Shown piece by piece: positions 1-57,585 of a DNA stretch of 57,585 nt (positions within the stretch are counted from its first letter, which is position 1; every line of letters starts with the position of its first letter). This DNA comes from Acinetobacter bereziniae (GTDB taxonomy: Bacteria > Pseudomonadota > Gammaproteobacteria > Pseudomonadales > Moraxellaceae). The stretch is taken from NCBI GenBank assembly GCA_009912575.1, contig WNDP01000008.1, forward strand, positions 1 through 57,585, read 5' to 3'. A model generated the notes under the pieces. It worked only from the letters and a program-made list of their open reading frames with translations. It had not been told where the DNA came from and did no database searches. The translations under genes and the position numbers were made by a program.

Positions 1-1454
1 TAGATAAAGTTGATCCAAATAAAAAAGTCAATTTTACTGCGGAACAGCTTTCACGTTTATCTGAGCTTTTAGAAATCAAGCTACAAGAGTTTAATGTCAA
101 AGCAAAAGTGATTGAAGCTCAGCCGGGACCCGTAGTTACTCGATTTGAACTTGATTTGGCACCAGGTGTAAAAGCTTCTAAAGTGATCAATATTTCACGA
201 GATCTAGCACGTTCAATGTCTATGGCTTCGGTTCGTGTTGTTGAAGTTATTCCGGGTAAACCTTATATCGGAATCGAAGTGCCTAATAGCAGTCGTGAAA
301 TGGTGCGTTTGATTGAGTTGTTGGAAACCCCTGTATTTAAAGATCCAAGCGGTTTGCTTTCAATGGCAATGGGTAAAGATATTTCAGGTAATCCAGTAAT
401 TACAGACTTGGGTAAAGCACCACATATGTTGGTTGCAGGGACAACGGGTTCGGGTAAGTCTGTAGCGGTTAACTCGATGATTCTGTCGATGTTGTTAAAA
501 TATACGCCAGATCAATTGCGTTTGATTTTGATTGACCCTAAACAATTAGAGTTGGCAAATTATAATGATATCCCTCATTTATTAACGCCAGTTGTGACTG
601 ACATGAAAGATGCTGTAAGTGCATTGAACTGGTGTGTAAATGAGATGGAACGTCGTTATAAACTGATGTCGTTCTTGAAGATTCGTAAATTGGCGGATTA
701 TAACCGTAAGGTTGAAGAAGCTATTGCCAATGGCGAGGATTTGATTGATCCAACATGGAAAGCCAGTGATTCTGCCACACAGGAGCGTGCGCCACGTTTG
801 CAACCTTTACCATCCATCGTGATTGTAGCGGATGAATTTGCAGACATGATCATGCAGGTGGGTAAAAAGGCGGAAGAGATGATTACACGTTTGGCACAAA
901 AGTCTCGTGCTGCGGGCATTCATTTACTTTTAGCAACGCAGCGTCCATCTGTAGACGTGATCACGGGCTTAATTAAAGCCAACATTCCAACTCGTGTGGC
1001 ATTACGGGTAAACAGTAAGATTGACTCACGTACCATTCTTGATGGTGGTGGTGCAGAAGATTTGCTTGGCCACGGGGATATGCTGTTCCTTGGGCCGGGT
1101 AAAATCGATCCCGAACGTGTGCATGGTGCATTTATTTCCGATGATGAAGTAAACCGTATTTGTGATGCATGGCGTGAACGTGGTGAGCCAAATTATATCG
1201 ATGAAATTCTTACTCCATTCGATGAAGAACCGACCTCACGTGGTTTTGAGGACGGTGATGGTGATCCAAACCGTGATGCACTTTATGACCAATGTGTTTC
1301 CTTTGTATTGGAAACACGCAAGGTGTCAGTGTCGTCGTTACAACGTAAGTTTAGCTTAGGTTATAACCGTGCTGCCCGTATTGTTGATCAAATGCAAGAG
1401 CAGGGAATTGTCAGCGAACAAGGACCAAATGGTAAACGAGACATTTTGGTCTAA
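1..1454 (+). CDS. ftsK: DNA translocase FtsK, C-terminal part (5' end outside window)
   Basis: FtsK pumps double-stranded DNA at the division septum and activates XerCD recombination at dif so that chromosome dimers are resolved. The reading frame is open from base 3, so this is the C-terminal part of a longer gene whose membrane-anchored N-terminus lies outside the window. Visible parts are the motor core with Walker A GTTGSGKS (about 438-464), Walker B IVIVADEFADM (about 820-850) and ATQRPS. The C-terminal winged-helix gamma domain contains SLQRKFSLGYNRAARI and ends in RDILV, as in full-length FtsK. The downstream neighbour points the other way and a perfect hairpin follows the stop, so transcription probably ends there. 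Family assignment is secure. Confidence 0.96.
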   Translation, partial: DKVDPNKKVNFTAEQLSRLSELLEIKLQEFNVKAKVIEAQPGPVVTRFELDLAPGVKASKVINISRDLARSMSMASVRVVEVIPGKPYIGIEVPNSSREMVRLIELLETPVFKDPSGLLSMAMGKDISGNPVITDLGKAPHMLVAGTTGSGKSVAVNSMILSMLLKYTPDQLRLILIDPKQLELANYNDIPHLLTPVVTDMKDAVSALNWCVNEMERRYKLMSFLKIRKLADYNRKVEEAIANGEDLIDPTWKASDSATQERAPRLQPLPSIVIVADEFADMIMQVGKKAEEMITRLAQKSRAAGIHLLLATQRPSVDVITGLIKANIPTRVALRVNSKIDSRTILDGGGAEDLLGHGDMLFLGPGKIDPERVHGAFISDDEVNRICDAWRERGEPNYIDEILTPFDEEPTSRGFEDGDGDPNRDALYDQCVSFVLETRKVSVSSLQRKFSLGYNRAARIVDQMQEQGIVSEQGPNGKRDILV

Positions 1455-1463
1455 GCTGAGTGA

Positions 1464-1491
1464 GTTGCAATGGATTTCGATCCATTGCAAC
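1464..1491. terminator. Perfect 12-bp hairpin between convergent genes
   Basis: Twelve-base arms (GTTGCAATGGAT and its complement) enclose a TTCG tetraloop, 10 bases after the ftsK stop and touching the stop of the convergent gene. The UUCG-type loop makes it very stable. There is no U-tract on either side, so it may act as a bidirectional barrier or an mRNA 3' end rather than a textbook intrinsic terminator. Confidence 0.65.
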
Positions 1492-2036
1492 TAAAGTGCG
1501 AGGATAAATAACCCCAATAAATAGAAGAACCAAAGAATAGAAAATATAACGATAACAATTTTTTGTGCACGACTAAATTTCTTCTGCTCCACAGTCACGC
1601 ATTGATTTGATTGCTGTCTTGCAAAATTAAATGCTTTAAACGCAGGGATAAGAAAAAGCACGTTCAATAAACTGATCAATTCATAAGGTGCTGGAAGTTT
1701 GAAGAGTAAAGAAAAAACGATAAAGCCGAGATATGATCCTAATGCAGAAAAACGTTCAGTATATCCTTCGGCATTTGCTGCACTTTGTATTCGTTTCACA
1801 AGTGAATAAAGAAAAAATAGTGCAAACACTGCTCGGAAAGCAGGCATAACATTTAATTTGTCTTTTTGCATGAAGAAGCGCCAAACCTTAAACATCCACC
1901 AGATTTGATATAAGCCCATCGTTAAAATAGACAAAAAGATGAACTTATTTAAACTGATTATTTTTTGGGTTTCAATTTGAGTATTTGGGCTTTGATCTGA
2001 GATTAAAGCTACTGAATGATTTTCTATATTTGGCAT
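1491..2036 (-). CDS. Small inner-membrane protein, DUF4234-like
   Basis: This 181-residue protein has about four hydrophobic segments: roughly residues 28-50, 65-80, 98-140 and 155-180. The stretch LSILTMGLYQIWWMFKVWRF near residue 36 resembles the GLY-x-x-WW signature of DUF4234-type membrane proteins. A short polar N-terminus without a signal peptide precedes the first segment. The gene stands alone, convergent with ftsK and divergent from the exporter gene to its right. Function is unknown; the family link rests on the motif only. Confidence 0.7.
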   Translation of the reverse strand: MPNIENHSVALISDQSPNTQIETQKIISLNKFIFLSILTMGLYQIWWMFKVWRFFMQKDKLNVMPAFRAVFALFFLYSLVKRIQSAANAEGYTERFSALGSYLGFIVFSLLFKLPAPYELISLLNVLFLIPAFKAFNFARQQSNQCVTVEQKKFSRAQKIVIVIFSILWFFYLLGLFILAL

Positions 2037-2231
2037 TATTTAGCGTATAATTAAGTATTTAATATAATGATTATAAAGCTAAAATATATTTATTCCTATT
2101 TTAATAGTGCATGCTTACATCATGCAGATGTCAAGACAGTCACTGCTCCCAACAGAAAGCTTGAGTCGCATGTGGTAAAACATGAATTTTCACACTAATA
2201 TAAATCAGCCTCATTGAATGGAGTTTCGTAA

Positions 2232-2852
2232 ATGTTGATCGCATTAAGCACTTTAATCTTTATTCATTTTTGTGCGCTCATCACACCGGGCCCAGATTTT
2301 TTCCTTGTATCACAAACAGCAATTAGCCGTTCAAGAAAGCAATCTATCTTTGTTGTGCTTGGAATCACTGCGGGTGTCATGTTTTGGGCATTCTTTGCAC
2401 TGATGGGGTTGAATATTATTTTTGAAAAAATGGCTTGGCTTCGACATGTTATTTTGGTGGTGGGTGGAATTTACTTGTGTTGGCTTGGCTATCAAATGTT
2501 GAAATCTGCATTGAGCAAAAAAGTGGTGACAGCTCAACATCATTTTGAACTGCCGCAAAGCAACTTCCGCTTTTTTCTCAAAGGTTTTTTAACCAATTTG
2601 TCCAATCCCAAAGCGGTGATTTATTTTGGTAGTGTTTTTTCTATCTTTTTAGCAAATCCAAATTTAGATGGATTGCATTCACTGTTATTTGTGATTGTTT
2701 CAATTGAGACTTTAATTTGGTTTAGTTTTGTGGCTTTTGTCTTTTCATTGCCAAGCTTTAAAGCTGCTTATCAAAATGCTGCAAAATGGATTGATGGTGT
2801 ATCGGGTGGGATATTTACATTGTTTGGTATTTATTTGATTGGTAACCATTGA
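2232..2852 (+). CDS. LysE/RhtB-family amino-acid exporter
   Basis: The 206-residue length, the N-terminal FIHFCALITPGPDFFLV (the PGPD/N signature of the family) and about six hydrophobic segments identify a LysE/RhtB-type exporter. These inner-membrane carriers export amino acids such as threonine, homoserine or lysine, or their analogues. The later motif FLTNLSNPKAVIYF is also typical. The ATG is preceded by a GGAG ribosome-binding site (2220-2223) and the gene ends in a clear terminator, so it appears to be a single-gene unit. The substrate cannot be read from the sequence. Confidence 0.9.
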   Translation: MLIALSTLIFIHFCALITPGPDFFLVSQTAISRSRKQSIFVVLGITAGVMFWAFFALMGLNIIFEKMAWLRHVILVVGGIYLCWLGYQMLKSALSKKVVTAQHHFELPQSNFRFFLKGFLTNLSNPKAVIYFGSVFSIFLANPNLDGLHSLLFVIVSIETLIWFSFVAFVFSLPSFKAAYQNAAKWIDGVSGGIFTLFGIYLIGNH

Positions 2853-2873
2853 TCTATTCACCAAATTGAAAAA

Positions 2874-2896
2874 AACCTGCTGAAGCAGGTTTTTTT
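2874..2896 (+). terminator. Intrinsic terminator of the exporter gene
   Basis: AACCTGC and GCAGGTT pair around a TGAA loop. An A-run lies before the hairpin and a seven-T run after it, so it can also serve the convergent lipoprotein gene. Confidence 0.88.
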
Positions 2897-2937
2897 ATCA
2901 TGTGAATGATCATACATCGAGGCTAAGGTTATCTCAA

Positions 2938-3429
2938 TTATTCAGCACTTTTGCTTAATTGATACAACTCCGCATTTGGACCTTCAATTTTTTCGCCTGT
3001 CTCAAAGCTACGTGCTTCCAGTATGTTTTCACCGACAAAGTATTTACGTCCATCGGCATTTTTATCAAGACTGATGATCGAACCAGATTCATCAAAACTA
3101 AAATGACCTTGAGTTTTAAATTCTTTGCCTTCACCTTTCACGCCTTCGTATTCTTCAGTCAGTTCATAAGTGTGATCTGATTTTAGGATGAGCTTGGTTT
3201 TGATTCCTGAACAATCAGCACATGGTAGTAAGCCTTTGTATTCACCAGCCCAATCCAAGCTATTTTGAGCATTATGTTCTGAGTCAATCGTTGGCGTTGC
3301 TGCTTCATGAGATGCAGCAGCTTGAGTTTGAGCTGTTGTTTGAATATCTTCAGAAGCTTGATGAGTCGGTTTAGAACAAGCGCTTAAAGTAAGCCCTAAA
3401 AGTGAAATGACCAAGAGTGTTTTTTTCAT
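2938..3429 (-). CDS. NlpE-like envelope lipoprotein
   Basis: The N-terminus MKKTLLVISLLGLTLSAC is a lipoprotein signal peptide with lipobox LSAC (Cys18). A low-complexity Ala/Thr/Gln linker follows. The segment YKGLLPCADCSGIKTKL near residues 69-85 carries the CxxC of the NlpE N-terminal domain, which in Enterobacteria senses copper, redox and surface stress and signals to Cpx. The protein has 163 residues, so it contains only the N-terminal NlpE domain and lacks the C-terminal domain of E. coli NlpE. A role in copper or envelope-stress sensing is inferred from the family; no Cpx gene is near. Attachment to the outer membrane is likely. Confidence 0.85.
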   Translation of the reverse strand: MKKTLLVISLLGLTLSACSKPTHQASEDIQTTAQTQAAASHEAATPTIDSEHNAQNSLDWAGEYKGLLPCADCSGIKTKLILKSDHTYELTEEYEGVKGEGKEFKTQGHFSFDESGSIISLDKNADGRKYFVGENILEARSFETGEKIEGPNAELYQLSKSAE

Positions 3430-3789
3430 CGTATCACCTAAATAGATAAGTTTTTATATAAAGAATTTGATTAAGAGTGTGTAGACAGTTTACAGATGCT
3501 TGCGACAGCGGACATTTTTTAAATGCTATAAAGAAGGTTTGGTGAAACTTAGTCATTCTAAGTCAGCAAGACCTAACGCTGTAGCGAGGGGAAATATCCC
3601 TGTTTGAAAAGGTTATGGTTAAAAGCTCCATAACCGACATGATGAAAATTGACAAGGAGAGCTTCATTGCCTGCATTTCACGCTTGGTCTATGTCGTTTT
3701 AACTGATAACACAATCCATGCTTGATATATCTATAGATGCTTAGAATATAAGCTATCTCACTGATAAAAAATGTGAATTATGTAAGGAA
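3430..3789. other. Intergenic stretch with one hairpin, no gene seen
   Basis: The stretch holds the upstream region of the lipoprotein gene and the leader of the next gene. The only structure I see is an 8-bp hairpin (GGTTATGG / CCATAACC) at 3611-3635 without a T-run. No RNA gene is recognisable. Confidence 0.5.
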
Positions 3790-4218
3790 ATGCAGTGTAA
3801 TGTAGTTTGCTTACTCAAGTTGAGCTACGCTATTGATTCTGATGTGGTGTTATTATCTAAAGTTATGACTCATTTGGCTGAATATGTTGCTCGTATTTAT
3901 GATCTACAAAGCAAGCATGAAACGTGCAATACGCAACTCAAAATAGCGCATGTCACTGAGCAAGCTAGGCAAAGTGATCTGGATGATGTGACCTTCATGC
4001 AAACCACAAAAATTTATACTTTTGTGGATGGTACACAGCTTAAACAGACCATAGAACAGGACAATCAACTTTTTGAAGTGGAAGCATGCTTAGAAAGTTG
4101 GATTGAGTATCAAGTCATTCACCACTCAAATGAAAAAATTCATCCTCAAAAAATCCATTTTGATAATCATTGCCGTGAATTACATTGGATTAAGTGTTTT
4201 AATTCTGCTCAAAATTGA
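3790..4218 (+). CDS. Hypothetical protein, 142 residues
   Basis: I do not recognise this protein. It has no signal peptide or membrane segment. It contains two cysteines near the start (Cys3, Cys7), a helical middle (residues 20-60), a segment from about residue 70 (IYTFVDGTQLKQTIEQDNQLFEV) that looks like a small beta-rich unit, and His/Cys residues at the end (CRELHWIKCF). AAGGA directly before the ATG supports the start. It stands alone, ahead of the acyltransferase gene and separated from it by 133 bases of AT-rich sequence. Confidence 0.55.
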   Translation: MQCNVVCLLKLSYAIDSDVVLLSKVMTHLAEYVARIYDLQSKHETCNTQLKIAHVTEQARQSDLDDVTFMQTTKIYTFVDGTQLKQTIEQDNQLFEVEACLESWIEYQVIHHSNEKIHPQKIHFDNHCRELHWIKCFNSAQN

Positions 4219-4351
4219 TATATGCAAATTCCTTGCAAAATTGAACCAATATTGAAGATTTACTGACAAGTTTAACTTTAAATTATTTTTATACATTTAT
4301 ATATTAATCGTCTGTTTTGTAGACAATCTGCATTTTTATCTACGATGATGA

Positions 4352-4987
4352 TTGCTACAATCCTGCGCAAATTTTTATGTATTGGGGCGCAGGGTGTTTG
4401 AAAAGTTAGCTGAGCAAAGCCTAAATTGGATGGGTTGGCAAATTGATAACCATTGGGATTTAAACATTGATCAATGCGTCATGATTGCAGCGCCCCATAC
4501 CAGTAATTGGGATGCACTCTATGCACGTTTGGCATTAAAGGCATTGGGTGTACATGTTCGCATTACCATTAAAGATAGCTATATGAAATTGCCGTTTGGA
4601 CCTTTTGTTCGTGCAATGGGCGGAATTGGTATTGATCGCCGTCCCAAGCAAGATGGTGAAGCCCGTCCAAGTATGGTTCAGTTAATGAGTGATTTATTTA
4701 AGTCACATTCGAAGCTGGTGATGTTGGTCACGCCTGAGGGAACGCGTTCTAAACAAGAACAGTGGAAAACAGGCTTTTACCATGTCGCGATGAATGCAGG
4801 TGTGCCAATTGCATTGGCCTATATGGATTATGAAAAGAAAAAAACTGGAATTGGTAAAATTGTCTATCCGACTGGCAATTATCAGCAGGATATGGCTGAG
4901 ATCATGGCATTTTATGCGCAGATCAATCCTAAACATCCTGATTTATTTAGTGTAGATACCAGATTTATACCTGAAACTGAGCGTTAA
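4352..4987 (+). CDS. PlsC-like lysophospholipid acyltransferase family protein
   Basis: The protein carries the two catalytic signatures of glycerolipid acyltransferases: HTSNWD (the HX4D motif, about residue 49) and VTPEGTRSK (about residue 126, the EGTR acyl-acceptor motif). It probably acylates a lysophospholipid or related lipid at the inner membrane. The start is uncertain. The frame opens only at TTG 4352, after an in-frame TGA. A second frame beginning ATGATG at 4345 would give MMIATILRKFLCIGAQ, which looks like a genuine N-terminus, and would join this frame if one G of the GGG near 4393 were removed. A small indel at the 5' end is therefore possible. Core family assignment is firm. 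Confidence 0.85.
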   Translation: MLQSCANFYVLGRRVFEKLAEQSLNWMGWQIDNHWDLNIDQCVMIAAPHTSNWDALYARLALKALGVHVRITIKDSYMKLPFGPFVRAMGGIGIDRRPKQDGEARPSMVQLMSDLFKSHSKLVMLVTPEGTRSKQEQWKTGFYHVAMNAGVPIALAYMDYEKKKTGIGKIVYPTGNYQQDMAEIMAFYAQINPKHPDLFSVDTRFIPETER

Positions 4988-5070
4988 CTCGTACGTTGTT
5001 TTAAAAACAGATGTTGCTTGAAGCGCAGATATTGTCTTAAGAAGAAATATAATCAGTTGAATTTTTTATT

Positions 5071-5103
5071 AGGGAATAGTGCTTATGCTTATTCCCTTTT
5101 TTG
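5071..5103 (+). terminator. Intrinsic terminator after the acyltransferase gene
   Basis: AGGGAATA and TATTCCCT form an 8-bp stem with an 11-base loop, followed by TTTTTT. It lies about 85 bases after the stop and just before the end of the convergent lipoprotein gene. Confidence 0.8.
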
Positions 5104-5113
5104 TCTTCGATTG

Positions 5114-5443
5114 CTAGTGCTTTTCTGTTTGCACACCGCCAAGGGATTCACATGCGGTCTTGTAAATATCATATTGCTGTTGAACCACTTCATCCAAAGG
5201 AATTTTAAATAACTCCTCTCCTGATTTGTAGCGTTCTATATATTCAGTAGCTTTTTCTTTACTTACAGCAAGTGAATGCTCGTGATAAAGATTAATTGCA
5301 CTGTGATTGATTTCAGCCGTTTCTATATTTTGACATTGAAATTGGTTGAGGATTTTTTCCGCTGTCTTAATTTCATGAGATGTCCCGAGTGCGCATCCAA
5401 CCAAGAGAACAACGACACTGAATAATAGAAAGGTTTTCATCAC
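5114..5443 (-). CDS. Small lipoprotein, function unknown
   Basis: The N-terminus MMKTFLLFSVVVLLVGC is a lipoprotein signal with lipobox LVGC (Cys17). The mature part of about 92 residues is polar and probably helical, with two cysteines (CQN near residue 37 and ACESL near residue 97) that could form a disulfide. It resembles no family I can name. The gene is convergent with the acyltransferase and separated from the amidohydrolase by a long AT-rich gap. Confidence 0.7.
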   Translation of the reverse strand: MMKTFLLFSVVVLLVGCALGTSHEIKTAEKILNQFQCQNIETAEINHSAINLYHEHSLAVSKEKATEYIERYKSGEELFKIPLDEVVQQQYDIYKTACESLGGVQTEKH

Positions 5444-5959
5444 GGCTGTATAACAAAAATAGATGCGAAATTTTAAAATGAATCATGGATTAAAAATAGC
5501 GTGAAATTCAACAATTGTCGGAAATAAAGGGTGAGTGGTGAATAAATAGACAAGAAAATTTTGAAGGTATATTCAGACTAAATCATCGGGGAAAAAGTGC
5601 AATCGAAACTTTAGGGGGGAGATAAAAATTTAAACCAACTATTTAGAAAGAGTATTTAATTTATAGCGTACAGAAAAATTCTAAATTTTTAAAAAGTCTC
5701 AATATGGGGCTAAGGTTTATTTAAAGCACAATGCCACGCACAGACTGATCTTAGCTATTCATTTTTATTTTTATATAGGCAATCAAACATTACTTTTAAA
5801 ATTCAGAATGACTACATCAATATTTAAAAATTACTTAATCTTAGAAGATGCCGTATAAAAAATAAACGGTGTTGAGCTGGTGGTGCTGTAAAAGGAATTC
5901 AGCCATTTAAAGCCTAAATTTTAAATCAATATTCATTGAGCCTAAGCAGGGATAAAACG
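5444..5959. other. Intergenic stretch, no gene seen
   Basis: AT-rich DNA between a leftward lipoprotein gene and the rightward amidohydrolase gene. It must hold both promoters, but I cannot pick either with confidence. No Zur-like palindrome, RNA gene or repeat was seen. Confidence 0.45.
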
Positions 5960-7534
5960 ATGAGTAATATAATCTACTTTAATGCAAAATTTTATACCGT
6001 AAATGAATCGCAACCTTGGGCAGAAGCCATGTGGGTCAAGGCGGGTAAAATCTTAGCGATTGGTCAACAAGATGAAATTTTTGCTTTGGCAGAGGGAGCA
6101 GAACGGTATGATTTAGAGGGGAAAATGGTCATGCCCGGCATCCATGATGCACATACCCATCTTTTAAAGGCCGCACTTCGTCGCTTGGAATATTCTTGTG
6201 AATTAAATGATCCGCAAACCTTAAATGAATTGGCACAACAGCTCAAAGCATATTGGGCAAAATATGCTTCAGAAAGAACATGGATTTTTGCAGGTCTTTA
6301 CAATCCTTTAATTTTCACTGCAGACATATTGACACGTGAATGGTTAGATCAAGTCATTCCTGATGTGCCTATCGTTATTCATGATTTCTCATTTCATAAC
6401 GTCATGGCAAATAGCCTAGCCTTAGAGCTTGCTGGAATTACCCGTGATACACCGAGCACAATACGAGCAAAAATCGAAAAAGATCCTTTAACTGGTGAAC
6501 CCACAGGAATCTTACGTGAAGGGGCTTGGGTTAAATTATATATGGCTGCGCCTACCGAGAGTGCAGAACAGAATAAGCAAGCGCTTAAGATGGCGGCAAG
6601 TATTTGTAACCAATATGGCATAACTTCAGCGCAGGAAGCCTCAGCAACACGTCCGTTCTTGATTGCAGCGAAAACTTTGGATGAAGCGCAGGAACTTACA
6701 TTGGATTTGTTTTGTCATCTGCCTTGGCGAGCAGAAGTGGTGTCCTTAAGTGATCGTGAGGAAGATGAACAGGTCATTGCACAGCGCGAACAATATGCTT
6801 CAAAACGTGTCATGGTCAACGGTATTAAAGTCATGTTGGATGGTACTTCTATGGCGCCTACTTTTAGTCATGTACCTTTAGACCCAATCACAGATCAGCC
6901 AATAACCTATAACTTACTTCTTGATTCAAATGAACTCAATGAAAAAATCCGTGAATGGACCAAGGCAGATTTGATTGTTAAGGCACATTGTACAGGGTAT
7001 GGCTCCGTGCGTATTGCGCTGGATAATTATGAAAATGCAAATCATATCGAGCGAAAAGCTGGACATTTTCATGATATTGCACATGCTCATTATGTGTCTT
7101 TAAAAGATCGTCCCCGTTTTGGAGAACTCAGCATTATTGCTGAAATGTCTCCAGCAATTTGGCATATCCCTGAATATCAACAAGCTTTGGGTAAAGCCTT
7201 TGACTTTCGAAGTTTGTATGAGTCTGGCGCAACCATGACGATTGGCACAGATTGGCTGTTGCCTCCTAACCCAAATTTATTTCCTGCCTTAGCGGGTATT
7301 TTGCAACATGGTGACGAAAGCGTGCCTTTGGCAGTAGCGGTGCAAATGATGACTTTGAATGGTGCAATCGCAATAGGGCATAGCCATCGCACTGGAAGTT
7401 TAGAAATAGGTAAAGATGGAACTTTTATCGTTTTAGATCGAAATATTTTTGAAGTTACAGCAGAAGAAATTGCCCAAACCCAAGTCATTACCACTGTATT
7501 ACAAGGTCAGCATGTCTTTCAACGCAACGGTTAA
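5960..7534 (+). CDS. Amidohydrolase, family 3 (YtcJ-like)
   Basis: This metal-dependent hydrolase of the amidohydrolase superfamily probably cleaves an amide or cyclic amide of unknown identity in the cytoplasm. Visible signatures are the strand-one metal site GIHDAHTHLLKA (HxH, about residues 67-78), conserved histidines in VKAHCTGYGS and ERKAGHFHDIAHAHY, and the late aspartate of MTIGTDWLLPPNPN. The frame opens at TTG 5936, but ATG 5960 is preceded by AGCAGGG and matches the usual MSNIIYFNAKFYTV start, so I use it (524 residues). A CobW GTPase gene and a nucleobase permease gene follow in the same direction, which suggests a nucleobase-like or heterocyclic substrate. That is inference. Confidence 0.88.
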   Translation: MSNIIYFNAKFYTVNESQPWAEAMWVKAGKILAIGQQDEIFALAEGAERYDLEGKMVMPGIHDAHTHLLKAALRRLEYSCELNDPQTLNELAQQLKAYWAKYASERTWIFAGLYNPLIFTADILTREWLDQVIPDVPIVIHDFSFHNVMANSLALELAGITRDTPSTIRAKIEKDPLTGEPTGILREGAWVKLYMAAPTESAEQNKQALKMAASICNQYGITSAQEASATRPFLIAAKTLDEAQELTLDLFCHLPWRAEVVSLSDREEDEQVIAQREQYASKRVMVNGIKVMLDGTSMAPTFSHVPLDPITDQPITYNLLLDSNELNEKIREWTKADLIVKAHCTGYGSVRIALDNYENANHIERKAGHFHDIAHAHYVSLKDRPRFGELSIIAEMSPAIWHIPEYQQALGKAFDFRSLYESGATMTIGTDWLLPPNPNLFPALAGILQHGDESVPLAVAVQMMTLNGAIAIGHSHRTGSLEIGKDGTFIVLDRNIFEVTAEEIAQTQVITTVLQGQHVFQRNG

Positions 7535-7581
7535 TACGGCTTAAAGCAACTTATCCTTGGTTGTAGTTAGGGAGAACAGAG

Positions 7582-8589
7582 ATGAAGGCAGTAAAACGTG
7601 TCCCTGTAACATTATTAACAGGGTTTCTCGGTAGTGGTAAAACGACTTTGTTGCGTCATCTGTTGGCTGATGAACGAATGAAGCGTACAGCAGTGATCAT
7701 CAACGAAATTGGTGAGATTGGTTTAGATCATTTGTTGATAGGACGTCTTGATGAAGACACGATCTTGCTCAAAAGTGGTTGCGTTTGTTGCAGTGTAAAA
7801 ACTGAATTTTCGGAAACGCTTAAGTTACTTTATCAACGTGCTCAGACAGGACTCATTCCTGCTTTTGATCGCGTTATTGTTGAAACAACGGGGATGGCTG
7901 ATCCTGTACCTTTACTGAAACTGTTGTTGGCAGATGAAAGCATAGCGATGCTATTTAGTGTGCAAACAGTCATTACGACTGTTGATACATTATTACCCAT
8001 AAATCTAGCTCAGCAACGCATGGAAAGAATCCGTCAAATCGCTGTTGCAGACAAAATCATTTTAACTAAAACAGATTTATCTAATGCCTTTCATCAATTC
8101 ATTGAGGGGATACGCACACTCAATGATGCTGCTGAGATTATAAATGGTTCAGATGTTGAAGCTGTTGCTTTATCCATTTTTGATCGTGAGCAATATCCAG
8201 TTGTACGTAGTTTACCCAATGCTCAACGCTTTGCGTATACAACCAATCAATATCGCAATGTTGATCAATCACCACATCAAGATGTTTTTAGCTTGTGCTT
8301 ATATGCTGATCAACCTTTGTCTTGGGGAAATGTTAGCCAATTTCTTCAGAAATTAGCACGCCTATATGGTTCGAATTTACTCCGAATAAAAGCTTTGATC
8401 TGCGTAAAAGAGTCTTTGCGACCGATTGTGTTACATGGGGTTCAGCATTATTTATTTCCCGAAACTTACTTAGATGCATGGCCTGATGATGATCATCGGT
8501 CGAGAATCGTGTTGATTTTTGAGAGTAAGCTTCATCAACGTATACAAGCGCTGTTTGATGAGATGATATTCGAGCCGATAAATTCATAA
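7582..8589 (+). CDS. CobW/COG0523-family GTP-binding metallochaperone
   Basis: The protein has Walker A GFLGSGKTTL (residues 14-23), the metal-binding GCVCC of this family (about residue 66) inside KSGCVCCSV, and the downstream TKTD guanine-specificity motif. The C-terminal CobW domain spans roughly residues 230-335. COG0523 GTPases deliver metals, often zinc or cobalt, to client enzymes. The client here is plausibly the metal-dependent amidohydrolase encoded just upstream. The ATG is preceded by AGGGAG at a good distance. The gap to the upstream gene is 47 bases, so cotranscription is likely. Confidence 0.9.
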   Translation: MKAVKRVPVTLLTGFLGSGKTTLLRHLLADERMKRTAVIINEIGEIGLDHLLIGRLDEDTILLKSGCVCCSVKTEFSETLKLLYQRAQTGLIPAFDRVIVETTGMADPVPLLKLLLADESIAMLFSVQTVITTVDTLLPINLAQQRMERIRQIAVADKIILTKTDLSNAFHQFIEGIRTLNDAAEIINGSDVEAVALSIFDREQYPVVRSLPNAQRFAYTTNQYRNVDQSPHQDVFSLCLYADQPLSWGNVSQFLQKLARLYGSNLLRIKALICVKESLRPIVLHGVQHYLFPETYLDAWPDDDHRSRIVLIFESKLHQRIQALFDEMIFEPINS

Positions 8590-8733
8590 TCAAAACAGCT
8601 TCAATAACTCAAGTATTAAAGTGCGCTGTGCAGCGTAGCAACCTTTGCATCTTTAGAAAAGCAATTGAACTAAGAAGAATTATTTTTAAACGATTTCTCT
8701 ACACAGTGATTTCATTCTACAAGGATACACATT

Positions 8734-10116
8734 ATGCAGGATCGGCATATTTATTCGATTGAGCAACACACCATTCAGCAGATTCCGCTCAATGAACGAC
8801 ATGGTAAGGCTCGAGACTTATTCACACTTTGGTTTGGTAGTAACCTGATGTTACTCACTTTTGTGACAGGATCATTGTCCATCACTATTTTTAATCAGTC
8901 TTTTTTGTCGGCTATCATCAGTACCATATTGGGGACATTGATTGGTGCTATCTTTGCTGCTCTTCATGCAGCTCAAGGCCCTCAACTTGGTGTTCCGCAA
9001 ATGATTCAAACCAAAGGCCAGTTTGGCGCTCTTGGTGCGTTGCCAATCCTTGGAATCGTAGTAATCATGTATGTTGGCTTTCTGGCTTCAAATGCAACTT
9101 TGGCAGGGCAGGCGATCAATTTGTTGATTCCTTCATTGAGTCAATCCGTTGGAATTTTATTGGCTGGTGTTATCGCTGTTACGGGGGCGGTAGTAGGTTA
9201 TAAACTGATTCATCTATTGACCAAAGCGATATTTGTAATTTGTGGTTCAGCTTTTTTTATCGCATATCTATGGGTGTTTTTTATTCAGGGGTTACCTTCA
9301 GATTTTTTTAATCGTAACTCATTTTCCGCTACTGGTTTTCTTGCTTCTCTTTCGATTGCAGCCCTGTGGCAGATCGCATATGCGCCCTATGTCTCAGATG
9401 CAAGTCGTTACTTACCCAAGGTAACAGGAGCAAAGGCTGCATTTTGGGCAACGTACTGGGGGTGTTCCTTAGGCACAATCATTCCAATGTCGTTAGGGAT
9501 TACACTCGGTTTACTGACACCGAATGGTGATGTGATATCAGGGCTCATCTCTTATGCACCTACCATAGGCGGTACAATTATTTTACTTCTTGTCATCTCT
9601 ATATCTGCCGTAAACTCAATGAATTTATACTGTGGTGTGCTGACATTGATTTCTTTTGTTCAGACCATCATTCCATCATTTATTCCATCTGCTAAAGGGC
9701 GAGTGTTGATCTCATTTTTATTTATTGGGATTGCATTGTGGATTGGAATCAAAGCATCCAGTAATTTTCTCCCCATGTTTACCAACTTCATATTCTTATT
9801 GATTTATATCCTGATACCGTGGACGGCTGTAAATTTGGTGGATTATTATTGGATTCGTCATGGCGAGTATGATGTCGATTCTTTTTTCCACCCAGAGGGC
9901 GGCATTTATGGAAAGTTTAATGTCTTGGCCGTTTCAGCATATGTCTTTGGTGTTGTTGTTCAAATCCCTTTTATTGCCACAGAGCTATACACAGGTTCTG
10001 TTGCTAAAGCGCTTGATGGTGCAGATATTTCGTGGTTTGTTGGTCTTATTTTAACTTCAGCTTTTTATTTGTTGGGTATTAAGTTTTGGGGTGTTAAGGC
10101 ATATGAAAAATTATAA
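8734..10116 (+). CDS. NCS1-family nucleobase permease (CodB-like)
   Basis: This 460-residue protein has about twelve hydrophobic segments and the NCS1 pattern seen in cytosine and allantoin permeases: an N-terminal cytoplasmic tail, then LFTLWFGSNLMLLTF, the GPQLGVPQMIQTKGQFG loop (about residue 83) and YAPYVSDASRYLP (about residue 216). It should import a purine, pyrimidine, hydantoin or related compound across the inner membrane with a cation. AAGGA precedes the ATG. The gene sits 144 bases after the CobW gene, so it may be in the same operon or have its own promoter. Together the three genes look like an uptake-plus-hydrolysis module; the substrate is not determinable here. Confidence 0.9.
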   Translation: MQDRHIYSIEQHTIQQIPLNERHGKARDLFTLWFGSNLMLLTFVTGSLSITIFNQSFLSAIISTILGTLIGAIFAALHAAQGPQLGVPQMIQTKGQFGALGALPILGIVVIMYVGFLASNATLAGQAINLLIPSLSQSVGILLAGVIAVTGAVVGYKLIHLLTKAIFVICGSAFFIAYLWVFFIQGLPSDFFNRNSFSATGFLASLSIAALWQIAYAPYVSDASRYLPKVTGAKAAFWATYWGCSLGTIIPMSLGITLGLLTPNGDVISGLISYAPTIGGTIILLLVISISAVNSMNLYCGVLTLISFVQTIIPSFIPSAKGRVLISFLFIGIALWIGIKASSNFLPMFTNFIFLLIYILIPWTAVNLVDYYWIRHGEYDVDSFFHPEGGIYGKFNVLAVSAYVFGVVVQIPFIATELYTGSVAKALDGADISWFVGLILTSAFYLLGIKFWGVKAYEKL

Positions 10117-10299
10117 TTGAAATGAGGGCTATTTTTGAATAATAAAATGTTAATGATTTTATTGATTTAGTCGTTTTTGGGTGGATGAAGAGAGATGCTT
10201 TTTTGACGTGATTAGGTGGTTTTTAATGATTTTTTAAGCATTTAGTCAGCTTGAATTGGAATTTTTTACTCAATTAATCGTTTATATATTCTTTGAAAA

Positions 10300-11211
10300 T
10301 CATGTTGATAGTGAGAGTATTGTTTTTAAGTTTTTTACTTCCTCTATCGGGCTAGAGCCGAATAAACGCTTAAATTCACGACTAAATTGAGAAACACTTT
10401 CATAGCCTACACATCTCGCAGTATCTTCAACGTTAAAATTCTCTCTTATCATCATTAATCTTGCTTTATGTAATCTGATCGTTTTAATGTATTGCATAGG
10501 TGAGGTAGATGTAACAGTTTTAAAATGTGTATGAAAAGCAGAAATGCTCAGATTTACTTGCTTAGCTAAAGTATGAACATCTATTTTCTGGTCATAATGA
10601 GTATGAATATGTTGTAAAGTTTTAGCTATTTTACCAAAACTATTATTCTGGAATAATAATTCTCGAAGCCCATTGCCTTGCTCGCTACTCAGCACTCTAT
10701 ATAGGATTTCTTTATAGATTGAACTTCCCAAAATCTTAGCATCTACAGGGGAATTCAATATTTCTATTAATCGAAATACCGCATTTGTAAAATTATCATC
10801 CATACGACTCGCATATAAAGCTTTAGGTATTGATTTTTGTGGCTGATACTCTTTTGATAAAATTAGTATAAGTTCAGCTAATTCCACAAGATCTATACGA
10901 AGCACTATTCCTAACATCGGATGATTTACAGTCGCTTCAGTTTCAACATCGAAAGGTAGTGGGACAGAGACCACTAAATAATTATTCGCATCATAAACAT
11001 ATTGTTCTTCATTATAAAAACCGCGCTTACGCCCTTGTAGAACAATGACAATACTAGGCTCATATAATGTAGGCATTCGCTTCAATGCATGATCTGAGCG
11101 CATGAAAGTAACATTTTCAATAATTGATTGTGTATAGCCTTCTGATGGAGCTAACTTTTTGATCAATGATAAAACATGTTGCGATGAAAGAACTTTAAAA
11201 TCTAAGTCCAT
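10300..11211 (-). CDS. AraC-family transcriptional regulator
   Basis: The 303-residue protein has an N-terminal AraC_N-type cupin-like domain (about residues 20-170, with FMRSDHALKRMPTLYEPSIV) and a C-terminal pair of helix-turn-helix motifs. These include HTLAKQVNLSISAFHTHFK near residue 215 and the second recognition motif VGYESVSQFSREFKRLFG near residue 268. It is transcribed divergently from the short-chain dehydrogenase gene, with 167 bases between them, so it most likely controls that gene in response to a small molecule or oxidative signal. The effector is not inferable. Confidence 0.92.
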   Translation of the reverse strand: MDLDFKVLSSQHVLSLIKKLAPSEGYTQSIIENVTFMRSDHALKRMPTLYEPSIVIVLQGRKRGFYNEEQYVYDANNYLVVSVPLPFDVETEATVNHPMLGIVLRIDLVELAELILILSKEYQPQKSIPKALYASRMDDNFTNAVFRLIEILNSPVDAKILGSSIYKEILYRVLSSEQGNGLRELLFQNNSFGKIAKTLQHIHTHYDQKIDVHTLAKQVNLSISAFHTHFKTVTSTSPMQYIKTIRLHKARLMMIRENFNVEDTARCVGYESVSQFSREFKRLFGSSPIEEVKNLKTILSLST

Positions 11212-11378
11212 GATGCAATTCTCAGTTGAATTTAAAATTAGCTATATCAGCAAGAAATTAAATAGTTTTAGGCAAATATCAGAGATGAATAGGCCTTACA
11301 GTTCAGTTCTTTTAAAACTAAGATTTTTTCAAGGGTATATGAAATATAGCGCGTTTATTTATACAGAGGAATTGAATC

Positions 11379-12113
11379 ATGCCAGAAGTAATCCAATCTA
11401 AAGTCATTCTTATTACTGGGGCAAGTAGTGGTATTGGTGAATCTACGGTTAAAACCCTAGCTCGTCAAGGGCATATTATACTTATGGGTGCTCGCCGAAT
11501 CGAGAAATTGAAAGCGTTAGCTGATGAGTTAAGTTCTGAAGGATTAAAGGTAAACTATCGTCAGTTAGATGTGACTCAAAAATATAGTGTTCAACAATTT
11601 GCGGATTTTGCAGCACAACAATATGGTCGAATTGATGTAATGATCAATAATGCAGGTATTATGCCATTATCTCCTATGTCATCTCTCAAAGTAGAGGAGT
11701 GGGATGCCATGATTGATGTCAATATTCGTGGCGTACTTCATGGAGTGGCCGCTGTTCTTCCTTTGATGCAACGACAAGGAAACGGGCAAATTATTAATTT
11801 ATCTTCTATTGGTGGGCTTTACGTAGTGCCTACAGCTGCTGTGTATTGCGCAACTAAATATGCAGTACGAGCTATTTCTGATGGGTTGCGTCAAGAACAT
11901 AAAGAGTTACGAGTAACTTGTGTATATCCTGGAGTGGTTGAGTCTGAGCTTGCTAATACAATTACAGATCCTATCGCCGCTGAAGCAATGGAAAGTTACC
12001 GCCAAATTGCACTTAAACCAGAAGCTATTGCAAATGCAATTGCTCATGTGATTAACCAACCTTATGATGTTGATACTAGCGAAATCGTAGTAAGACCAAC
12101 AATAGCAGTATAA
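11379..12113 (+). CDS. Short-chain dehydrogenase/reductase
   Basis: A classical SDR of 244 residues. It shows the NAD(P)-binding TGASSGIGE (residues 14-22), NNAG (about residue 89), the catalytic Ser in INLSSIGG (about residue 141) and the YCATK (YxxxK) pair near residue 155. The arginines in GARRIEK after strand two favour NADP(H). It should oxidise or reduce an alcohol or carbonyl substrate in the cytoplasm. AGAGGA lies eight bases before the ATG. Divergent placement from the AraC gene suggests inducible expression. A terminator follows the stop. Confidence 0.92.
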   Translation: MPEVIQSKVILITGASSGIGESTVKTLARQGHIILMGARRIEKLKALADELSSEGLKVNYRQLDVTQKYSVQQFADFAAQQYGRIDVMINNAGIMPLSPMSSLKVEEWDAMIDVNIRGVLHGVAAVLPLMQRQGNGQIINLSSIGGLYVVPTAAVYCATKYAVRAISDGLRQEHKELRVTCVYPGVVESELANTITDPIAAEAMESYRQIALKPEAIANAIAHVINQPYDVDTSEIVVRPTIAV

Positions 12114-12134
12114 TCCATACATAATATTTTGATG

Positions 12135-12168
12135 AAAAAAAGGGAAGCTAATTAGTTCCCCTTTTTTA
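12135..12168 (+). terminator. Intrinsic terminator after the dehydrogenase
   Basis: AAAAAGGGAA pairs with TTCCCCTTTTTT across a 9-base loop, with one imperfection in the stem and a T-run after it. It marks the end of host genes on the left flank of the transposon. Confidence 0.75.
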
Positions 12169-12228
12169 AATTATTTGTATCTGAATGATCTCTTTTAAAA
12201 ATTCAGCTAATCTGAAGCTTAACGTCAG

Positions 12229-12354
12229 ATGACACATAAGTTATCATTTTCTATTTCAAAAATTCAAAAGCTTAGCAATTCTGGCGACGCATAATGACAA
12301 TTTCAGCGACACAACAAGTGTCATTATCTTGGTTTCGCGACGAATAAGTTGTCA
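12229..12354. repeat. Left-end TnsB-site-like repeats
   Basis: Copies of the 18-mer lie at 12229-12246 (15 of 18 match GCGACACATAAGTTGTCA), 12306-12323 (14 of 18) and 12337-12354 (16 of 18). A half-copy with GCGACGCATAA begins at 12284. All have the same orientation, and they are inverted relative to the right-end copies. Spaced arrays of this kind are where TnsB binds in Tn7-like elements. Confidence 0.8.
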
Positions 12355-12361
12355 TTTTCTG

Positions 12362-12912
12362 AAAAGCAGATCTAGCGCTTTTTTATCTAGAGGTTGATTT
12401 AATTGGTAGTATTCAGAAAAAACGAAATATAGATTTAGTTGCTATTCAGAAACTATTTGTGCTTTAAAAGTTGGCTAGAACAATTTGATATGAAGTGATT
12501 TATCAAATCGTAGATTAGGTGAGTCTTACAAAACGACAAGAAATGATGTCTCGTAATCGTAATAAGGGACATCAATAGAGTTGATAGTTAGAAGAAAATT
12601 GCACTATCTTGGGTTTAGATATCACCCCAAGGTTGGAAACTTACCTAGGAAGTCTGATTTGGTATTAAAAAAAATAAGTTATGTATTTTGTACATGGATA
12701 TTTTTGGCTAGAGAGATTTTTGAAAAATAGAATTCGCGATGAAAAAGTAGAAGCTAGCTTAGGGGTTTAGTTTGGAGTGTTTTGGCTATTTGGGAGTGTT
12801 AGGTGAAGAGGAAGGGTAAATTAAAATAATTCCTCTCTTCAGAATTACCAATACGAACTGATTGTGTAACAAATGGTTGAAGCGAGAGTATTGAACTTCA
12901 TGAAAACCTATA
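12362..12912. other. AT-rich non-coding stretch inside the left end
   Basis: No convincing reading frame, RNA or terminator is visible. The motif TATTCAGAAA occurs twice (about 12417 and 12451). The stretch separates the transposon end from the first cargo gene and presumably holds that gene's promoter. Confidence 0.45.
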
Positions 12913-13287
12913 ATGATTAGTTTAGAAGACTTTATGATAGCGCACTGCATACAGCAAGATGAGATATTTATTGAAGTACTTCGTGAAAAGAACCAATGCC
13001 CGCAGAAGGCCTTGATCAATGGAGCCTCTTCTAAAAGATTACTTCGGCTATGGAGTCAATTTATTCGAATGAGAGACAATCATTCATGTGTAGTTTGTGG
13101 CCAAACTGATAATGTAGCAGCCCATCATATTTGTCGTAAGACATTTCTACCTCGAGCTCAATTTGAAACAGGGAATGGTATATCCCTATGTGGTTCTTGT
13201 CACCGCTACGTTCATCAGGGCTTTAATGGACGTCCTGATTTCAATTTACCAATGGATAGCCAAAGTGGGGAAAAATTGACACAATGA
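12913..13287 (+). CDS. HNH endonuclease-domain protein
   Basis: The C-terminal half of this 124-residue protein holds a zinc-bound HNH nuclease fold. It contains CVVCGQTDNVAAHHICRKTF (CxxC, then AHH, about residues 58-77) and ISLCGSCHRYVHQG (second CxxC with the following histidine, about residues 93-106). The N-terminal half is helical. It may nick or cut DNA or RNA. The stop overlaps the start of the next gene in ATGA, so the two are translationally coupled and may act together. Its place at the edge of a defence island suggests a restriction-like role, which is inference. Confidence 0.82.
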   Translation: MISLEDFMIAHCIQQDEIFIEVLREKNQCPQKALINGASSKRLLRLWSQFIRMRDNHSCVVCGQTDNVAAHHICRKTFLPRAQFETGNGISLCGSCHRYVHQGFNGRPDFNLPMDSQSGEKLTQ

Positions 13288-13556
13288 GTTGGCTTTATGG
13301 TGAATTAGAAGATAATGCTAGAAAGCGAGGGATATTAAGTGATGAGTTTTATTATTTGAGTGACTCCACTTTAATAGTTTTTAAAAGATTTCAAACTTAT
13401 CGTGAGAATACTTATTTCGCTGGCTGTCGGTTGGAGCAAGTCAACTCGATTTGGCGTAATTCGCCTATGACGCTTATTAATGCTGTATTAGAGGCTAATG
13501 GTCTTCCTATACTGAGGGATCCATTTCCATTGGATATTGCAGTGTTTTTTGACTAA
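13284..13556 (+). CDS. Small partner of the HNH protein, unknown function
   Basis: A 90-residue acidic protein coupled to the HNH gene by a four-base ATGA overlap. It has no signal peptide, membrane segment or cysteine cluster; the middle (STLIVFKRFQTYRENTYFAGCRLEQV) suggests an alpha/beta fold. It could be a regulatory or immunity subunit of the HNH protein, judged only from the coupling. I do not recognise a family. Confidence 0.6.
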   Translation: MSWLYGELEDNARKRGILSDEFYYLSDSTLIVFKRFQTYRENTYFAGCRLEQVNSIWRNSPMTLINAVLEANGLPILRDPFPLDIAVFFD

Positions 13557-13689
13557 GACGTAATCAATCATCACAAAACAAGCAAAGATTCTTCACATAA
13601 ATAGTAATTTTTATATAATGTATTGAGCAAAAAAAATTTTAGTCAGAAATGTGCTTACTTGGCATAGTAGCTTTAAATGGGGGAGGTTA

Positions 13690-13941
13690 ATGAGATTCAG
13701 AGAAAAAAACAATATTTGGGATAAGATACCACAATGGGTGGAATCTATGATTAAATTTGGTTATGAGTGGCAGAAACAAGAAAAAAATTCTAGAAGAATA
13801 GCATTACTATCTTTTCCATGTGATACCGAGTCAGCAGCACTTATTGCATTAGGTGCTCTTAGATATGATTTAGAAAGAGCTGATACAAATATTTTAGATG
13901 ATCATTTCAAACTAATAAAAAAAACTACTATGAAAATATGA
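13690..13941 (+). CDS. Small first gene of the drm operon, unknown function
   Basis: The frame is open from GTG 13651, but ATG 13690 is preceded by a strong GGGAGG (13681-13686), giving 83 residues. The recognisable stretch is RRIALLSFPCDTESAALIAL, a hydrophobic helix-rich unit followed by GALRYDLERA. The gene overlaps the next one by ATGA. It opens a tightly packed operon that runs through the DrmB-like gene, so it probably belongs to the defence system. No function is assigned. Confidence 0.6.
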   Translation: MRFREKNNIWDKIPQWVESMIKFGYEWQKQEKNSRRIALLSFPCDTESAALIALGALRYDLERADTNILDDHFKLIKKTTMKI

Positions 13942-14699
13942 ATAACGTGCTTGAAGATAATAAATGGTGGGATTTAAGAAATGTTGAGTCAGGTGAATGC
14001 TTTAAATTTGAATCATACGATACGGCAACAGATAGTTTTAAAGTAGTTGATAGTAAATATAAGTTTAAGATTAAGTCGAAAGGGCGAATTATAAAAAACC
14101 CTAATGGTCCTCTTAAATTAGAGATTTTTAGAGAAAATTCTCATAGGTATCAAATAAATGGTTACCCTGTTCCTTTTTTTGGGAAAGGAGGGGTTTCAAA
14201 ATTAAGTCATTTAAACATTAATTTACCTGGGTGTACTGGAAAAATTTTAGAAAAAAATTTAGATATCTCTTACTATGGGTTAGTGCTAATTGGAAGGGGT
14301 ACTTCCAATGATTCTAATTATTATAAAAGATTAGGCGATATAAGTTTTATAAAAGATGATTATCAATATTCACTTAAAAACTTACTTCTAATCGATGGAA
14401 ATATTAATGAAGACATTAGAAGATTAAACTTTCTCAGTAAATTCAAAGAGGAGGAGTGGGAGAAGTCTATTGGGGCTAAACTAGTTATAGTTGATAATAT
14501 AATAGCTTTAGAAGCTGCGGATGAGTTTTATCCAGAGAGTGATATCATTGTGACTTTTAATAGAGCAGGTTCAGAAGAATCTATTGAAATGATCAGGAAT
14601 TGGATTCTTCAAAAGCAAAGATATTATTGTGATATTGAAAATAAAAATGCTGATTTTTTTTCACAGAGTATCTTATTGCGTTTGCTAGTGAGAAAGTGA
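13938..14699 (+). CDS. Unknown protein of the drm operon, 253 residues
   Basis: I do not recognise the family. The protein is soluble. It is beta-rich at the N-terminus (residues 1-75). A central segment reads NLDISYYGLVLIGRGTSNDS, and the C-terminal half contains KLVIVDNIIALEAADEFYPE and a hydrophobic end. The alternating pattern in KLVIVDNII and DIIVTFNRA looks like a Rossmann-like alpha/beta unit. Its AT-rich composition differs visibly from the host genes. It is coupled to the 83-residue gene and sits just before the 523-residue gene. Together with the latter it could be a split counterpart of DrmE, the poorly characterised component of class 2 DISARM; this is a guess from position. Confidence 0.55.
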   Translation: MNNVLEDNKWWDLRNVESGECFKFESYDTATDSFKVVDSKYKFKIKSKGRIIKNPNGPLKLEIFRENSHRYQINGYPVPFFGKGGVSKLSHLNINLPGCTGKILEKNLDISYYGLVLIGRGTSNDSNYYKRLGDISFIKDDYQYSLKNLLLIDGNINEDIRRLNFLSKFKEEEWEKSIGAKLVIVDNIIALEAADEFYPESDIIVTFNRAGSEESIEMIRNWILQKQRYYCDIENKNADFFSQSILLRLLVRK

Positions 14700-14700
14700 T

Positions 14701-16272
14701 GTGAATGAAATAACTACTTCCAAATTACTATTTTATAAAAATGTAAATCCATCACAAGATAAATATATCGGTTATTCAATTATCTTTAATAAGATTAGAA
14801 AACTAATGTCTAACCTAATTTTTAAAATTCTAGATCATGGAGAAATAGTACAAAACAATGAGAGAGCATTATTACTTAGATTTGAATTTTTAAAGTTATT
14901 GCTGACCCCGAGATTGCCTAGTAAAAACATATTAAATGATTGTAAAATAAATGATAATTATTTGATTGGTAGACAATATGATGGTGTGGTGCTACAGATA
15001 GTTAATGATTTGAATGAACTTTTCCATGAATATCAAGTAATTGGCTCGATTTTAAATTCTGCAATAATTGAGTGTTATTTAGAATCTTGTGCACAATATG
15101 GTAGAGATAAAGTAAAAATATATTGCCGTCAAAGTGACATAGATATTTATAGAGAAATTCTTAAAGATGTATATGATTTAAATAGAGATGATTTTATCTG
15201 TAATATTTCTGATTATCGTTCGAGCCAACCTTTAGAGGTTTTATTTAGCTTTGGGCCATTCAGGTCTAAAGGTTTTTCTAAATTTCATGAACAAATTTTT
15301 CTAGCGCCGATATATAAAAAGCTCGTCCGATTTGTTTGGTGTGGCTTAAAGGATGAGCAAGAGTTTGGTTCGGATCCGGTGCTTTCAAGTTATAACTTTG
15401 TTTCAAATATGCCTTTAGAAGTTTTTGAAGTTAGTGATGATTTAAATAATGAAGAGGAATTGACAGTTATTGATGATGACATTGGACTTCTAGATTTAAT
15501 AGTTGAGCCTATATTTGATGATTCGACTCAAAGTATTCTTATAGAGTTGTCTAAAAATCAAGGAGTTCTAATAAGACCAAAAGCAAATGTCTTAGTATAT
15601 AATCCCAATAACACTGAAAGTAAAATTTACTATTTAAATGCTAATAGTATTGAAGATGGTTTATTTTTAATTACTCATACAGTTGAAGCTGATCTTGGTG
15701 GAGTTGGTTTTGATATTTCAAATGCTCCCTTAGCAAGAATCTGGAAGGCTGCTTTAAAAGAATTATTTAATCGATCCCCTGAAGCTTGTCTCCAACAGTT
15801 ACATAATGCTGGGGTCATACTAAAAGATCCATACAGGGCTATCGAGAGTTGGATCTCTTTTAATGGTTCCGTTGTCACGGCTCCACTCAAAAAAATACAT
15901 TTTAGACTTCTTTTAACAAAGGTTTTGAATGATATCAAAATATCTGAAGTGATGATTGGGCGGAGAACAATTCAGGGTTGGGAAAGAGCTTGGAATGAAG
16001 TTGAAAAATCTAGAGGTAACGCTCAAAAGCATGGAAAACTTGAACATGAAATTATCGATGAGCAGCTTATTAGTGAACTCTATAAATATATTGATGATGA
16101 AATATTGAGGAATAAAGAAACCTTCTTTTTTGAGATATCGTCAGGTGATGGTTTAAAAGGAACAGTTACTCTAGAAAAAATTAACTCGGTAAGTTTTGGA
16201 TATTCAGCACCAACTGAAAAGTTAAATCTTCACATGCACTTAGCTTTGCTTGAACAGTATAAGATTATTTAA
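14701..16272 (+). CDS. Unknown 523-residue protein, DrmE candidate
   Basis: The start is GTG, one base after the upstream stop codon, and no in-frame ATG lies close, so translation is probably coupled. The protein is soluble and acidic, with a helical N-terminal half, an acidic patch (NEEELTVIDDDIGLLDLI, about residues 256-273) and a C-terminal region with GRRTIQGWERAWNEVEKS near residue 420. That region suggests a nucleic-acid-binding or protein-contact domain. It has no helicase or nuclease signature I can see. By position between small unknown genes and the helicases it is the best candidate for a DrmE-like subunit, but I cannot confirm homology. Confidence 0.55.
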   Translation: MNEITTSKLLFYKNVNPSQDKYIGYSIIFNKIRKLMSNLIFKILDHGEIVQNNERALLLRFEFLKLLLTPRLPSKNILNDCKINDNYLIGRQYDGVVLQIVNDLNELFHEYQVIGSILNSAIIECYLESCAQYGRDKVKIYCRQSDIDIYREILKDVYDLNRDDFICNISDYRSSQPLEVLFSFGPFRSKGFSKFHEQIFLAPIYKKLVRFVWCGLKDEQEFGSDPVLSSYNFVSNMPLEVFEVSDDLNNEEELTVIDDDIGLLDLIVEPIFDDSTQSILIELSKNQGVLIRPKANVLVYNPNNTESKIYYLNANSIEDGLFLITHTVEADLGGVGFDISNAPLARIWKAALKELFNRSPEACLQQLHNAGVILKDPYRAIESWISFNGSVVTAPLKKIHFRLLLTKVLNDIKISEVMIGRRTIQGWERAWNEVEKSRGNAQKHGKLEHEIIDEQLISELYKYIDDEILRNKETFFFEISSGDGLKGTVTLEKINSVSFGYSAPTEKLNLHMHLALLEQYKII

Positions 16273-16282
16273 GAGAAAAATT

Positions 16283-17983
16283 ATGAAAATGATACCAAAT
16301 TCTATTGCTGAGGATTCGTCAATTGGTGAAGTTGCTGTATATAAAAAATTTGAAGAATCAACATATAATTGGACAGTCATACATTCTCTTGATTTGGCAC
16401 CATTTAATAAAAATAAAAGGACAGAAATTGATTTCGTGGTCCTAATTCCTGATGTAGGAATAATTTGTATTGAAGTTAAATCACATTATGAAATTGGATT
16501 TAATGGTGAATTTTGGTATCCCACTAGTATAAAAAAATCTCCATTCACACAAGCTAGGGATGCTAGATTTGCTTTGTTTCGTCGTGTTCAGAAAATATTA
16601 CCTAATTTTGAAAATGTTCCAATTGTCCACTGTTGTATTTTCCCTAATGCTTTATTTTCAGTCCCTTTGAATCTTTCAATTCAACCTTTTGAGATTATGG
16701 ATAGAGCTCAATTCGATCGAGCTGATGAACCAAATAAATTCTGTGATGAGATAAAGCGAATAACTCAACTGATGATAAGTAATGATCCAAATTTACCTAA
16801 AAGAAATTTTAATCTTACTGCGCAACAAATAAATAAATTTATTGATTTCTGTTTCCCAATTCGTAAGCGTCGTCCTGAGTTGCTAGAAGAACTTGAAATT
16901 AAGGAGAGAGAACTCAAAAATGTGCTTCGTGAACAACAACTTCCTGTGCTTCGGTTGGTTAATTATAACTCGAAAGTTTTGATAGGTGGTGGGGCGGGTA
17001 CTGGCAAATCACTTATTGGCCTTGAAATAGCAAGAAGTAAAGCTGCAAAAGGAATTCGAGTTGGGTATGTTTGCTTTAATAGACTAATTGGTAAGTGGAT
17101 AGAGTATAAAATTGGACAAGATCAAAATCCATTACTGATTGGTGGTTCAATCCATAGTCTTTTGTTTGCATTAGTTGATGTTCCAAAGGATCAACATATA
17201 AACAAACAATTTTGGGATGAGTTACCACTTATTGTTCAAGATAAACTAACTGATCCTTCCCAACAATATGAAGCAAGCTTCGATTATCTTGTAATTGATG
17301 AAGCACAAGATTTCTTGGCAAGACCAGATTTATTAGATTGCTTAGGTTTGCTTCTGGAAGGTGGATTTGAGACAGGAAGTTACTTAATGCTCGGTGATTT
17401 TCAGAATCAGGTTCTTACTTATCATTCTGATTTCGAATTATATTTTAATAAATTTAAGGATAATTCTGCAATATGGCACTTTGATGAAAATTGTCGAAAT
17501 TATAGAAATATTGGCCATTTTGCAATGATGTTATCGCAAGCTAATAAGGAAACCTATTCTGGATATATGCGATCTGGTGGTGGTTTAGAAAATTGGACAT
17601 TGAGGCCATTTAAGAATGAGCAATCACAAATAGATTCAATTAACACGGCATTAGATGACGTACTTAGACTCGGGTTTAGCCAAGATGATATTACTTTATT
17701 GAGTTTTATTGCCATAGAGGACTCAGTAATCTCTAAGCTGACCATGAATTCAAAATTTAAGTTTATTACACCTGAGAACTTTGGTTTAAAAGGAATAAAG
17801 TATTCAACGGTACATGCGTATAAAGGTATGGAAAATAAGGTTATTTTTATAGTTGATGCGTTCTCGCATCCACATAATTTTGATCGAGCTCTATTTTATA
17901 CAGGGATAACACGTGCAACGGAACGAGTTTTCCTTTTTTGTCATGAAAAGGGTTTTCAATTGATTAATCAATGGAGTAGCTAA
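16283..17983 (+). CDS. NERD-domain superfamily I helicase
   Basis: The N-terminal NERD nuclease-related domain shows EID and IEVK with Asp50, Glu64 and Lys66, the pattern of PD-(D/E)xK nucleases. After a helical linker comes a UvrD/DUF2075-like helicase core: Walker A GGGAGTGKS near residue 234, DYLVIDEAQDF (Walker B), FDENCRNYRN, then STVHAYKGMENKVIFIVD and YTGITRATERVFLF as the late motifs. The frame is open from 16250, but ATG 16283 (10 bases after the previous stop, with AGAGA upstream) is the better start, giving 566 residues. It may unwind and cut foreign DNA within the operon's defence system. This subunit is not in the standard DISARM gene list I know, so it is a distinguishing feature here. 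Confidence 0.85.
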   Translation: MKMIPNSIAEDSSIGEVAVYKKFEESTYNWTVIHSLDLAPFNKNKRTEIDFVVLIPDVGIICIEVKSHYEIGFNGEFWYPTSIKKSPFTQARDARFALFRRVQKILPNFENVPIVHCCIFPNALFSVPLNLSIQPFEIMDRAQFDRADEPNKFCDEIKRITQLMISNDPNLPKRNFNLTAQQINKFIDFCFPIRKRRPELLEELEIKERELKNVLREQQLPVLRLVNYNSKVLIGGGAGTGKSLIGLEIARSKAAKGIRVGYVCFNRLIGKWIEYKIGQDQNPLLIGGSIHSLLFALVDVPKDQHINKQFWDELPLIVQDKLTDPSQQYEASFDYLVIDEAQDFLARPDLLDCLGLLLEGGFETGSYLMLGDFQNQVLTYHSDFELYFNKFKDNSAIWHFDENCRNYRNIGHFAMMLSQANKETYSGYMRSGGGLENWTLRPFKNEQSQIDSINTALDDVLRLGFSQDDITLLSFIAIEDSVISKLTMNSKFKFITPENFGLKGIKYSTVHAYKGMENKVIFIVDAFSHPHNFDRALFYTGITRATERVFLFCHEKGFQLINQWSS

Positions 17984-17985
17984 GG

Positions 17986-20900
17986 ATGGATAACTTGAAG
18001 GTAAATCTAGAGCGAGCTTTAGAAATTGAATTTATTCGTTCCGAGTTAATGGGACCCAGTCGTTTGTTAAATGCTGATCAAAAAATTGAATTGATCTGTT
18101 TTGATGAAAATTTGAGCTTTCGACCTAAGGAAGGTGCAAGCAATATTTGCTTTTGGAAGCAAGACAACTCCGAAGTTTTACAAGAAGTTATTTCTTATCG
18201 ACGTGAGAATCCTTTTCAAAAATACGGGGTTGGGGTTCTTTATCCTCTAAATGATAAAGTCGATCCTATTGAAAGTGATACTGATGAAGACTCGCAAGGA
18301 AGTGATGAGGGCGGAGATCAAATTTTGATGGAGGAAACTGAAACACCAGTAGTTGAAGGTAAAAAAATTTCTCCCAAGTATCCTATGAAGTTTATGATGA
18401 TAACGATCAGGATTTTTCGCTCAGTAAAAATGATACATATAGACCATCATTAATTGGAGTTAGTTTTTGCCTTGAAGCATCATCGCCCGAAACCGTGATT
18501 GTTGTGTCATTACCATCTGAAAAGAAATTTTTCTGGCAGATAGAAACAGCTTTACCAATTCAACTTAATGGTGGATATGAGCTTTGTAAAAAAATAGTAA
18601 ATAATGACAATAAGGAAAAAACACTCGATGCTTGGCGTCGAATTGCACTAACCACCATTGATACTAAAATTAAAGTCAAACTTAATGACTTAAAATTAGG
18701 GGAACCTTACAAGGAGGAGCTCAATTCTAAATTTGGGCCTAGATTACAAATTGAATTATTCCCTAGAAAAATACTAAATAAAGTAATTATTACATGTGTA
18801 TTAAGGAACTTAACTGATTCATCAAATTTAAATTCACATTCTGATAGAATAAAAAACTCTCTTTTTCAAAGCTATTTTGAAGTTAGTCTAGAAGGGGGGA
18901 TTTTTTCTAAATATCCTGAAGGAGTTAGAACTTTTGAAAAACTTGATACTGATGAGCAAAATTTAGCTCTTCTTTACAATGATGCAGCAACTTGGGCTAT
19001 TGGACATGGATGTGCTGCTGCATGGGATGTTATTGATGGAGATATTCCTTCGATAATTTATGCTGATTGTATGCCAGCAGTCCAACTACCTAGCATGACT
19101 CCGGATATCCGAACCAGTTCTGGTATGCCTATTTCTTTGTCAATGAGAGGCCTTTCGGAGCTTTCCCTCAACTCATTTGATAATGATGGTTGGGAGGCCT
19201 TAGACTCACTTATAGAAGAATATCAAAACTGGATTGAGAGAAAAAATATAGAGTTAGATGCTTATGATCATAAATTCCATGAAATTGCTAAGAAAAATAT
19301 TTTAGATTGTCAAAATTGTTTAATTCGAATGAAGGCTGGGTTAATAACAATTCGGAATAACTCCATAGCATTAGAAGCCTTCAAATTAGCAAACCAATCA
19401 ATGCTATTGCAGCAGATTTCATCTAAGCAATTAGAGGCAAGAGGGCTGACCCTTTTGGACGGATATGTTGGTGCTAAAAAATTAGATCAGGGTGTTTATC
19501 GTACTCCATGGGAGATTTTAGTTAATAAAGCTGAAAATTCAAACTTGGGAACATGGCGTGCCTTTCAAGCTGCGTTCTTATTACTAAGTATTGATGGCTT
19601 GGTCAATGAGAAGTCCACTGACAGAGAAGTAGTTGATCTGATTTGGTTCCCTACTGGTGGTGGTAAGACAGAAGCATACCTTGGTGTAGCTGCCTTTTAT
19701 ATGTTTTATCAAAGATTGATTGCTAATAGATTAGATCAATTCCCAAGAGACGGTACAAACGTTTTTATGCGTTATACCCTTCGGATGCTTACTACCCAAC
19801 AATTTCAGAGGGCTGCAAGCTTAATTTGTGCAATGGAGCATATACGAAAAAATAGCAATCAAAATAACAAACTATCATTTTTGGGAGAGAAGCCTTTTTC
19901 ACTTGGGCTTTGGGTTGGAGGAGACGGTTCCCCAAATACTTGGAAAGATGCTGAAGAAAAGATATCCTCCTTCAGGAAGTTCGGGAAGGGGGGTAACCCA
20001 TTAGTACTATCCGAATGCCCTTGGTGTAGAAGTGAAATCGGTCGTCTTAATGAAATTATTACGAAGAATATTAAGTATAAATCAATAGAACTTCTTGCTG
20101 GAATTCAGAAAGATAAGGATAAAAAATATTATCTAAAATGTTCAGATAATATGTGTGATTTTGGAGGAGAGTGGTCAAGACTACCAATCGAAGTTATTGA
20201 CCAAGCTATATACTCCAATCCACCATCGATGTTTATAGGTACAGCAGATAAGTTTGCTATGATGGCTTGGAAGCCAGAAACTGGTGCTCTTTTTGGATTA
20301 AAACATACTAAAAGTGGTCCTGTTAAGAGACAAAGTCTCCCCCCTGGCTTGATAATACAAGATGAATTTCATCTAATATCTGGTCCCCTTGGTACGATTT
20401 ATGGCTTATATGAGGGGGTAATTGAAAAATTATGTACTGATAACAATGGTATTCCTCCCAAAATCATAGCTTCAACTGCAACCATTCGAGGTGCTGAGAA
20501 GCAAGTTAAATCAATTTACTGTCGATCAAAATTCCAATTGTTCCCAAGCCCAGGGTTACAAATGAGTGATTCTTTTTTTGGCAGGTATGCCACCGATGAT
20601 CATGGAAAACTATTAGAGGGTAGGTTGTATCTTGGGATTTATGCTGTGGGCTATAATTCGTTCTTAACCACTCAAGTTAGAACATATTCTGCCGCCCTTT
20701 TCAGAGCAAAACTTTTTGAAAAGAAGAAAAGAGATGCTTGGTGGACTCTTCTAACTTTCTATAATAGTTTGAGAGAGTTAGGTGGTGCTAGAACTCTGTT
20801 TAGTTCAGATATTACAGCAAGATTGGGAGATCATGCCAATAGATATGGAGTTCAGGGGGAGGAAAGACGGTATTTAAATAGCATTGAAGAATTAACCAGT

Positions 20901-21656
20901 CGTAGGACTCAGGCTGAGTTAGTTGGGCTTATGAATCGACTGAGTTCGGATTGCAGTGACCATAATGCAATTGATGCTTGCTTAGCATCTAATATCATTG
21001 AGGTTGGTGTAGATATCGATAGACTTGCTCTTATGGCAGTTGTTGGTCAACCTAAATCTACAGCACAGTATATTCAGGTTACTGGTCGTGTTGGACGACG
21101 CTGGTGGGATAGGCCCGGGTTAATATTGATGATGTATAACCCTTCTAAAAGTAGAGACTTATCACATTTCGAACAGTTTCATAGTTATCACCGACGATTA
21201 TATGAACGTGTTGAACCTACATCTGCTACTCCCTTTTCAATAGAGTCAGTTAAACGGGCTGCAATTGGTGCCATTTTGCTATGGGCACGACAACAATATG
21301 ACGCTGAACAACCTAGTGAGTCCTTAACTCATTTTGAGGAAGCCTTACGTCAAGGGTGTGAATACTTAAAAGTGAGATGTCAGCAAGTAGAGCATGAACC
21401 AATGGAAATTAGTCGTGCTCAACAGGCAATCCAATCAGTACATGATGAACTAATTAAGAAGTGGAAAGGAAACCCTCAATTATGGTGGGATTATCCTCAA
21501 GAGTCTGATGGTGAGTACTTAATGCTATGGTCTGGTGAACACGCAACTTCTGACCAAAAAAGAAAGGGTGTTCAAGTTTTAAGTAGCATGCGTAATGTGG
21601 ACAGTAGTGTTCAAGTTGAAATTTCTAGTCGGTATTTTAGTGAGGAGGGGCAATAA
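17986..21656 (+). pseudogene. drmA: DrmA-like helicase, interrupted by a frameshift
   Basis: DrmA is the helicase of DISARM that, with DrmB, forms the DNA-sensing core complex. The N-terminal piece (155 residues, with YGVGVLYP near residue 80) ends in an out-of-frame stop after a run of seven A at 18361-18367. With eight A the frame reads G-K-K-N-F-S-Q-V and continues without interruption into the 1053-residue piece, for about 1223 residues in total. The large piece has Walker A WFPTGGGKTEAYLG (about 19650), a zinc-ribbon-like CPWC...CSDNMC (20017-20160), the DEFH box in IIQDEFHLISG and IEVGVDID plus QVTGRVGRRWWDRPG near the end, as in DrmA and DUF1998-associated helicases. Whether the lesion is real, phase-variable or a sequencing error is open. 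Confidence 0.82.
18361..18367 (+). other. A7 tract at the drmA frameshift
   Basis: Seven A follow GGT in the reading frame. One extra A restores the drmA frame. The in-frame context (GGT AAA AAA ATT) is not a good tandem -1 slippery heptamer, so a plain deletion or polymerase slippage is likelier than programmed frameshifting. Confidence 0.75.
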
Positions 21657-23469
21657 TGGCTAATGAAATACGTACAGGACAGTTAATTGCCCCATTTGGT
21701 GTAGGAGGTAGCTTCAGACCCTAATGTAACCAATAGATATATTATTGATGAGCCAAGGCTTTCTAAGCTTTTAGATATTCCATTCTTTCGACAACCACCA
21801 CAATATGTTAATGATATTAAATCGCCTCTCTATGGGCTAACTGTTCAGACGCACAGATTTCCGAAATGGTATTATGACTCAAGGTCGGGGAAATTAAAGA
21901 AATTTAATTTAGATACTTTAAAGTGTTCATCTCCAAATAAAGAGCAATGGCGTCCTGTTAGATTTATTAGCGTATGTAGTAAGGGGCATATTTCTGATTT
22001 TCCTTGGAAACAATGGTGTGGATGTATTTGTCCCAACGATGAATATTTGACACTTCATGATACTGGTGGTCCAGATCTAGGAGCTGTAATTGTATCCTGT
22101 GGTGGATGTAAGTCTAGAAAGTCTTTGGCTGGAGCAATGGTTCTAAATAAAAATAAGAAAACGAATAGAATCGAAAGCTCGGGTTTGGCAAATGCAGGAA
22201 TTTCAACATGTCAAGGTGAACGTCCTTGGTTGGGAGATGCTGATGAGGAGTGCGATGAGCTTCCAGTTGCTGTACTCATTAATCAATCAAATATTTATTT
22301 TGGAAAGGTTATTTCTTCAATTTATTTGCCAAATTTAAATGGCGAAGAGCAAATTATTGATATCCAGAATGCACTGACAGGTTATGATTCAGAGTTAACT
22401 TTTGCCAAAATGTGTTTTGAATTTGGGCAAGATGATGTTGCAGTAGAAAAGTTAAAGAAGTTTATTTTAGATAAACTAAGTTTTCTCCCTGATTCAAAAA
22501 TAATTAAGGAAGCAATTCTTAATCAGGGGAAGGCCAAAGTAATAATTAATGAAATTGATGCCCCAGTATTAGAAGAGAGTAAAGAGCTTGAGTTTCGTCG
22601 AGCAGAATATAATATATTAAGAAATGAGGTTCCACTAGGAACTAGCGAAGAGCTTAGAGTATCAATTGGAGTTGTTCCTAAAGAGTTTCATGATTGGCTT
22701 AATCGAGTTAACTTGGTTGAACGATTACGAGAAACACGTGTTTTCTATGGCTTTGAGCGTTTAATACGTTCAGATAACCCTAGGGCGGATATGCCTAACA
22801 GTGCATTGAGTCAGTTATTTAAGAAAATTCCAGAACAGAAATGGTTACCTGCTGTTAAAAATTTTGGTGAGGGTATTTATCTAGAACTAAAAGAGGAAGC
22901 TATTGCGAATTGGTTAGATGTTAATTCTACTTGGTTACAAAAAAGACTTGATGCCGATTTTGTTGGACGTCTAGTTGCAGAGGGAATGTTGTTTCCTCCG
23001 GTTGATCATTTAAATCAAAATTGGAAGTGGGCTGCAAGGTATTTATTAATTCATACATTTGCTCATATCTTAATTAATCAACTAGTTTTTGAGAGCGGTT
23101 ATTCTTCTGCTTCTTTAAAGGAAAGAATTTTCATTTCAAATGATCCTGTTGCTCCAATGGCTGCATTTTTAATTTATACAGCTTCAGGAGATTCAGAGGG
23201 TAGTTTAGGGGGGATTAGTTCGCTTGGGACGCCCTGAGTTATTTGAGACAATGGTTAAACGTGCCATAGCTAAGGCTTCTTGGTGTTCTGCAGATCCCGT
23301 TTGCTCTGAGGATCTTGGCGGCACCGGTTCTAGGCTTGTAAATAAGGCCGCATGTCATGCATGTGTGTTACTTCCAGAAACAGCCTGTGAAACAATAAAT
23401 TCTGGACTTGATCGGGCTATGTTAGTTGGTTTGCCTAGTGACCAATCAGTGGGTTTTTTTCTAATTTGA
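21656..23469 (+). pseudogene. drmB: DrmB-like DUF1998 protein, two lesions
   Basis: The ATG overlaps the drmA stop in TAATG and follows a strong GAGGAGGGG, so the two are coupled. The first 22 codons read RTGQLIAPFGVGG, typical of DrmB, then stop at TAA 21722. The next frame resumes with ASDPNVTNRYIIDEPRLSKL. A segment normally lying between these parts seems missing, so a short out-of-frame deletion near 21705-21712 is likely. A second shift occurs at a run of six G (23208-23213): with five G the frame reads SLGGLVRLGRPELFE and continues to the normal DUF1998 end with CSADPVC and CHACVLLPETAC. DrmB binds DrmA in DISARM. As written the protein cannot be made whole. Confidence 0.82.
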
Positions 23470-23485
23470 TAGATTGACTAGGAAT

Positions 23486-25054
23486 TCATTTGGTAACTAA
23501 CTTCCAAACAATTTCAGCTAATTGAGTGGCCAAATATGGGGGAACCGCGTTTCCAACCTGAACGTATTGTTGGGTTCTGGTTCCTTCAAAAAAATAGTTG
23601 TCTGGGAATGTTTGAATTCGAGCTGCCTCACGTACCGTGAGGCTTCGACACTGTGAAGGATCTGGATGAATAAAGTAATGCCCATCTTTTGAGATATGGC
23701 TTGTAATAGTTGTTGCTGGCCTGCCTTTGCGTTGTACTCGAAATCTATCTGAAAACTTTCCACTTTCCCAGTTCAAATGTGCTGGTTTTAATGAACTTGG
23801 AAAATCGGCAGATTTCGGAAATGGTTTATCCGTATTTCCAAAGACTTCTGCCCAAGAGGAGCTAAATAAATATCTTCCTAAATCACTATTCATATGACCT
23901 CGTGATTCATGATTTAATACTCTTTTATTAGGCGTATCAGTTTTAATCCAAGCTCTAAGTTCTTTTGGCAACCTATGACTTATTGATTCATCAGTATAAA
24001 ATTTATTTTGAGTTGGTAGCTCTATTTTAAATTTATCCTTTGTTAATTTTAATAATGATTTACGTAGTTCTTTTAGATGTTTATGCTGAGCCAACTCGTT
24101 AACTATTAAAGCTGATTGATTTTTAATGACCGAGCTCCAATTAAGAAAAGAGTCTTTCTCTTTTGAAAGTTTACTTCTTAAAGCTGGGAGACCATCTAGG
24201 ATATCCTCTATAGGAATCTTAGGTTGTGGTGTGAGTATAGTGGGGGTGACATTTATATCTGTAGCTACCCCTAAAAGAATAACCCTATGGCGTGTTTGAG
24301 GAATTCCATAATCTTCAGATTTTATGACAAAGTCTGCTAGATCTGAATATTCGTTAGCTAATCCTAATCTGTCGGGTGTTTTTACGAAAGAGTAAATCTG
24401 ATATTTTCTATTTGATGTACCGCAGCCTGTTGCTAGATTAGGAGATTGTAAATCATTTAATATTCTTGGAAAAATTAACTCATCATTAATTTTGGAAGAA
24501 AGAATTCCCTTGACATTTTCCATGACAAAAACATCGGGCTCAATGATTGAAAGTACCTGTAAGTATTCTTTGTATAGAAAATGTCGGTGGTCTGTTTCTG
24601 GGGAATAATCTTTGATTCCCTTATTTCTTGCACGGCCTACTAAAGAATAGGCTTGACATGGTGGTCCCCCAATTACAATCCAAGGCTCATTTTTATAAAT
24701 ATTTTTTAACTCAACTAAACGATTATGAATTTTTTCATTATCAATCCCAAGGGCTGAGGGTTGATGCAAAGTTTCCGATAATGCTTCACTCCATTCTAGG
24801 GGGTGAAGCTCAATTAATTGATTTTTTGATATTTTTCCATCAGTATAGTCAAAGTATGATGAAAGATTCTTAGTTCTTTTTAGAATTCTGAAAAATGCTC
24901 TCAATGTTAAAGTCGCGTGAGCACTTGGCTCTTTCTCAACAGAAATACGGATATGAAAAGGAGAGGTATTTTCTATGCTGGTAAAAGAGCTAAATCCTTC
25001 TCCAAGCCCACCAGGGCCAGCAAAAAGGTCAACTATATTAATTCTTTTGTTCAT
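23486..25054 (-). CDS. Cytosine-C5 DNA methyltransferase (DrmMII-like)
   Basis: All main m5C methyltransferase motifs are present in 522 residues: VDLFAGPGGLGEGF (motif I), GGPPCQAYSLVGRARNKG (motif IV with the catalytic Pro-Cys), MENVKG (motif VI), IPQTRHRVILLG (motif VIII), then the target-recognition region and QVGNAVPPYLATQLAE (motif X). Class 2 DISARM uses a methyltransferase of this type to mark host DNA. Here the gene is convergent with drmB, 16 bases away, and is intact although drmA and drmB are broken. It would keep methylating the chromosome as an orphan enzyme. The target site cannot be read from the sequence. An ordinary restriction-modification enzyme is the alternative, but no cognate endonuclease lies next to it. 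Confidence 0.92.
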   Translation of the reverse strand: MNKRINIVDLFAGPGGLGEGFSSFTSIENTSPFHIRISVEKEPSAHATLTLRAFFRILKRTKNLSSYFDYTDGKISKNQLIELHPLEWSEALSETLHQPSALGIDNEKIHNRLVELKNIYKNEPWIVIGGPPCQAYSLVGRARNKGIKDYSPETDHRHFLYKEYLQVLSIIEPDVFVMENVKGILSSKINDELIFPRILNDLQSPNLATGCGTSNRKYQIYSFVKTPDRLGLANEYSDLADFVIKSEDYGIPQTRHRVILLGVATDINVTPTILTPQPKIPIEDILDGLPALRSKLSKEKDSFLNWSSVIKNQSALIVNELAQHKHLKELRKSLLKLTKDKFKIELPTQNKFYTDESISHRLPKELRAWIKTDTPNKRVLNHESRGHMNSDLGRYLFSSSWAEVFGNTDKPFPKSADFPSSLKPAHLNWESGKFSDRFRVQRKGRPATTITSHISKDGHYFIHPDPSQCRSLTVREAARIQTFPDNYFFEGTRTQQYVQVGNAVPPYLATQLAEIVWKLVTK

Positions 25055-25383
25055 CTAAAATCTAGTTCCTTAACATGTTGTTAGAATAGCTGTAATTTGC
25101 TAAAAATTCTAGAAAAATAGAGAAAATAGGACGTTAATTGGGGATTGAACATACACCTATGTAGATTAAAAAATTACTTTAATTAGGGGGGATAATTAAT
25201 TGGTAATTGAACTTTTTAACTATTAGAAAACTTTATTTTACCAAGATTAATAAGTAGTAAGTCTTATAGGTTGTTTTGAGAAAAATTCACTATATTTATG
25301 TATTAGACATGAATTACCTTTTTCTATGGTAAGAAGTAACTTAAATATCTAATTGTTTACTTTTACATATCTTGAGGTGATAA
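25055..25383. other. Divergent promoter region, no gene seen
   Basis: Very AT-rich DNA between the leftward methyltransferase and the rightward exonuclease. The last bases (GAGGTGA before ATG 25384) are the exonuclease ribosome-binding site. No RNA gene or clear operator is visible. Confidence 0.45.
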
Positions 25384-25836
25384 ATGAATCTTTTTTTAGA
25401 CTGTGAGTTTAATGGTTGGCATGATCAAGGTACTGGTGAACTTATTTCATTGGGCTTGGTATCCGCTGATGGTAAATATGAGTTTTATGAGGCAGTTGGT
25501 TGCAATAATCCAAATCCCTTTGTTCTACAGCATGTCATGCCTATTTTAGGACAATCCACCATTCCCATGTGGGAGTTCGTCGATAAGCTGTGTAGTTTCT
25601 TATGGGAAGTGAATAATCAGGAGGAAGGTCGAATCACGATTGTGGCTGACTATCCTTCAGATATAGAGTTATTTAATCGTGTTTTACTATTAGGACAGGG
25701 GCAATGTATCAACGTGCCAGTACTAGGCTTTTTGCTCGATTTATCGCTTAGTACAAAAAAATCCACAACCCCTCATAATGCGTTAGCAGATGCTAGAGCT
25801 TTGAGCCAAGATTATGCATTAAAGTATCCTCACTAG
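25384..25836 (+). CDS. DEDDh-type 3'-5' exonuclease-fold protein
   Basis: The 150-residue protein has the acidic pattern of the DnaQ-like fold: NLFLDCEFNG (Asp6 and Glu8), the middle aspartate in VADYPSDIELFN (about residue 99) and the closing HNALADARAL (His and Asp, about residues 136-141). The short single-domain layout and the DCEF/ELISLG start are like Rv2179c-type exoribonucleases. It could degrade RNA or short single strands. It lies between the methyltransferase and the tniQ remnant, in the opposite direction to both, so it is a separate cargo gene. A role in defence or in plasmid or phage RNA turnover is only inferred from location. Confidence 0.78.
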   Translation: MNLFLDCEFNGWHDQGTGELISLGLVSADGKYEFYEAVGCNNPNPFVLQHVMPILGQSTIPMWEFVDKLCSFLWEVNNQEEGRITIVADYPSDIELFNRVLLLGQGQCINVPVLGFLLDLSLSTKKSTTPHNALADARALSQDYALKYPH

Positions 25837-25905
25837 ATTCTAGAAGTAAGTGCGAATTGATAAGTATATCAATTCACCGATCAATGATGACCTAAACAGA
25901 ACTTT

Positions 25906-27872
25906 TTATGGGTTTCTGTTCTTCATACATTGCACATCTGATCTCTTAAAAAGACGTATCGGGCTTCCTGTGCCAAGATAAATAGGTTGGATTAACCCCT
26001 GAGTTTGTAAATTGGTAATATGTGAGTGAGGCATACCTAGTAATTTACTGGCTTCAGCTCCCGTCATATAGGTTTCTTTCAACTTAAGTACTTCATCGAC
26101 ATCTTTTTGCTGAACGAGTTTCCAATACACCAGATTTTCTACCGTCAAAAAACCAGATTTGCACCAATATTCTCCTAACCAATTCACTGAACAATTGAGT
26201 AGCTTTGCTGCTTGCTTAGTGGATATTGAGTTTTCACTCAGCAATTTATGCTTTAGTCGAAGGACGGATACTTTGGGAATTTTAATGGACAAAGGATAAT
26301 TGGTATCTTTAACGAGAATTCCTTTTTTAATCAAAACAGAAACTTAATTGGGACTAATGTTTAAGTGTTCTGCTGCTTCATTTAACGAAAAAAAATCTTG
26401 CTTTGTTTTTAGTGGAGTAACGCTTTTTTTAGGCCTACCTGTAAGAGTAGGATACTGTATTATTTTTTCAAGATCAGATTTTCTTAGGTGATTAACAGAG
26501 CTCATAAGATATATATTTAGTGGGGAAGCATCGATATGTGGGCCTCGAATAGGAACAATCCCTATGCTTGCTAGTTTTTCAACAAGATTTGTTGGATTAA
26601 TGTCTAGTTTCTTTGCAATTGTTGAGACTAGAATATATTCACTCTTAAAACTTTCGAGTTTTGTAAAAGAATATCCTTCTGCTGCTTTAGCATCATTAGA
26701 TAATCTGTCCAAATCAAACCATCCCGTATTTGCTAATTTACGTGCAGTTTCATAATTTATGTCGAGAATATTTGAAATTTCCTTTAAATCTAATTGCTTG
26801 GGATGAAGATGGATTTCCTTGGTACGTGGTTTCCGTAATAAATTTTTATTTCTGTTTAATATTAAAAATTTTTCAATTGATTGGCTAGGAATAACATCAT
26901 AGTAATGATTAATATCACCTAGTTTTAGAAAATCTTGCTCAATCCAATCTTCGAGTGTGTTATGAGTAACTCCTAAAACAAGTTGTAACTCACGTTTTTT
27001 TACCCCAACGATATGACTTTTATCACTTGGGGTATATGTATGGCATTTTGCCTCAACTAAAGCTGCATAATTTTTAAAAATCTAGAATGTTTCAAAAATG
27101 GGAGCAATTGGATTCTTGGATGAGCTAGATTAATTCTTTGATTAATCAAAGTACTTAATCTAATTATGGATTGATTACGATTATTAAAATATTCGTATAT
27201 CAGTTCTAATGTAGTTTCATTATCTATAACGTTATCAAGCTCGAAAAAACCTCGTATTGCTAGCCAAAAGGCAGTGAAATATTGAAAAAAATCGTTCGAA
27301 TCATGGTTCAAAGTTTCTACAAACCATCTGATTGCTCGTATTGAACTACATTCAATCTTAGGTGCATCTTGCAATAGCGCATGGCAATGACGGCACTTTG
27401 TCACTCCTGAGCTAAGAGATATTGAGGATCCACATTGATAACATTTATCGACAAGGAAAATAGAGTGTATTGGACATGCATATAAGGGTTGTAAAAGCCA
27501 ATTTTTTTTAAAAAATGGCTATTCTTCTAAGCATTGTGGGCAATAGGAACAAGGATAGTATTTTAATAAATCTTCATGTAGTTCTATATTGCTCCATTTT
27601 CTCGCTGATCGGCTCGTGGGGCCAGCTTTTGCAAAGGCAAGACTTTGATGATTTGGGTCAACATTAAGTAGTTGTAAGACATATTTAAAACGCGGAAGAT
27701 CTGCTAATCTACAATTCGGTGCGCTTTTTGCCAAGAAATGGCGCTGCTCTTTATTAATTAATCTCTCGATAGATGAATGCCTATTAAGCTCAGCAAGTCT
27801 AGCTAAGAAGCTCACAGCCGATTCGCCATCATAAGGAATGGGATGAATAAGAAGGTTGCTAACTGATGTCAT
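25906..27872 (-). pseudogene. TniQ/TnsD-like target selector, decayed
   Basis: Restored, this gene would encode about 655 residues, the size of a TnsD protein. The N-terminal TniQ domain starts MTSVSNLLIHPIPYDGESAV and includes zinc ligands in CSYCPQC and, further on, in CYQCG and CRHCH. Three lesions break it: an in-frame TAG at 27519-27521, a one-base loss in the A/T run at 27071-27080 and an in-frame TAA at 26344-26346. After each the homologous reading continues (PFFKKNWLLQPLYACPIH, NYAALVEAKCHTYTP, VSVLIKKGILVKD). The C-terminus has repeated helix-turn-helix units such as GAEASKLLGMPHSHITNLQ. TnsD proteins read the end of the attachment gene and recruit TnsC. Its start overlaps the tnsC stop by four bases. 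Confidence 0.85.
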
Positions 27873-28846
27873 GAGTACTCCTTTTTTAGAGTACTAGCTA
27901 GGTTTGATAAAGACATTTCAAAAGGATTGGTTATTTGTTTACTGATAAATGACGTAATTCCTAAGTTCCATGCCTGACTAAAGTCATTAATAGTTATGGT
28001 ATTTCTATTTTCAGCCAAGGCAATTGCCATGGTTTCACGTATCATGCTCATGACATAAGCATGATAGCCTTTCGTTGCTGTATATATTTGTACTCTTAAT
28101 AGAAAGTTATCAAAATCTGGAGAAAACGAAATTTGAATTTCCAATGCCCTATGACTGACCTCTTTGAGAAAAGGGTAAAGGGTTCCTGGTGAGATTTGAG
28201 TACCTAAAGTCAGAGGATTTAATTGATAATGAAAAGGGAATCGTCGCGCGATTTGACTATCAATTTGAATGAGTTCGGCAAATTCAGGTAAACCAACGAG
28301 ACAAAAGCTTATACCTGTTTCATTGACTAAGGTCTTAAGCCAATTACCCACTGTAATGTTTAAACGGGTAGATGTTGCTTTACGTTCAAATAAATGATGA
28401 AACTCATCAAGAAAAACAAGCTTGGTTTCACATTGTTGTAGTAAATAACCTAACCGATCTGTTAGGTAGGAGGTTGTGCCTGTGTGATGAGATGGATCCC
28501 CTAGCTTATGGAGCATTGTTATTGCTAAAGACTTCACGGTAGCTGGTGAAGGAACTTCAACATAGAATGCTGGAATAATCGTTTTTTTACGATCTTTTTC
28601 TACTTTGATGGACCGTGGCATTTGACTCACAATCGCATTACATAAGGTTGTTTTCCCAAGACCACCTTTTGCCAGAAGCATACTTCCAATAGGTTCTTTG
28701 TACGCGACACTGCGCTCCGCACATTGTTGAATTCCATTAAACGCCTGCATGAATTCATCAGAAGTGATTACGATTTCGTTAAGCTGACTTATGTGTTCAT
28801 AGATAGATTGATTACTTATCATGTCTTTTGACCTTAAGTGAACCAA
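27869..28846 (-). CDS. tnsC: TnsC/TniB-type transposition ATPase
   Basis: This 325-residue AAA+ ATPase passes the target signal from TniQ/TnsD to the transposase. Walker A is LLAKGGLGKTTLCNA (about residues 57-71) and Walker B is KLVFLDEFHHLF (about residue 142). The sensor-like region LVGLPEFAELIQIDSQIARR follows, as in TniB proteins. It overlaps tnsB by 35 bases at its start and tniQ by four at its end, so the tns genes form one leftward operon. The gene is intact even though its partner tniQ is broken. Confidence 0.92.
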   Translation of the reverse strand: MVHLRSKDMISNQSIYEHISQLNEIVITSDEFMQAFNGIQQCAERSVAYKEPIGSMLLAKGGLGKTTLCNAIVSQMPRSIKVEKDRKKTIIPAFYVEVPSPATVKSLAITMLHKLGDPSHHTGTTSYLTDRLGYLLQQCETKLVFLDEFHHLFERKATSTRLNITVGNWLKTLVNETGISFCLVGLPEFAELIQIDSQIARRFPFHYQLNPLTLGTQISPGTLYPFLKEVSHRALEIQISFSPDFDNFLLRVQIYTATKGYHAYVMSMIRETMAIALAENRNTITINDFSQAWNLGITSFISKQITNPFEMSLSNLASTLKKEYS

Positions 28847-30698
28847 AACTTACAGCTGGTTGTGGAGCATTCTGTTGCTGGGGGATAGCTGTGAGTTCTT
28901 CGTTAGTTGGATGAGAAGTTAACTCAGACTCCAGTCGTGTAAGCTGTTTAGGTAGCTCAATTTTGAATTGTTTCAGTTTTGGTTTTTTACGGACAAGATC
29001 CTTTTGTATATCTTTCATAAGCTGATATAAATTATAAAGATCTGCATGTTTACCCAGTCTTTGTCTATCGGATCCAGACATCTGTTTTTTACGCTTCTGA
29101 ACTTCTAGGTGAACATTGCGAGATAGGTTATACGTGTATTCAGGTTGAGTAGAGTCTGCTTGAATGATTAGATCCTTTTTATCTGGGTGTATGATATAAA
29201 CTTTACTCAGATCTAAATCATCAACAAGTACAGTAACTTTTTTGATGCCATCAGCTTTCAATGTGGTAAGTGCATGTGAAAAGTAACTAAGCCCATCAAT
29301 AATCACTTGCCCATGATTGATGTTTCGGTCAATAGGTCTTCTACAAATAATATCAGCATCGATTTTAGTTAAAGATGCAGGCTTTGTATGCTCAATAGCA
29401 TCTTGCCATGCAATAAGAGGGGCTCGTCCAGTAGTACTATGTATTGTTTGCTGATAAACCATTTTTATCCAAGAGTCGACGTATTCTTTAACCTTGTCTA
29501 ATGTAAGACTAGCTTTTCTGGATGAATCATATTCTCCTCGTGCTGTAGGGTTGGAGAATGTTGTACCTGGAAGTTTTTGCAGAATACCTTCTGTTAATGT
29601 GCTGAAGAAGCGTTCAATATGAGGTTTGTTGTTTGGCGTCCCGATTTGCGATGGTGTGATAGTAATTGAGAGTTGTTTACATACACGTGCTAGAGCATTG
29701 TTTTTAAACTCAACACCATTATCTGGAATGATAATAGAAGGAACTCCACCAGGTAGTTCGTAACTATGGCGTGTAATCATGTCTTTGATTACAGCTAAAG
29801 TTGTGAGTGCACTAGGCGGAAACATACTGATGTAGGTCCCGACAATGGCACGTGTATATGTATCGATGGCGCAAGCCAGAAAAGGTCGTCCGAGTGTTTC
29901 TCCAGTTTCAGGATCGATGACGATGATATCTAGATAATGGGTGTCGATTTCTACAGTATGTAGAGCAAATGAGGTTGGAGCACTTATGCCAGCAGCCTGA
30001 AAATATTTGCGAGCGATACGACTTCCTTTCTTAACACGCATTTCAATATAAGGATCTAATTTTGCAATAGATCGCTGTATGGCTCTAAGGCTAGGTAAAT
30101 ATGTAGTTGGAATATTTTGTTCATTAAGCTTGCATAATACGAAAGCCCTCACATCTTTGCTTGTCCGATGCTCTGGTTGTAGATATATCTCGGAAATAAC
30201 CTGTTTGATTATTTGATAGACTTCTGGTGGGTATCTTAGCGTCTTATTACCTTTACCATGTTCGCTTAGGCTGAGAGCGTTATGGCTACTCATTCGATAT
30301 TGCAATATCCAGCGCGCAACAGTTCTTGCTGATGGTGGAGAGGCATCTTCAATTTCTAATGCAATTTCTTGAATGAGTTCTCGAAGTGGTTCAATAGAAG
30401 TGGGGGCTGTCAGTTTTGCTAGGGCAGTGAGCACATAGCGTTCTTTACGACGAATGGTTGAACAACTGTCTGGATTGATGAATAGCTTTTCTGGAGCGAA
30501 GACACATTGAATTTCTCCAGTTTTATAGCGAGTTTCAAAGGTACTGGCGGAAATGGAAAATGGTTTTCCTCCTGCAATTGATGCATAGCGGATTACACCA
30601 TAATTAGATGAGGTAATTTCAAATACATGTTCATGATTAGCAAAAGTGAATCGAAATCCAGGTTGAGGGATGAGTAATGGCTTTTCCATTTTAGACAT
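28812..30698 (-). CDS. tnsB: TnsB-type DDE transposase
   Basis: This 628-residue Mu/TnsB-type transposase joins the 3' ends of the element to target DNA. N-terminal helix-turn-helix regions (about residues 80-200, with PPSARTVARWILQYR) bind the end repeats. The rve core has Asp in VEIDTHYLDII, Asp in IIIPDNGVEF and Glu in NKPHIERFFST, the DDE triad. A Mu-type beta-barrel and a basic C-terminal tail (KKPKLKQFKIELPKQ) that likely contacts TnsC follow. It overlaps tnsA by eight bases. The gene is intact. Confidence 0.94.
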   Translation of the reverse strand: MSKMEKPLLIPQPGFRFTFANHEHVFEITSSNYGVIRYASIAGGKPFSISASTFETRYKTGEIQCVFAPEKLFINPDSCSTIRRKERYVLTALAKLTAPTSIEPLRELIQEIALEIEDASPPSARTVARWILQYRMSSHNALSLSEHGKGNKTLRYPPEVYQIIKQVISEIYLQPEHRTSKDVRAFVLCKLNEQNIPTTYLPSLRAIQRSIAKLDPYIEMRVKKGSRIARKYFQAAGISAPTSFALHTVEIDTHYLDIIVIDPETGETLGRPFLACAIDTYTRAIVGTYISMFPPSALTTLAVIKDMITRHSYELPGGVPSIIIPDNGVEFKNNALARVCKQLSITITPSQIGTPNNKPHIERFFSTLTEGILQKLPGTTFSNPTARGEYDSSRKASLTLDKVKEYVDSWIKMVYQQTIHSTTGRAPLIAWQDAIEHTKPASLTKIDADIICRRPIDRNINHGQVIIDGLSYFSHALTTLKADGIKKVTVLVDDLDLSKVYIIHPDKKDLIIQADSTQPEYTYNLSRNVHLEVQKRKKQMSGSDRQRLGKHADLYNLYQLMKDIQKDLVRKKPKLKQFKIELPKQLTRLESELTSHPTNEELTAIPQQQNAPQPAVSFGSLKVKRHDK

Positions 30699-31428
30699 CC
30701 TTGCTTGAATGATGATTTTTTAGGCTGATTAATGTGATTACTTCATGAAAAAGCAAGTAGTCACCTAATCGGGGATCTAGATCTTCTTCTTGTAGGGTTT
30801 TATATACTTGCTCGGAATATTTGAATTTATGAGATTTTAAGGCTTCTGTTGCGAGCTCAATTTCATATTTCGTCCAAGAGCATGTATGGCCTCGTTGATA
30901 CCAATGCTGTAATTGTTGTAGGTCTTTATTCGATGGCAAGCTTTTCTGGTCAATCAGTCGAAATGCAATGTTTAGAGGATGTAGTAAGTTTGCTAACCTA
31001 AGAAATTTGTCTAGATCATTTACAGATAGACAGGAGATATTAGGTTTAATTTCATGAACTTCATATTGGTTATTGATTGTTTTGACTAAGAAATCTGGGT
31101 AGCAGAATTCCTTTTCTCCAAGAGCGATTTTGAGAGCTTGAGATCTAAAACATTTAACCTGTGGGTTTTTCTCAAGACAAATAGCATGTGCTAATTCAAG
31201 ACGACTTTCGGTAGGAATGGAGCCTCCAGATTTTGCGCTGGGGAAAAGTGCAGTTCTTCGACCATAGCAGCCTTGGTAGATTTTCCTTTGACCATGGATT
31301 GTAGAGGCAAGATTCGGCTCTGCTTTAAAAGCGTTATTAATTTGATTGAGAATAGATTGATAAGGATTGTGTTTATCATCAAAAGAAAAAGCGTACATAT
31401 AGTATTTCCAGTATGTATAGCCATTCAT
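30691..31428 (-). CDS. tnsA: TnsA-type endonuclease subunit
   Basis: TnsA cuts the 5' strands of the element so that it moves by cut-and-paste rather than as a cointegrate. The core reads PTESRLELAHAICLE (catalytic Glu), then CYPDFLVKTINNQYEVHEIKP (Asp, then Glu-x-Lys), the restriction-enzyme-like TnsA fold at about residues 75-135. The protein is 245 residues long, close to the family's usual length. It heads the leftward tns operon and is intact. A stem-forming CATCCC/GGGATG lies at its start codon and may limit translation. Confidence 0.9.
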   Translation of the reverse strand: MNGYTYWKYYMYAFSFDDKHNPYQSILNQINNAFKAEPNLASTIHGQRKIYQGCYGRRTALFPSAKSGGSIPTESRLELAHAICLEKNPQVKCFRSQALKIALGEKEFCYPDFLVKTINNQYEVHEIKPNISCLSVNDLDKFLRLANLLHPLNIAFRLIDQKSLPSNKDLQQLQHWYQRGHTCSWTKYEIELATEALKSHKFKYSEQVYKTLQEEDLDPRLGDYLLFHEVITLISLKNHHSSKDV

Positions 31429-31454
31429 CCCATTTTTAGGGATGAGTTAATTCT

Positions 31455-31471
31455 TGCGTAAAAAATACGCA
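31455..31471. promoter_or_regulatory. Palindrome upstream of tnsA
   Basis: TGCGTA and TACGCA flank a run of five A. It lies between tnsA and the probable small-RNA promoter, where a repressor acting on either could bind. No T-run follows on the tnsA-proximal side, so it is more operator-like than terminator-like. Confidence 0.45.
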
Positions 31472-31475
31472 AAAC

Positions 31476-31504
31476 TTGACTGTTGGCTCTATACGGAAGA
31501 TACT
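31476..31504 (+). promoter_or_regulatory. Strong sigma-70-type promoter
   Basis: TTGACT, exactly 17 bases, then GATACT. It reads away from tnsA toward a terminator only about 40 bases further on. The spacer contains GTTGGCTCTATAC, which pairs with GTATAGAACCAAC at 31531-31543 (12 of 13). Confidence 0.65.
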
Positions 31505-31510
31505 AGGATT

Positions 31511-31567
31511 CTCACATCTCTATATTTAACTGTATAGAACCAACGGATCCGAAAGGGTCCGTTTTTT
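31511..31567 (+). ncRNA. Probable short RNA of the transposon, about 57 nt
   Basis: A good promoter ends just upstream, and an intrinsic terminator closes the unit: CGGATCC, GAAA loop, GGGTCCG, then TTTTTT. No reading frame fits between them. The transcript would lie in the gap upstream of tnsA. A role in controlling transposition, or as an antisense or decoy RNA, is possible but not shown. I do not recognise an RNA family. Confidence 0.5.
31544..31567 (+). terminator. Intrinsic terminator of the short RNA
   Basis: A seven-pair stem (one G-T pair) with a GAAA tetraloop, followed directly by six T. Confidence 0.82.
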
Positions 31568-31651
31568 ATTTGAGTAAAATTTTATGTCATGGCTTACTTC
31601 TCCTTATGTTGTTGGCTTTTAATCTGAGTAATCAGTAGTTTATAAACTTTT

Positions 31652-31921
31652 CTATTTTTTAAGCTCTTGTTGCGTAATAGCAGCATTACGTTGTTTGACT
31701 AACCACTCTGCTACATCTTTGACTAGTGCATATTTCCCGCGACGGTTTTCAACAGAGAAGACTGGGATAGGTACAGTTTTTCTTGTAAGTGCTTTTCTGA
31801 ATGCGTCAGTGGATCGATAGCCTAGAGCCACTCGTAATGCATCATCTGCAATCATCGGGCCATGGCGTTCAAAAAGCTCACGTTCAATGGTTTCTACACT
31901 AACTGGAGTGATGTGCTGCAT
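31652..31921 (-). CDS. Small DNA-binding-like accessory protein
   Basis: This 89-residue protein has a helix-turn-helix-like core: DALRVALGYRSTDAFRKAL (about residues 26-44) followed by VFSVENRRGKYALVKDVAEW, which resembles the wing region of excisionase-like proteins. It probably binds DNA and may regulate the tns genes or itself. Phased TGTCCTA repeats lie just upstream of its start. It sits between tnsA and the right end, as an accessory gene of the element. I cannot name the family. Confidence 0.65.
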   Translation of the reverse strand: MQHITPVSVETIERELFERHGPMIADDALRVALGYRSTDAFRKALTRKTVPIPVFSVENRRGKYALVKDVAEWLVKQRNAAITQQELKK

Positions 31922-31930
31922 TCCGGCTCT

Positions 31931-31950
31931 GTCCTAGCTTGTCCTAACAA
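31931..31950. promoter_or_regulatory. Phased TGTCCTA direct repeats
   Basis: TGTCCTA occurs at 31931 and 31941, exactly one helical turn apart, just upstream of the small DNA-binding-like gene and in the region between it and the divergent 325-residue gene. This is the layout of an operator for a cooperatively binding regulator. Confidence 0.5.
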
Positions 31951-32083
31951 TATGATATAGACGGATGGAGAGTTATACTAGAAAGGCAAAATCTGTATTA
32001 ACTTTACTCTATTAATAGTATTTAATTATATAATTTACAAAGACTAATTTAATTTAGGGTTCTGATTTAAAAAAGGGACTTAT

Positions 32084-33061
32084 ATGAGAGAGACGTGTCG
32101 TAAGAGGCGTGATGATATAGATATTGTGAGAGTAAAATTTTGGTACGAGGAGGTGAGATATAGGTTGTCATTAAAAACGTCTTATCAAGTTGAGAAGGCT
32201 ATTGAACCAATGGCATTTGGGAAAAATGAATATGGAGATCCTTATCACAACAATAAGTGGTCAGGCTATGCCGTTGGACGGCATACACCTAATAAGCGAT
32301 TAGTTGAATTGGTAGAACAACAACTACGCGGTACTTCTGAGGTGCTTAATAATATTCTTTGGGAAGCAATACGTGGGCACAAGGGAGTGGATTGGCTTAT
32401 CAAGGAAGGAATAAGATATCTTCCATGGGAGGTTCAAAGGATTTTATATAAATACAATAAAAATGGATTATCTAACGAGTTGTTTTCTTTTTTATATACG
32501 AAAGAGCTTCAGAGACTTGAACGACTAGCTGGATTAGACTCTTTAGCTGCCTTGATTATTTTTTTACGTATTGCAGATAGTAAAAACTACAGAACAGCTG
32601 CCTTCGATATAGGATGCTCAATATATCGAGTATTATTAATAGTATGTACATTTCCGTACTATAGAGAGCACAATGCTGAGTTATTACAGTTGATGAAACG
32701 ATATGTATTTCCATTAGCTCATGATGGAACTAAGTGCGTTGCAGTTGAAAATGAAGAGGGTTTTCCTTTAGAGGTTGAATATTTGAATAATGCTTTGCTG
32801 AAGTTGGAGAATGAAAGAGAAGGGCATCTGACCCAGAAGCAAAAAATACATGTGATGTTAGATATGATTCATGGTTCAGGAAATTTTATACATAAATTAA
32901 TTTTCTTTATTCCTTTTGAGATTAAAGATGACCCATCAGCCGATAATTTAGCCAACTTGTTAGAAATACAGAAAATGAAAAAATGGACAATAGAGTGTCT
33001 TAAGCGTGGTATTGCACCACTAAGTATTGACTCAGTTGAGTTTAGTCCCTTTAGTCACTAA
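32084..33061 (+). CDS. Unknown 325-residue protein at the transposon right end
   Basis: I do not recognise this protein. The N-terminus is basic (RETCRKRRDDIDIVRVKFWY). The segment YAVGRHTPNKRLVELVEQQL near residue 62 looks like a DNA-binding helix pair, and the middle (residues 130-200) is helical and leucine-rich without clear transmembrane segments. The gene is divergent from the small DNA-binding-like gene and ends in a terminator just before the right-end repeats. It may be an accessory or regulatory gene of the element. Confidence 0.6.
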   Translation: MRETCRKRRDDIDIVRVKFWYEEVRYRLSLKTSYQVEKAIEPMAFGKNEYGDPYHNNKWSGYAVGRHTPNKRLVELVEQQLRGTSEVLNNILWEAIRGHKGVDWLIKEGIRYLPWEVQRILYKYNKNGLSNELFSFLYTKELQRLERLAGLDSLAALIIFLRIADSKNYRTAAFDIGCSIYRVLLIVCTFPYYREHNAELLQLMKRYVFPLAHDGTKCVAVENEEGFPLEVEYLNNALLKLENEREGHLTQKQKIHVMLDMIHGSGNFIHKLIFFIPFEIKDDPSADNLANLLEIQKMKKWTIECLKRGIAPLSIDSVEFSPFSH

Positions 33062-33064
33062 GTT

Positions 33065-33099
33065 GAAAAAAGGCTGCAACTTGAGTTGCAGCCTTTTTT
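33065..33099 (+). terminator. Intrinsic terminator at the transposon right end
   Basis: GGCTGCAAC and GTTGCAGCC pair around TTGA, flanked by AAAAAA and TTTTTT. It closes the unknown right-end gene and, being symmetrical, could also stop nrdB transcripts entering the element. Confidence 0.9.
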
Positions 33100-33112
33100 A
33101 CTATTGTGTCTA

Positions 33113-33151
33113 TGACAACTTATGTGTCGCAAATGACAACATATGTGTCGC
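33113..33151. repeat. Right-end TnsB-site-like repeats
   Basis: TGACAACTTATGTGTCGC (33113-33130) and TGACAACATATGTGTCGC (33134-33151) differ by one base and are three bases apart. They are the inverse of the left-end copies. The second copy most likely abuts the terminus. Confidence 0.85.
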
Positions 33152-33170
33152 GTGACGGTGACGTTAATCT

Positions 33171-34454
33171 TTACCAGCTCAACGCACCACCAGTTTGATA
33201 ATCAGTCACACGCGTTTCAAAGAAGTTCTTCTCTTTACGCAAGTCCATCATCTCAGACATCCACTGGAACGGGTTATTTACACCAGCAAACTGCTCAGGA
33301 AGACCAAGCTGTGCTAAACGACGGTTACAGATGAATTTCAAATATTCTTCCATCATCGCTGCATTCATACCCAATACACCACGTGGCATCGTGTCACGTG
33401 CATATTCGATTTCAAGCATGGTGCCTTCAAGAATCATTTGAATGATTTCTTCTTGGAACTCAGCAGTCCATAAGTGTGGGTTTTCGATCTTGATTTGGTT
33501 AATCATGTCGATACCAAAGTTCAAGTGCATAGACTCATCACGCAAGATGTATTGGAATTGCTCAGCAACACCATTCATCTTGTTACGACGACCCATAGAC
33601 AAGATTTGGCTGAAACCACAATAGAAGAAGATCCCTTCAAGTACACAATAGAATGCAATCAAGTTACGCAGTAAGATTTGATCGTTTTCAGGGGTACCCG
33701 TATGGAAAGTCGGATCACATAAAGACTGCGTATACTTCAAGCCCCATGCTGCTTTACGAGCAACAGATGGAACTTCACGGTACATGTTAAAGACTTCGCC
33801 TTCATCCATACCCAAAGATTCGATACAGTATTGGTAAGCATGCGTATGAATCGCTTCTTCAAATGCTTGACGCAAAATATATTGACGGCATTCAGGGTTG
33901 GTAATGTGACGGTAAATCGCCAATACCAAGTTGTTTGCAACCAATGAATCTGCAGTTGAGAAGAAACCTAAAGAACGCATTACAATGGTACGCTCATCTT
34001 CAGTCAAACCATTTTCAGACTTCCACAGTGCGATGTCATGGTTCATGTTGACTTCTTGTGGCATCCAGTGGTTTGCACATCCGTCTAGGTATTTTTGCCA
34101 AGCCCACTCGTACTTGAACGGTACTAGTTGGTTTAAGTCTGCGCGACAGTTGATCATGGCTTTATCATCAACTTGTACACGTTGCGCACCCATTTCAAGC
34201 TCTTCCAAGCCCGGTGCAACATCCAGATTTTCTAAGGCGTGAGATGCTCTTGCCAACGAATCGGTTGGATTTGTTGATCTTGCTGTATAGGTTCCAGCGG
34301 ATTGTGTAGCTGCCACATTCTGCGATGATTGCTTTGCATCAGATACCACCTGCGAATCATTCGTTTTTTTCGGTTCGACGGGCGCAGGCTGGTGAGCTTG
34401 TGCAGCTTGTTTCGGTTCATCATCTTCAAAATCGTCCCAACTTAGGATAGACAT
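33171..34454 (-). CDS. nrdB: Ribonucleotide reductase class Ia, beta subunit
   Basis: NrdB houses the di-iron tyrosyl-radical cofactor that starts ribonucleotide reduction in NrdA. The iron-ligand motifs [27 protein letters not shown] and [10 protein letters not shown] are visible, and the C-terminus TGGALSW is the NrdA-docking tail. The frame is open to 34538, but [11 protein letters not shown] at 34454 is the usual start, preceded by AGAGA, giving 427 residues. Residues 15-80 are a low-complexity Gln/Ala/Pro segment, as is common in Acinetobacter-type NrdB. The Tn7-like right end lies about 20 bases past the stop. Confidence 0.96.
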
Positions 34455-34593
34455 CGTTGTTCTCTCTTCGTTGTTAATATCTATGTTCGACATCTCACAA
34501 AAAGATGTCACTACTATACGCTTATTCTGTGCAAGCAAAATTAAGTTTTGCCGATAGCTGCTTTATTCTTATTCGAAAGAACAGATACCCACA

Positions 34594-34725
34594 CTACTTA
34601 TTTTGCTTACGCTTTTGCTGTTTACGGATCGCAATAAATGCATAGACCGCAGGAACATAAAAAACCAAAAAGGCCAAGATCAGCACAATTATGCCTAACT
34701 CGTAGTTATGACTTAAATGGAACAT
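34594..34725 (-). CDS. 43-residue membrane protein between nrdA and nrdB
   Basis: The reading MFHLSHNYELGIIVLILAFL continues through a single hydrophobic segment (about residues 11-33) to a highly basic tail (RKQQKRKQNK). AAGG lies upstream of the ATG. It fits between nrdA and nrdB in the same direction, so it is cotranscribed with them. The positive-inside rule puts the tail in the cytoplasm. Function is unknown. Confidence 0.65.
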   Translation of the reverse strand: MFHLSHNYELGIIVLILAFLVFYVPAVYAFIAIRKQQKRKQNK

Positions 34726-34768
34726 GGCTTAGCCTTTTATGATTTCAGATTTATTCAATCCCCTTAAA

Positions 34769-34842
34769 TTTCCTTTTGAAAGGGAGGGAATTTCATCCCA
34801 CCATTTGCTTCGAGGAATCTCCCTCCTTTTTAAAAGGAGGGA
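34769..34842. repeat. Intergenic inverted repeat, CCTCCTTTT type
   Basis: TCCCTCCTTTT (34820-34830) and AAAAGGAGGGA (34832-34842) form a nearly perfect palindrome just after the nrdA stop. A related, weaker pair (TTCCTTTTGAAAGGGAGGG) lies at about 34769-34788. Such GC-run hairpins recur between Acinetobacter genes in my experience. It may shape the nrdA 3' end or attenuate nrdB expression. Confidence 0.55.
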
Positions 34843-34855
34843 CGGGGAGGATTAC

Positions 34856-37681
34856 TTACTGGCAAGCTTCACAATCAGGATTATCGATTGAGCATGCTTG
34901 TGGTACTGGTGCTGCTTGAGAGAAACCATCTTCTTCAGCAGATACTTCTGGTTTAGCTTCTTGCGCAACCGCTGCAACTGGAGCAGCCACAGTTGTTGCT
35001 TTAACTGCGTTTAAAGCACCCGTGTTAATGGTTGATTTTTCAGCAGATGTCGCACCCAAAGCACGGAGGTAATACGTTGTTTTAAGACCACGTAACCAAG
35101 CCATCTTGTACGTGATGTCAAGTTTTTTACCATTTGCACCTGAGATATAAAGGTTCAATGACTGTGCTTGATCAATCCATTTTTGACGACGTGATGCAGC
35201 ATCCACGATCCAACGTGTATCCACTTCAAACGCTGTTGCAAAGATTGCTTTTAATTCTTCAGGAATACGGGCAATTTTTTGTACAGAACCTTCGAAATGT
35301 TTAAGGTCATTGACCATCACAGAGTCCCAAAGACCACGATCTTTTAATGCACGTACTAGGTACGGATTGATCACTGTAAATTCACCAGAAAGGTTTGATT
35401 TTACATATAGGTTTTGGAAAGTAGGTTCGATTGACTGAGAAACGCCACAAATGTTAGAAATCGTTGCTGTAGGCGCAATCGCCATCACATTTGAGTTACG
35501 CATACCGTCTTTTTGAACTTTGGCACGTAAAGTGTCCCAGTCTAAACGTTGAGTGCGGTCAACTTCGAACATACGCTCTGGACGAGATTTTGCAACGATC
35601 TCTAAAGAGTCGATTGGTAAGATACCTTGATCCCACAATGAACCTTTAAATGTTGAATAAACACCACGTTCAATCGCAAGGTCGCTAGAAGTTTGGATCG
35701 CATAGTAGCTGATTACTTCCATAGATTCATCAGCAAAGTCGACTGCTTCATCTGAACCATAACCCATACCCAATTCATATAAAGCATCTTGGAAGCCCAT
35801 GATCCCCATACCGACTGGACGGTGTTTAAGGTTTGAATTACGTGCTTGTTCAACTGCATAGTAGTTGATGTCAATTACGTTATCGAGCATACGAACTGCT
35901 GTTTTTACAGTGCGAGCTAATTTTTCACGGTCTAAAGAACCACCTTGAACATGTTGAACAAGGTTGATCGAACCTAAGTTACATACTGCAATTTCATCTT
36001 TATTGGTATTTAAAGTGATTTCTGTACATAAGTTAGATGAGTGAACTACGCCAACATGTTGCTGTGGTGAACGTAAGTTACATACGTCTTTGAATGTGAT
36101 CCACGGGTGACCAGTTTCAAACAACATTGATAACATTTTACGCCATAAGTCTTTCGCACGGATTTTCTTATGAAGCATATTGCTTTCTTTAGCGATGCCT
36201 TCATAGTAAGCATAGCGTTCAGCAAATGCAGCGCCAGTTAAGTCATGTAAATCAGGTGTTTCAGATGGCGTGAACAATGTCCACTCAGCATCTTCGATTA
36301 CACGTTGCATGAACAAATCTGGAACCCAGTTCGCCGTGTTCATGTCGTGCGTACGACGACGGTCATCACCTGTGTTTTTACGTAGCTCTAGGAATTCTTC
36401 AATATCCAAGTGCCAAGTTTCAAGGTACGCACATACAGCACCTTTACGTTTACCACCTTGGTTAACAGCAACAGCAGTATCGTTAGCAACTTTAAGGAAT
36501 GGAACTACACCTTGAGATTTACCATTGGTGCCTTTGATGTATGAGTTCAAAGCACGAACAGGTGTCCAGTCATTTCCTAAACCACCCGCCCATTTAGACA
36601 GGAGGGCATTGTCACGCATTGCACCATAGATGTCATAAAGATCATCTTGAATGGTGGTGAGGTAACAGCTTGAAAGTTGAGGACGTAAAGTACCTGAGTT
36701 AAATAGGGTCGGTGTAGACGCCATATAATCGAAGCTAGACAATAAGTCATAGAACTCGATTGCACGATCTTCACGTTGCTCTTCATTTAGTGAAAGCCCC
36801 ATAGAGACACGCATGAAGAACAATTGCGGAAGTTCGAAACGTACATCATTTGAGTGAATGAAGTAGCGGTCAAACAAGGTTTGAAGACCTAAATAGGTAA
36901 ATTGGTTTGAGCGTTCTGGTTTGATCGCAGCAGCCAATTTAGCAAGGTCGAAGTTTAAAAGTTCTGGTGAAAGTAGCTCTAACTCGATCCCTTTGTTCAG
37001 GTAAGTTTCAAGCGCATCACCTTCTTCAGTGTCAGTGGCTAAACCTAAGAATTTTAAACCTGTTGCAACTAAATCATCACGAAGTAAACGTGCAGTCACA
37101 TAGGTATAGTTTGGTTCTTGTTCAATACGAGTACGTGTTGCCATCATCATCGTGGTTGAGATGTCTGACTGTTTTACACCGTTATATAAGTTTTTAACTG
37201 TTTCATCGACAATGGCTTGAACATCAATACCTTCTAAGCCTTCGCTTGCTTTTTCAATCGTGGCTTGAAGTTTGCCCAAATCTAGAGGCTGAAGCTGACC
37301 GTTCGCATCTGTGATTTGTAAAGTTGGGTGATGATGAGCACCGGTTTGTTTACGTGCTTCAGAACGTTGTTCACGATAGATTACATAAGCACGTGCAACT
37401 TTTTGTTCGCCTGTACGCATAAGTGCCAATTCAACTTGGTCTTGAATTTCTTCAATGTGAATTGTTCCGCCAGACGGTAAACGACGATTAAAAGTATTCA
37501 TAACCATTTCTGTTAATTGTGTAATACGGTCATGAATTCGGCTTGAGTCTGAACTTTGTTGGCCTTCCACAGCCAAAAAAGCTTTACCAATTGCTACAGC
37601 GATTTTATCTGCATCAAATGCGGCAACATCACCAGTGCGTTTAATCACTTGTAGTTGACCAGGGGTTGTAATGGCGTTCAT
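34856..37681 (-). CDS. nrdA: Ribonucleotide reductase class Ia, alpha subunit
   Basis: NrdA reduces ribonucleoside diphosphates using the radical delivered by NrdB. Near the N-terminus are two ATP-cone-like units (VIKRTGDVAAFDADKIAVAI and LQITDANGQLQPLDLGKL), so allosteric control is expected. Catalytic-domain motifs include LSSCYLTTIQDDL, NLCTEITLNTNKDEIAVCNLGS and ATISNICGVSQSIEPTFQNLY. The C-terminal CxxC tail (DCEACQ) re-reduces the active site. The frame opens at GTG 37762 without a ribosome-binding site. ATG 37681 (MNAITTPGQLQ) is preceded by GGAG, so I use it (941 residues); the longer form of 968 residues remains possible. Confidence 0.95.
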   Translation of the reverse strand: MNAITTPGQLQVIKRTGDVAAFDADKIAVAIGKAFLAVEGQQSSDSSRIHDRITQLTEMVMNTFNRRLPSGGTIHIEEIQDQVELALMRTGEQKVARAYVIYREQRSEARKQTGAHHHPTLQITDANGQLQPLDLGKLQATIEKASEGLEGIDVQAIVDETVKNLYNGVKQSDISTTMMMATRTRIEQEPNYTYVTARLLRDDLVATGLKFLGLATDTEEGDALETYLNKGIELELLSPELLNFDLAKLAAAIKPERSNQFTYLGLQTLFDRYFIHSNDVRFELPQLFFMRVSMGLSLNEEQREDRAIEFYDLLSSFDYMASTPTLFNSGTLRPQLSSCYLTTIQDDLYDIYGAMRDNALLSKWAGGLGNDWTPVRALNSYIKGTNGKSQGVVPFLKVANDTAVAVNQGGKRKGAVCAYLETWHLDIEEFLELRKNTGDDRRRTHDMNTANWVPDLFMQRVIEDAEWTLFTPSETPDLHDLTGAAFAERYAYYEGIAKESNMLHKKIRAKDLWRKMLSMLFETGHPWITFKDVCNLRSPQQHVGVVHSSNLCTEITLNTNKDEIAVCNLGSINLVQHVQGGSLDREKLARTVKTAVRMLDNVIDINYYAVEQARNSNLKHRPVGMGIMGFQDALYELGMGYGSDEAVDFADESMEVISYYAIQTSSDLAIERGVYSTFKGSLWDQGILPIDSLEIVAKSRPERMFEVDRTQRLDWDTLRAKVQKDGMRNSNVMAIAPTATISNICGVSQSIEPTFQNLYVKSNLSGEFTVINPYLVRALKDRGLWDSVMVNDLKHFEGSVQKIARIPEELKAIFATAFEVDTRWIVDAASRRQKWIDQAQSLNLYISGANGKKLDITYKMAWLRGLKTTYYLRALGATSAEKSTINTGALNAVKATTVAAPVAAVAQEAKPEVSAEEDGFSQAAPVPQACSIDNPDCEACQ

Positions 37682-37778
37682 TGTCAGCGTAGCTCCATTG
37701 TCATCATCATTGTTATGTTTATGGACCATTTGAATCGGACGAGTTGCATTTTTTTTCGTCACGATATTTGAGGACTAA

Positions 37779-37826
37779 ACACAATACTTAGTGGTTTAAT
37801 TTAATTTAGAACACAAGATACGGTAA
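37779..37826. promoter_or_regulatory. Tandem NrdR boxes upstream of nrdA
   Basis: ACACAATACTTAGTGG (37779-37794) and ACACAAGATACGGTAA (37811-37826) fit the NrdR-box pattern (ACACwATATATwGTGT). They start 32 bases apart, the three-helical-turn spacing expected for NrdR oligomers. The second box covers the nrdA -10 element. Confidence 0.75.
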
Positions 37827-37843
37827 TTTTAAGGTCAGATCAA
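37815..37843 (-). promoter_or_regulatory. nrdA promoter
   Basis: On the minus strand TTGATC (37843-37838) is followed after 17 bases by TATCTT (37820-37815). The -10 lies inside the distal NrdR box, as expected for direct repression. Confidence 0.65.
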
Positions 37844-37986
37844 TATTGACATTTTAAGAATGTTTTATCTCTAATCAGTAAATTTTTATTTGTGCCTTTT
37901 TCCTTTAAAGAAGCATTTTTGTTATATGCCTTATTTGGCAAGGACATAGCATAACAAACTCAGCCAAGACTGCTTATAGATAAGTG

Positions 37987-37995
37987 TGTGGATAA
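37987..37995. promoter_or_regulatory. Consensus DnaA box upstream of nrdA
   Basis: TGTGGATAA is the exact complement of the DnaA consensus TTATCCACA. DnaA is known to control nrdAB in E. coli, so the same link is plausible here. A single 9-mer can occur by chance. Confidence 0.45.
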
Positions 37996-38188
37996 CTCAA
38001 AAATCGACGAACTGATTAAACAGAATATGAACAATGAAATATTTTGTATAAAAATTCATCCGAGTATTGATTGTCTTAGGAATATTGAAAATTAAAGTGT
38101 GCAGGGTTTGGAAAACTGTCTACAATTCAATAGTTAATAAAAATATAACAAATTGATACGCTCATGTATCAGTTTGGTGAATGAGGTC

Positions 38189-38216
38189 TTGTTTACATTG
38201 TAAACGTGTGTATATT
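38189..38216 (+). promoter_or_regulatory. Candidate bfmR promoter with palindrome
   Basis: TTGTTT, 16 bases, TATATT, about 68 bases before bfmR. The palindrome TTTACATTGTAAA (38192-38204) overlaps the -35 and could be a regulator site, for example for BfmR autoregulation. Confidence 0.5.
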
Positions 38217-38283
38217 GCAAAACATAGTGTGTTGAATCTGCGAGATTTGTAGCAGTGACCAAACCAAATATAGGGGCAAATAG

Positions 38284-38997
38284 ATGAGCCAAGAAGAAAA
38301 GTTACCAAAAATTCTGATTGTTGAAGATGACGAGCGTCTTGCTCGCTTAACTCAAGAATATTTAATTCGTAATGGACTTGAGGTTGGGGTAGAACCAGAT
38401 GGTAACCGTGCAATTCGTCGAATTATTGCCGAGCAACCAGATCTTGTTGTGTTAGATGTGATGTTACCTGGCGCAGATGGTTTAACTGTTTGTCGTGAAG
38501 TACGTCCACATTATCATCAACCAATTTTAATGTTGACTGCACGTACAGAAGACATGGACCAAGTTCTAGGCTTGGAAATGGGTGCAGATGACTATGTCGC
38601 TAAACCTGTTCAACCACGTGTGCTTCTTGCACGTATTCGTGCTTTATTACGCCGTACGGATAAAACGCCTGAGGATGAAGTTGCACAACGTATCGAGTTT
38701 GATGATCTTGTGATCGACAACGGTGGCCGTTCAGTGACTTTAAATGGCGAATTGGTTGATTTCACCAGTGCCGAATATGATTTATTGTGGCTGTTGGCAT
38801 CAAATGCAGGTCGTATTTTGTCACGTGAAGATATCTTTGAACGTCTACGTGGTATTGAGTACGATGGTCAAGATCGTTCAATCGATGTCCGTATTTCTCG
38901 TATTCGTCCAAAAATTGGTGATGATCCAGAAAATCCGAAACGTATTAAAACTGTACGTAGTAAAGGTTATTTATTTGTTAAAGAGACTGGTCTATAA
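38284..38997 (+). CDS. bfmR: OmpR-type response regulator BfmR
   Basis: A 237-residue OmpR/PhoB-family regulator. The receiver domain has the acidic pair in VEDDERLA, the phospho-acceptor Asp58 in VVLDVMLPG and Lys in YVAKPVQPR. The C-terminal winged helix ends in KTVRSKGYLFVKE. Length, sequence style and the linked 549-residue kinase match the Acinetobacter BfmRS system, which controls envelope stress, capsule, biofilm and antibiotic tolerance. The kinase gene follows 64 bases on. It acts in the cytoplasm as a DNA-binding dimer once phosphorylated. Confidence 0.95.
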   Translation: MSQEEKLPKILIVEDDERLARLTQEYLIRNGLEVGVEPDGNRAIRRIIAEQPDLVVLDVMLPGADGLTVCREVRPHYHQPILMLTARTEDMDQVLGLEMGADDYVAKPVQPRVLLARIRALLRRTDKTPEDEVAQRIEFDDLVIDNGGRSVTLNGELVDFTSAEYDLLWLLASNAGRILSREDIFERLRGIEYDGQDRSIDVRISRIRPKIGDDPENPKRIKTVRSKGYLFVKETGL

Positions 38998-39061
38998 ACG
39001 ATGGGTCAATCATCTAAAATGCTTGCCGATATGATGGCAAGCATAACGAAGGTGAGTTTGC

Positions 39062-40711
39062 GTGTCTAAACACAGTATATTCCTGCGTATCTATGCTGGA
39101 TTGGTTATTCTTGTGGTGTTGGTGGCGTTGTTTGGATATTTATTGGTCCAAATAATCAACTACCAACGTGCGCAGGAATATCGCGAATCTTTAACAGATG
39201 GTATCTCATTTGTGATCAGTGAAGGTGTGGCACGTCAACAAACCGAGCAACAACGCCTTGACTGGATTTCGGATGCTTCTGATTTATTAGAGCTGCCTAT
39301 TTATTATCTAGATGCACAAAAAGTTGATTTGTCTCGTACGGAAGAAAAACGTATTGAAAGTCAAAAAGCTGTTGTGCGTTATGATGCTGAACAGGGTATT
39401 GCCTATTTGGTACTGGGTATTCGTAATGATCTCAAGCATTATCTTTATATCAAAGTAGATCAAATCGGCGAGCTCCAAATGAAGGCATTGCCTGTCTTTA
39501 TTTTGGATTATCTGGTTTATTATCCGGGTCAAGAACAAGAATACCTCAAAAAAATTCAACAGCATTTTTCTTATCATGTGGGTGTTGAAAAAATATCTGA
39601 GCTCAATCTCGATTCTGAGCAGATCGGTCGTTTACGGTCAGATCAAAGCGTAATCTTGTGGCGTGATAGCGCAACAGTGCGTGGTACAACCATTTCAATT
39701 GTTTCTCCACTACCAAATTCACCAACCAATGTGCTGGTACTTGGGCCTGTGCCAATGTTTAACTGGATGCCAGTCAAACTTGCAGCAGGAATTACCTTGT
39801 TGAGTATGTTCTTACTCTGTTTAGGTGTATATGGTTTGATTGTCCCAATGCAACGTAAGTTGAAGCAGGTCAATGAAGCTTTAGATGTCATGAAAACAGG
39901 GGATATGTCTCAGCGTGTGCCAGTAGAAGGCTATGATGAAATGGCGAGTCTTGCCAGTAGTTATAATAGCATGTCAGACCATATTCAGCGTTTGATCGAG
40001 GCACAACGGGAGTTGATGCGTGCGGTATCGCATGAATTACGGACACCTGTTGCACGAATTCGTTTTGGTATGGAAATGTTGGCCGATGAAGAAGATCATG
40101 AGTACCGCTTACAACAAGTGGAAATGATTGATAAAGACATCGAAGCATTGAATACACTGATTGATGAAATCATGACCTATGCGAAGCTGGAGCAGGGTAC
40201 GCCTTCTCTGGATTTTGAACAAATCGCATTGATTGATGTACTTCAGCAGGTGGCGACAGAAACTGAAGCTTTAAAAACGCAGAAAATAATTCATCTCAAT
40301 CTACTTTCTTCAGATGTGGTGGTTGATGCGGAACGTCGTTATCTACACCGTGTCGTTCAAAACTTGGTGGGTAATGCAGTCCGTTATTGTAACCATCAAG
40401 TGAGCTTAAGTGGTGGTATTAATCATCAGACCAAAATGGCCTATGTGTGTATAGAAGATGACGGGCCGGGCATCCCTGAAGAAGACCGTAAACGTGTATT
40501 TGAAGCATTTGCCCGTTTAGATGATAGTCGTACACGTGCATCAGGTGGTTACGGTTTAGGACTTTCGATTGTGAGCCGTATTGCTTATTGGTTTGGTGGT
40601 ACGATTGAAGTCGACCAAAGCCCAGAGTTGGGTGGTGCGAGATTTACCATGTCTTGGCCAGTTGAGCGTTTCAAGAAAAAGAAAGCGCAAACAAGCAAAG
40701 AAAAAGCGTAG
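39062..40711 (+). CDS. bfmS: Sensor histidine kinase BfmS
   Basis: The 549-residue kinase has a first membrane segment at about residues 6-30, a large periplasmic sensor, a second segment near residues 236-262 (AAGITLLSMFLLCLGVYGLI), a HAMP domain, the phospho-acceptor His324 in VSHELRTPVARI, and an ATPase domain with NLVGNAVRYC, DDGPGIPEED and GYGLGLSIV. It starts with GTG after AAGGTGA. It should control the phosphorylation state of BfmR in response to an envelope signal. The C-terminus is lysine-rich. A strong terminator follows. Confidence 0.95.
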   Translation: MSKHSIFLRIYAGLVILVVLVALFGYLLVQIINYQRAQEYRESLTDGISFVISEGVARQQTEQQRLDWISDASDLLELPIYYLDAQKVDLSRTEEKRIESQKAVVRYDAEQGIAYLVLGIRNDLKHYLYIKVDQIGELQMKALPVFILDYLVYYPGQEQEYLKKIQQHFSYHVGVEKISELNLDSEQIGRLRSDQSVILWRDSATVRGTTISIVSPLPNSPTNVLVLGPVPMFNWMPVKLAAGITLLSMFLLCLGVYGLIVPMQRKLKQVNEALDVMKTGDMSQRVPVEGYDEMASLASSYNSMSDHIQRLIEAQRELMRAVSHELRTPVARIRFGMEMLADEEDHEYRLQQVEMIDKDIEALNTLIDEIMTYAKLEQGTPSLDFEQIALIDVLQQVATETEALKTQKIIHLNLLSSDVVVDAERRYLHRVVQNLVGNAVRYCNHQVSLSGGINHQTKMAYVCIEDDGPGIPEEDRKRVFEAFARLDDSRTRASGGYGLGLSIVSRIAYWFGGTIEVDQSPELGGARFTMSWPVERFKKKKAQTSKEKA

Positions 40712-40737
40712 CGATTGTGGTTTAAAAATTTGAGCGA

Positions 40738-40770
40738 AAAAAAACACCGAAATATTTCGGTGTTTTTTTT
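40738..40770 (+). terminator. Bidirectional terminator after bfmS
   Basis: ACACCGAAA and TTTCGGTGT pair around AT, with A-run before and eight T after. It serves bfmS and the convergent small gene. Confidence 0.9.
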
Positions 40771-40785
40771 ATGCAGTTGGAAATT

Positions 40786-41136
40786 TTATTCTTGAATCGT
40801 CGCATCAGGCGCGATAATCGGTTTGCTTTCTCTCAATGCTTGTAATGCATCTGTATTAAAGTCAATCAATAAGCTATTTTGCTCAGCATCAATTTTATAG
40901 CCGCTGATAATTTTTTGATCGCCCTGAATGGTATCAATTTGATATTCATCGGCTATGTTGAGTATGCCTTCAAGATTGGTTGTCGTTGCTGCAAGATCTT
41001 GGCGGAAAATTTCATAGACATCACGAAGATCAAAAATAGCATTTTGTGCATCAGGATGTTTCTTGACATAATTTTCGATATGACGAATCAGTAATTGTGC
41101 AAATAAAAAGTAATTTGGTTTGCTACTAAATTGCAT
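40786..41136 (-). CDS. Conserved-looking hypothetical protein, 116 residues
   Basis: A soluble acidic protein. Residues 10-60 are helical (FAQLLIRHIENYVKKHP) and the second half alternates short strands (DTIQGDQKIISGYKIDA, NSLLIDFNTDALQAL). It has no signal peptide or recognised motif. It is convergent with bfmS and shares its terminator. Function is unknown. Confidence 0.6.
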   Translation of the reverse strand: MQFSSKPNYFLFAQLLIRHIENYVKKHPDAQNAIFDLRDVYEIFRQDLAATTTNLEGILNIADEYQIDTIQGDQKIISGYKIDAEQNSLLIDFNTDALQALRESKPIIAPDATIQE

Positions 41137-42033
41137 ATGTTTTACCCCTAAATTATTGATTTAAAGTCAATGATATTTAAGTCAATGATATTTAGCATAC
41201 ACAGGAAAAATGGTTTGATGTGTATAGGCTGTGTAGATAATTCGTCTTGATTTGCGAAGCAGAATTGTTGAGGGGATTTATATACGGGTGCTGCTAAATC
41301 TAGCACTTCGTGAAAATCGATATGGGTTTGAAGCTGGGCAAGAATTTATAAAGTATTGATTAATTTTTTCAGAAACAATTTATCAAAATAACTGATCAAA
41401 GCAACCTTTCCCAATGTTGCTAAAAGATGTCATTGATAGCAAGGTAGGTCAAAAGTAGGCGCAGTCTCTGTTGATCAACATGCTGGAAATCTTGGTTTTG
41501 GTGTGTTGCAGTCAATGGTGATAATTTCTTCTTCAATATAAGGTGTTAAAAATAATTTAATGACATTTTTTATCATATAGAGATAATTTTATTGAAAATA
41601 GGATTGGTCGCAGATATGAGTTTTTTACATACAATGTAACAAAATGTTTGGCTTGTCTTGGCCTTGAATTTGTACAGAATGTTGCCTAAATGAATATAAA
41701 TCGGTTTAGAAAACAGGTAAGGGTGAAAAAATAAATCAAATTAAGTTACTGATTTGTCATTTTTAATTGATGCTGAAAAAATATACTTCGGAAAAATTAA
41801 TAAAAAATGTAAAGGGAATTAGTTAAAGCGATAAATGAACACGCTATAGCGTCGAATCATGAAAAATAATGTGTTTTGTCTAAAAAATCATCCGAAAGAC
41901 TTAGAGCTATTAACTAGCAAGAGATGACATCAATCGGGTACAATTGACCAGATTTATTTTGTGTTTGGTGTATTTGCAAGGCCAATACATACATTCTTTG
42001 TTAAATAATAGGCCTGCCAGGAGTTATCCCCGC
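41137..42033. other. Long intergenic region before the nuo operon
   Basis: About 0.9 kb without a convincing gene. It starts with a perfect 15-bp tandem duplication (AAGTCAATGATATTT at 41164 and 41179). A short coding-like stretch in the forward direction near 41455-41530 (GAVSVDQHAGNLGFGVLQS) could be a gene relic but is flanked by stops. The last part must hold the nuo promoter; TTGACC at 41944 is a possible -35 without a convincing -10. AGGAG just before 42034 is the nuoA ribosome-binding site. Confidence 0.5.
41164..41193. repeat. Perfect 15-bp tandem duplication
   Basis: AAGTCAATGATATTT occurs twice head to tail just upstream of the small hypothetical gene, so it could affect its promoter. 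Confidence 0.7.
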
Positions 42034-42582
42034 ATGAGTGCCATTACTCCATACGATTGGGCAATCATTGCCTTCGTGATCGGCGTGACATTTTTATGTG
42101 TCTTTATGCTCACCGTTCCTTTGCTCCTTGGGGGTAAATCATGGGGACGTGCGAAGCAAGAGCAATTTGAATCAGGTGTGGTTAGTGCTGGTGGAGCACG
42201 TATCCGCTTGTCTGCTAAGTTCTACCTCGTAGCAATCTTCTTTGTGGTATTTGATTTGGAAGCCCTCTATTTATACGCGTGGGCGACATCTGTACGTGAA
42301 GTAGGTTGGTTAGGTTTTGCTACGGTTGTGGTTTTTGTTGTTGAGTTACTGTTTGCATTGGTTTATGCAATTTCGGTTGGCGCACTGAACTGGGCACCGA
42401 CAGATCGTCGTAAAGCAAAAGGTATTCAGCTGAAAATGGGTTCACCAAATATGGACCTTGCAGAAATTACTCGCTTCAATTCAATTGAAGAGTTAGTGAT
42501 GGATCCTACAGGAACTATTTCAGCTCAATCTTCTGGTCGTGTGAAAGATAAAACACCGGCTATGTCTCTGAACAAGGAGTAA
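42034..42582 (+). CDS. nuoA: NADH dehydrogenase I subunit A
   Basis: NuoA is a small membrane subunit at the junction of the peripheral and membrane arms of complex I. Three membrane segments and the conserved FESG and [12 protein letters not shown] motifs are visible. The frame is open from 41944, but ATG 42034 with AGGAG upstream is the proper start (MSAITPYDW), giving 182 residues. A long polar C-terminal tail after residue 120 is typical of Acinetobacter-like NuoA. It opens the 13-gene nuo operon. Confidence 0.95.
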
Positions 42583-42589
42583 CTCGGGA

Positions 42590-43267
42590 ATGAAATATAC
42601 TTTAACCCGTGCGAATCCAGAAGCTGAACAATATCCGCTTCAAGATCGTCAGATTGTGACTGATCCGCTTGAAGAAGAAGTGAATAAAAATGTATTCATG
42701 ACTCGTTTAGAGGATGTAGTACATACAGCTGTAAACTGGGGCCGTAAAAATTCAATATGGCCTTTTAACTTTGGTACTTCTTGCTGCTACGTAGAATATG
42801 CAACGACTTTAACAGGCGTGCATGATTTATCACGTTTCGGTGCCGAGGTTATTCGAGCTTCACCACGTCAGGCTGACTTGATGATTGTTGCAGGGACATG
42901 CTTTGTCAAAATGGCACCTGTAATTCAACGTTTGTACGAGCAAATGCTTGAGCCTAAATGGGTGATTTCAATGGGTGCTTGCGCAAACTCTGGTGGTATG
43001 TACGACATTTATTCTGTTGTACAAGGTGTCGATAAAATTATTCCTGTGGATGTGTACGTTCCAGGTTGCCCACCGCGTCCAGAAGCATTAATCCAAGCAT
43101 TAATGTTATTGCAAGACCAAATTCAATTAGAACGTCGTCCGCTTTCTGCGGTAATTGGTGATGATCTTCAGCCAGTGTATAAGCCAAAGATGATGCCAGA
43201 ACGCGACCGTAAGAACGCTGAACGTATTGCAGTGAAAAACTTACGCTCTATGGATGAGATTGAGTAA
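42590..43267 (+). CDS. nuoB: NADH dehydrogenase I subunit B
   Basis: NuoB carries iron-sulfur cluster N2, the last electron carrier before quinone. The ligands are in [18 protein letters not shown] and PGCPPRPEA. The protein has 225 residues and lies eight bases after nuoA. The 86 bases after it, before nuoCD, are the largest gap in the operon. Confidence 0.97.
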
Positions 43268-43353
43268 TTTTTTCTGATGAATGTTTGACATATTCAAAGA
43301 GTATGATCATCAGAAAATTTGACAGAATTTGTATTAAATAGGAAGCCAAGCCA

Positions 43354-45141
43354 ATGGCTGAAACTGAAATTGCTATGCCAGAATCAACTCCAGTTGATTC
43401 CCGCCTAGCATTTGCGATTGTAGAAGATCTCAAAGCCAAATTTGGCGAGAACTTTTACGTGCAACCTACGTTTGAAGATTTTCCAACGGTCTGGGTTGAG
43501 CGCGCACGTGTACAAGAAGTTTTAATGTACCTGCGTACAGTGCCACGTCCTTACGTGATGCTGTTTGACTTATCTGCGGTTGATGAACGTCTGCGTAATC
43601 ACCGTGATGGTTTGCCTGCATCTGACTTCACTGTGTTTTATCACTTGCTTTCATTGGAACGCAATAGTGATATTCGTATTAAAGTTGCGTTGAATGAGAA
43701 TGATATTAACATTCCAACGGCAACCAACATTTGGCCAAATGCCAATTGGTACGAACGTGAAGCCTACGATATGTTCGGAATCAATTTCGAAGGGCATCCA
43801 ATGCTTCGTCGTATTTTGTTGCCAACGTATTGGGAAGGTCATCCGTTACGTAAAGAATATTCTGCACGTGCGACTGAATATACTCCGTATATGCAAGACA
43901 AAGCCAAACAGGATTTCGAGCAAGAACATCTTCGTTTTGTTCCAGAAGATTGGGGTCTAAAACGCGGTAACGCAGATGAAGACTTTATGTTCTTGAACTT
44001 GGGCCCTAACCATCCATCTGCACATGGTGCATTCCGTGTTATTTTGCAGTTAGATGGTGAAGAAGTAAAAGACTGTGTGCCTGATATTGGCTATCACCAC
44101 CGTGGTGTGGAAAAGATGGCTGAACGTCAAACTTGGCATTCATTTATTCCTTATACTGACCGTGTAGATTACTTGGGCGGTTGCGCGCAAAACATGCCTT
44201 ATGTGATGGGCGTAGAGCAACTTGCAGGAATCACTGTTCCTGATCGTGCACAATGTATTCGTGTCATGATGTCTGAATTGTTCCGTATCAATAACCATTT
44301 ATTGTATATCGGTACTGCGATTCAAGATGCGGGTGGTATGACACCTGTATTCTATATGTTCGCGGATCGTCAAAAAATCTATGACGCAATTGAGGCGATC
44401 ACAGGTTTCCGTATGCATCCAGCATGGTTCCGTATCGGCGGTACGGCACATGATCTTCCAAACAACTGGCAAAAATTGATTCGTGAAATTCTCGAATGGA
44501 TGCCAAAACGTTTGAAGGAATATCATACTGCGGCACTTAAGAACTCTGTCTTTATCGGGCGTACCCGTAATGTTGCACAATACGATGCAAAATCAGCATT
44601 GGCTTGGGGTGTGACAGGTACTGGTTTACGTGCAACAGGTATCGACTTTGATGTTCGTAAATATCGTCCTTATAGTGGCTATGAAAATTACGATTTTGAC
44701 GTGCCATTGGAATACGAAGGCGATGCTTATGCACGTGTGATGGTTCACTATCGTGAAATTGAAGAATCTTTGAAAATCGTCAAACAGTGTTTGGATAATA
44801 TGCCTTCTGGTCCTTATAAAGCGGATCATCCATTGGCAGTTCCACCACCAAAAGATAAGACTTTACAAGATATTGAAACTTTGATTACGCACTTCTTGAG
44901 CGTGTCATGGGGTCCTGTAATGCCAGCTGGTGAAGCATCTGTAATGGCAGAAGTGGTAAAAGGTGCGTCTAACTATTACTTGACTTCTGATAAGTCAACG
45001 ATGAGCTATCGTACCCGTATTCGTACACCAACTTTCACCCACTTGCAGCAAATTCCTTCCGTGATTAACGGCAGTCTTGTATCTGACTTGATCATTTATT
45101 TAGCGACAATTGACGTCGTTATGGCTGACGTGGATCGCTAA
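43354..45141 (+). CDS. nuoCD: NADH dehydrogenase I fused subunit CD
   Basis: Subunits C and D are joined in one 595-residue protein, as in other gammaproteobacteria. The C part (about residues 20-190) has [12 protein letters not shown], and the D part starts around residue 205 with [17 protein letters not shown] and contains [13 protein letters not shown]. The D domain lines the quinone cavity with NuoB. GGAAG precedes the ATG. Confidence 0.97.
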
Positions 45142-45155
45142 GGGGTAAACGCATT

Positions 45156-45665
45156 ATGATGATTTTGACTGATAAAAAGCCACGTGTGAATGTTGAAGGG
45201 ATTCTGACTAGCGAAGAAATCCATGAAATTGAACATCACATGGGTCATTACCCATACCCACGCGCAGCGTCTTTGGATGCTTTAAAGTGTGTACAACGCC
45301 GTAACGGTTGGGTAGATGATGCGCAGTTACATGCAATTGCTCAATTATTGACAATTACAACTGCCGATTTGGAAGGTGTTGCAACATTCTATAACCGTAT
45401 TTACCGTCAACCTGTTGGTCGCCACGTAATTTTATTATGTGATTCGATTGCTTGTTTCTTGATGGGTGCGGAAACTTTAGCAGAAGCTTTCCAACGTGAA
45501 CTGGGTATCCAATTTGGTCAAACGACAGCTGATGGTCGTTTTACTTTATTGCCGATCTGTTGTTTAGGGAACTGTGACAAAGGTCCAACCTTAATGATTG
45601 ATGAAGATACTCACGGTTTGGTTGAAGTGACTTCTGTGAAACAGTTATTGGAGAAGTATGTATGA
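45156..45665 (+). CDS. nuoE: NADH dehydrogenase I subunit E
   Basis: NuoE binds the 2Fe-2S cluster N1a through CDSIAC and CCLGNC (about residues 97-102 and 133-138). It belongs to the NADH-input module with NuoF and NuoG. AAGGGG precedes two adjacent ATG codons; the first is used. Its stop overlaps the nuoF start by four bases. Confidence 0.97.
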
Positions 45666-46993
45666 ATACCGAACCAAGACCAATTTATGGCGAAGGAAAC
45701 CCTGAAACTCACCCATTAACATGGCGTTTGAGTAAACAGGAATTTGTTCGTAGTGCTGATGATTATGAAGCTTTAGAAGGCTATGCAGGCTTTAAAAAAG
45801 CGCTGTCTATGCCACCTAAAGATGTTCTTGAAGTCATCAAAGCAGCGACTGTAAAAGGTCGTGGTGGTGCAGGTTTCCCAGCAGGGATTAAATGGTCATT
45901 GATGGCACCAAATGATGGTGGTCCTCGTTACCTGATCTGTAATGCCGATGAGATGGAACCGGGTACGTTCAAAGACCGTTTGTTGATGGAAAAACTTCCT
46001 CATCAACTGATCGAAGGGATGTTGATTGCGGGTTATACCCTTGAAGCTACACAAGGCTATATCTTCATTCGTGGTGAGTACATCGAAGCTGCTCAATACT
46101 TAAATGAAGCTTTAGAGCAAGTTCGTGCTAAAGGTTATTTGGGCGACAACATCTTAGGTACAGGTTGGAACTTTGACCTCCATGTACATACAGGTGCGGG
46201 TCGTTATATCTGCGGTGAAGAAACTGCATTGATTAACTCACTCGAAGGTCGCCGTGCAAATCCACGGACCAAACCACCATTCCCGCAAGTTGCAGGTGCA
46301 TGGGGTCGTCCTACGATTGTCAATAACGTTGAAACCTATAACAACTTGCCTGCAATCATGTTGCGTGGTCCTGAGTGGTATATCGGTTTGTCTGCGGGTA
46401 AATCTAAAGATCCGGGCACTAAAATCTATGGTGCATCAGGAAAAGTTACTTTCCCTGGGTTATGGGAATTACCATTCGGTACAACTGCACGTGAAGTGAT
46501 TGAAGACTATGCCGGCGGTATGCGTGATGGTCTTAAGCTAAAAGCATGGTTGCCGGGTGGCGCATCAACTGACTTCTTAGCTGCTGAACACATTGATCTT
46601 CCAATGGATTCAGAAAGCATTATGAAAGCAGGTTCTCGTCTAGGTACATGTTTGTTAATGGTTGTTGATGAAACCCAATGTATGGTTTCTGCGACCCGTA
46701 ACTTAGAAGAATTCTTTGCACGTGAATCATGTGGTTTCTGTACACCATGCCGTGATGGCTTACCGTGGGCAGTAAAAGCTCTTGTCGTTATTGAGAAGGG
46801 CGAAGGGAAGATGGAAGACATTCAACATCTTCAAGAACTGACTCGTAAGTTATGGATTGGTAAAACATTCTGTGCTCACGCACCAGGTGCGATGGAACCA
46901 TTGATGGGTGCACTCAAATATTTCCGTAGCGAGTTTGAAGCTAAAGTGACAGATCGTCCTGTAGCGCAAGCCAGCCACGTAGAACAAGTTTAA
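45662..46993 (+). CDS. nuoF: NADH dehydrogenase I subunit F
   Basis: NuoF oxidises NADH with FMN and passes electrons to 4Fe-4S cluster N3. The FMN/NADH glycine-rich site is [14 protein letters not shown] (about residue 62), and the cluster ligands are in [12 protein letters not shown] with a later cysteine in KTFCAHAPG. It has 443 residues and is translationally coupled to nuoE. Confidence 0.97.
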
Positions 46994-47004
46994 GGAATTC
47001 GACT

Positions 47005-49689
47005 ATGGCTACAATTCATGTCGATGGAAAATCGTACGAAGTCAATGGCTCGGAAAACTTGCTACAAGCATGTTTGAGTCTTGGCATCGACATCCCATAT
47101 TTTTGTTGGCATCCAGCTTTAGGTTCTGTCGGTTCTTGCCGTCAATGTGCTGTTACTCAATATGCGAATCCAGAAGATACTCGCGGTCGCTTAGTAATGT
47201 CATGTATGACTCCTGCATCTGACAATACCTTTATTTCGATTGAAGACAAAGAAGCAAAAGATTTCCGTGAATCTATCGTGGAATTCTTAATGACCAACCA
47301 TCCACACGACTGTCCAGTCTGTGAAGAGGGTGGTCACTGTCATCTTCAAGATATGACGGTGATGACACAGCACGACCGTCGTCGCTATCGTTTTACCAAA
47401 CGTACACACCATAACCAAGAGTTAGGTTCTTTCATTGCGCATGAGATGAACCGTTGTATCGCATGTTATCGTTGTGTTCGTTACTATAACGATTATGCAG
47501 GTGGTACAGACTTTGGTGTTTATGCCAATGCATCACGTGTTTATTTTGGTCGTCCAGAATCAGGAACTTTAGAGTCTGAATTCTCTGGTAACTTGACTGA
47601 AGTTTGTCCAACAGGTGTGTTTACTGATAAAACACATTCGGCACGCTATAACCGTAAATGGGACATGCAGTATGCGCCAAGCGTATGCCAAGGCTGTTCT
47701 TCAGGTTGTAATATTTCACCGGGTGAGCGTTATGGTGAACTACGTCGTGTAGAAAACCGTTTCAACGGTGAAGTTAACCAATACTTCTTGTGCGATAAAG
47801 GTCGTTTCGGTACAGGTTATGTGAACCGTGAAGATCGTCCACGTCAACCACAGTTCCGCAATGGCGCAGATATCGAAACGATTTCTGTCGATATGGCATT
47901 GGATTCAGTGATTGCAAATGTTCAAGGCAAGAAGGTCTTGGGTATTGGTTCGCCACGTGCATCATTAGAATCCAACTATGCCTTGCGTGAGTTGGTGGGT
48001 CAGCAAAACTACTCAACAGGGATGTCTCAAAAAGAGCAAAACTTGGTTGAGTTGGCTGCATCAATTATGCAGGCTGAGGGTGTTTATAACCCGGGTATGC
48101 GTGAGATTGAAAGCTATGATGCTGTCTTGATCCTGGGTGAAGACTTAACTCAATCTGCACCACGTATGGCATTGTCAGTTCGCCAAGCTGCGAAAAACAA
48201 AGCCAAGCAAATGGCTGCAGACCGTCGTACACAAGATTGGTTAGCTGAACCGGTAAAACGTATTGGTCAGGATGCGAATTCTCCAATTTACATTTTAGCT
48301 GCAACGCAAACACGTTTAGCTGATATTGCAGAGGGTGAAGTTGTTGCTTCTCCAAACGATATTGCACGTTTAGGCTTTGCTGTTGCTGCGGCTGTAAAAG
48401 GCGAAACAATTCTTGGTTTAGATGACGATGCGAAAGCATTTGCACAAACCATTGCGGATACGTTAAAAGCTGCGAAAAAGCCATTAATCATCTCTGGAAC
48501 AAGCTTACAAGATGCTGCCATCATGGAAGCTGCTGCACAGGTTGCACAGAATCTAGGTGAAAATGCAGGTCTAACATTGACAGTTCCTGAAGTGAACTCA
48601 ATGGGCTTGACATTATTTGGTGGTTTAAGCTTAGAGCAAGCATTTGCACAAGACTATGATTCAATCATTATCGTTGAAAATGATTTGTTCCGCCGTTTGC
48701 CTGCAACTCAAGTACAAGCGGCTTTAGCGAAAGCGCAAAGCGTGATTGTGCTTGATCACTCTGAAACTGAAACTGTAAACGCTGCGGATGTGGTTCTTTC
48801 TGCTGCAAGTTTTGCTGAAGGTGATGGTACTGTTGTCAGCCAAGAAGGGCGTGCACAACGTTTCTACCAAGTCTATGATCCAAGTTACTACAAACCAGAA
48901 TATGCCATTAAAGAATCATGGCGCTGGTTACATGCCATTGAAACGGGTGTGAAAGGTAAGGCGATTTCTTGGACTTTGCTGGATGACGTGATTGAATCTG
49001 TCGTGAAAAATGTTCCAGCGTTAGAAGCGATCCAAGATGTTGCACCTGATGCAGGCTACCGAGTTCATGGCTTGAAAATTGCCCGTGAACCGCGTCGTTA
49101 CTCAGGTCGTACAGCTATACGTGCGCCATTGAACGTACATGAGCCGAAGCAACCAGTCGATGTAGATTCTGCATTAACATTCTCAATGGAAGGTTATGTT
49201 GGACCACAAGATGCCTCGTCATTGGTTCCATTTGCATGGGCACCAGGTTGGAACTCTCCACAAGCTTGGAATAAATACCAAGACGAAGTGGGTGGACATC
49301 TGAAAGGTGGTGACTCGGGTATTCGTTTGTTCGACCGTTTAGTGAAACGTCCTGCACATAGCTTTGTTGCACCGACTGCTGTAGGGACCAATCCAGATAG
49401 TTTCCGTCTCGTTCCAATGCATCATATTTTTGCTTCTGGTGAATTTACAGTGAAAACACCAGCAATGGAATCACGTATTCCTGAAGCTGCTTTTGCTGTA
49501 GGTGAACAGGATGCGGCACGTTTGAATGTTCAAGATGGACAGCAACTTACAGTGCAAGCAGGTGAGACCACGATCAGTCTTCCTGTACAAGTCATTGAGT
49601 ATTTACCTGCGGGTTATATCGGCTATCCAGTTGGACAAGCACCAACCGTTTCACTTGCTGAACCTGTATCTGTAACGGTAGGAGTGTAA
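47005..49689 (+). CDS. nuoG: NADH dehydrogenase I subunit G
   Basis: This 894-residue subunit carries the 2Fe-2S cluster N1b ([16 protein letters not shown] near residue 33), the His-ligated N5 ([14 protein letters not shown] near residue 100) and N4 ligands ([15 protein letters not shown]). A further 4Fe-4S site, N7-like, is suggested by [10 protein letters not shown] near residue 229. The rest is a molybdopterin-oxidoreductase-like domain that no longer binds molybdenum. Confidence 0.97.
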
Positions 49690-49691
49690 TC

Positions 49692-50705
49692 ATGAATGAA
49701 TCTTTACGCGCCCTACCGACATGGGCACAAGACTGGCCGATTGCTTATTCGGTCATTCAGGCAATTGTGATTTTGTTGGTTGTGGTTTTGCTTGCAGCAT
49801 TGATGTCTTTTATTGAGCGTCGTTTGCTTGGTTTATGGCAAGACCGTTATGGTCCGAACCGTGTAGGTCCGGGCGGGATGTTTCAGATCGTTGCTGACAT
49901 GCTTAAAATCATGTTTAAAGAAGACTGGACACCGAAGTTTGTTGATAAACTGACTTTCCGTTTAGCACCAGCAGTTGCGATGGCAACTGCGGTACTGTCA
50001 TTTATGGTTATTCCTGTTTCACCTTATTTGGGTGTTTCAGATATGAGCATTGGCTTATTGTTCTTTATGGCAATGGCAGGTATCGCAGTGTATGCCGTGT
50101 TATTTGGTGGTTGGGCATCAAATAACAAATATGCATTACTTGGTGGTCTACGTTCAGCTGCACAAACCATTTCTTATGAAGTCTTCTTAGGGATTTCATT
50201 GATGGGTGTTGTTGCAATCGCAGGTTCATTTAACTTACGTGAAATCGTAGAAGCACAACGTGATGTATGGTTTGTGGTTCCACAATTCATTGGTTTCATG
50301 ATCTTTGTGGTTGCCGGTGTTGCGGTAACACATCGTCATCCATTTGACCAACCAGAAGCTGAGCAAGAACTGGCTGAAGGTTATCATGTTGAATATGGTG
50401 GTATGAAATGGGGGATGTTCTTTGTTGCTGAATACGTCAACATCATTCTTATTTCTGCACTGATCGTGACTTTATTCTTCGGCGGTTGGTTAGCACCATT
50501 TAATTTAAATATTCCATTCATTCCAGATGCGTTCTGGTTCATTGCGAAAACAGCATTCTTTGTGATGATGTTTGTCTTGGCTCGTGGTTCTTTAATGCGT
50601 CCACGTTATGACCAAGTGATGAATTTTGGTTGGAAAGTGTGTTTACCACTTGCATTGGTCAACCTTTTGGTGACTGGTGCTGTGATTCTGATGAATCAAG
50701 CCTAG
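49692..50705 (+). CDS. nuoH: NADH dehydrogenase I subunit H
   Basis: A 337-residue membrane subunit that forms the quinone-channel entrance. Motifs include [20 protein letters not shown] and [20 protein letters not shown], with about eight hydrophobic segments. It starts two bases after nuoG. Confidence 0.97.
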
Positions 50706-50723
50706 GACAGCAGGGAGTACAAA

Positions 50724-51266
50724 ATGTATAAAATTCTAGCTGGCGTAGGATCAATTGTTCGTTCGTTGTGGATGGTGTTTAGCCATGTCACACGCAAACG
50801 CGATACGATTTTATATCCAGAAGTTCCAGCCGAACAAATCGTACCTCCACGCTACCGTGGTCGTATCGTATTAACACGTGACCCAGACGGTGAAGAGCGT
50901 TGTGTTGCGTGTAACTTATGTGCGGTTGCATGTCCTGTTGGCTGTATCTCATTGCAGAAAGCTGAAAAAGAAGATGGACGTTGGTATCCAGAATTTTTCC
51001 GTATTAACTTCTCACGCTGCATTTTCTGCGGTATGTGTGAAGAAGCATGCCCAACAACTGCAATCCAGTTAACACCAGACTTTGAGTTAGGTGAATATGT
51101 ACGCCAAGATCTTGTTTATGAGAAAGAAAACTTACTCATTTCAGGTCCAGGTAAATATCCTGACTACAATTTCTACCGTGTTACTGGTATGACGATTGAT
51201 GGTAAAGAAAAAGGTCAAGCGCAGCGTGAAAGCGCGCCTGTAGATGTACGGAGCTTATTACCATGA
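50724..51266 (+). CDS. nuoI: NADH dehydrogenase I subunit I
   Basis: This ferredoxin-like subunit has two 4Fe-4S clusters (N6a, N6b) bound by [12 protein letters not shown] and [12 protein letters not shown]. It links NuoG and NuoB. It has 180 residues, and its stop overlaps nuoJ. Confidence 0.97.
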
Positions 51267-51784
51267 TGTGGCCATTTTATTTAATGGCTCTAGTGGCCAT
51301 TGTTTCTACAGTTCGTGTTGTGACCAATGCGAACCCTGTACATGCTTTATTAAGCTTGATCGTTTCGTTACTTGCGGTTGCAGGTATCTTCTTAACGATT
51401 GGTGCACCATTTGCAGCCGCGCTTGAAGTTATTGTTTATGCGGGTGCGATCATGGTGTTGTTCGTATTCGTAGTAATGATGCTCAACCTTGGTCAACACA
51501 CAGTTGACCAAGAGCGTAAATGGTTGACTTCAGATGCTTGGGCTTATCCAGCACTCATGAGCTTTTTAATTGGTTTATGTTTGGTTTGGGTATTGGGTTC
51601 AGATTATGTGCCACATGGTGCAGTACTAGGTACTCAAGTCATTGGTCCTAAAGTTGTTGGTCAAGCACTCTTTACCCACTATTTATTATTGGTTGAAGTT
51701 GCCGCAATGTTATTGCTTGCAGCCTTAGTTGCAGCATTCCACTTAGGCAAACGTGAACCTAGTGCAGAAGAGGATAAACAGTAA
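51263..51784 (+). CDS. nuoJ: NADH dehydrogenase I subunit J
   Basis: A 173-residue membrane subunit with five hydrophobic segments. [19 protein letters not shown] contains the family's flexible third helix. It is coupled to nuoI by a four-base overlap and to nuoK by one base. Confidence 0.96.
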
Positions 51785-52092
51785 TGGGCAGCATTCCTTT
51801 AGAACATGGTTTGATCGTTGCATCTATCCTTTTTGCACTGGGTTTTTACGGTGTAATGGTACGACGCAACTTATTATTTATGTTGATGAGCCTTGAGATC
51901 ATGATGAATGCAGCCGCATTGGCATTCGTTGTGGCAGGAAGTGCATGGGCACAACCTGATGGTCAAATTATGTTTATTTTGATCCTTACTCTTGCTGCGG
52001 CAGAGGCGTGTATCGGTCTTGCGATCGTCCTTCAGTTCTACCATCGCTTCCATCATCTGGATGTAGATGCTGCTAGTGAGATGCGCGGATGA
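51784..52092 (+). CDS. nuoK: NADH dehydrogenase I subunit K
   Basis: A 102-residue, three-helix MrpC-like subunit of the proton path, with membrane glutamates in [10 protein letters not shown] and [11 protein letters not shown]. Its stop overlaps the nuoL start by four bases. Confidence 0.96.
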
Positions 52093-53978
52093 GTTATTTA
52101 TATTTAACGATTTTATTTCCGCTCATTGGTTTTGTCCTTTTAGCGGCAGGGCGTAATAAACTTCCTAAAAATGTAGCTGCCATTATTGGCGCAGGTTCTG
52201 TTGGTCTTTCTGCATTATTTGCTTTGATTGCAGGCATGGAGTTTGTCAATCAAGGTTCAGTTGCACAATCACAGCATTTGTGGACTTGGTTTAATGTGGG
52301 TGGTTTTGCCCCGGGCGTAAGTTTGCATCTTGATGGCTTATCATTATTGATGATGGGCATGATCACGGGTGTGGGTTTCTTGATCCATATCTTTGCAACT
52401 TGGTATATGCGTGGTGAAGAAGACTTTGCACGTTTCTTCTCATATTTCAACTTATTCGTTGCCAGCATGTTGGTGTTGGTGTTGGGTGACAACTTAGCGT
52501 TGTTATTCTTAGGTTGGGAAGGCGTAGGTCTGTGTTCTTACCTATTGATTGGTTATTACTATCAAAACCCTGCAAACGGTTTTGCTGCAATCAAAGCATT
52601 TACAGTGACTCGTGTTGGTGATGTATTTTTACTGATCGCATTGTTCTTGCTTTACCAACAATTTGGTACTTTGCATATTGGAACAATCGTTGCCAATGCT
52701 TCACAAGTTCTAGCACTTGATCATAACCTTGCACTTTGGACATCGTTGATGTTGTTCTTGGGTGCTGCGGGTAAATCTGCACAAATCCCATTACAAACGT
52801 GGTTGGCAGATGCAATGGCTGGTCCTACACCAGTATCTGCATTGATCCATGCTGCAACAATGGTAACCGCAGGTGTTTACTTGTGCTGTCGTATGTTCTC
52901 TGTGTTTGAAATGACACCAGAAGTGATGCAGTTCATTTCGATTACTGGTGCAGTGACATTGCTAGTTGCAGGTTTTGCTGCCTTGGTGCAAACGGACATT
53001 AAACGTATTTTGGCTTACTCTACAATGAGTCAGTTAGGTTATATGTTTATGGCTGTAGGTGCTGAAGCATACCAAGCTGGTCTGTTCCATATGCTTTCAC
53101 ACGCATTCTTTAAGGCATTATTATTCTTGTCTTCAGGTGCAGTGATTCTGGCTTACCATCACGAGCAAAACATCTTCAAGATGGGTGGCTTGTTCTACAA
53201 AAACAAATTCTTATTCGCTTGTTTTGCGATAGGTGGTGGTGCACTGGCTGCAATTCCATTTATCACAATCGGCTTCTTCTCTAAAGATGCAATCTTGGGT
53301 GCTGTTTGGGCGCAAGGTCAATCTGTAGCACTGTATGGCTCATTGTATTGGGTTGGTGTTGCTGGTGCATTCCTGACTTCGATTTATACTTTCCGTTTAA
53401 TCTGGGTGGTATTCTTCGGTGAAGAAAAAACACATTATCACGAAATCAAAGGTGCAACCTATTGGGCGCCTTTAGGTATCTTGGCTGTTCTTTCAACTGG
53501 TTTGGCTTATTTCTTAAAAGCACCAGTCATGAACGTTTTAAATGCTGCTCATATTCCTGCTTTTGAAGTTTCTCAAGCAGTTGAAGAAGGTATGCATGGT
53601 GCAGAACATGTTGCTGTAGGTATCGCATTGGTTGGTTTAACCGTGGGTGTTGTACTGTTTGCTTTTGCATATAAGGCTGTTAAAGGCTTTGCTGCAACTT
53701 CATTTGGTGCTGGACTTGCAAATATCTGCCGTAATGCATTTGGTTTCGATTCTTTATATAACCTTGTATTCGTTCAACCGTATTTACTGATTGCGAAAAT
53801 TATTGGTCGAGACCCAATTGATGGTTTATGGCTAGTATTACCTGCAATAGTGAAAAGTGGTAATAAATTTACAAGTACCCGTCAAACAGGTTCATTACGT
53901 GAATATGCATCAAGTATGTCACTCGGTGTAGTGGTGTTACTGATGATCTTGATCGTGATTCAGGTAGTGGGGAAATAA
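52089..53978 (+). CDS. nuoL: NADH dehydrogenase I subunit L
   Basis: The largest antiporter-like proton pump of the membrane arm, 629 residues. Motifs include [36 protein letters not shown] and [11 protein letters not shown], with the long lateral helix near the C-terminus. Confidence 0.97.
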
Positions 53979-53979
53979 G

Positions 53980-55590
53980 ATGGAAATCACAAACAATTGG
54001 ATTTTACCCGCACTGATTCTTGTACCTTTTATTGCAGGTTTCGCGTGTTGGTTAGTCGATAAACTTGATAAACATTTGCCTCGTTATATCGCATTAGTGG
54101 GTATGCTCATTACTTTGGGCTTAACCGTTATTTTGTGGAAACAAGGTGGATTTGATTATGCTTTAGGCGGTCAAGCGCCGACTTGGGCAGCTGAGTTTTA
54201 TGTTCCTTGGATTAAAACACTAGGAATTAACATTCACTTAGCCGTTGATGGTCTTTCTCTACTTATGGTGGGTTTAACCGCATTACTGGGTGTACTTGCT
54301 GTTGGCTGTTCATGGGGAGAAATTCAAAAGAATGTAGGTTTCTTCCACTTAAACCTTTTATGGTCTTTGGGTGGGGTAATCGGGGTTTTCCTTGCAATTG
54401 ATATGTTCTTGTTCTTCTTCTTCTGGGAGATGATGCTTGTACCTATCTACTTCTTGATCGCACTTTGGGGTCATAAAGGCGCAGACGGTAAATCACGTGT
54501 TTATGCAGCGACCAAATTCTTTATCTATACCCAAGTTGCGGGTCTGATCATGCTCATTGGTATCCTTGGTCTGGTGATCTATGGATACATGATGACAGGT
54601 GATGTTGCTTTTGATTATAACCACTTACTTGCAGTAGCGAATACTTTAGACCAACAAGCACCTCATATTGCCTATGCATTGATGATTTGTTTCTTTATTG
54701 GTTTTGCAGTTAAGCTTCCAGTATTCCCATTGCATGGCTGGTTACCAGATGCTCATGCGCAAGCACCTACAGCAGGTTCTGTAGACTTGGCTGGTATTTT
54801 GATTAAAACAGCTGCCTATGGTTTGCTTCGTTTTGTGATGCCTTTCTTCCCAGCAGCATCTGCTCAGTTTGCAGATATTGCGATTATTTTAGGTTTGATT
54901 GGTATTTTCTACGGTGCATTCTGTGCTTTCCAGCAAACAGATATGAAACGCTTATTGGCGTATACATCAATTTCACACATGGGCTTCGTGTTACTTGCGC
55001 TTTATGCAGGTAATATCCTGACTTTCCAAGGCCTCATGATCATGATGTTGGCACATGGTTTGTCATCTGCTGCATTGTTCATTATGTGTGGTCAAGTGTA
55101 CGAACGTTTACATACACGTGATTTACGTTTGATGGGAGGGATTCGTGGTCAATTCCAATACCTTCCATTCTTCTTGATGTTCTTCGTTTCTGCGCTTGTG
55201 GGTATTCCAGGTTTAGGTAACTTTATTGGTGAATTCCTGATCTTGATGGGTTCATTTGCCAAGTTCCCAACATTTACAATTATTGCTGCGATTAGCTTAG
55301 TCTTTGCAGGTCTTTATGGTCTTATCTTGATTCATAAAGCACTGTTTGGTACGCCAAATGAAGCACAAAAACTACATTATGAAAGTCCATTAAAAGACTT
55401 AAATGTGCGTGAAACAGTGATTCTATTGATTTGTGCAGTCGGCTTACTATGGTTGGGTGTACATCCACAAAGCTTCCTTGATATTTCAAACTCAAGTATG
55501 GCGTGGTTGGCAAATAGCTATATTCCAGTTCAAGACGTTGTCGATACAGTTCAACAAGTTGTATCTCAACAAAATGTGGAGATCCAATAG
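53980..55590 (+). CDS. nuoM: NADH dehydrogenase I subunit M
   Basis: An antiporter-like proton pump of 536 residues with FFWEMMLVPIYFLIALWG, PLHGWLPDAHAQAPTAGSV and LLAYTSISHMGFV. It starts one base after nuoL and ends two bases before nuoN. Confidence 0.97.
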   Translation: MEITNNWILPALILVPFIAGFACWLVDKLDKHLPRYIALVGMLITLGLTVILWKQGGFDYALGGQAPTWAAEFYVPWIKTLGINIHLAVDGLSLLMVGLTALLGVLAVGCSWGEIQKNVGFFHLNLLWSLGGVIGVFLAIDMFLFFFFWEMMLVPIYFLIALWGHKGADGKSRVYAATKFFIYTQVAGLIMLIGILGLVIYGYMMTGDVAFDYNHLLAVANTLDQQAPHIAYALMICFFIGFAVKLPVFPLHGWLPDAHAQAPTAGSVDLAGILIKTAAYGLLRFVMPFFPAASAQFADIAIILGLIGIFYGAFCAFQQTDMKRLLAYTSISHMGFVLLALYAGNILTFQGLMIMMLAHGLSSAALFIMCGQVYERLHTRDLRLMGGIRGQFQYLPFFLMFFVSALVGIPGLGNFIGEFLILMGSFAKFPTFTIIAAISLVFAGLYGLILIHKALFGTPNEAQKLHYESPLKDLNVRETVILLICAVGLLWLGVHPQSFLDISNSSMAWLANSYIPVQDVVDTVQQVVSQQNVEIQ

Positions 55591-55592
55591 TC

Positions 55593-57149
55593 ATGAATAC
55601 TACGATGTCATTTGCGGATCTCATGCCTTTAGCACCAGTTTTTATTGTTGCTTTAACTGCTGTCGTTGTGATGATCTTAACGTCGATCAAGCGCAATCAT
55701 AATTTGATTGCGACTGCATCAGTGGTTGGTCTGAACCTTGCAGCTATCGATATTTTATTCATGATGTTTGGTGGCTCGTTTATGCCAGCAAATGTGATGA
55801 ATATGTTTATGGTTGACCCATTTACATTATTTTATCAATTGATTGCAGTCATTGCTGCATTGGCATGCTGTACTTTATCGCATGCATATATTGAGACATA
55901 TAAAGACAACCGTGAAGAACTTTATATTTTGATGTTGATCTCTGTGACTGGCGCGATGCTTATGGTTGCAAGCACTCACTATGCATCATTCTTCATTAGC
56001 TTGGAATTACTATCTATTCCAGTATATGGTCTATTGGCTTATACCCATCAACGCAGCAAATCGCTTGAAGCAGGGGTGAAATACCTTGTACTTTCTGCAA
56101 CTGCATCTGCGATCTTATTGATGGGTATGGCATATGTTTATGCTTATACTGGAACATTGTCATTCACAGATTTACCAGGGATTTATGGAACTCAGTTAGC
56201 GCAAGCACATCAAATTGCTTCGGTTGCTGATTTTATCAATCTGTTGAAAGCTTTCCTTGCTCAGCCAATGATTTTGTTGGGTATGGGCTTAATTGTGATT
56301 GCAATTGCATTTAAACTTTCTCTTGCGCCATTTCATAAATGGACACCAGATGTTTATCAAGGTGCACCTGCACCAATCGCTACATATCTTGCAACAGTAG
56401 CAAAAGTTGCGACTATTGGTTTACTGGTTCGTTTTATTTTGACTTCAGGCATCATCTTGGTTCCATCTATTGTGACCATTTTGATTGTGCTCGCGGTACT
56501 GTCTATTTTAGTGGGTAACTTCCTCGCCTTACGCCAAGTGAACTTAAAGCGTATTTTGGGTTATTCATCAATTGCACATTTTGGCTATTTATTGATTGCA
56601 TTGGTCAGCATGACCTACGCAAGCTTAGGCAGCGTAAGTGTTTATGTTGTAACCTATACGCTTACAACAATTGGTGCTTTCGGTGCTGTTGCTCTCATGT
56701 CTAGCCCATATAACAATGTTGATGAAGCAGAGTCACTTGCGGATTACCGTGGTTTATTCTGGCGTCGTCCAGTGTTAACTGCAACTTTAACGGTGATGAT
56801 GCTTTCTCTTGCAGGTATTCCATTAACTGCTGGCTTTATTGGTAAGTTTATGGTGGTGATGGCTGCTGTAACGACTCAGCATTGGTTCTTGGCTGCAATG
56901 GTTGTTGTGGGTAGTGGTATTGGTTTGTATTACTATTTACGTGTAATGATCGTAATGTACATGACACCACCTGATAATCCTCGTATTGATGCGGTTGATC
57001 ATTGGGGACAAAAAGTGGGTGGAATCATGGTATTAGGTGCTGCTGCATTGGTATTATTGATTGGTGTTTATCCAGACCCAATTATTAACTTAGCATTAAA
57101 ATCAGAGATTTTATCTCCTCTACATTTCTTGATGAGTCAGCAACACTAA
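55593..57149 (+). CDS. nuoN: NADH dehydrogenase I subunit N
   Basis: The last subunit of the operon, 518 residues, also antiporter-like. It has SLELLSIPVYGLLAY, APFHKWTPDVYQGAPAPIAT and RILGYSSIAHFGYLLIA. A strong terminator follows, so the operon ends here. Confidence 0.97.
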   Translation: MNTTMSFADLMPLAPVFIVALTAVVVMILTSIKRNHNLIATASVVGLNLAAIDILFMMFGGSFMPANVMNMFMVDPFTLFYQLIAVIAALACCTLSHAYIETYKDNREELYILMLISVTGAMLMVASTHYASFFISLELLSIPVYGLLAYTHQRSKSLEAGVKYLVLSATASAILLMGMAYVYAYTGTLSFTDLPGIYGTQLAQAHQIASVADFINLLKAFLAQPMILLGMGLIVIAIAFKLSLAPFHKWTPDVYQGAPAPIATYLATVAKVATIGLLVRFILTSGIILVPSIVTILIVLAVLSILVGNFLALRQVNLKRILGYSSIAHFGYLLIALVSMTYASLGSVSVYVVTYTLTTIGAFGAVALMSSPYNNVDEAESLADYRGLFWRRPVLTATLTVMMLSLAGIPLTAGFIGKFMVVMAAVTTQHWFLAAMVVVGSGIGLYYYLRVMIVMYMTPPDNPRIDAVDHWGQKVGGIMVLGAAALVLLIGVYPDPIINLALKSEILSPLHFLMSQQH

Positions 57150-57176
57150 TCGAAAAAATCGAGCGTTATTAACAAA

Positions 57177-57204
57177 AAAAGCCCTCATTTGTTGAGGGCT
57201 TTTC
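57177..57204 (+). terminator. Terminator of the nuo operon
   Basis: AAAAGCCCTCA and TGAGGGCTTTT pair around a five-base loop with A and T runs, giving a bidirectional intrinsic terminator. Confidence 0.92.
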
Positions 57205-57216
57205 TTATTTCTTATA

Positions 57217-57585
57217 TGTCCCGTCCTGAAATAAGTTTACACATAGGAAACTTATTTTATGGAACATGAACAAAGCCAAAGATGAACCGTACCATGTTTG
57301 TCGGAGACTCAACATTCTGAGAAACTACTCCGATGAAAAAATCAAACTATACCCCTGAAATCAAAGAAAGAGCGGTTCAACTTGTTATTGAATCCGAAAA
57401 AGATTATCCATCGAATTGGGCTGCAATCACTGCTATTGCTCCCAAGATAGGTTGTACCCCTGAAACACTGCGTGTTTGGCATCAAAAATATTTGGATCAA
57501 CAAAATCCAGTTAAAGTACAGCATCTTTCAGATCAAGAACGTATAAAACAACTGGAACGTGAAAATAAAGAACTGCAACGCGCTA
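57217..57585 (+). mobile_element. IS3-family insertion sequence, left part
   Basis: TGTCCCGTCCTGAAATAAGT just after the nuo terminator is the likely left inverted repeat. The first transposase gene begins 116 bases later and runs off the window, so the right end and target duplication cannot be seen. The insertion sits beyond the operon terminator and does not disturb nuoN. Confidence 0.7.
57333..57585 (+). CDS. IS3-family transposase OrfA, N-terminal part
   Basis: The 84 visible residues start MKKSNYTPEIKERAVQLVIE and contain the helix-turn-helix APKIGCTPETLRVWHQKYL (about residues 36-54). A leucine-zipper-like end follows, with LERENKELQRA. This is the DNA-binding OrfA of an IS3/IS911-type element; the catalytic OrfB would follow outside the window, normally by -1 frameshifting. 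Confidence 0.85.
   Translation, partial: MKKSNYTPEIKERAVQLVIESEKDYPSNWAAITAIAPKIGCTPETLRVWHQKYLDQQNPVKVQHLSDQERIKQLERENKELQRA

Follow-up and report, generated by a model that had tools for sequence, protein, structure and literature searches.

The 57,585-nucleotide stretch of Acinetobacter bereziniae DNA analysed here (hereafter the window) very probably carries a now decayed member of a Tn7-like transposon family that uses the 3' end of nrdB as a site read by TnsD and swaps defence cargo there. The element spans positions 12223–33163 (20.9 kb), its right end lying 7 bp beyond the stop codon of nrdB; with the doubling of the terminal hexamer left uncounted, that end is 33157. A first-pass annotation had placed the block at 12228–33151; its size of ~21 kb stands, with both ends now corrected. 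Features are given in Table 1.

Table 1. Features of the element and its attachment gene, with supporting evidence
Feature	Position	Strand	Evidence
Left end: terminal CGTCA and set of TnsB-like sites	12223..12357	.	Layout as in left ends of L063, L064, L068
HNH-like cargo ORF, 124 aa	12913..13287	+	Pfam HNH_2 E 0.0004, just under cut-off
Cargo ORF, 90 aa	13284..13556	+	No family match
First cassette gene, two ORFs (96 aa, 253 aa)	13651..14699	+	One ORF of 334–380 aa in G724, G842
Distant DrmE-like protein, 523 aa	14701..16272	+	Profile match to drmA neighbours bearing DrmE_C
NERD nuclease-like and UvrD-type helicase, 577 aa	16250..17983	+	Pfam NERD E 2e-12, UvrD_C_2 E 5e-9
drmA, frameshifted near start (ORFs 17986–18453, 18495–21656)	17986..21656	+	PADLOC DrmA E 2e-199
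drmB, frameshifted near 3' end (ORFs 22047–23237, 23224–23469)	21656..23469	+	PADLOC DrmB E 2e-33; NCBIfam DrmB_fam below cut-off
DrmMII-type cytosine-5 methyltransferase, 522 aa, open	23486..25054	-	Pfam DNA_methylase E 3e-42; PADLOC DrmMII E 4e-92
Exonuclease-like ORF, 150 aa, common to A. pollinis	25384..25836	+	Pfam Rv2179c-like E 0.0014, weak, below cut-off; 92% identity in L134
tnsD/tniQ pseudogene	25906..27872	-	Intact 655-aa copy in A. pollinis
tnsC, TniB-type AAA ATPase, 325 aa	27869..28846	-	Pfam TniB E 7e-23
tnsB transposase, 628 aa	28812..30698	-	Pfam Mu-transpos_C, rve; best PDB match Tn6677 TnsB, E 4e-47
tnsA-like endonuclease, 245 aa	30691..31428	-	Pfam TnsA-like N E 0.001, below cut-off; position; 40–56% identical to ORFs at the tnsA position in relatives
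Conserved 89-aa ORF upstream of tnsA	31652..31921	-	100% over 87 aa in A. pollinis; 53–76% in relatives
325-aa ORF, position conserved	32084..33061	+	32–45% identity in relatives; no family match
Right end: pair of TnsB-like sites, terminal hexamer doubled	33112..33163	.	Motif matches, end comparison
nrdB, attachment gene, outside element	33171..34538	-	Pfam Ribonuc_red_sm E 4e-92

Ends and flanks of the element

TnsB-like sites (at most four mismatches) were located at 12229, 12306 and 12337 on the left and at 33112 and 33133 on the right. The 20-base end motif matched three times in the window against 0.01 expected, a count reached in none of 100 shuffles, and a related end motif (at most two mismatches) occurred four times in the 5.16-Mb genome, always at the element's two ends; the same genome-wide search with the pattern reversed, used as a control, gave two matches. 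These motif statistics and this genome-wide specificity support the inverted repeat arrays originally described as bracketing the block, and the occurrence of the repeats outside it, named at the time as evidence against a single element, was not observed in this genome. A further TnsB-like site at the same threshold lies within the element at 32153.

The element is flanked by CTTAA on the left and TTAAT on the right, with the common TTAA abutting both ends. Comparison of the two flanks gave no perfect 5-bp target duplication, so that of the exact ends and target duplication initially sought, the ends could be set but the duplication is limited to TTAA. Perfect 5-bp duplications were present in four of the seven elements with both ends seen (L058, L063, L064 and L068) and absent from L056 and from L091, the latter having a weak left-end candidate.

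The SDR gene to the left of the element lies beside nrdB in none of the relatives searched; good matches to it were restricted to G078, elsewhere in the genome, with shorter ones in G103 and G137. The left-flank genes at 108–10116 show synteny to a G079 region that lies on a contig other than the one with its nrdB, the block near nrdB in G079 is found on contigs C324 and C101 of this genome, and ftsK is at least 115 kb from nrdB in the six relatives with both mapped on one contig. Because the left-flank gene was not found beside nrdB in relatives, a clean insertion can be no more than presumed for this strain, and an empty site with the same left flank was not found among the relatives compared. 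The SDR gene, the G079 synteny and the missing perfect duplication would all suit a hybrid block, in which a left end from another insertion was joined to the nrdB-side right half by recombination or deletion. We consider this rather unlikely, as TTAA abuts both ends, the left end, core and right end are all consistent with one family layout, and a reciprocal product would leave further end motifs, whereas the genome-wide motif search detected no family ends beyond the window's two.

The nrdB site and the transposition module

To survey the attachment site, Tn7-type end motifs were searched for in the 60 bp next to the stop codon of nrdB. With motifs partly derived from the very loci counted, an end was found 3–15 bp from the stop codon in 47 of 120 Acinetobacter species genomes, the window's own included (34 in family F1, four in F2 and nine in F3), and none in the other 73; as a control, the same motifs matched once at 200–1500 bp. 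On these sequence comparisons, related elements in many Acinetobacter species use the 3' end of nrdB, a landing site found across the genus, in agreement with the earlier impression that the element has its own site. The related nrdB-site elements examined carry defence cargo other than the window's, and the site would explain variable defence genes at one place in many Acinetobacter genomes. Single insertion relative to related genomes, as first proposed, was seen for family members, the nrdB site being filled in G108 and empty in G011 and G052, but no equivalent was found for the window's strain. No description of nrdB as a Tn7-like attachment site was found in the literature searched, supplementary tables excepted.

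The gene order in relatives is nrdB, cargo, 325-aa ORF, 89-aa ORF, tnsA, tnsB, tnsC and tnsD. The tnsA, tnsB and tnsC genes recognized in the first-pass annotation are all open reading frames in the window with Pfam and PDB matches, the TnsA profile falling below cut-off. Its TnsD-size tniQ is a pseudogene: a 117-aa ORF with the TniQ domain is followed by the remainder of a ~655-aa TnsD across three ORFs, the breaks being two in-frame stops with a frameshift between them, and an intact gene was rejected on these lesions. Relatives at L060, L064, L065 and L069 encode one ~650-aa TnsD.

Wherever the retrieved sequence of an nrdB-site element extended as far as tnsD, the TnsD C-terminal region was found (17 of 17, the query being one of them); it was found in none of 18 elements elsewhere. 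Because of this co-occurrence, the region is likely the nrdB-recognition module. Three of the 18 have a TnsB nearer to that of the window (44–45%) than the F3 nrdB elements do (35–38%).

In Tn7, TnsB binds the end arrays and cuts together with TnsA, TnsC acts as an ATPase adaptor, and site choice falls to TnsD. By analogy, TnsB of the present element would bind its end arrays, TnsA and TnsB would cut and TnsC would serve as ATPase adaptor, with the long C-terminal part of TnsD, which has helix-turn-helix domains, most likely reading the nrdB 3' end. Insertion 3–15 bp behind nrdB would keep the gene whole and swap in defence cargo, in the window copy a NERD-type DISARM cassette. This copy is probably immobile to nrdB by itself, because its tnsD is dead.

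A scan of named genomes with six short peptide patterns, which reaches close relatives only, returned one relative, A. pollinis. In that species the same core is found at nrdB, next to a type I restriction system, with 94.1% DNA identity to the window over 6,610 bp of core against 80% for nrdB and nrdA; its tnsD is intact (655 aa) but tnsA, tnsB and tnsC are split. The restriction genes of A. pollinis presumably lie inside the element; for most relatives, no left end was detected in the DNA retrieved. The dead tnsD of the window and the split genes of A. pollinis could also indicate a generic hotspot occupied by a defence island, where the tns genes are passive remnants and the cargo moves by homologous recombination between flanks, and the available part of PMC8190619 describes spread of Tn6171 partly through flank replacement. 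This is very improbable, given a core 94% identical between flanks only 80% identical, the 5-bp duplications in four relatives and the intact tnsD in several.

The DISARM-type cassette

Based on profile matches and gene order, the cargo is a DISARM-type cassette of DrmE-like protein, NERD-UvrD helicase, the helicase DrmA, the DUF1998 protein DrmB, and DrmMII. The profiles of the last three uphold the DISARM-like defence block of the earlier reading, but frameshifts interrupt drmA and drmB, the latter probably a second time near its start. Because of these frameshifts, the window's DISARM probably does not restrict; its methylase gene stays open. The PADLOC profile scan gave no match to the class 1 markers DrmD and DrmMI, and no match to DrmC or PLD was found among the scanned element ORFs. 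DrmC is required in the PADLOC model, and is described in the accessible part of PMC9142583 as dispensable and often missing from DISARM.

The 523-aa protein had no direct Pfam, NCBIfam or PADLOC match and is tied to DrmE through profile comparison only (hhalign probability 87%, E 4e-6). With the first DrmE profile it ranked fifth at E 1.1, which gave no support; with Rhodococcus opacus added to the profile it ranked second at E 0.037, behind R. opacus itself. In plain alignments the 253-aa and 523-aa proteins were 20–22% identical to the G096 and G082 proteins in the corresponding positions and seemingly unrelated, and BLASTP showed no apparent relation to those in R. opacus. A plasmid search gave no match for the 523-aa protein and one marginal match for the G082 counterpart. 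For the first cassette gene, similarity was detectable in the 96-aa part only. The same cassette order was found in L127, L129, L135, L156 and L157, and the NERD-UvrD gene adjoins drmA in these loci and in L136.

The lesions could in principle be assembly errors. If the frameshifts and stops were sequencing errors, TnsD and DISARM would both be working, and the assembly is a draft of 335 contigs in which 1.6 kb of the window recur on contig C78 at 97.6%. We regard this as improbable, since tnsD has two in-frame stops besides its frameshift and long genes are open elsewhere in the window, such as the 12 ORFs of 102–894 aa at 42590–57149.

Beyond a decayed nrdB-site element, we moderately favour a more specific interpretation, in which the TnsD C-terminal region would be dedicated to reading the nrdB 3' end and would define a Tn7-like family, spread across the genus, whose members act as exchangeable Acinetobacter defence islands, and the present cargo, with its DrmE-like protein, NERD-UvrD helicase, DrmA, DrmB and DrmMII and no DrmC, would be a DISARM class undescribed in the literature searched.

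Relation to known systems

Among solved structures, those of Tn6677, the transposition module of a type I-F3 CRISPR-associated transposon, come closest for both TnsB (E 4e-47) and TniQ (E 2e-5), and a degenerate transposon of this type that lost its cas genes could show the same affinity. That origin is extremely unlikely: beyond weak helicase matches, Pfam and PADLOC scans gave no Cas family, no CRISPR-like array was detected, and the long TnsD is the family rule. On the absence of both cas genes and array the identity was rejected; the element differs from Tn6677 in these respects, in targeting by a long TnsD and in its nrdB site.

Tn7 and Tn6171, at glmS, resemble the nrdB family in TnsABC with TnsD, TnsB-site arrays, a 5-bp duplication (perfect in four of the seven elements with both ends seen) and insertion behind an essential gene, according to the part of PMC8190619 available, which also notes a broken tnsD in Tn6552. 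Unlike them, the window family is at nrdB, its ends are CGTCA rather than TGT...ACA, and no tnsE was identified. Tn6022 (comM; TniQ and TnsF) is also a Tn7-like element of Acinetobacter in the accessible portion of PMC10293859, but the window element lies behind rather than in its target gene and no TnsF was seen. With three end families and one common TnsD C-terminal region, nrdB provides a testable new TnsD-site pair, of use in asking how DNA is read by TnsD and in tools for site-specific insertion.

The cassette is like DISARM class 2 (type II in PADLOC) in DrmA, DrmB, DrmMII and a probable distant DrmE, and differs in having no detected DrmC, a NERD-UvrD helicase gene and a further gene in the operon, and broken drmA and drmB. 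This is a DISARM layout where the NERD-UvrD protein may replace the missing nuclease. According to the first-pass annotation, a DISARM-type system on a TnsABC/TniQ element in Acinetobacter is not known to have been described, and no description of one on a Tn7-like element was found in the literature searched, supplementary tables excepted. NERD-type DISARM cassettes in R. opacus pROB02, G096, G082, G724 and G842 have the same order (unknown gene, ~455–570-aa protein, NERD-UvrD, DrmA, DrmB). None is at nrdB; those seen lie on a plasmid or, in the case of G096 and G724, close to an ORF that looks integrase-like from its start.

Attachment behind nrdB

The first-pass annotation described a Tn7-like element with DISARM-type cargo at a site of its own. 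This main reading holds, and the ends, the transposition core and the sharing of the site are all evident in the sequence. In a survey of the DNA behind nrdB from 120 genomes of the genus, a Tn7-type end was located within 60 bp of the nrdB stop in 47 genomes (the window's own counted), using end motifs derived partly from these same loci. These comprised 34 ends of family F1, the type of the window, 4 of F2 and 9 of F3, at 3–15 bp from the stop; the window value is 13 bp from the inner hexamer and 7 bp from the outer. The end motif was not found at 73 of the 120 nrdB sites, several of which resemble decayed ends by eye. At 200–1500 bp from the stop the same motifs gave one match, some stretches being shorter than that range. 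The larger find, beyond the annotation's own reading, is that Tn7-like elements in Acinetobacter share nrdB as their site.

Arrays of an approximately 19-bp site point inward from both ends of the window element. The left-end motif (up to two mismatches) occurs at four places in the whole genome, all at these two ends, compared with two matches for a reversed control pattern. A weaker array site (four mismatches) lies within a 325-aa ORF of the element. At the right terminus the hexamer is doubled, which is also seen in two relatives (G035 and G063), and end sequences in relatives follow CGTCA...TGACG.

The comparison with element-free relatives proposed in the annotation succeeded for the relatives but not for the window. 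The 17,052 bp element of G108 (locus L064) occupies a site that is empty in G011 and G052, its outer flank matching their post-nrdB sequence at 91 and 83 % respectively. Among seven elements with both ends visible, window included, four had a perfect 5-bp duplication (AGTAA in L058, AGCTA in L063, AATTA in L064 and CTAAA in L068); none was found in L056, the window or, as a weak candidate, L091. In the window TTAA touches both outer ends, within CTTAA on the left and TTAAT on the right. The left flank and its genes speak against a clean insertion in the window. None of 176 genus genomes has the SDR gene left of the element next to nrdB, and the good match to it (79 %, G078) sits on a different contig from that genome's nrdB. 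The ftsK gene at the far left lies at least 115 kb from nrdB in relatives with both on one contig.

Coordinates of features in the window and elsewhere in its genome (G000)
Feature	Location	Remark
Element	12223–33163	
Left end array	12.2–12.36 kb	
drmA frameshift	~18.36–18.45 kb	
drmB frameshift	~23.21–23.24 kb	
tnsD	25906–27872	Span of the A. pollinis alignment
89-aa protein gene	31652–31921	Upstream of tnsA
Right end array	33.11–33.15 kb	
nrdB	33171–34538	Minus strand
ORF run	41944–57149	Plus strand
ftsK 3' region	1–1613	Second copy at C78:8230–9842 (L116)
~90-bp repeat	L053:2564–2653	Example
TnsB-like gene	C223:56086–57291	L243

Transposition genes and site choice

All core genes lie on the minus strand. 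These are tnsA, whose profile score is under the cut-off, tnsB and tnsC, together with tnsD, which is broken. What had been annotated as a TnsD-size tniQ is dead: relative to the intact 655-aa A. pollinis copy, with 97 % DNA identity, it carries an in-frame stop, a frameshift and a second in-frame stop. The element would thereby appear to have lost its mobility. Tn6552, a relative of a glmS element, also has a broken tnsD according to the available text of PMC8190619. Among solved structures, the window TnsB and the N-terminal part of A. pollinis TnsD are nearest to TnsB and TniQ of Tn6677.

The A. pollinis TnsD was split into residues 1–250 and 381–655 and both parts were compared with the fetched loci. 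The C-terminal part was present in 15 of 15 nrdB-site loci of one comparison (including A. pollinis, the query) and also in G009 and G078, giving 17 of 17 nrdB-site elements whose DNA reaches tnsD; L059 and L066 were left out as their fetched DNA stops short of it. It was absent from all 18 fetched TnsB-bearing loci away from nrdB, a subset of all such matches. Three of these (L082, L083 and L239), with neither nrdB nor nrdB-type TnsD in the fetched stretch, have TnsB 44–45 % identical to that of the window, whereas F3 nrdB elements reach only 35–38 %. By this distribution, the site tracks the TnsD C-terminal region and not TnsB. The co-occurrence of this region with the nrdB site is evident from these loci, and TnsD probably binds at nrdB. 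A sample of 341 genomes from the order, with few Acinetobacter among them, gave a best TnsD match outside the window's own genome of 34 % over ~100 residues.

Elsewhere the window's genome holds a second TnsB-like gene, which is distant (34 % identity); a TniQ-like match lies close by, and the locus has no nrdB-type TnsD C-terminal region. Over 87 aa the 89-aa protein matches its A. pollinis counterpart exactly, and identity in other nrdB elements is 53–76 %; as a guess, it is perhaps a regulator of transposition.

DISARM cassette, other cargo and spread

The DISARM-like defence block of the annotation was recovered in a damaged state: DrmA, DrmB and DrmMII gave clear profile matches and the DrmMII gene is open, but drmA and drmB are frameshifted. 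A second drmB frameshift, based on one 13-residue match, is perhaps present close to the gene start. DISARM function would probably have been lost. Upstream, the cassette encodes a NERD-UvrD protein and another of 523 aa, for which profile searches gave no direct family match; the group of the latter aligned to that of drmA neighbours with an hhalign probability of 87 %, and two neighbours pass the DrmE_C cut-off. DrmC was not found in the cassette; the PADLOC class 2 DISARM model requires it (available text of PMC9252829), and it is described as dispensable and often missing in the available text of PMC9142583.

The cassette order recurs in R. opacus pROB02, G096, G082, G724 and G842. DrmA was present in 5 of 176 genus genomes (the window's own, G096, G082, G038 and G122), only the window locus adjoining nrdB; the full layout was missing from G038 and G122 by tblastn. 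DISARM is not among the defence systems on 6,549 Tn7-like elements in Table 1 of PMC8649781. The available text of that paper does not mention nrdB, and that of PMC10293859 mentions neither. No paper pairing 'Tn7-like' with 'nrdB' was found in a search that did not extend to supplementary tables.

Ten large cargo ORFs, hand-picked from five nrdB loci, were scanned and nine matched defence models: Avs2 and viperin in G027 (a further ORF there had no match), Tmn in G035, CBASS cyclase and E1-E2 in G088, type I methylase, specificity subunit and AAA protein in A. pollinis, and a partial ThsA-like match in G108. In A. pollinis type I restriction genes adjoin tnsD, the left end lies outside the fetched stretch, and tnsA, tnsB and tnsC are split. 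Since 6,610 bp of its core share 94.1 % DNA identity with the window and nrdB and nrdA only 80 %, transfer between species is the simplest reading.

The window is the entire contig C314 (57,585 bases) of a 5.16 Mb genome in 335 contigs, and its NrdB is 85 % identical to that of A. pollinis SCC477, the only named relative recovered and the basis for placing the genome in Acinetobacter. The two ftsK 3' copies are 97.6 % identical, so the assembly may mix strains or the stretch may be duplicated. A repeat of ~90 bp at the starts or ends of many contigs is probably an unresolved repeat family. The run of long ORFs right of nrdB is, judging by sizes, presumably the nuo (NADH dehydrogenase) operon.
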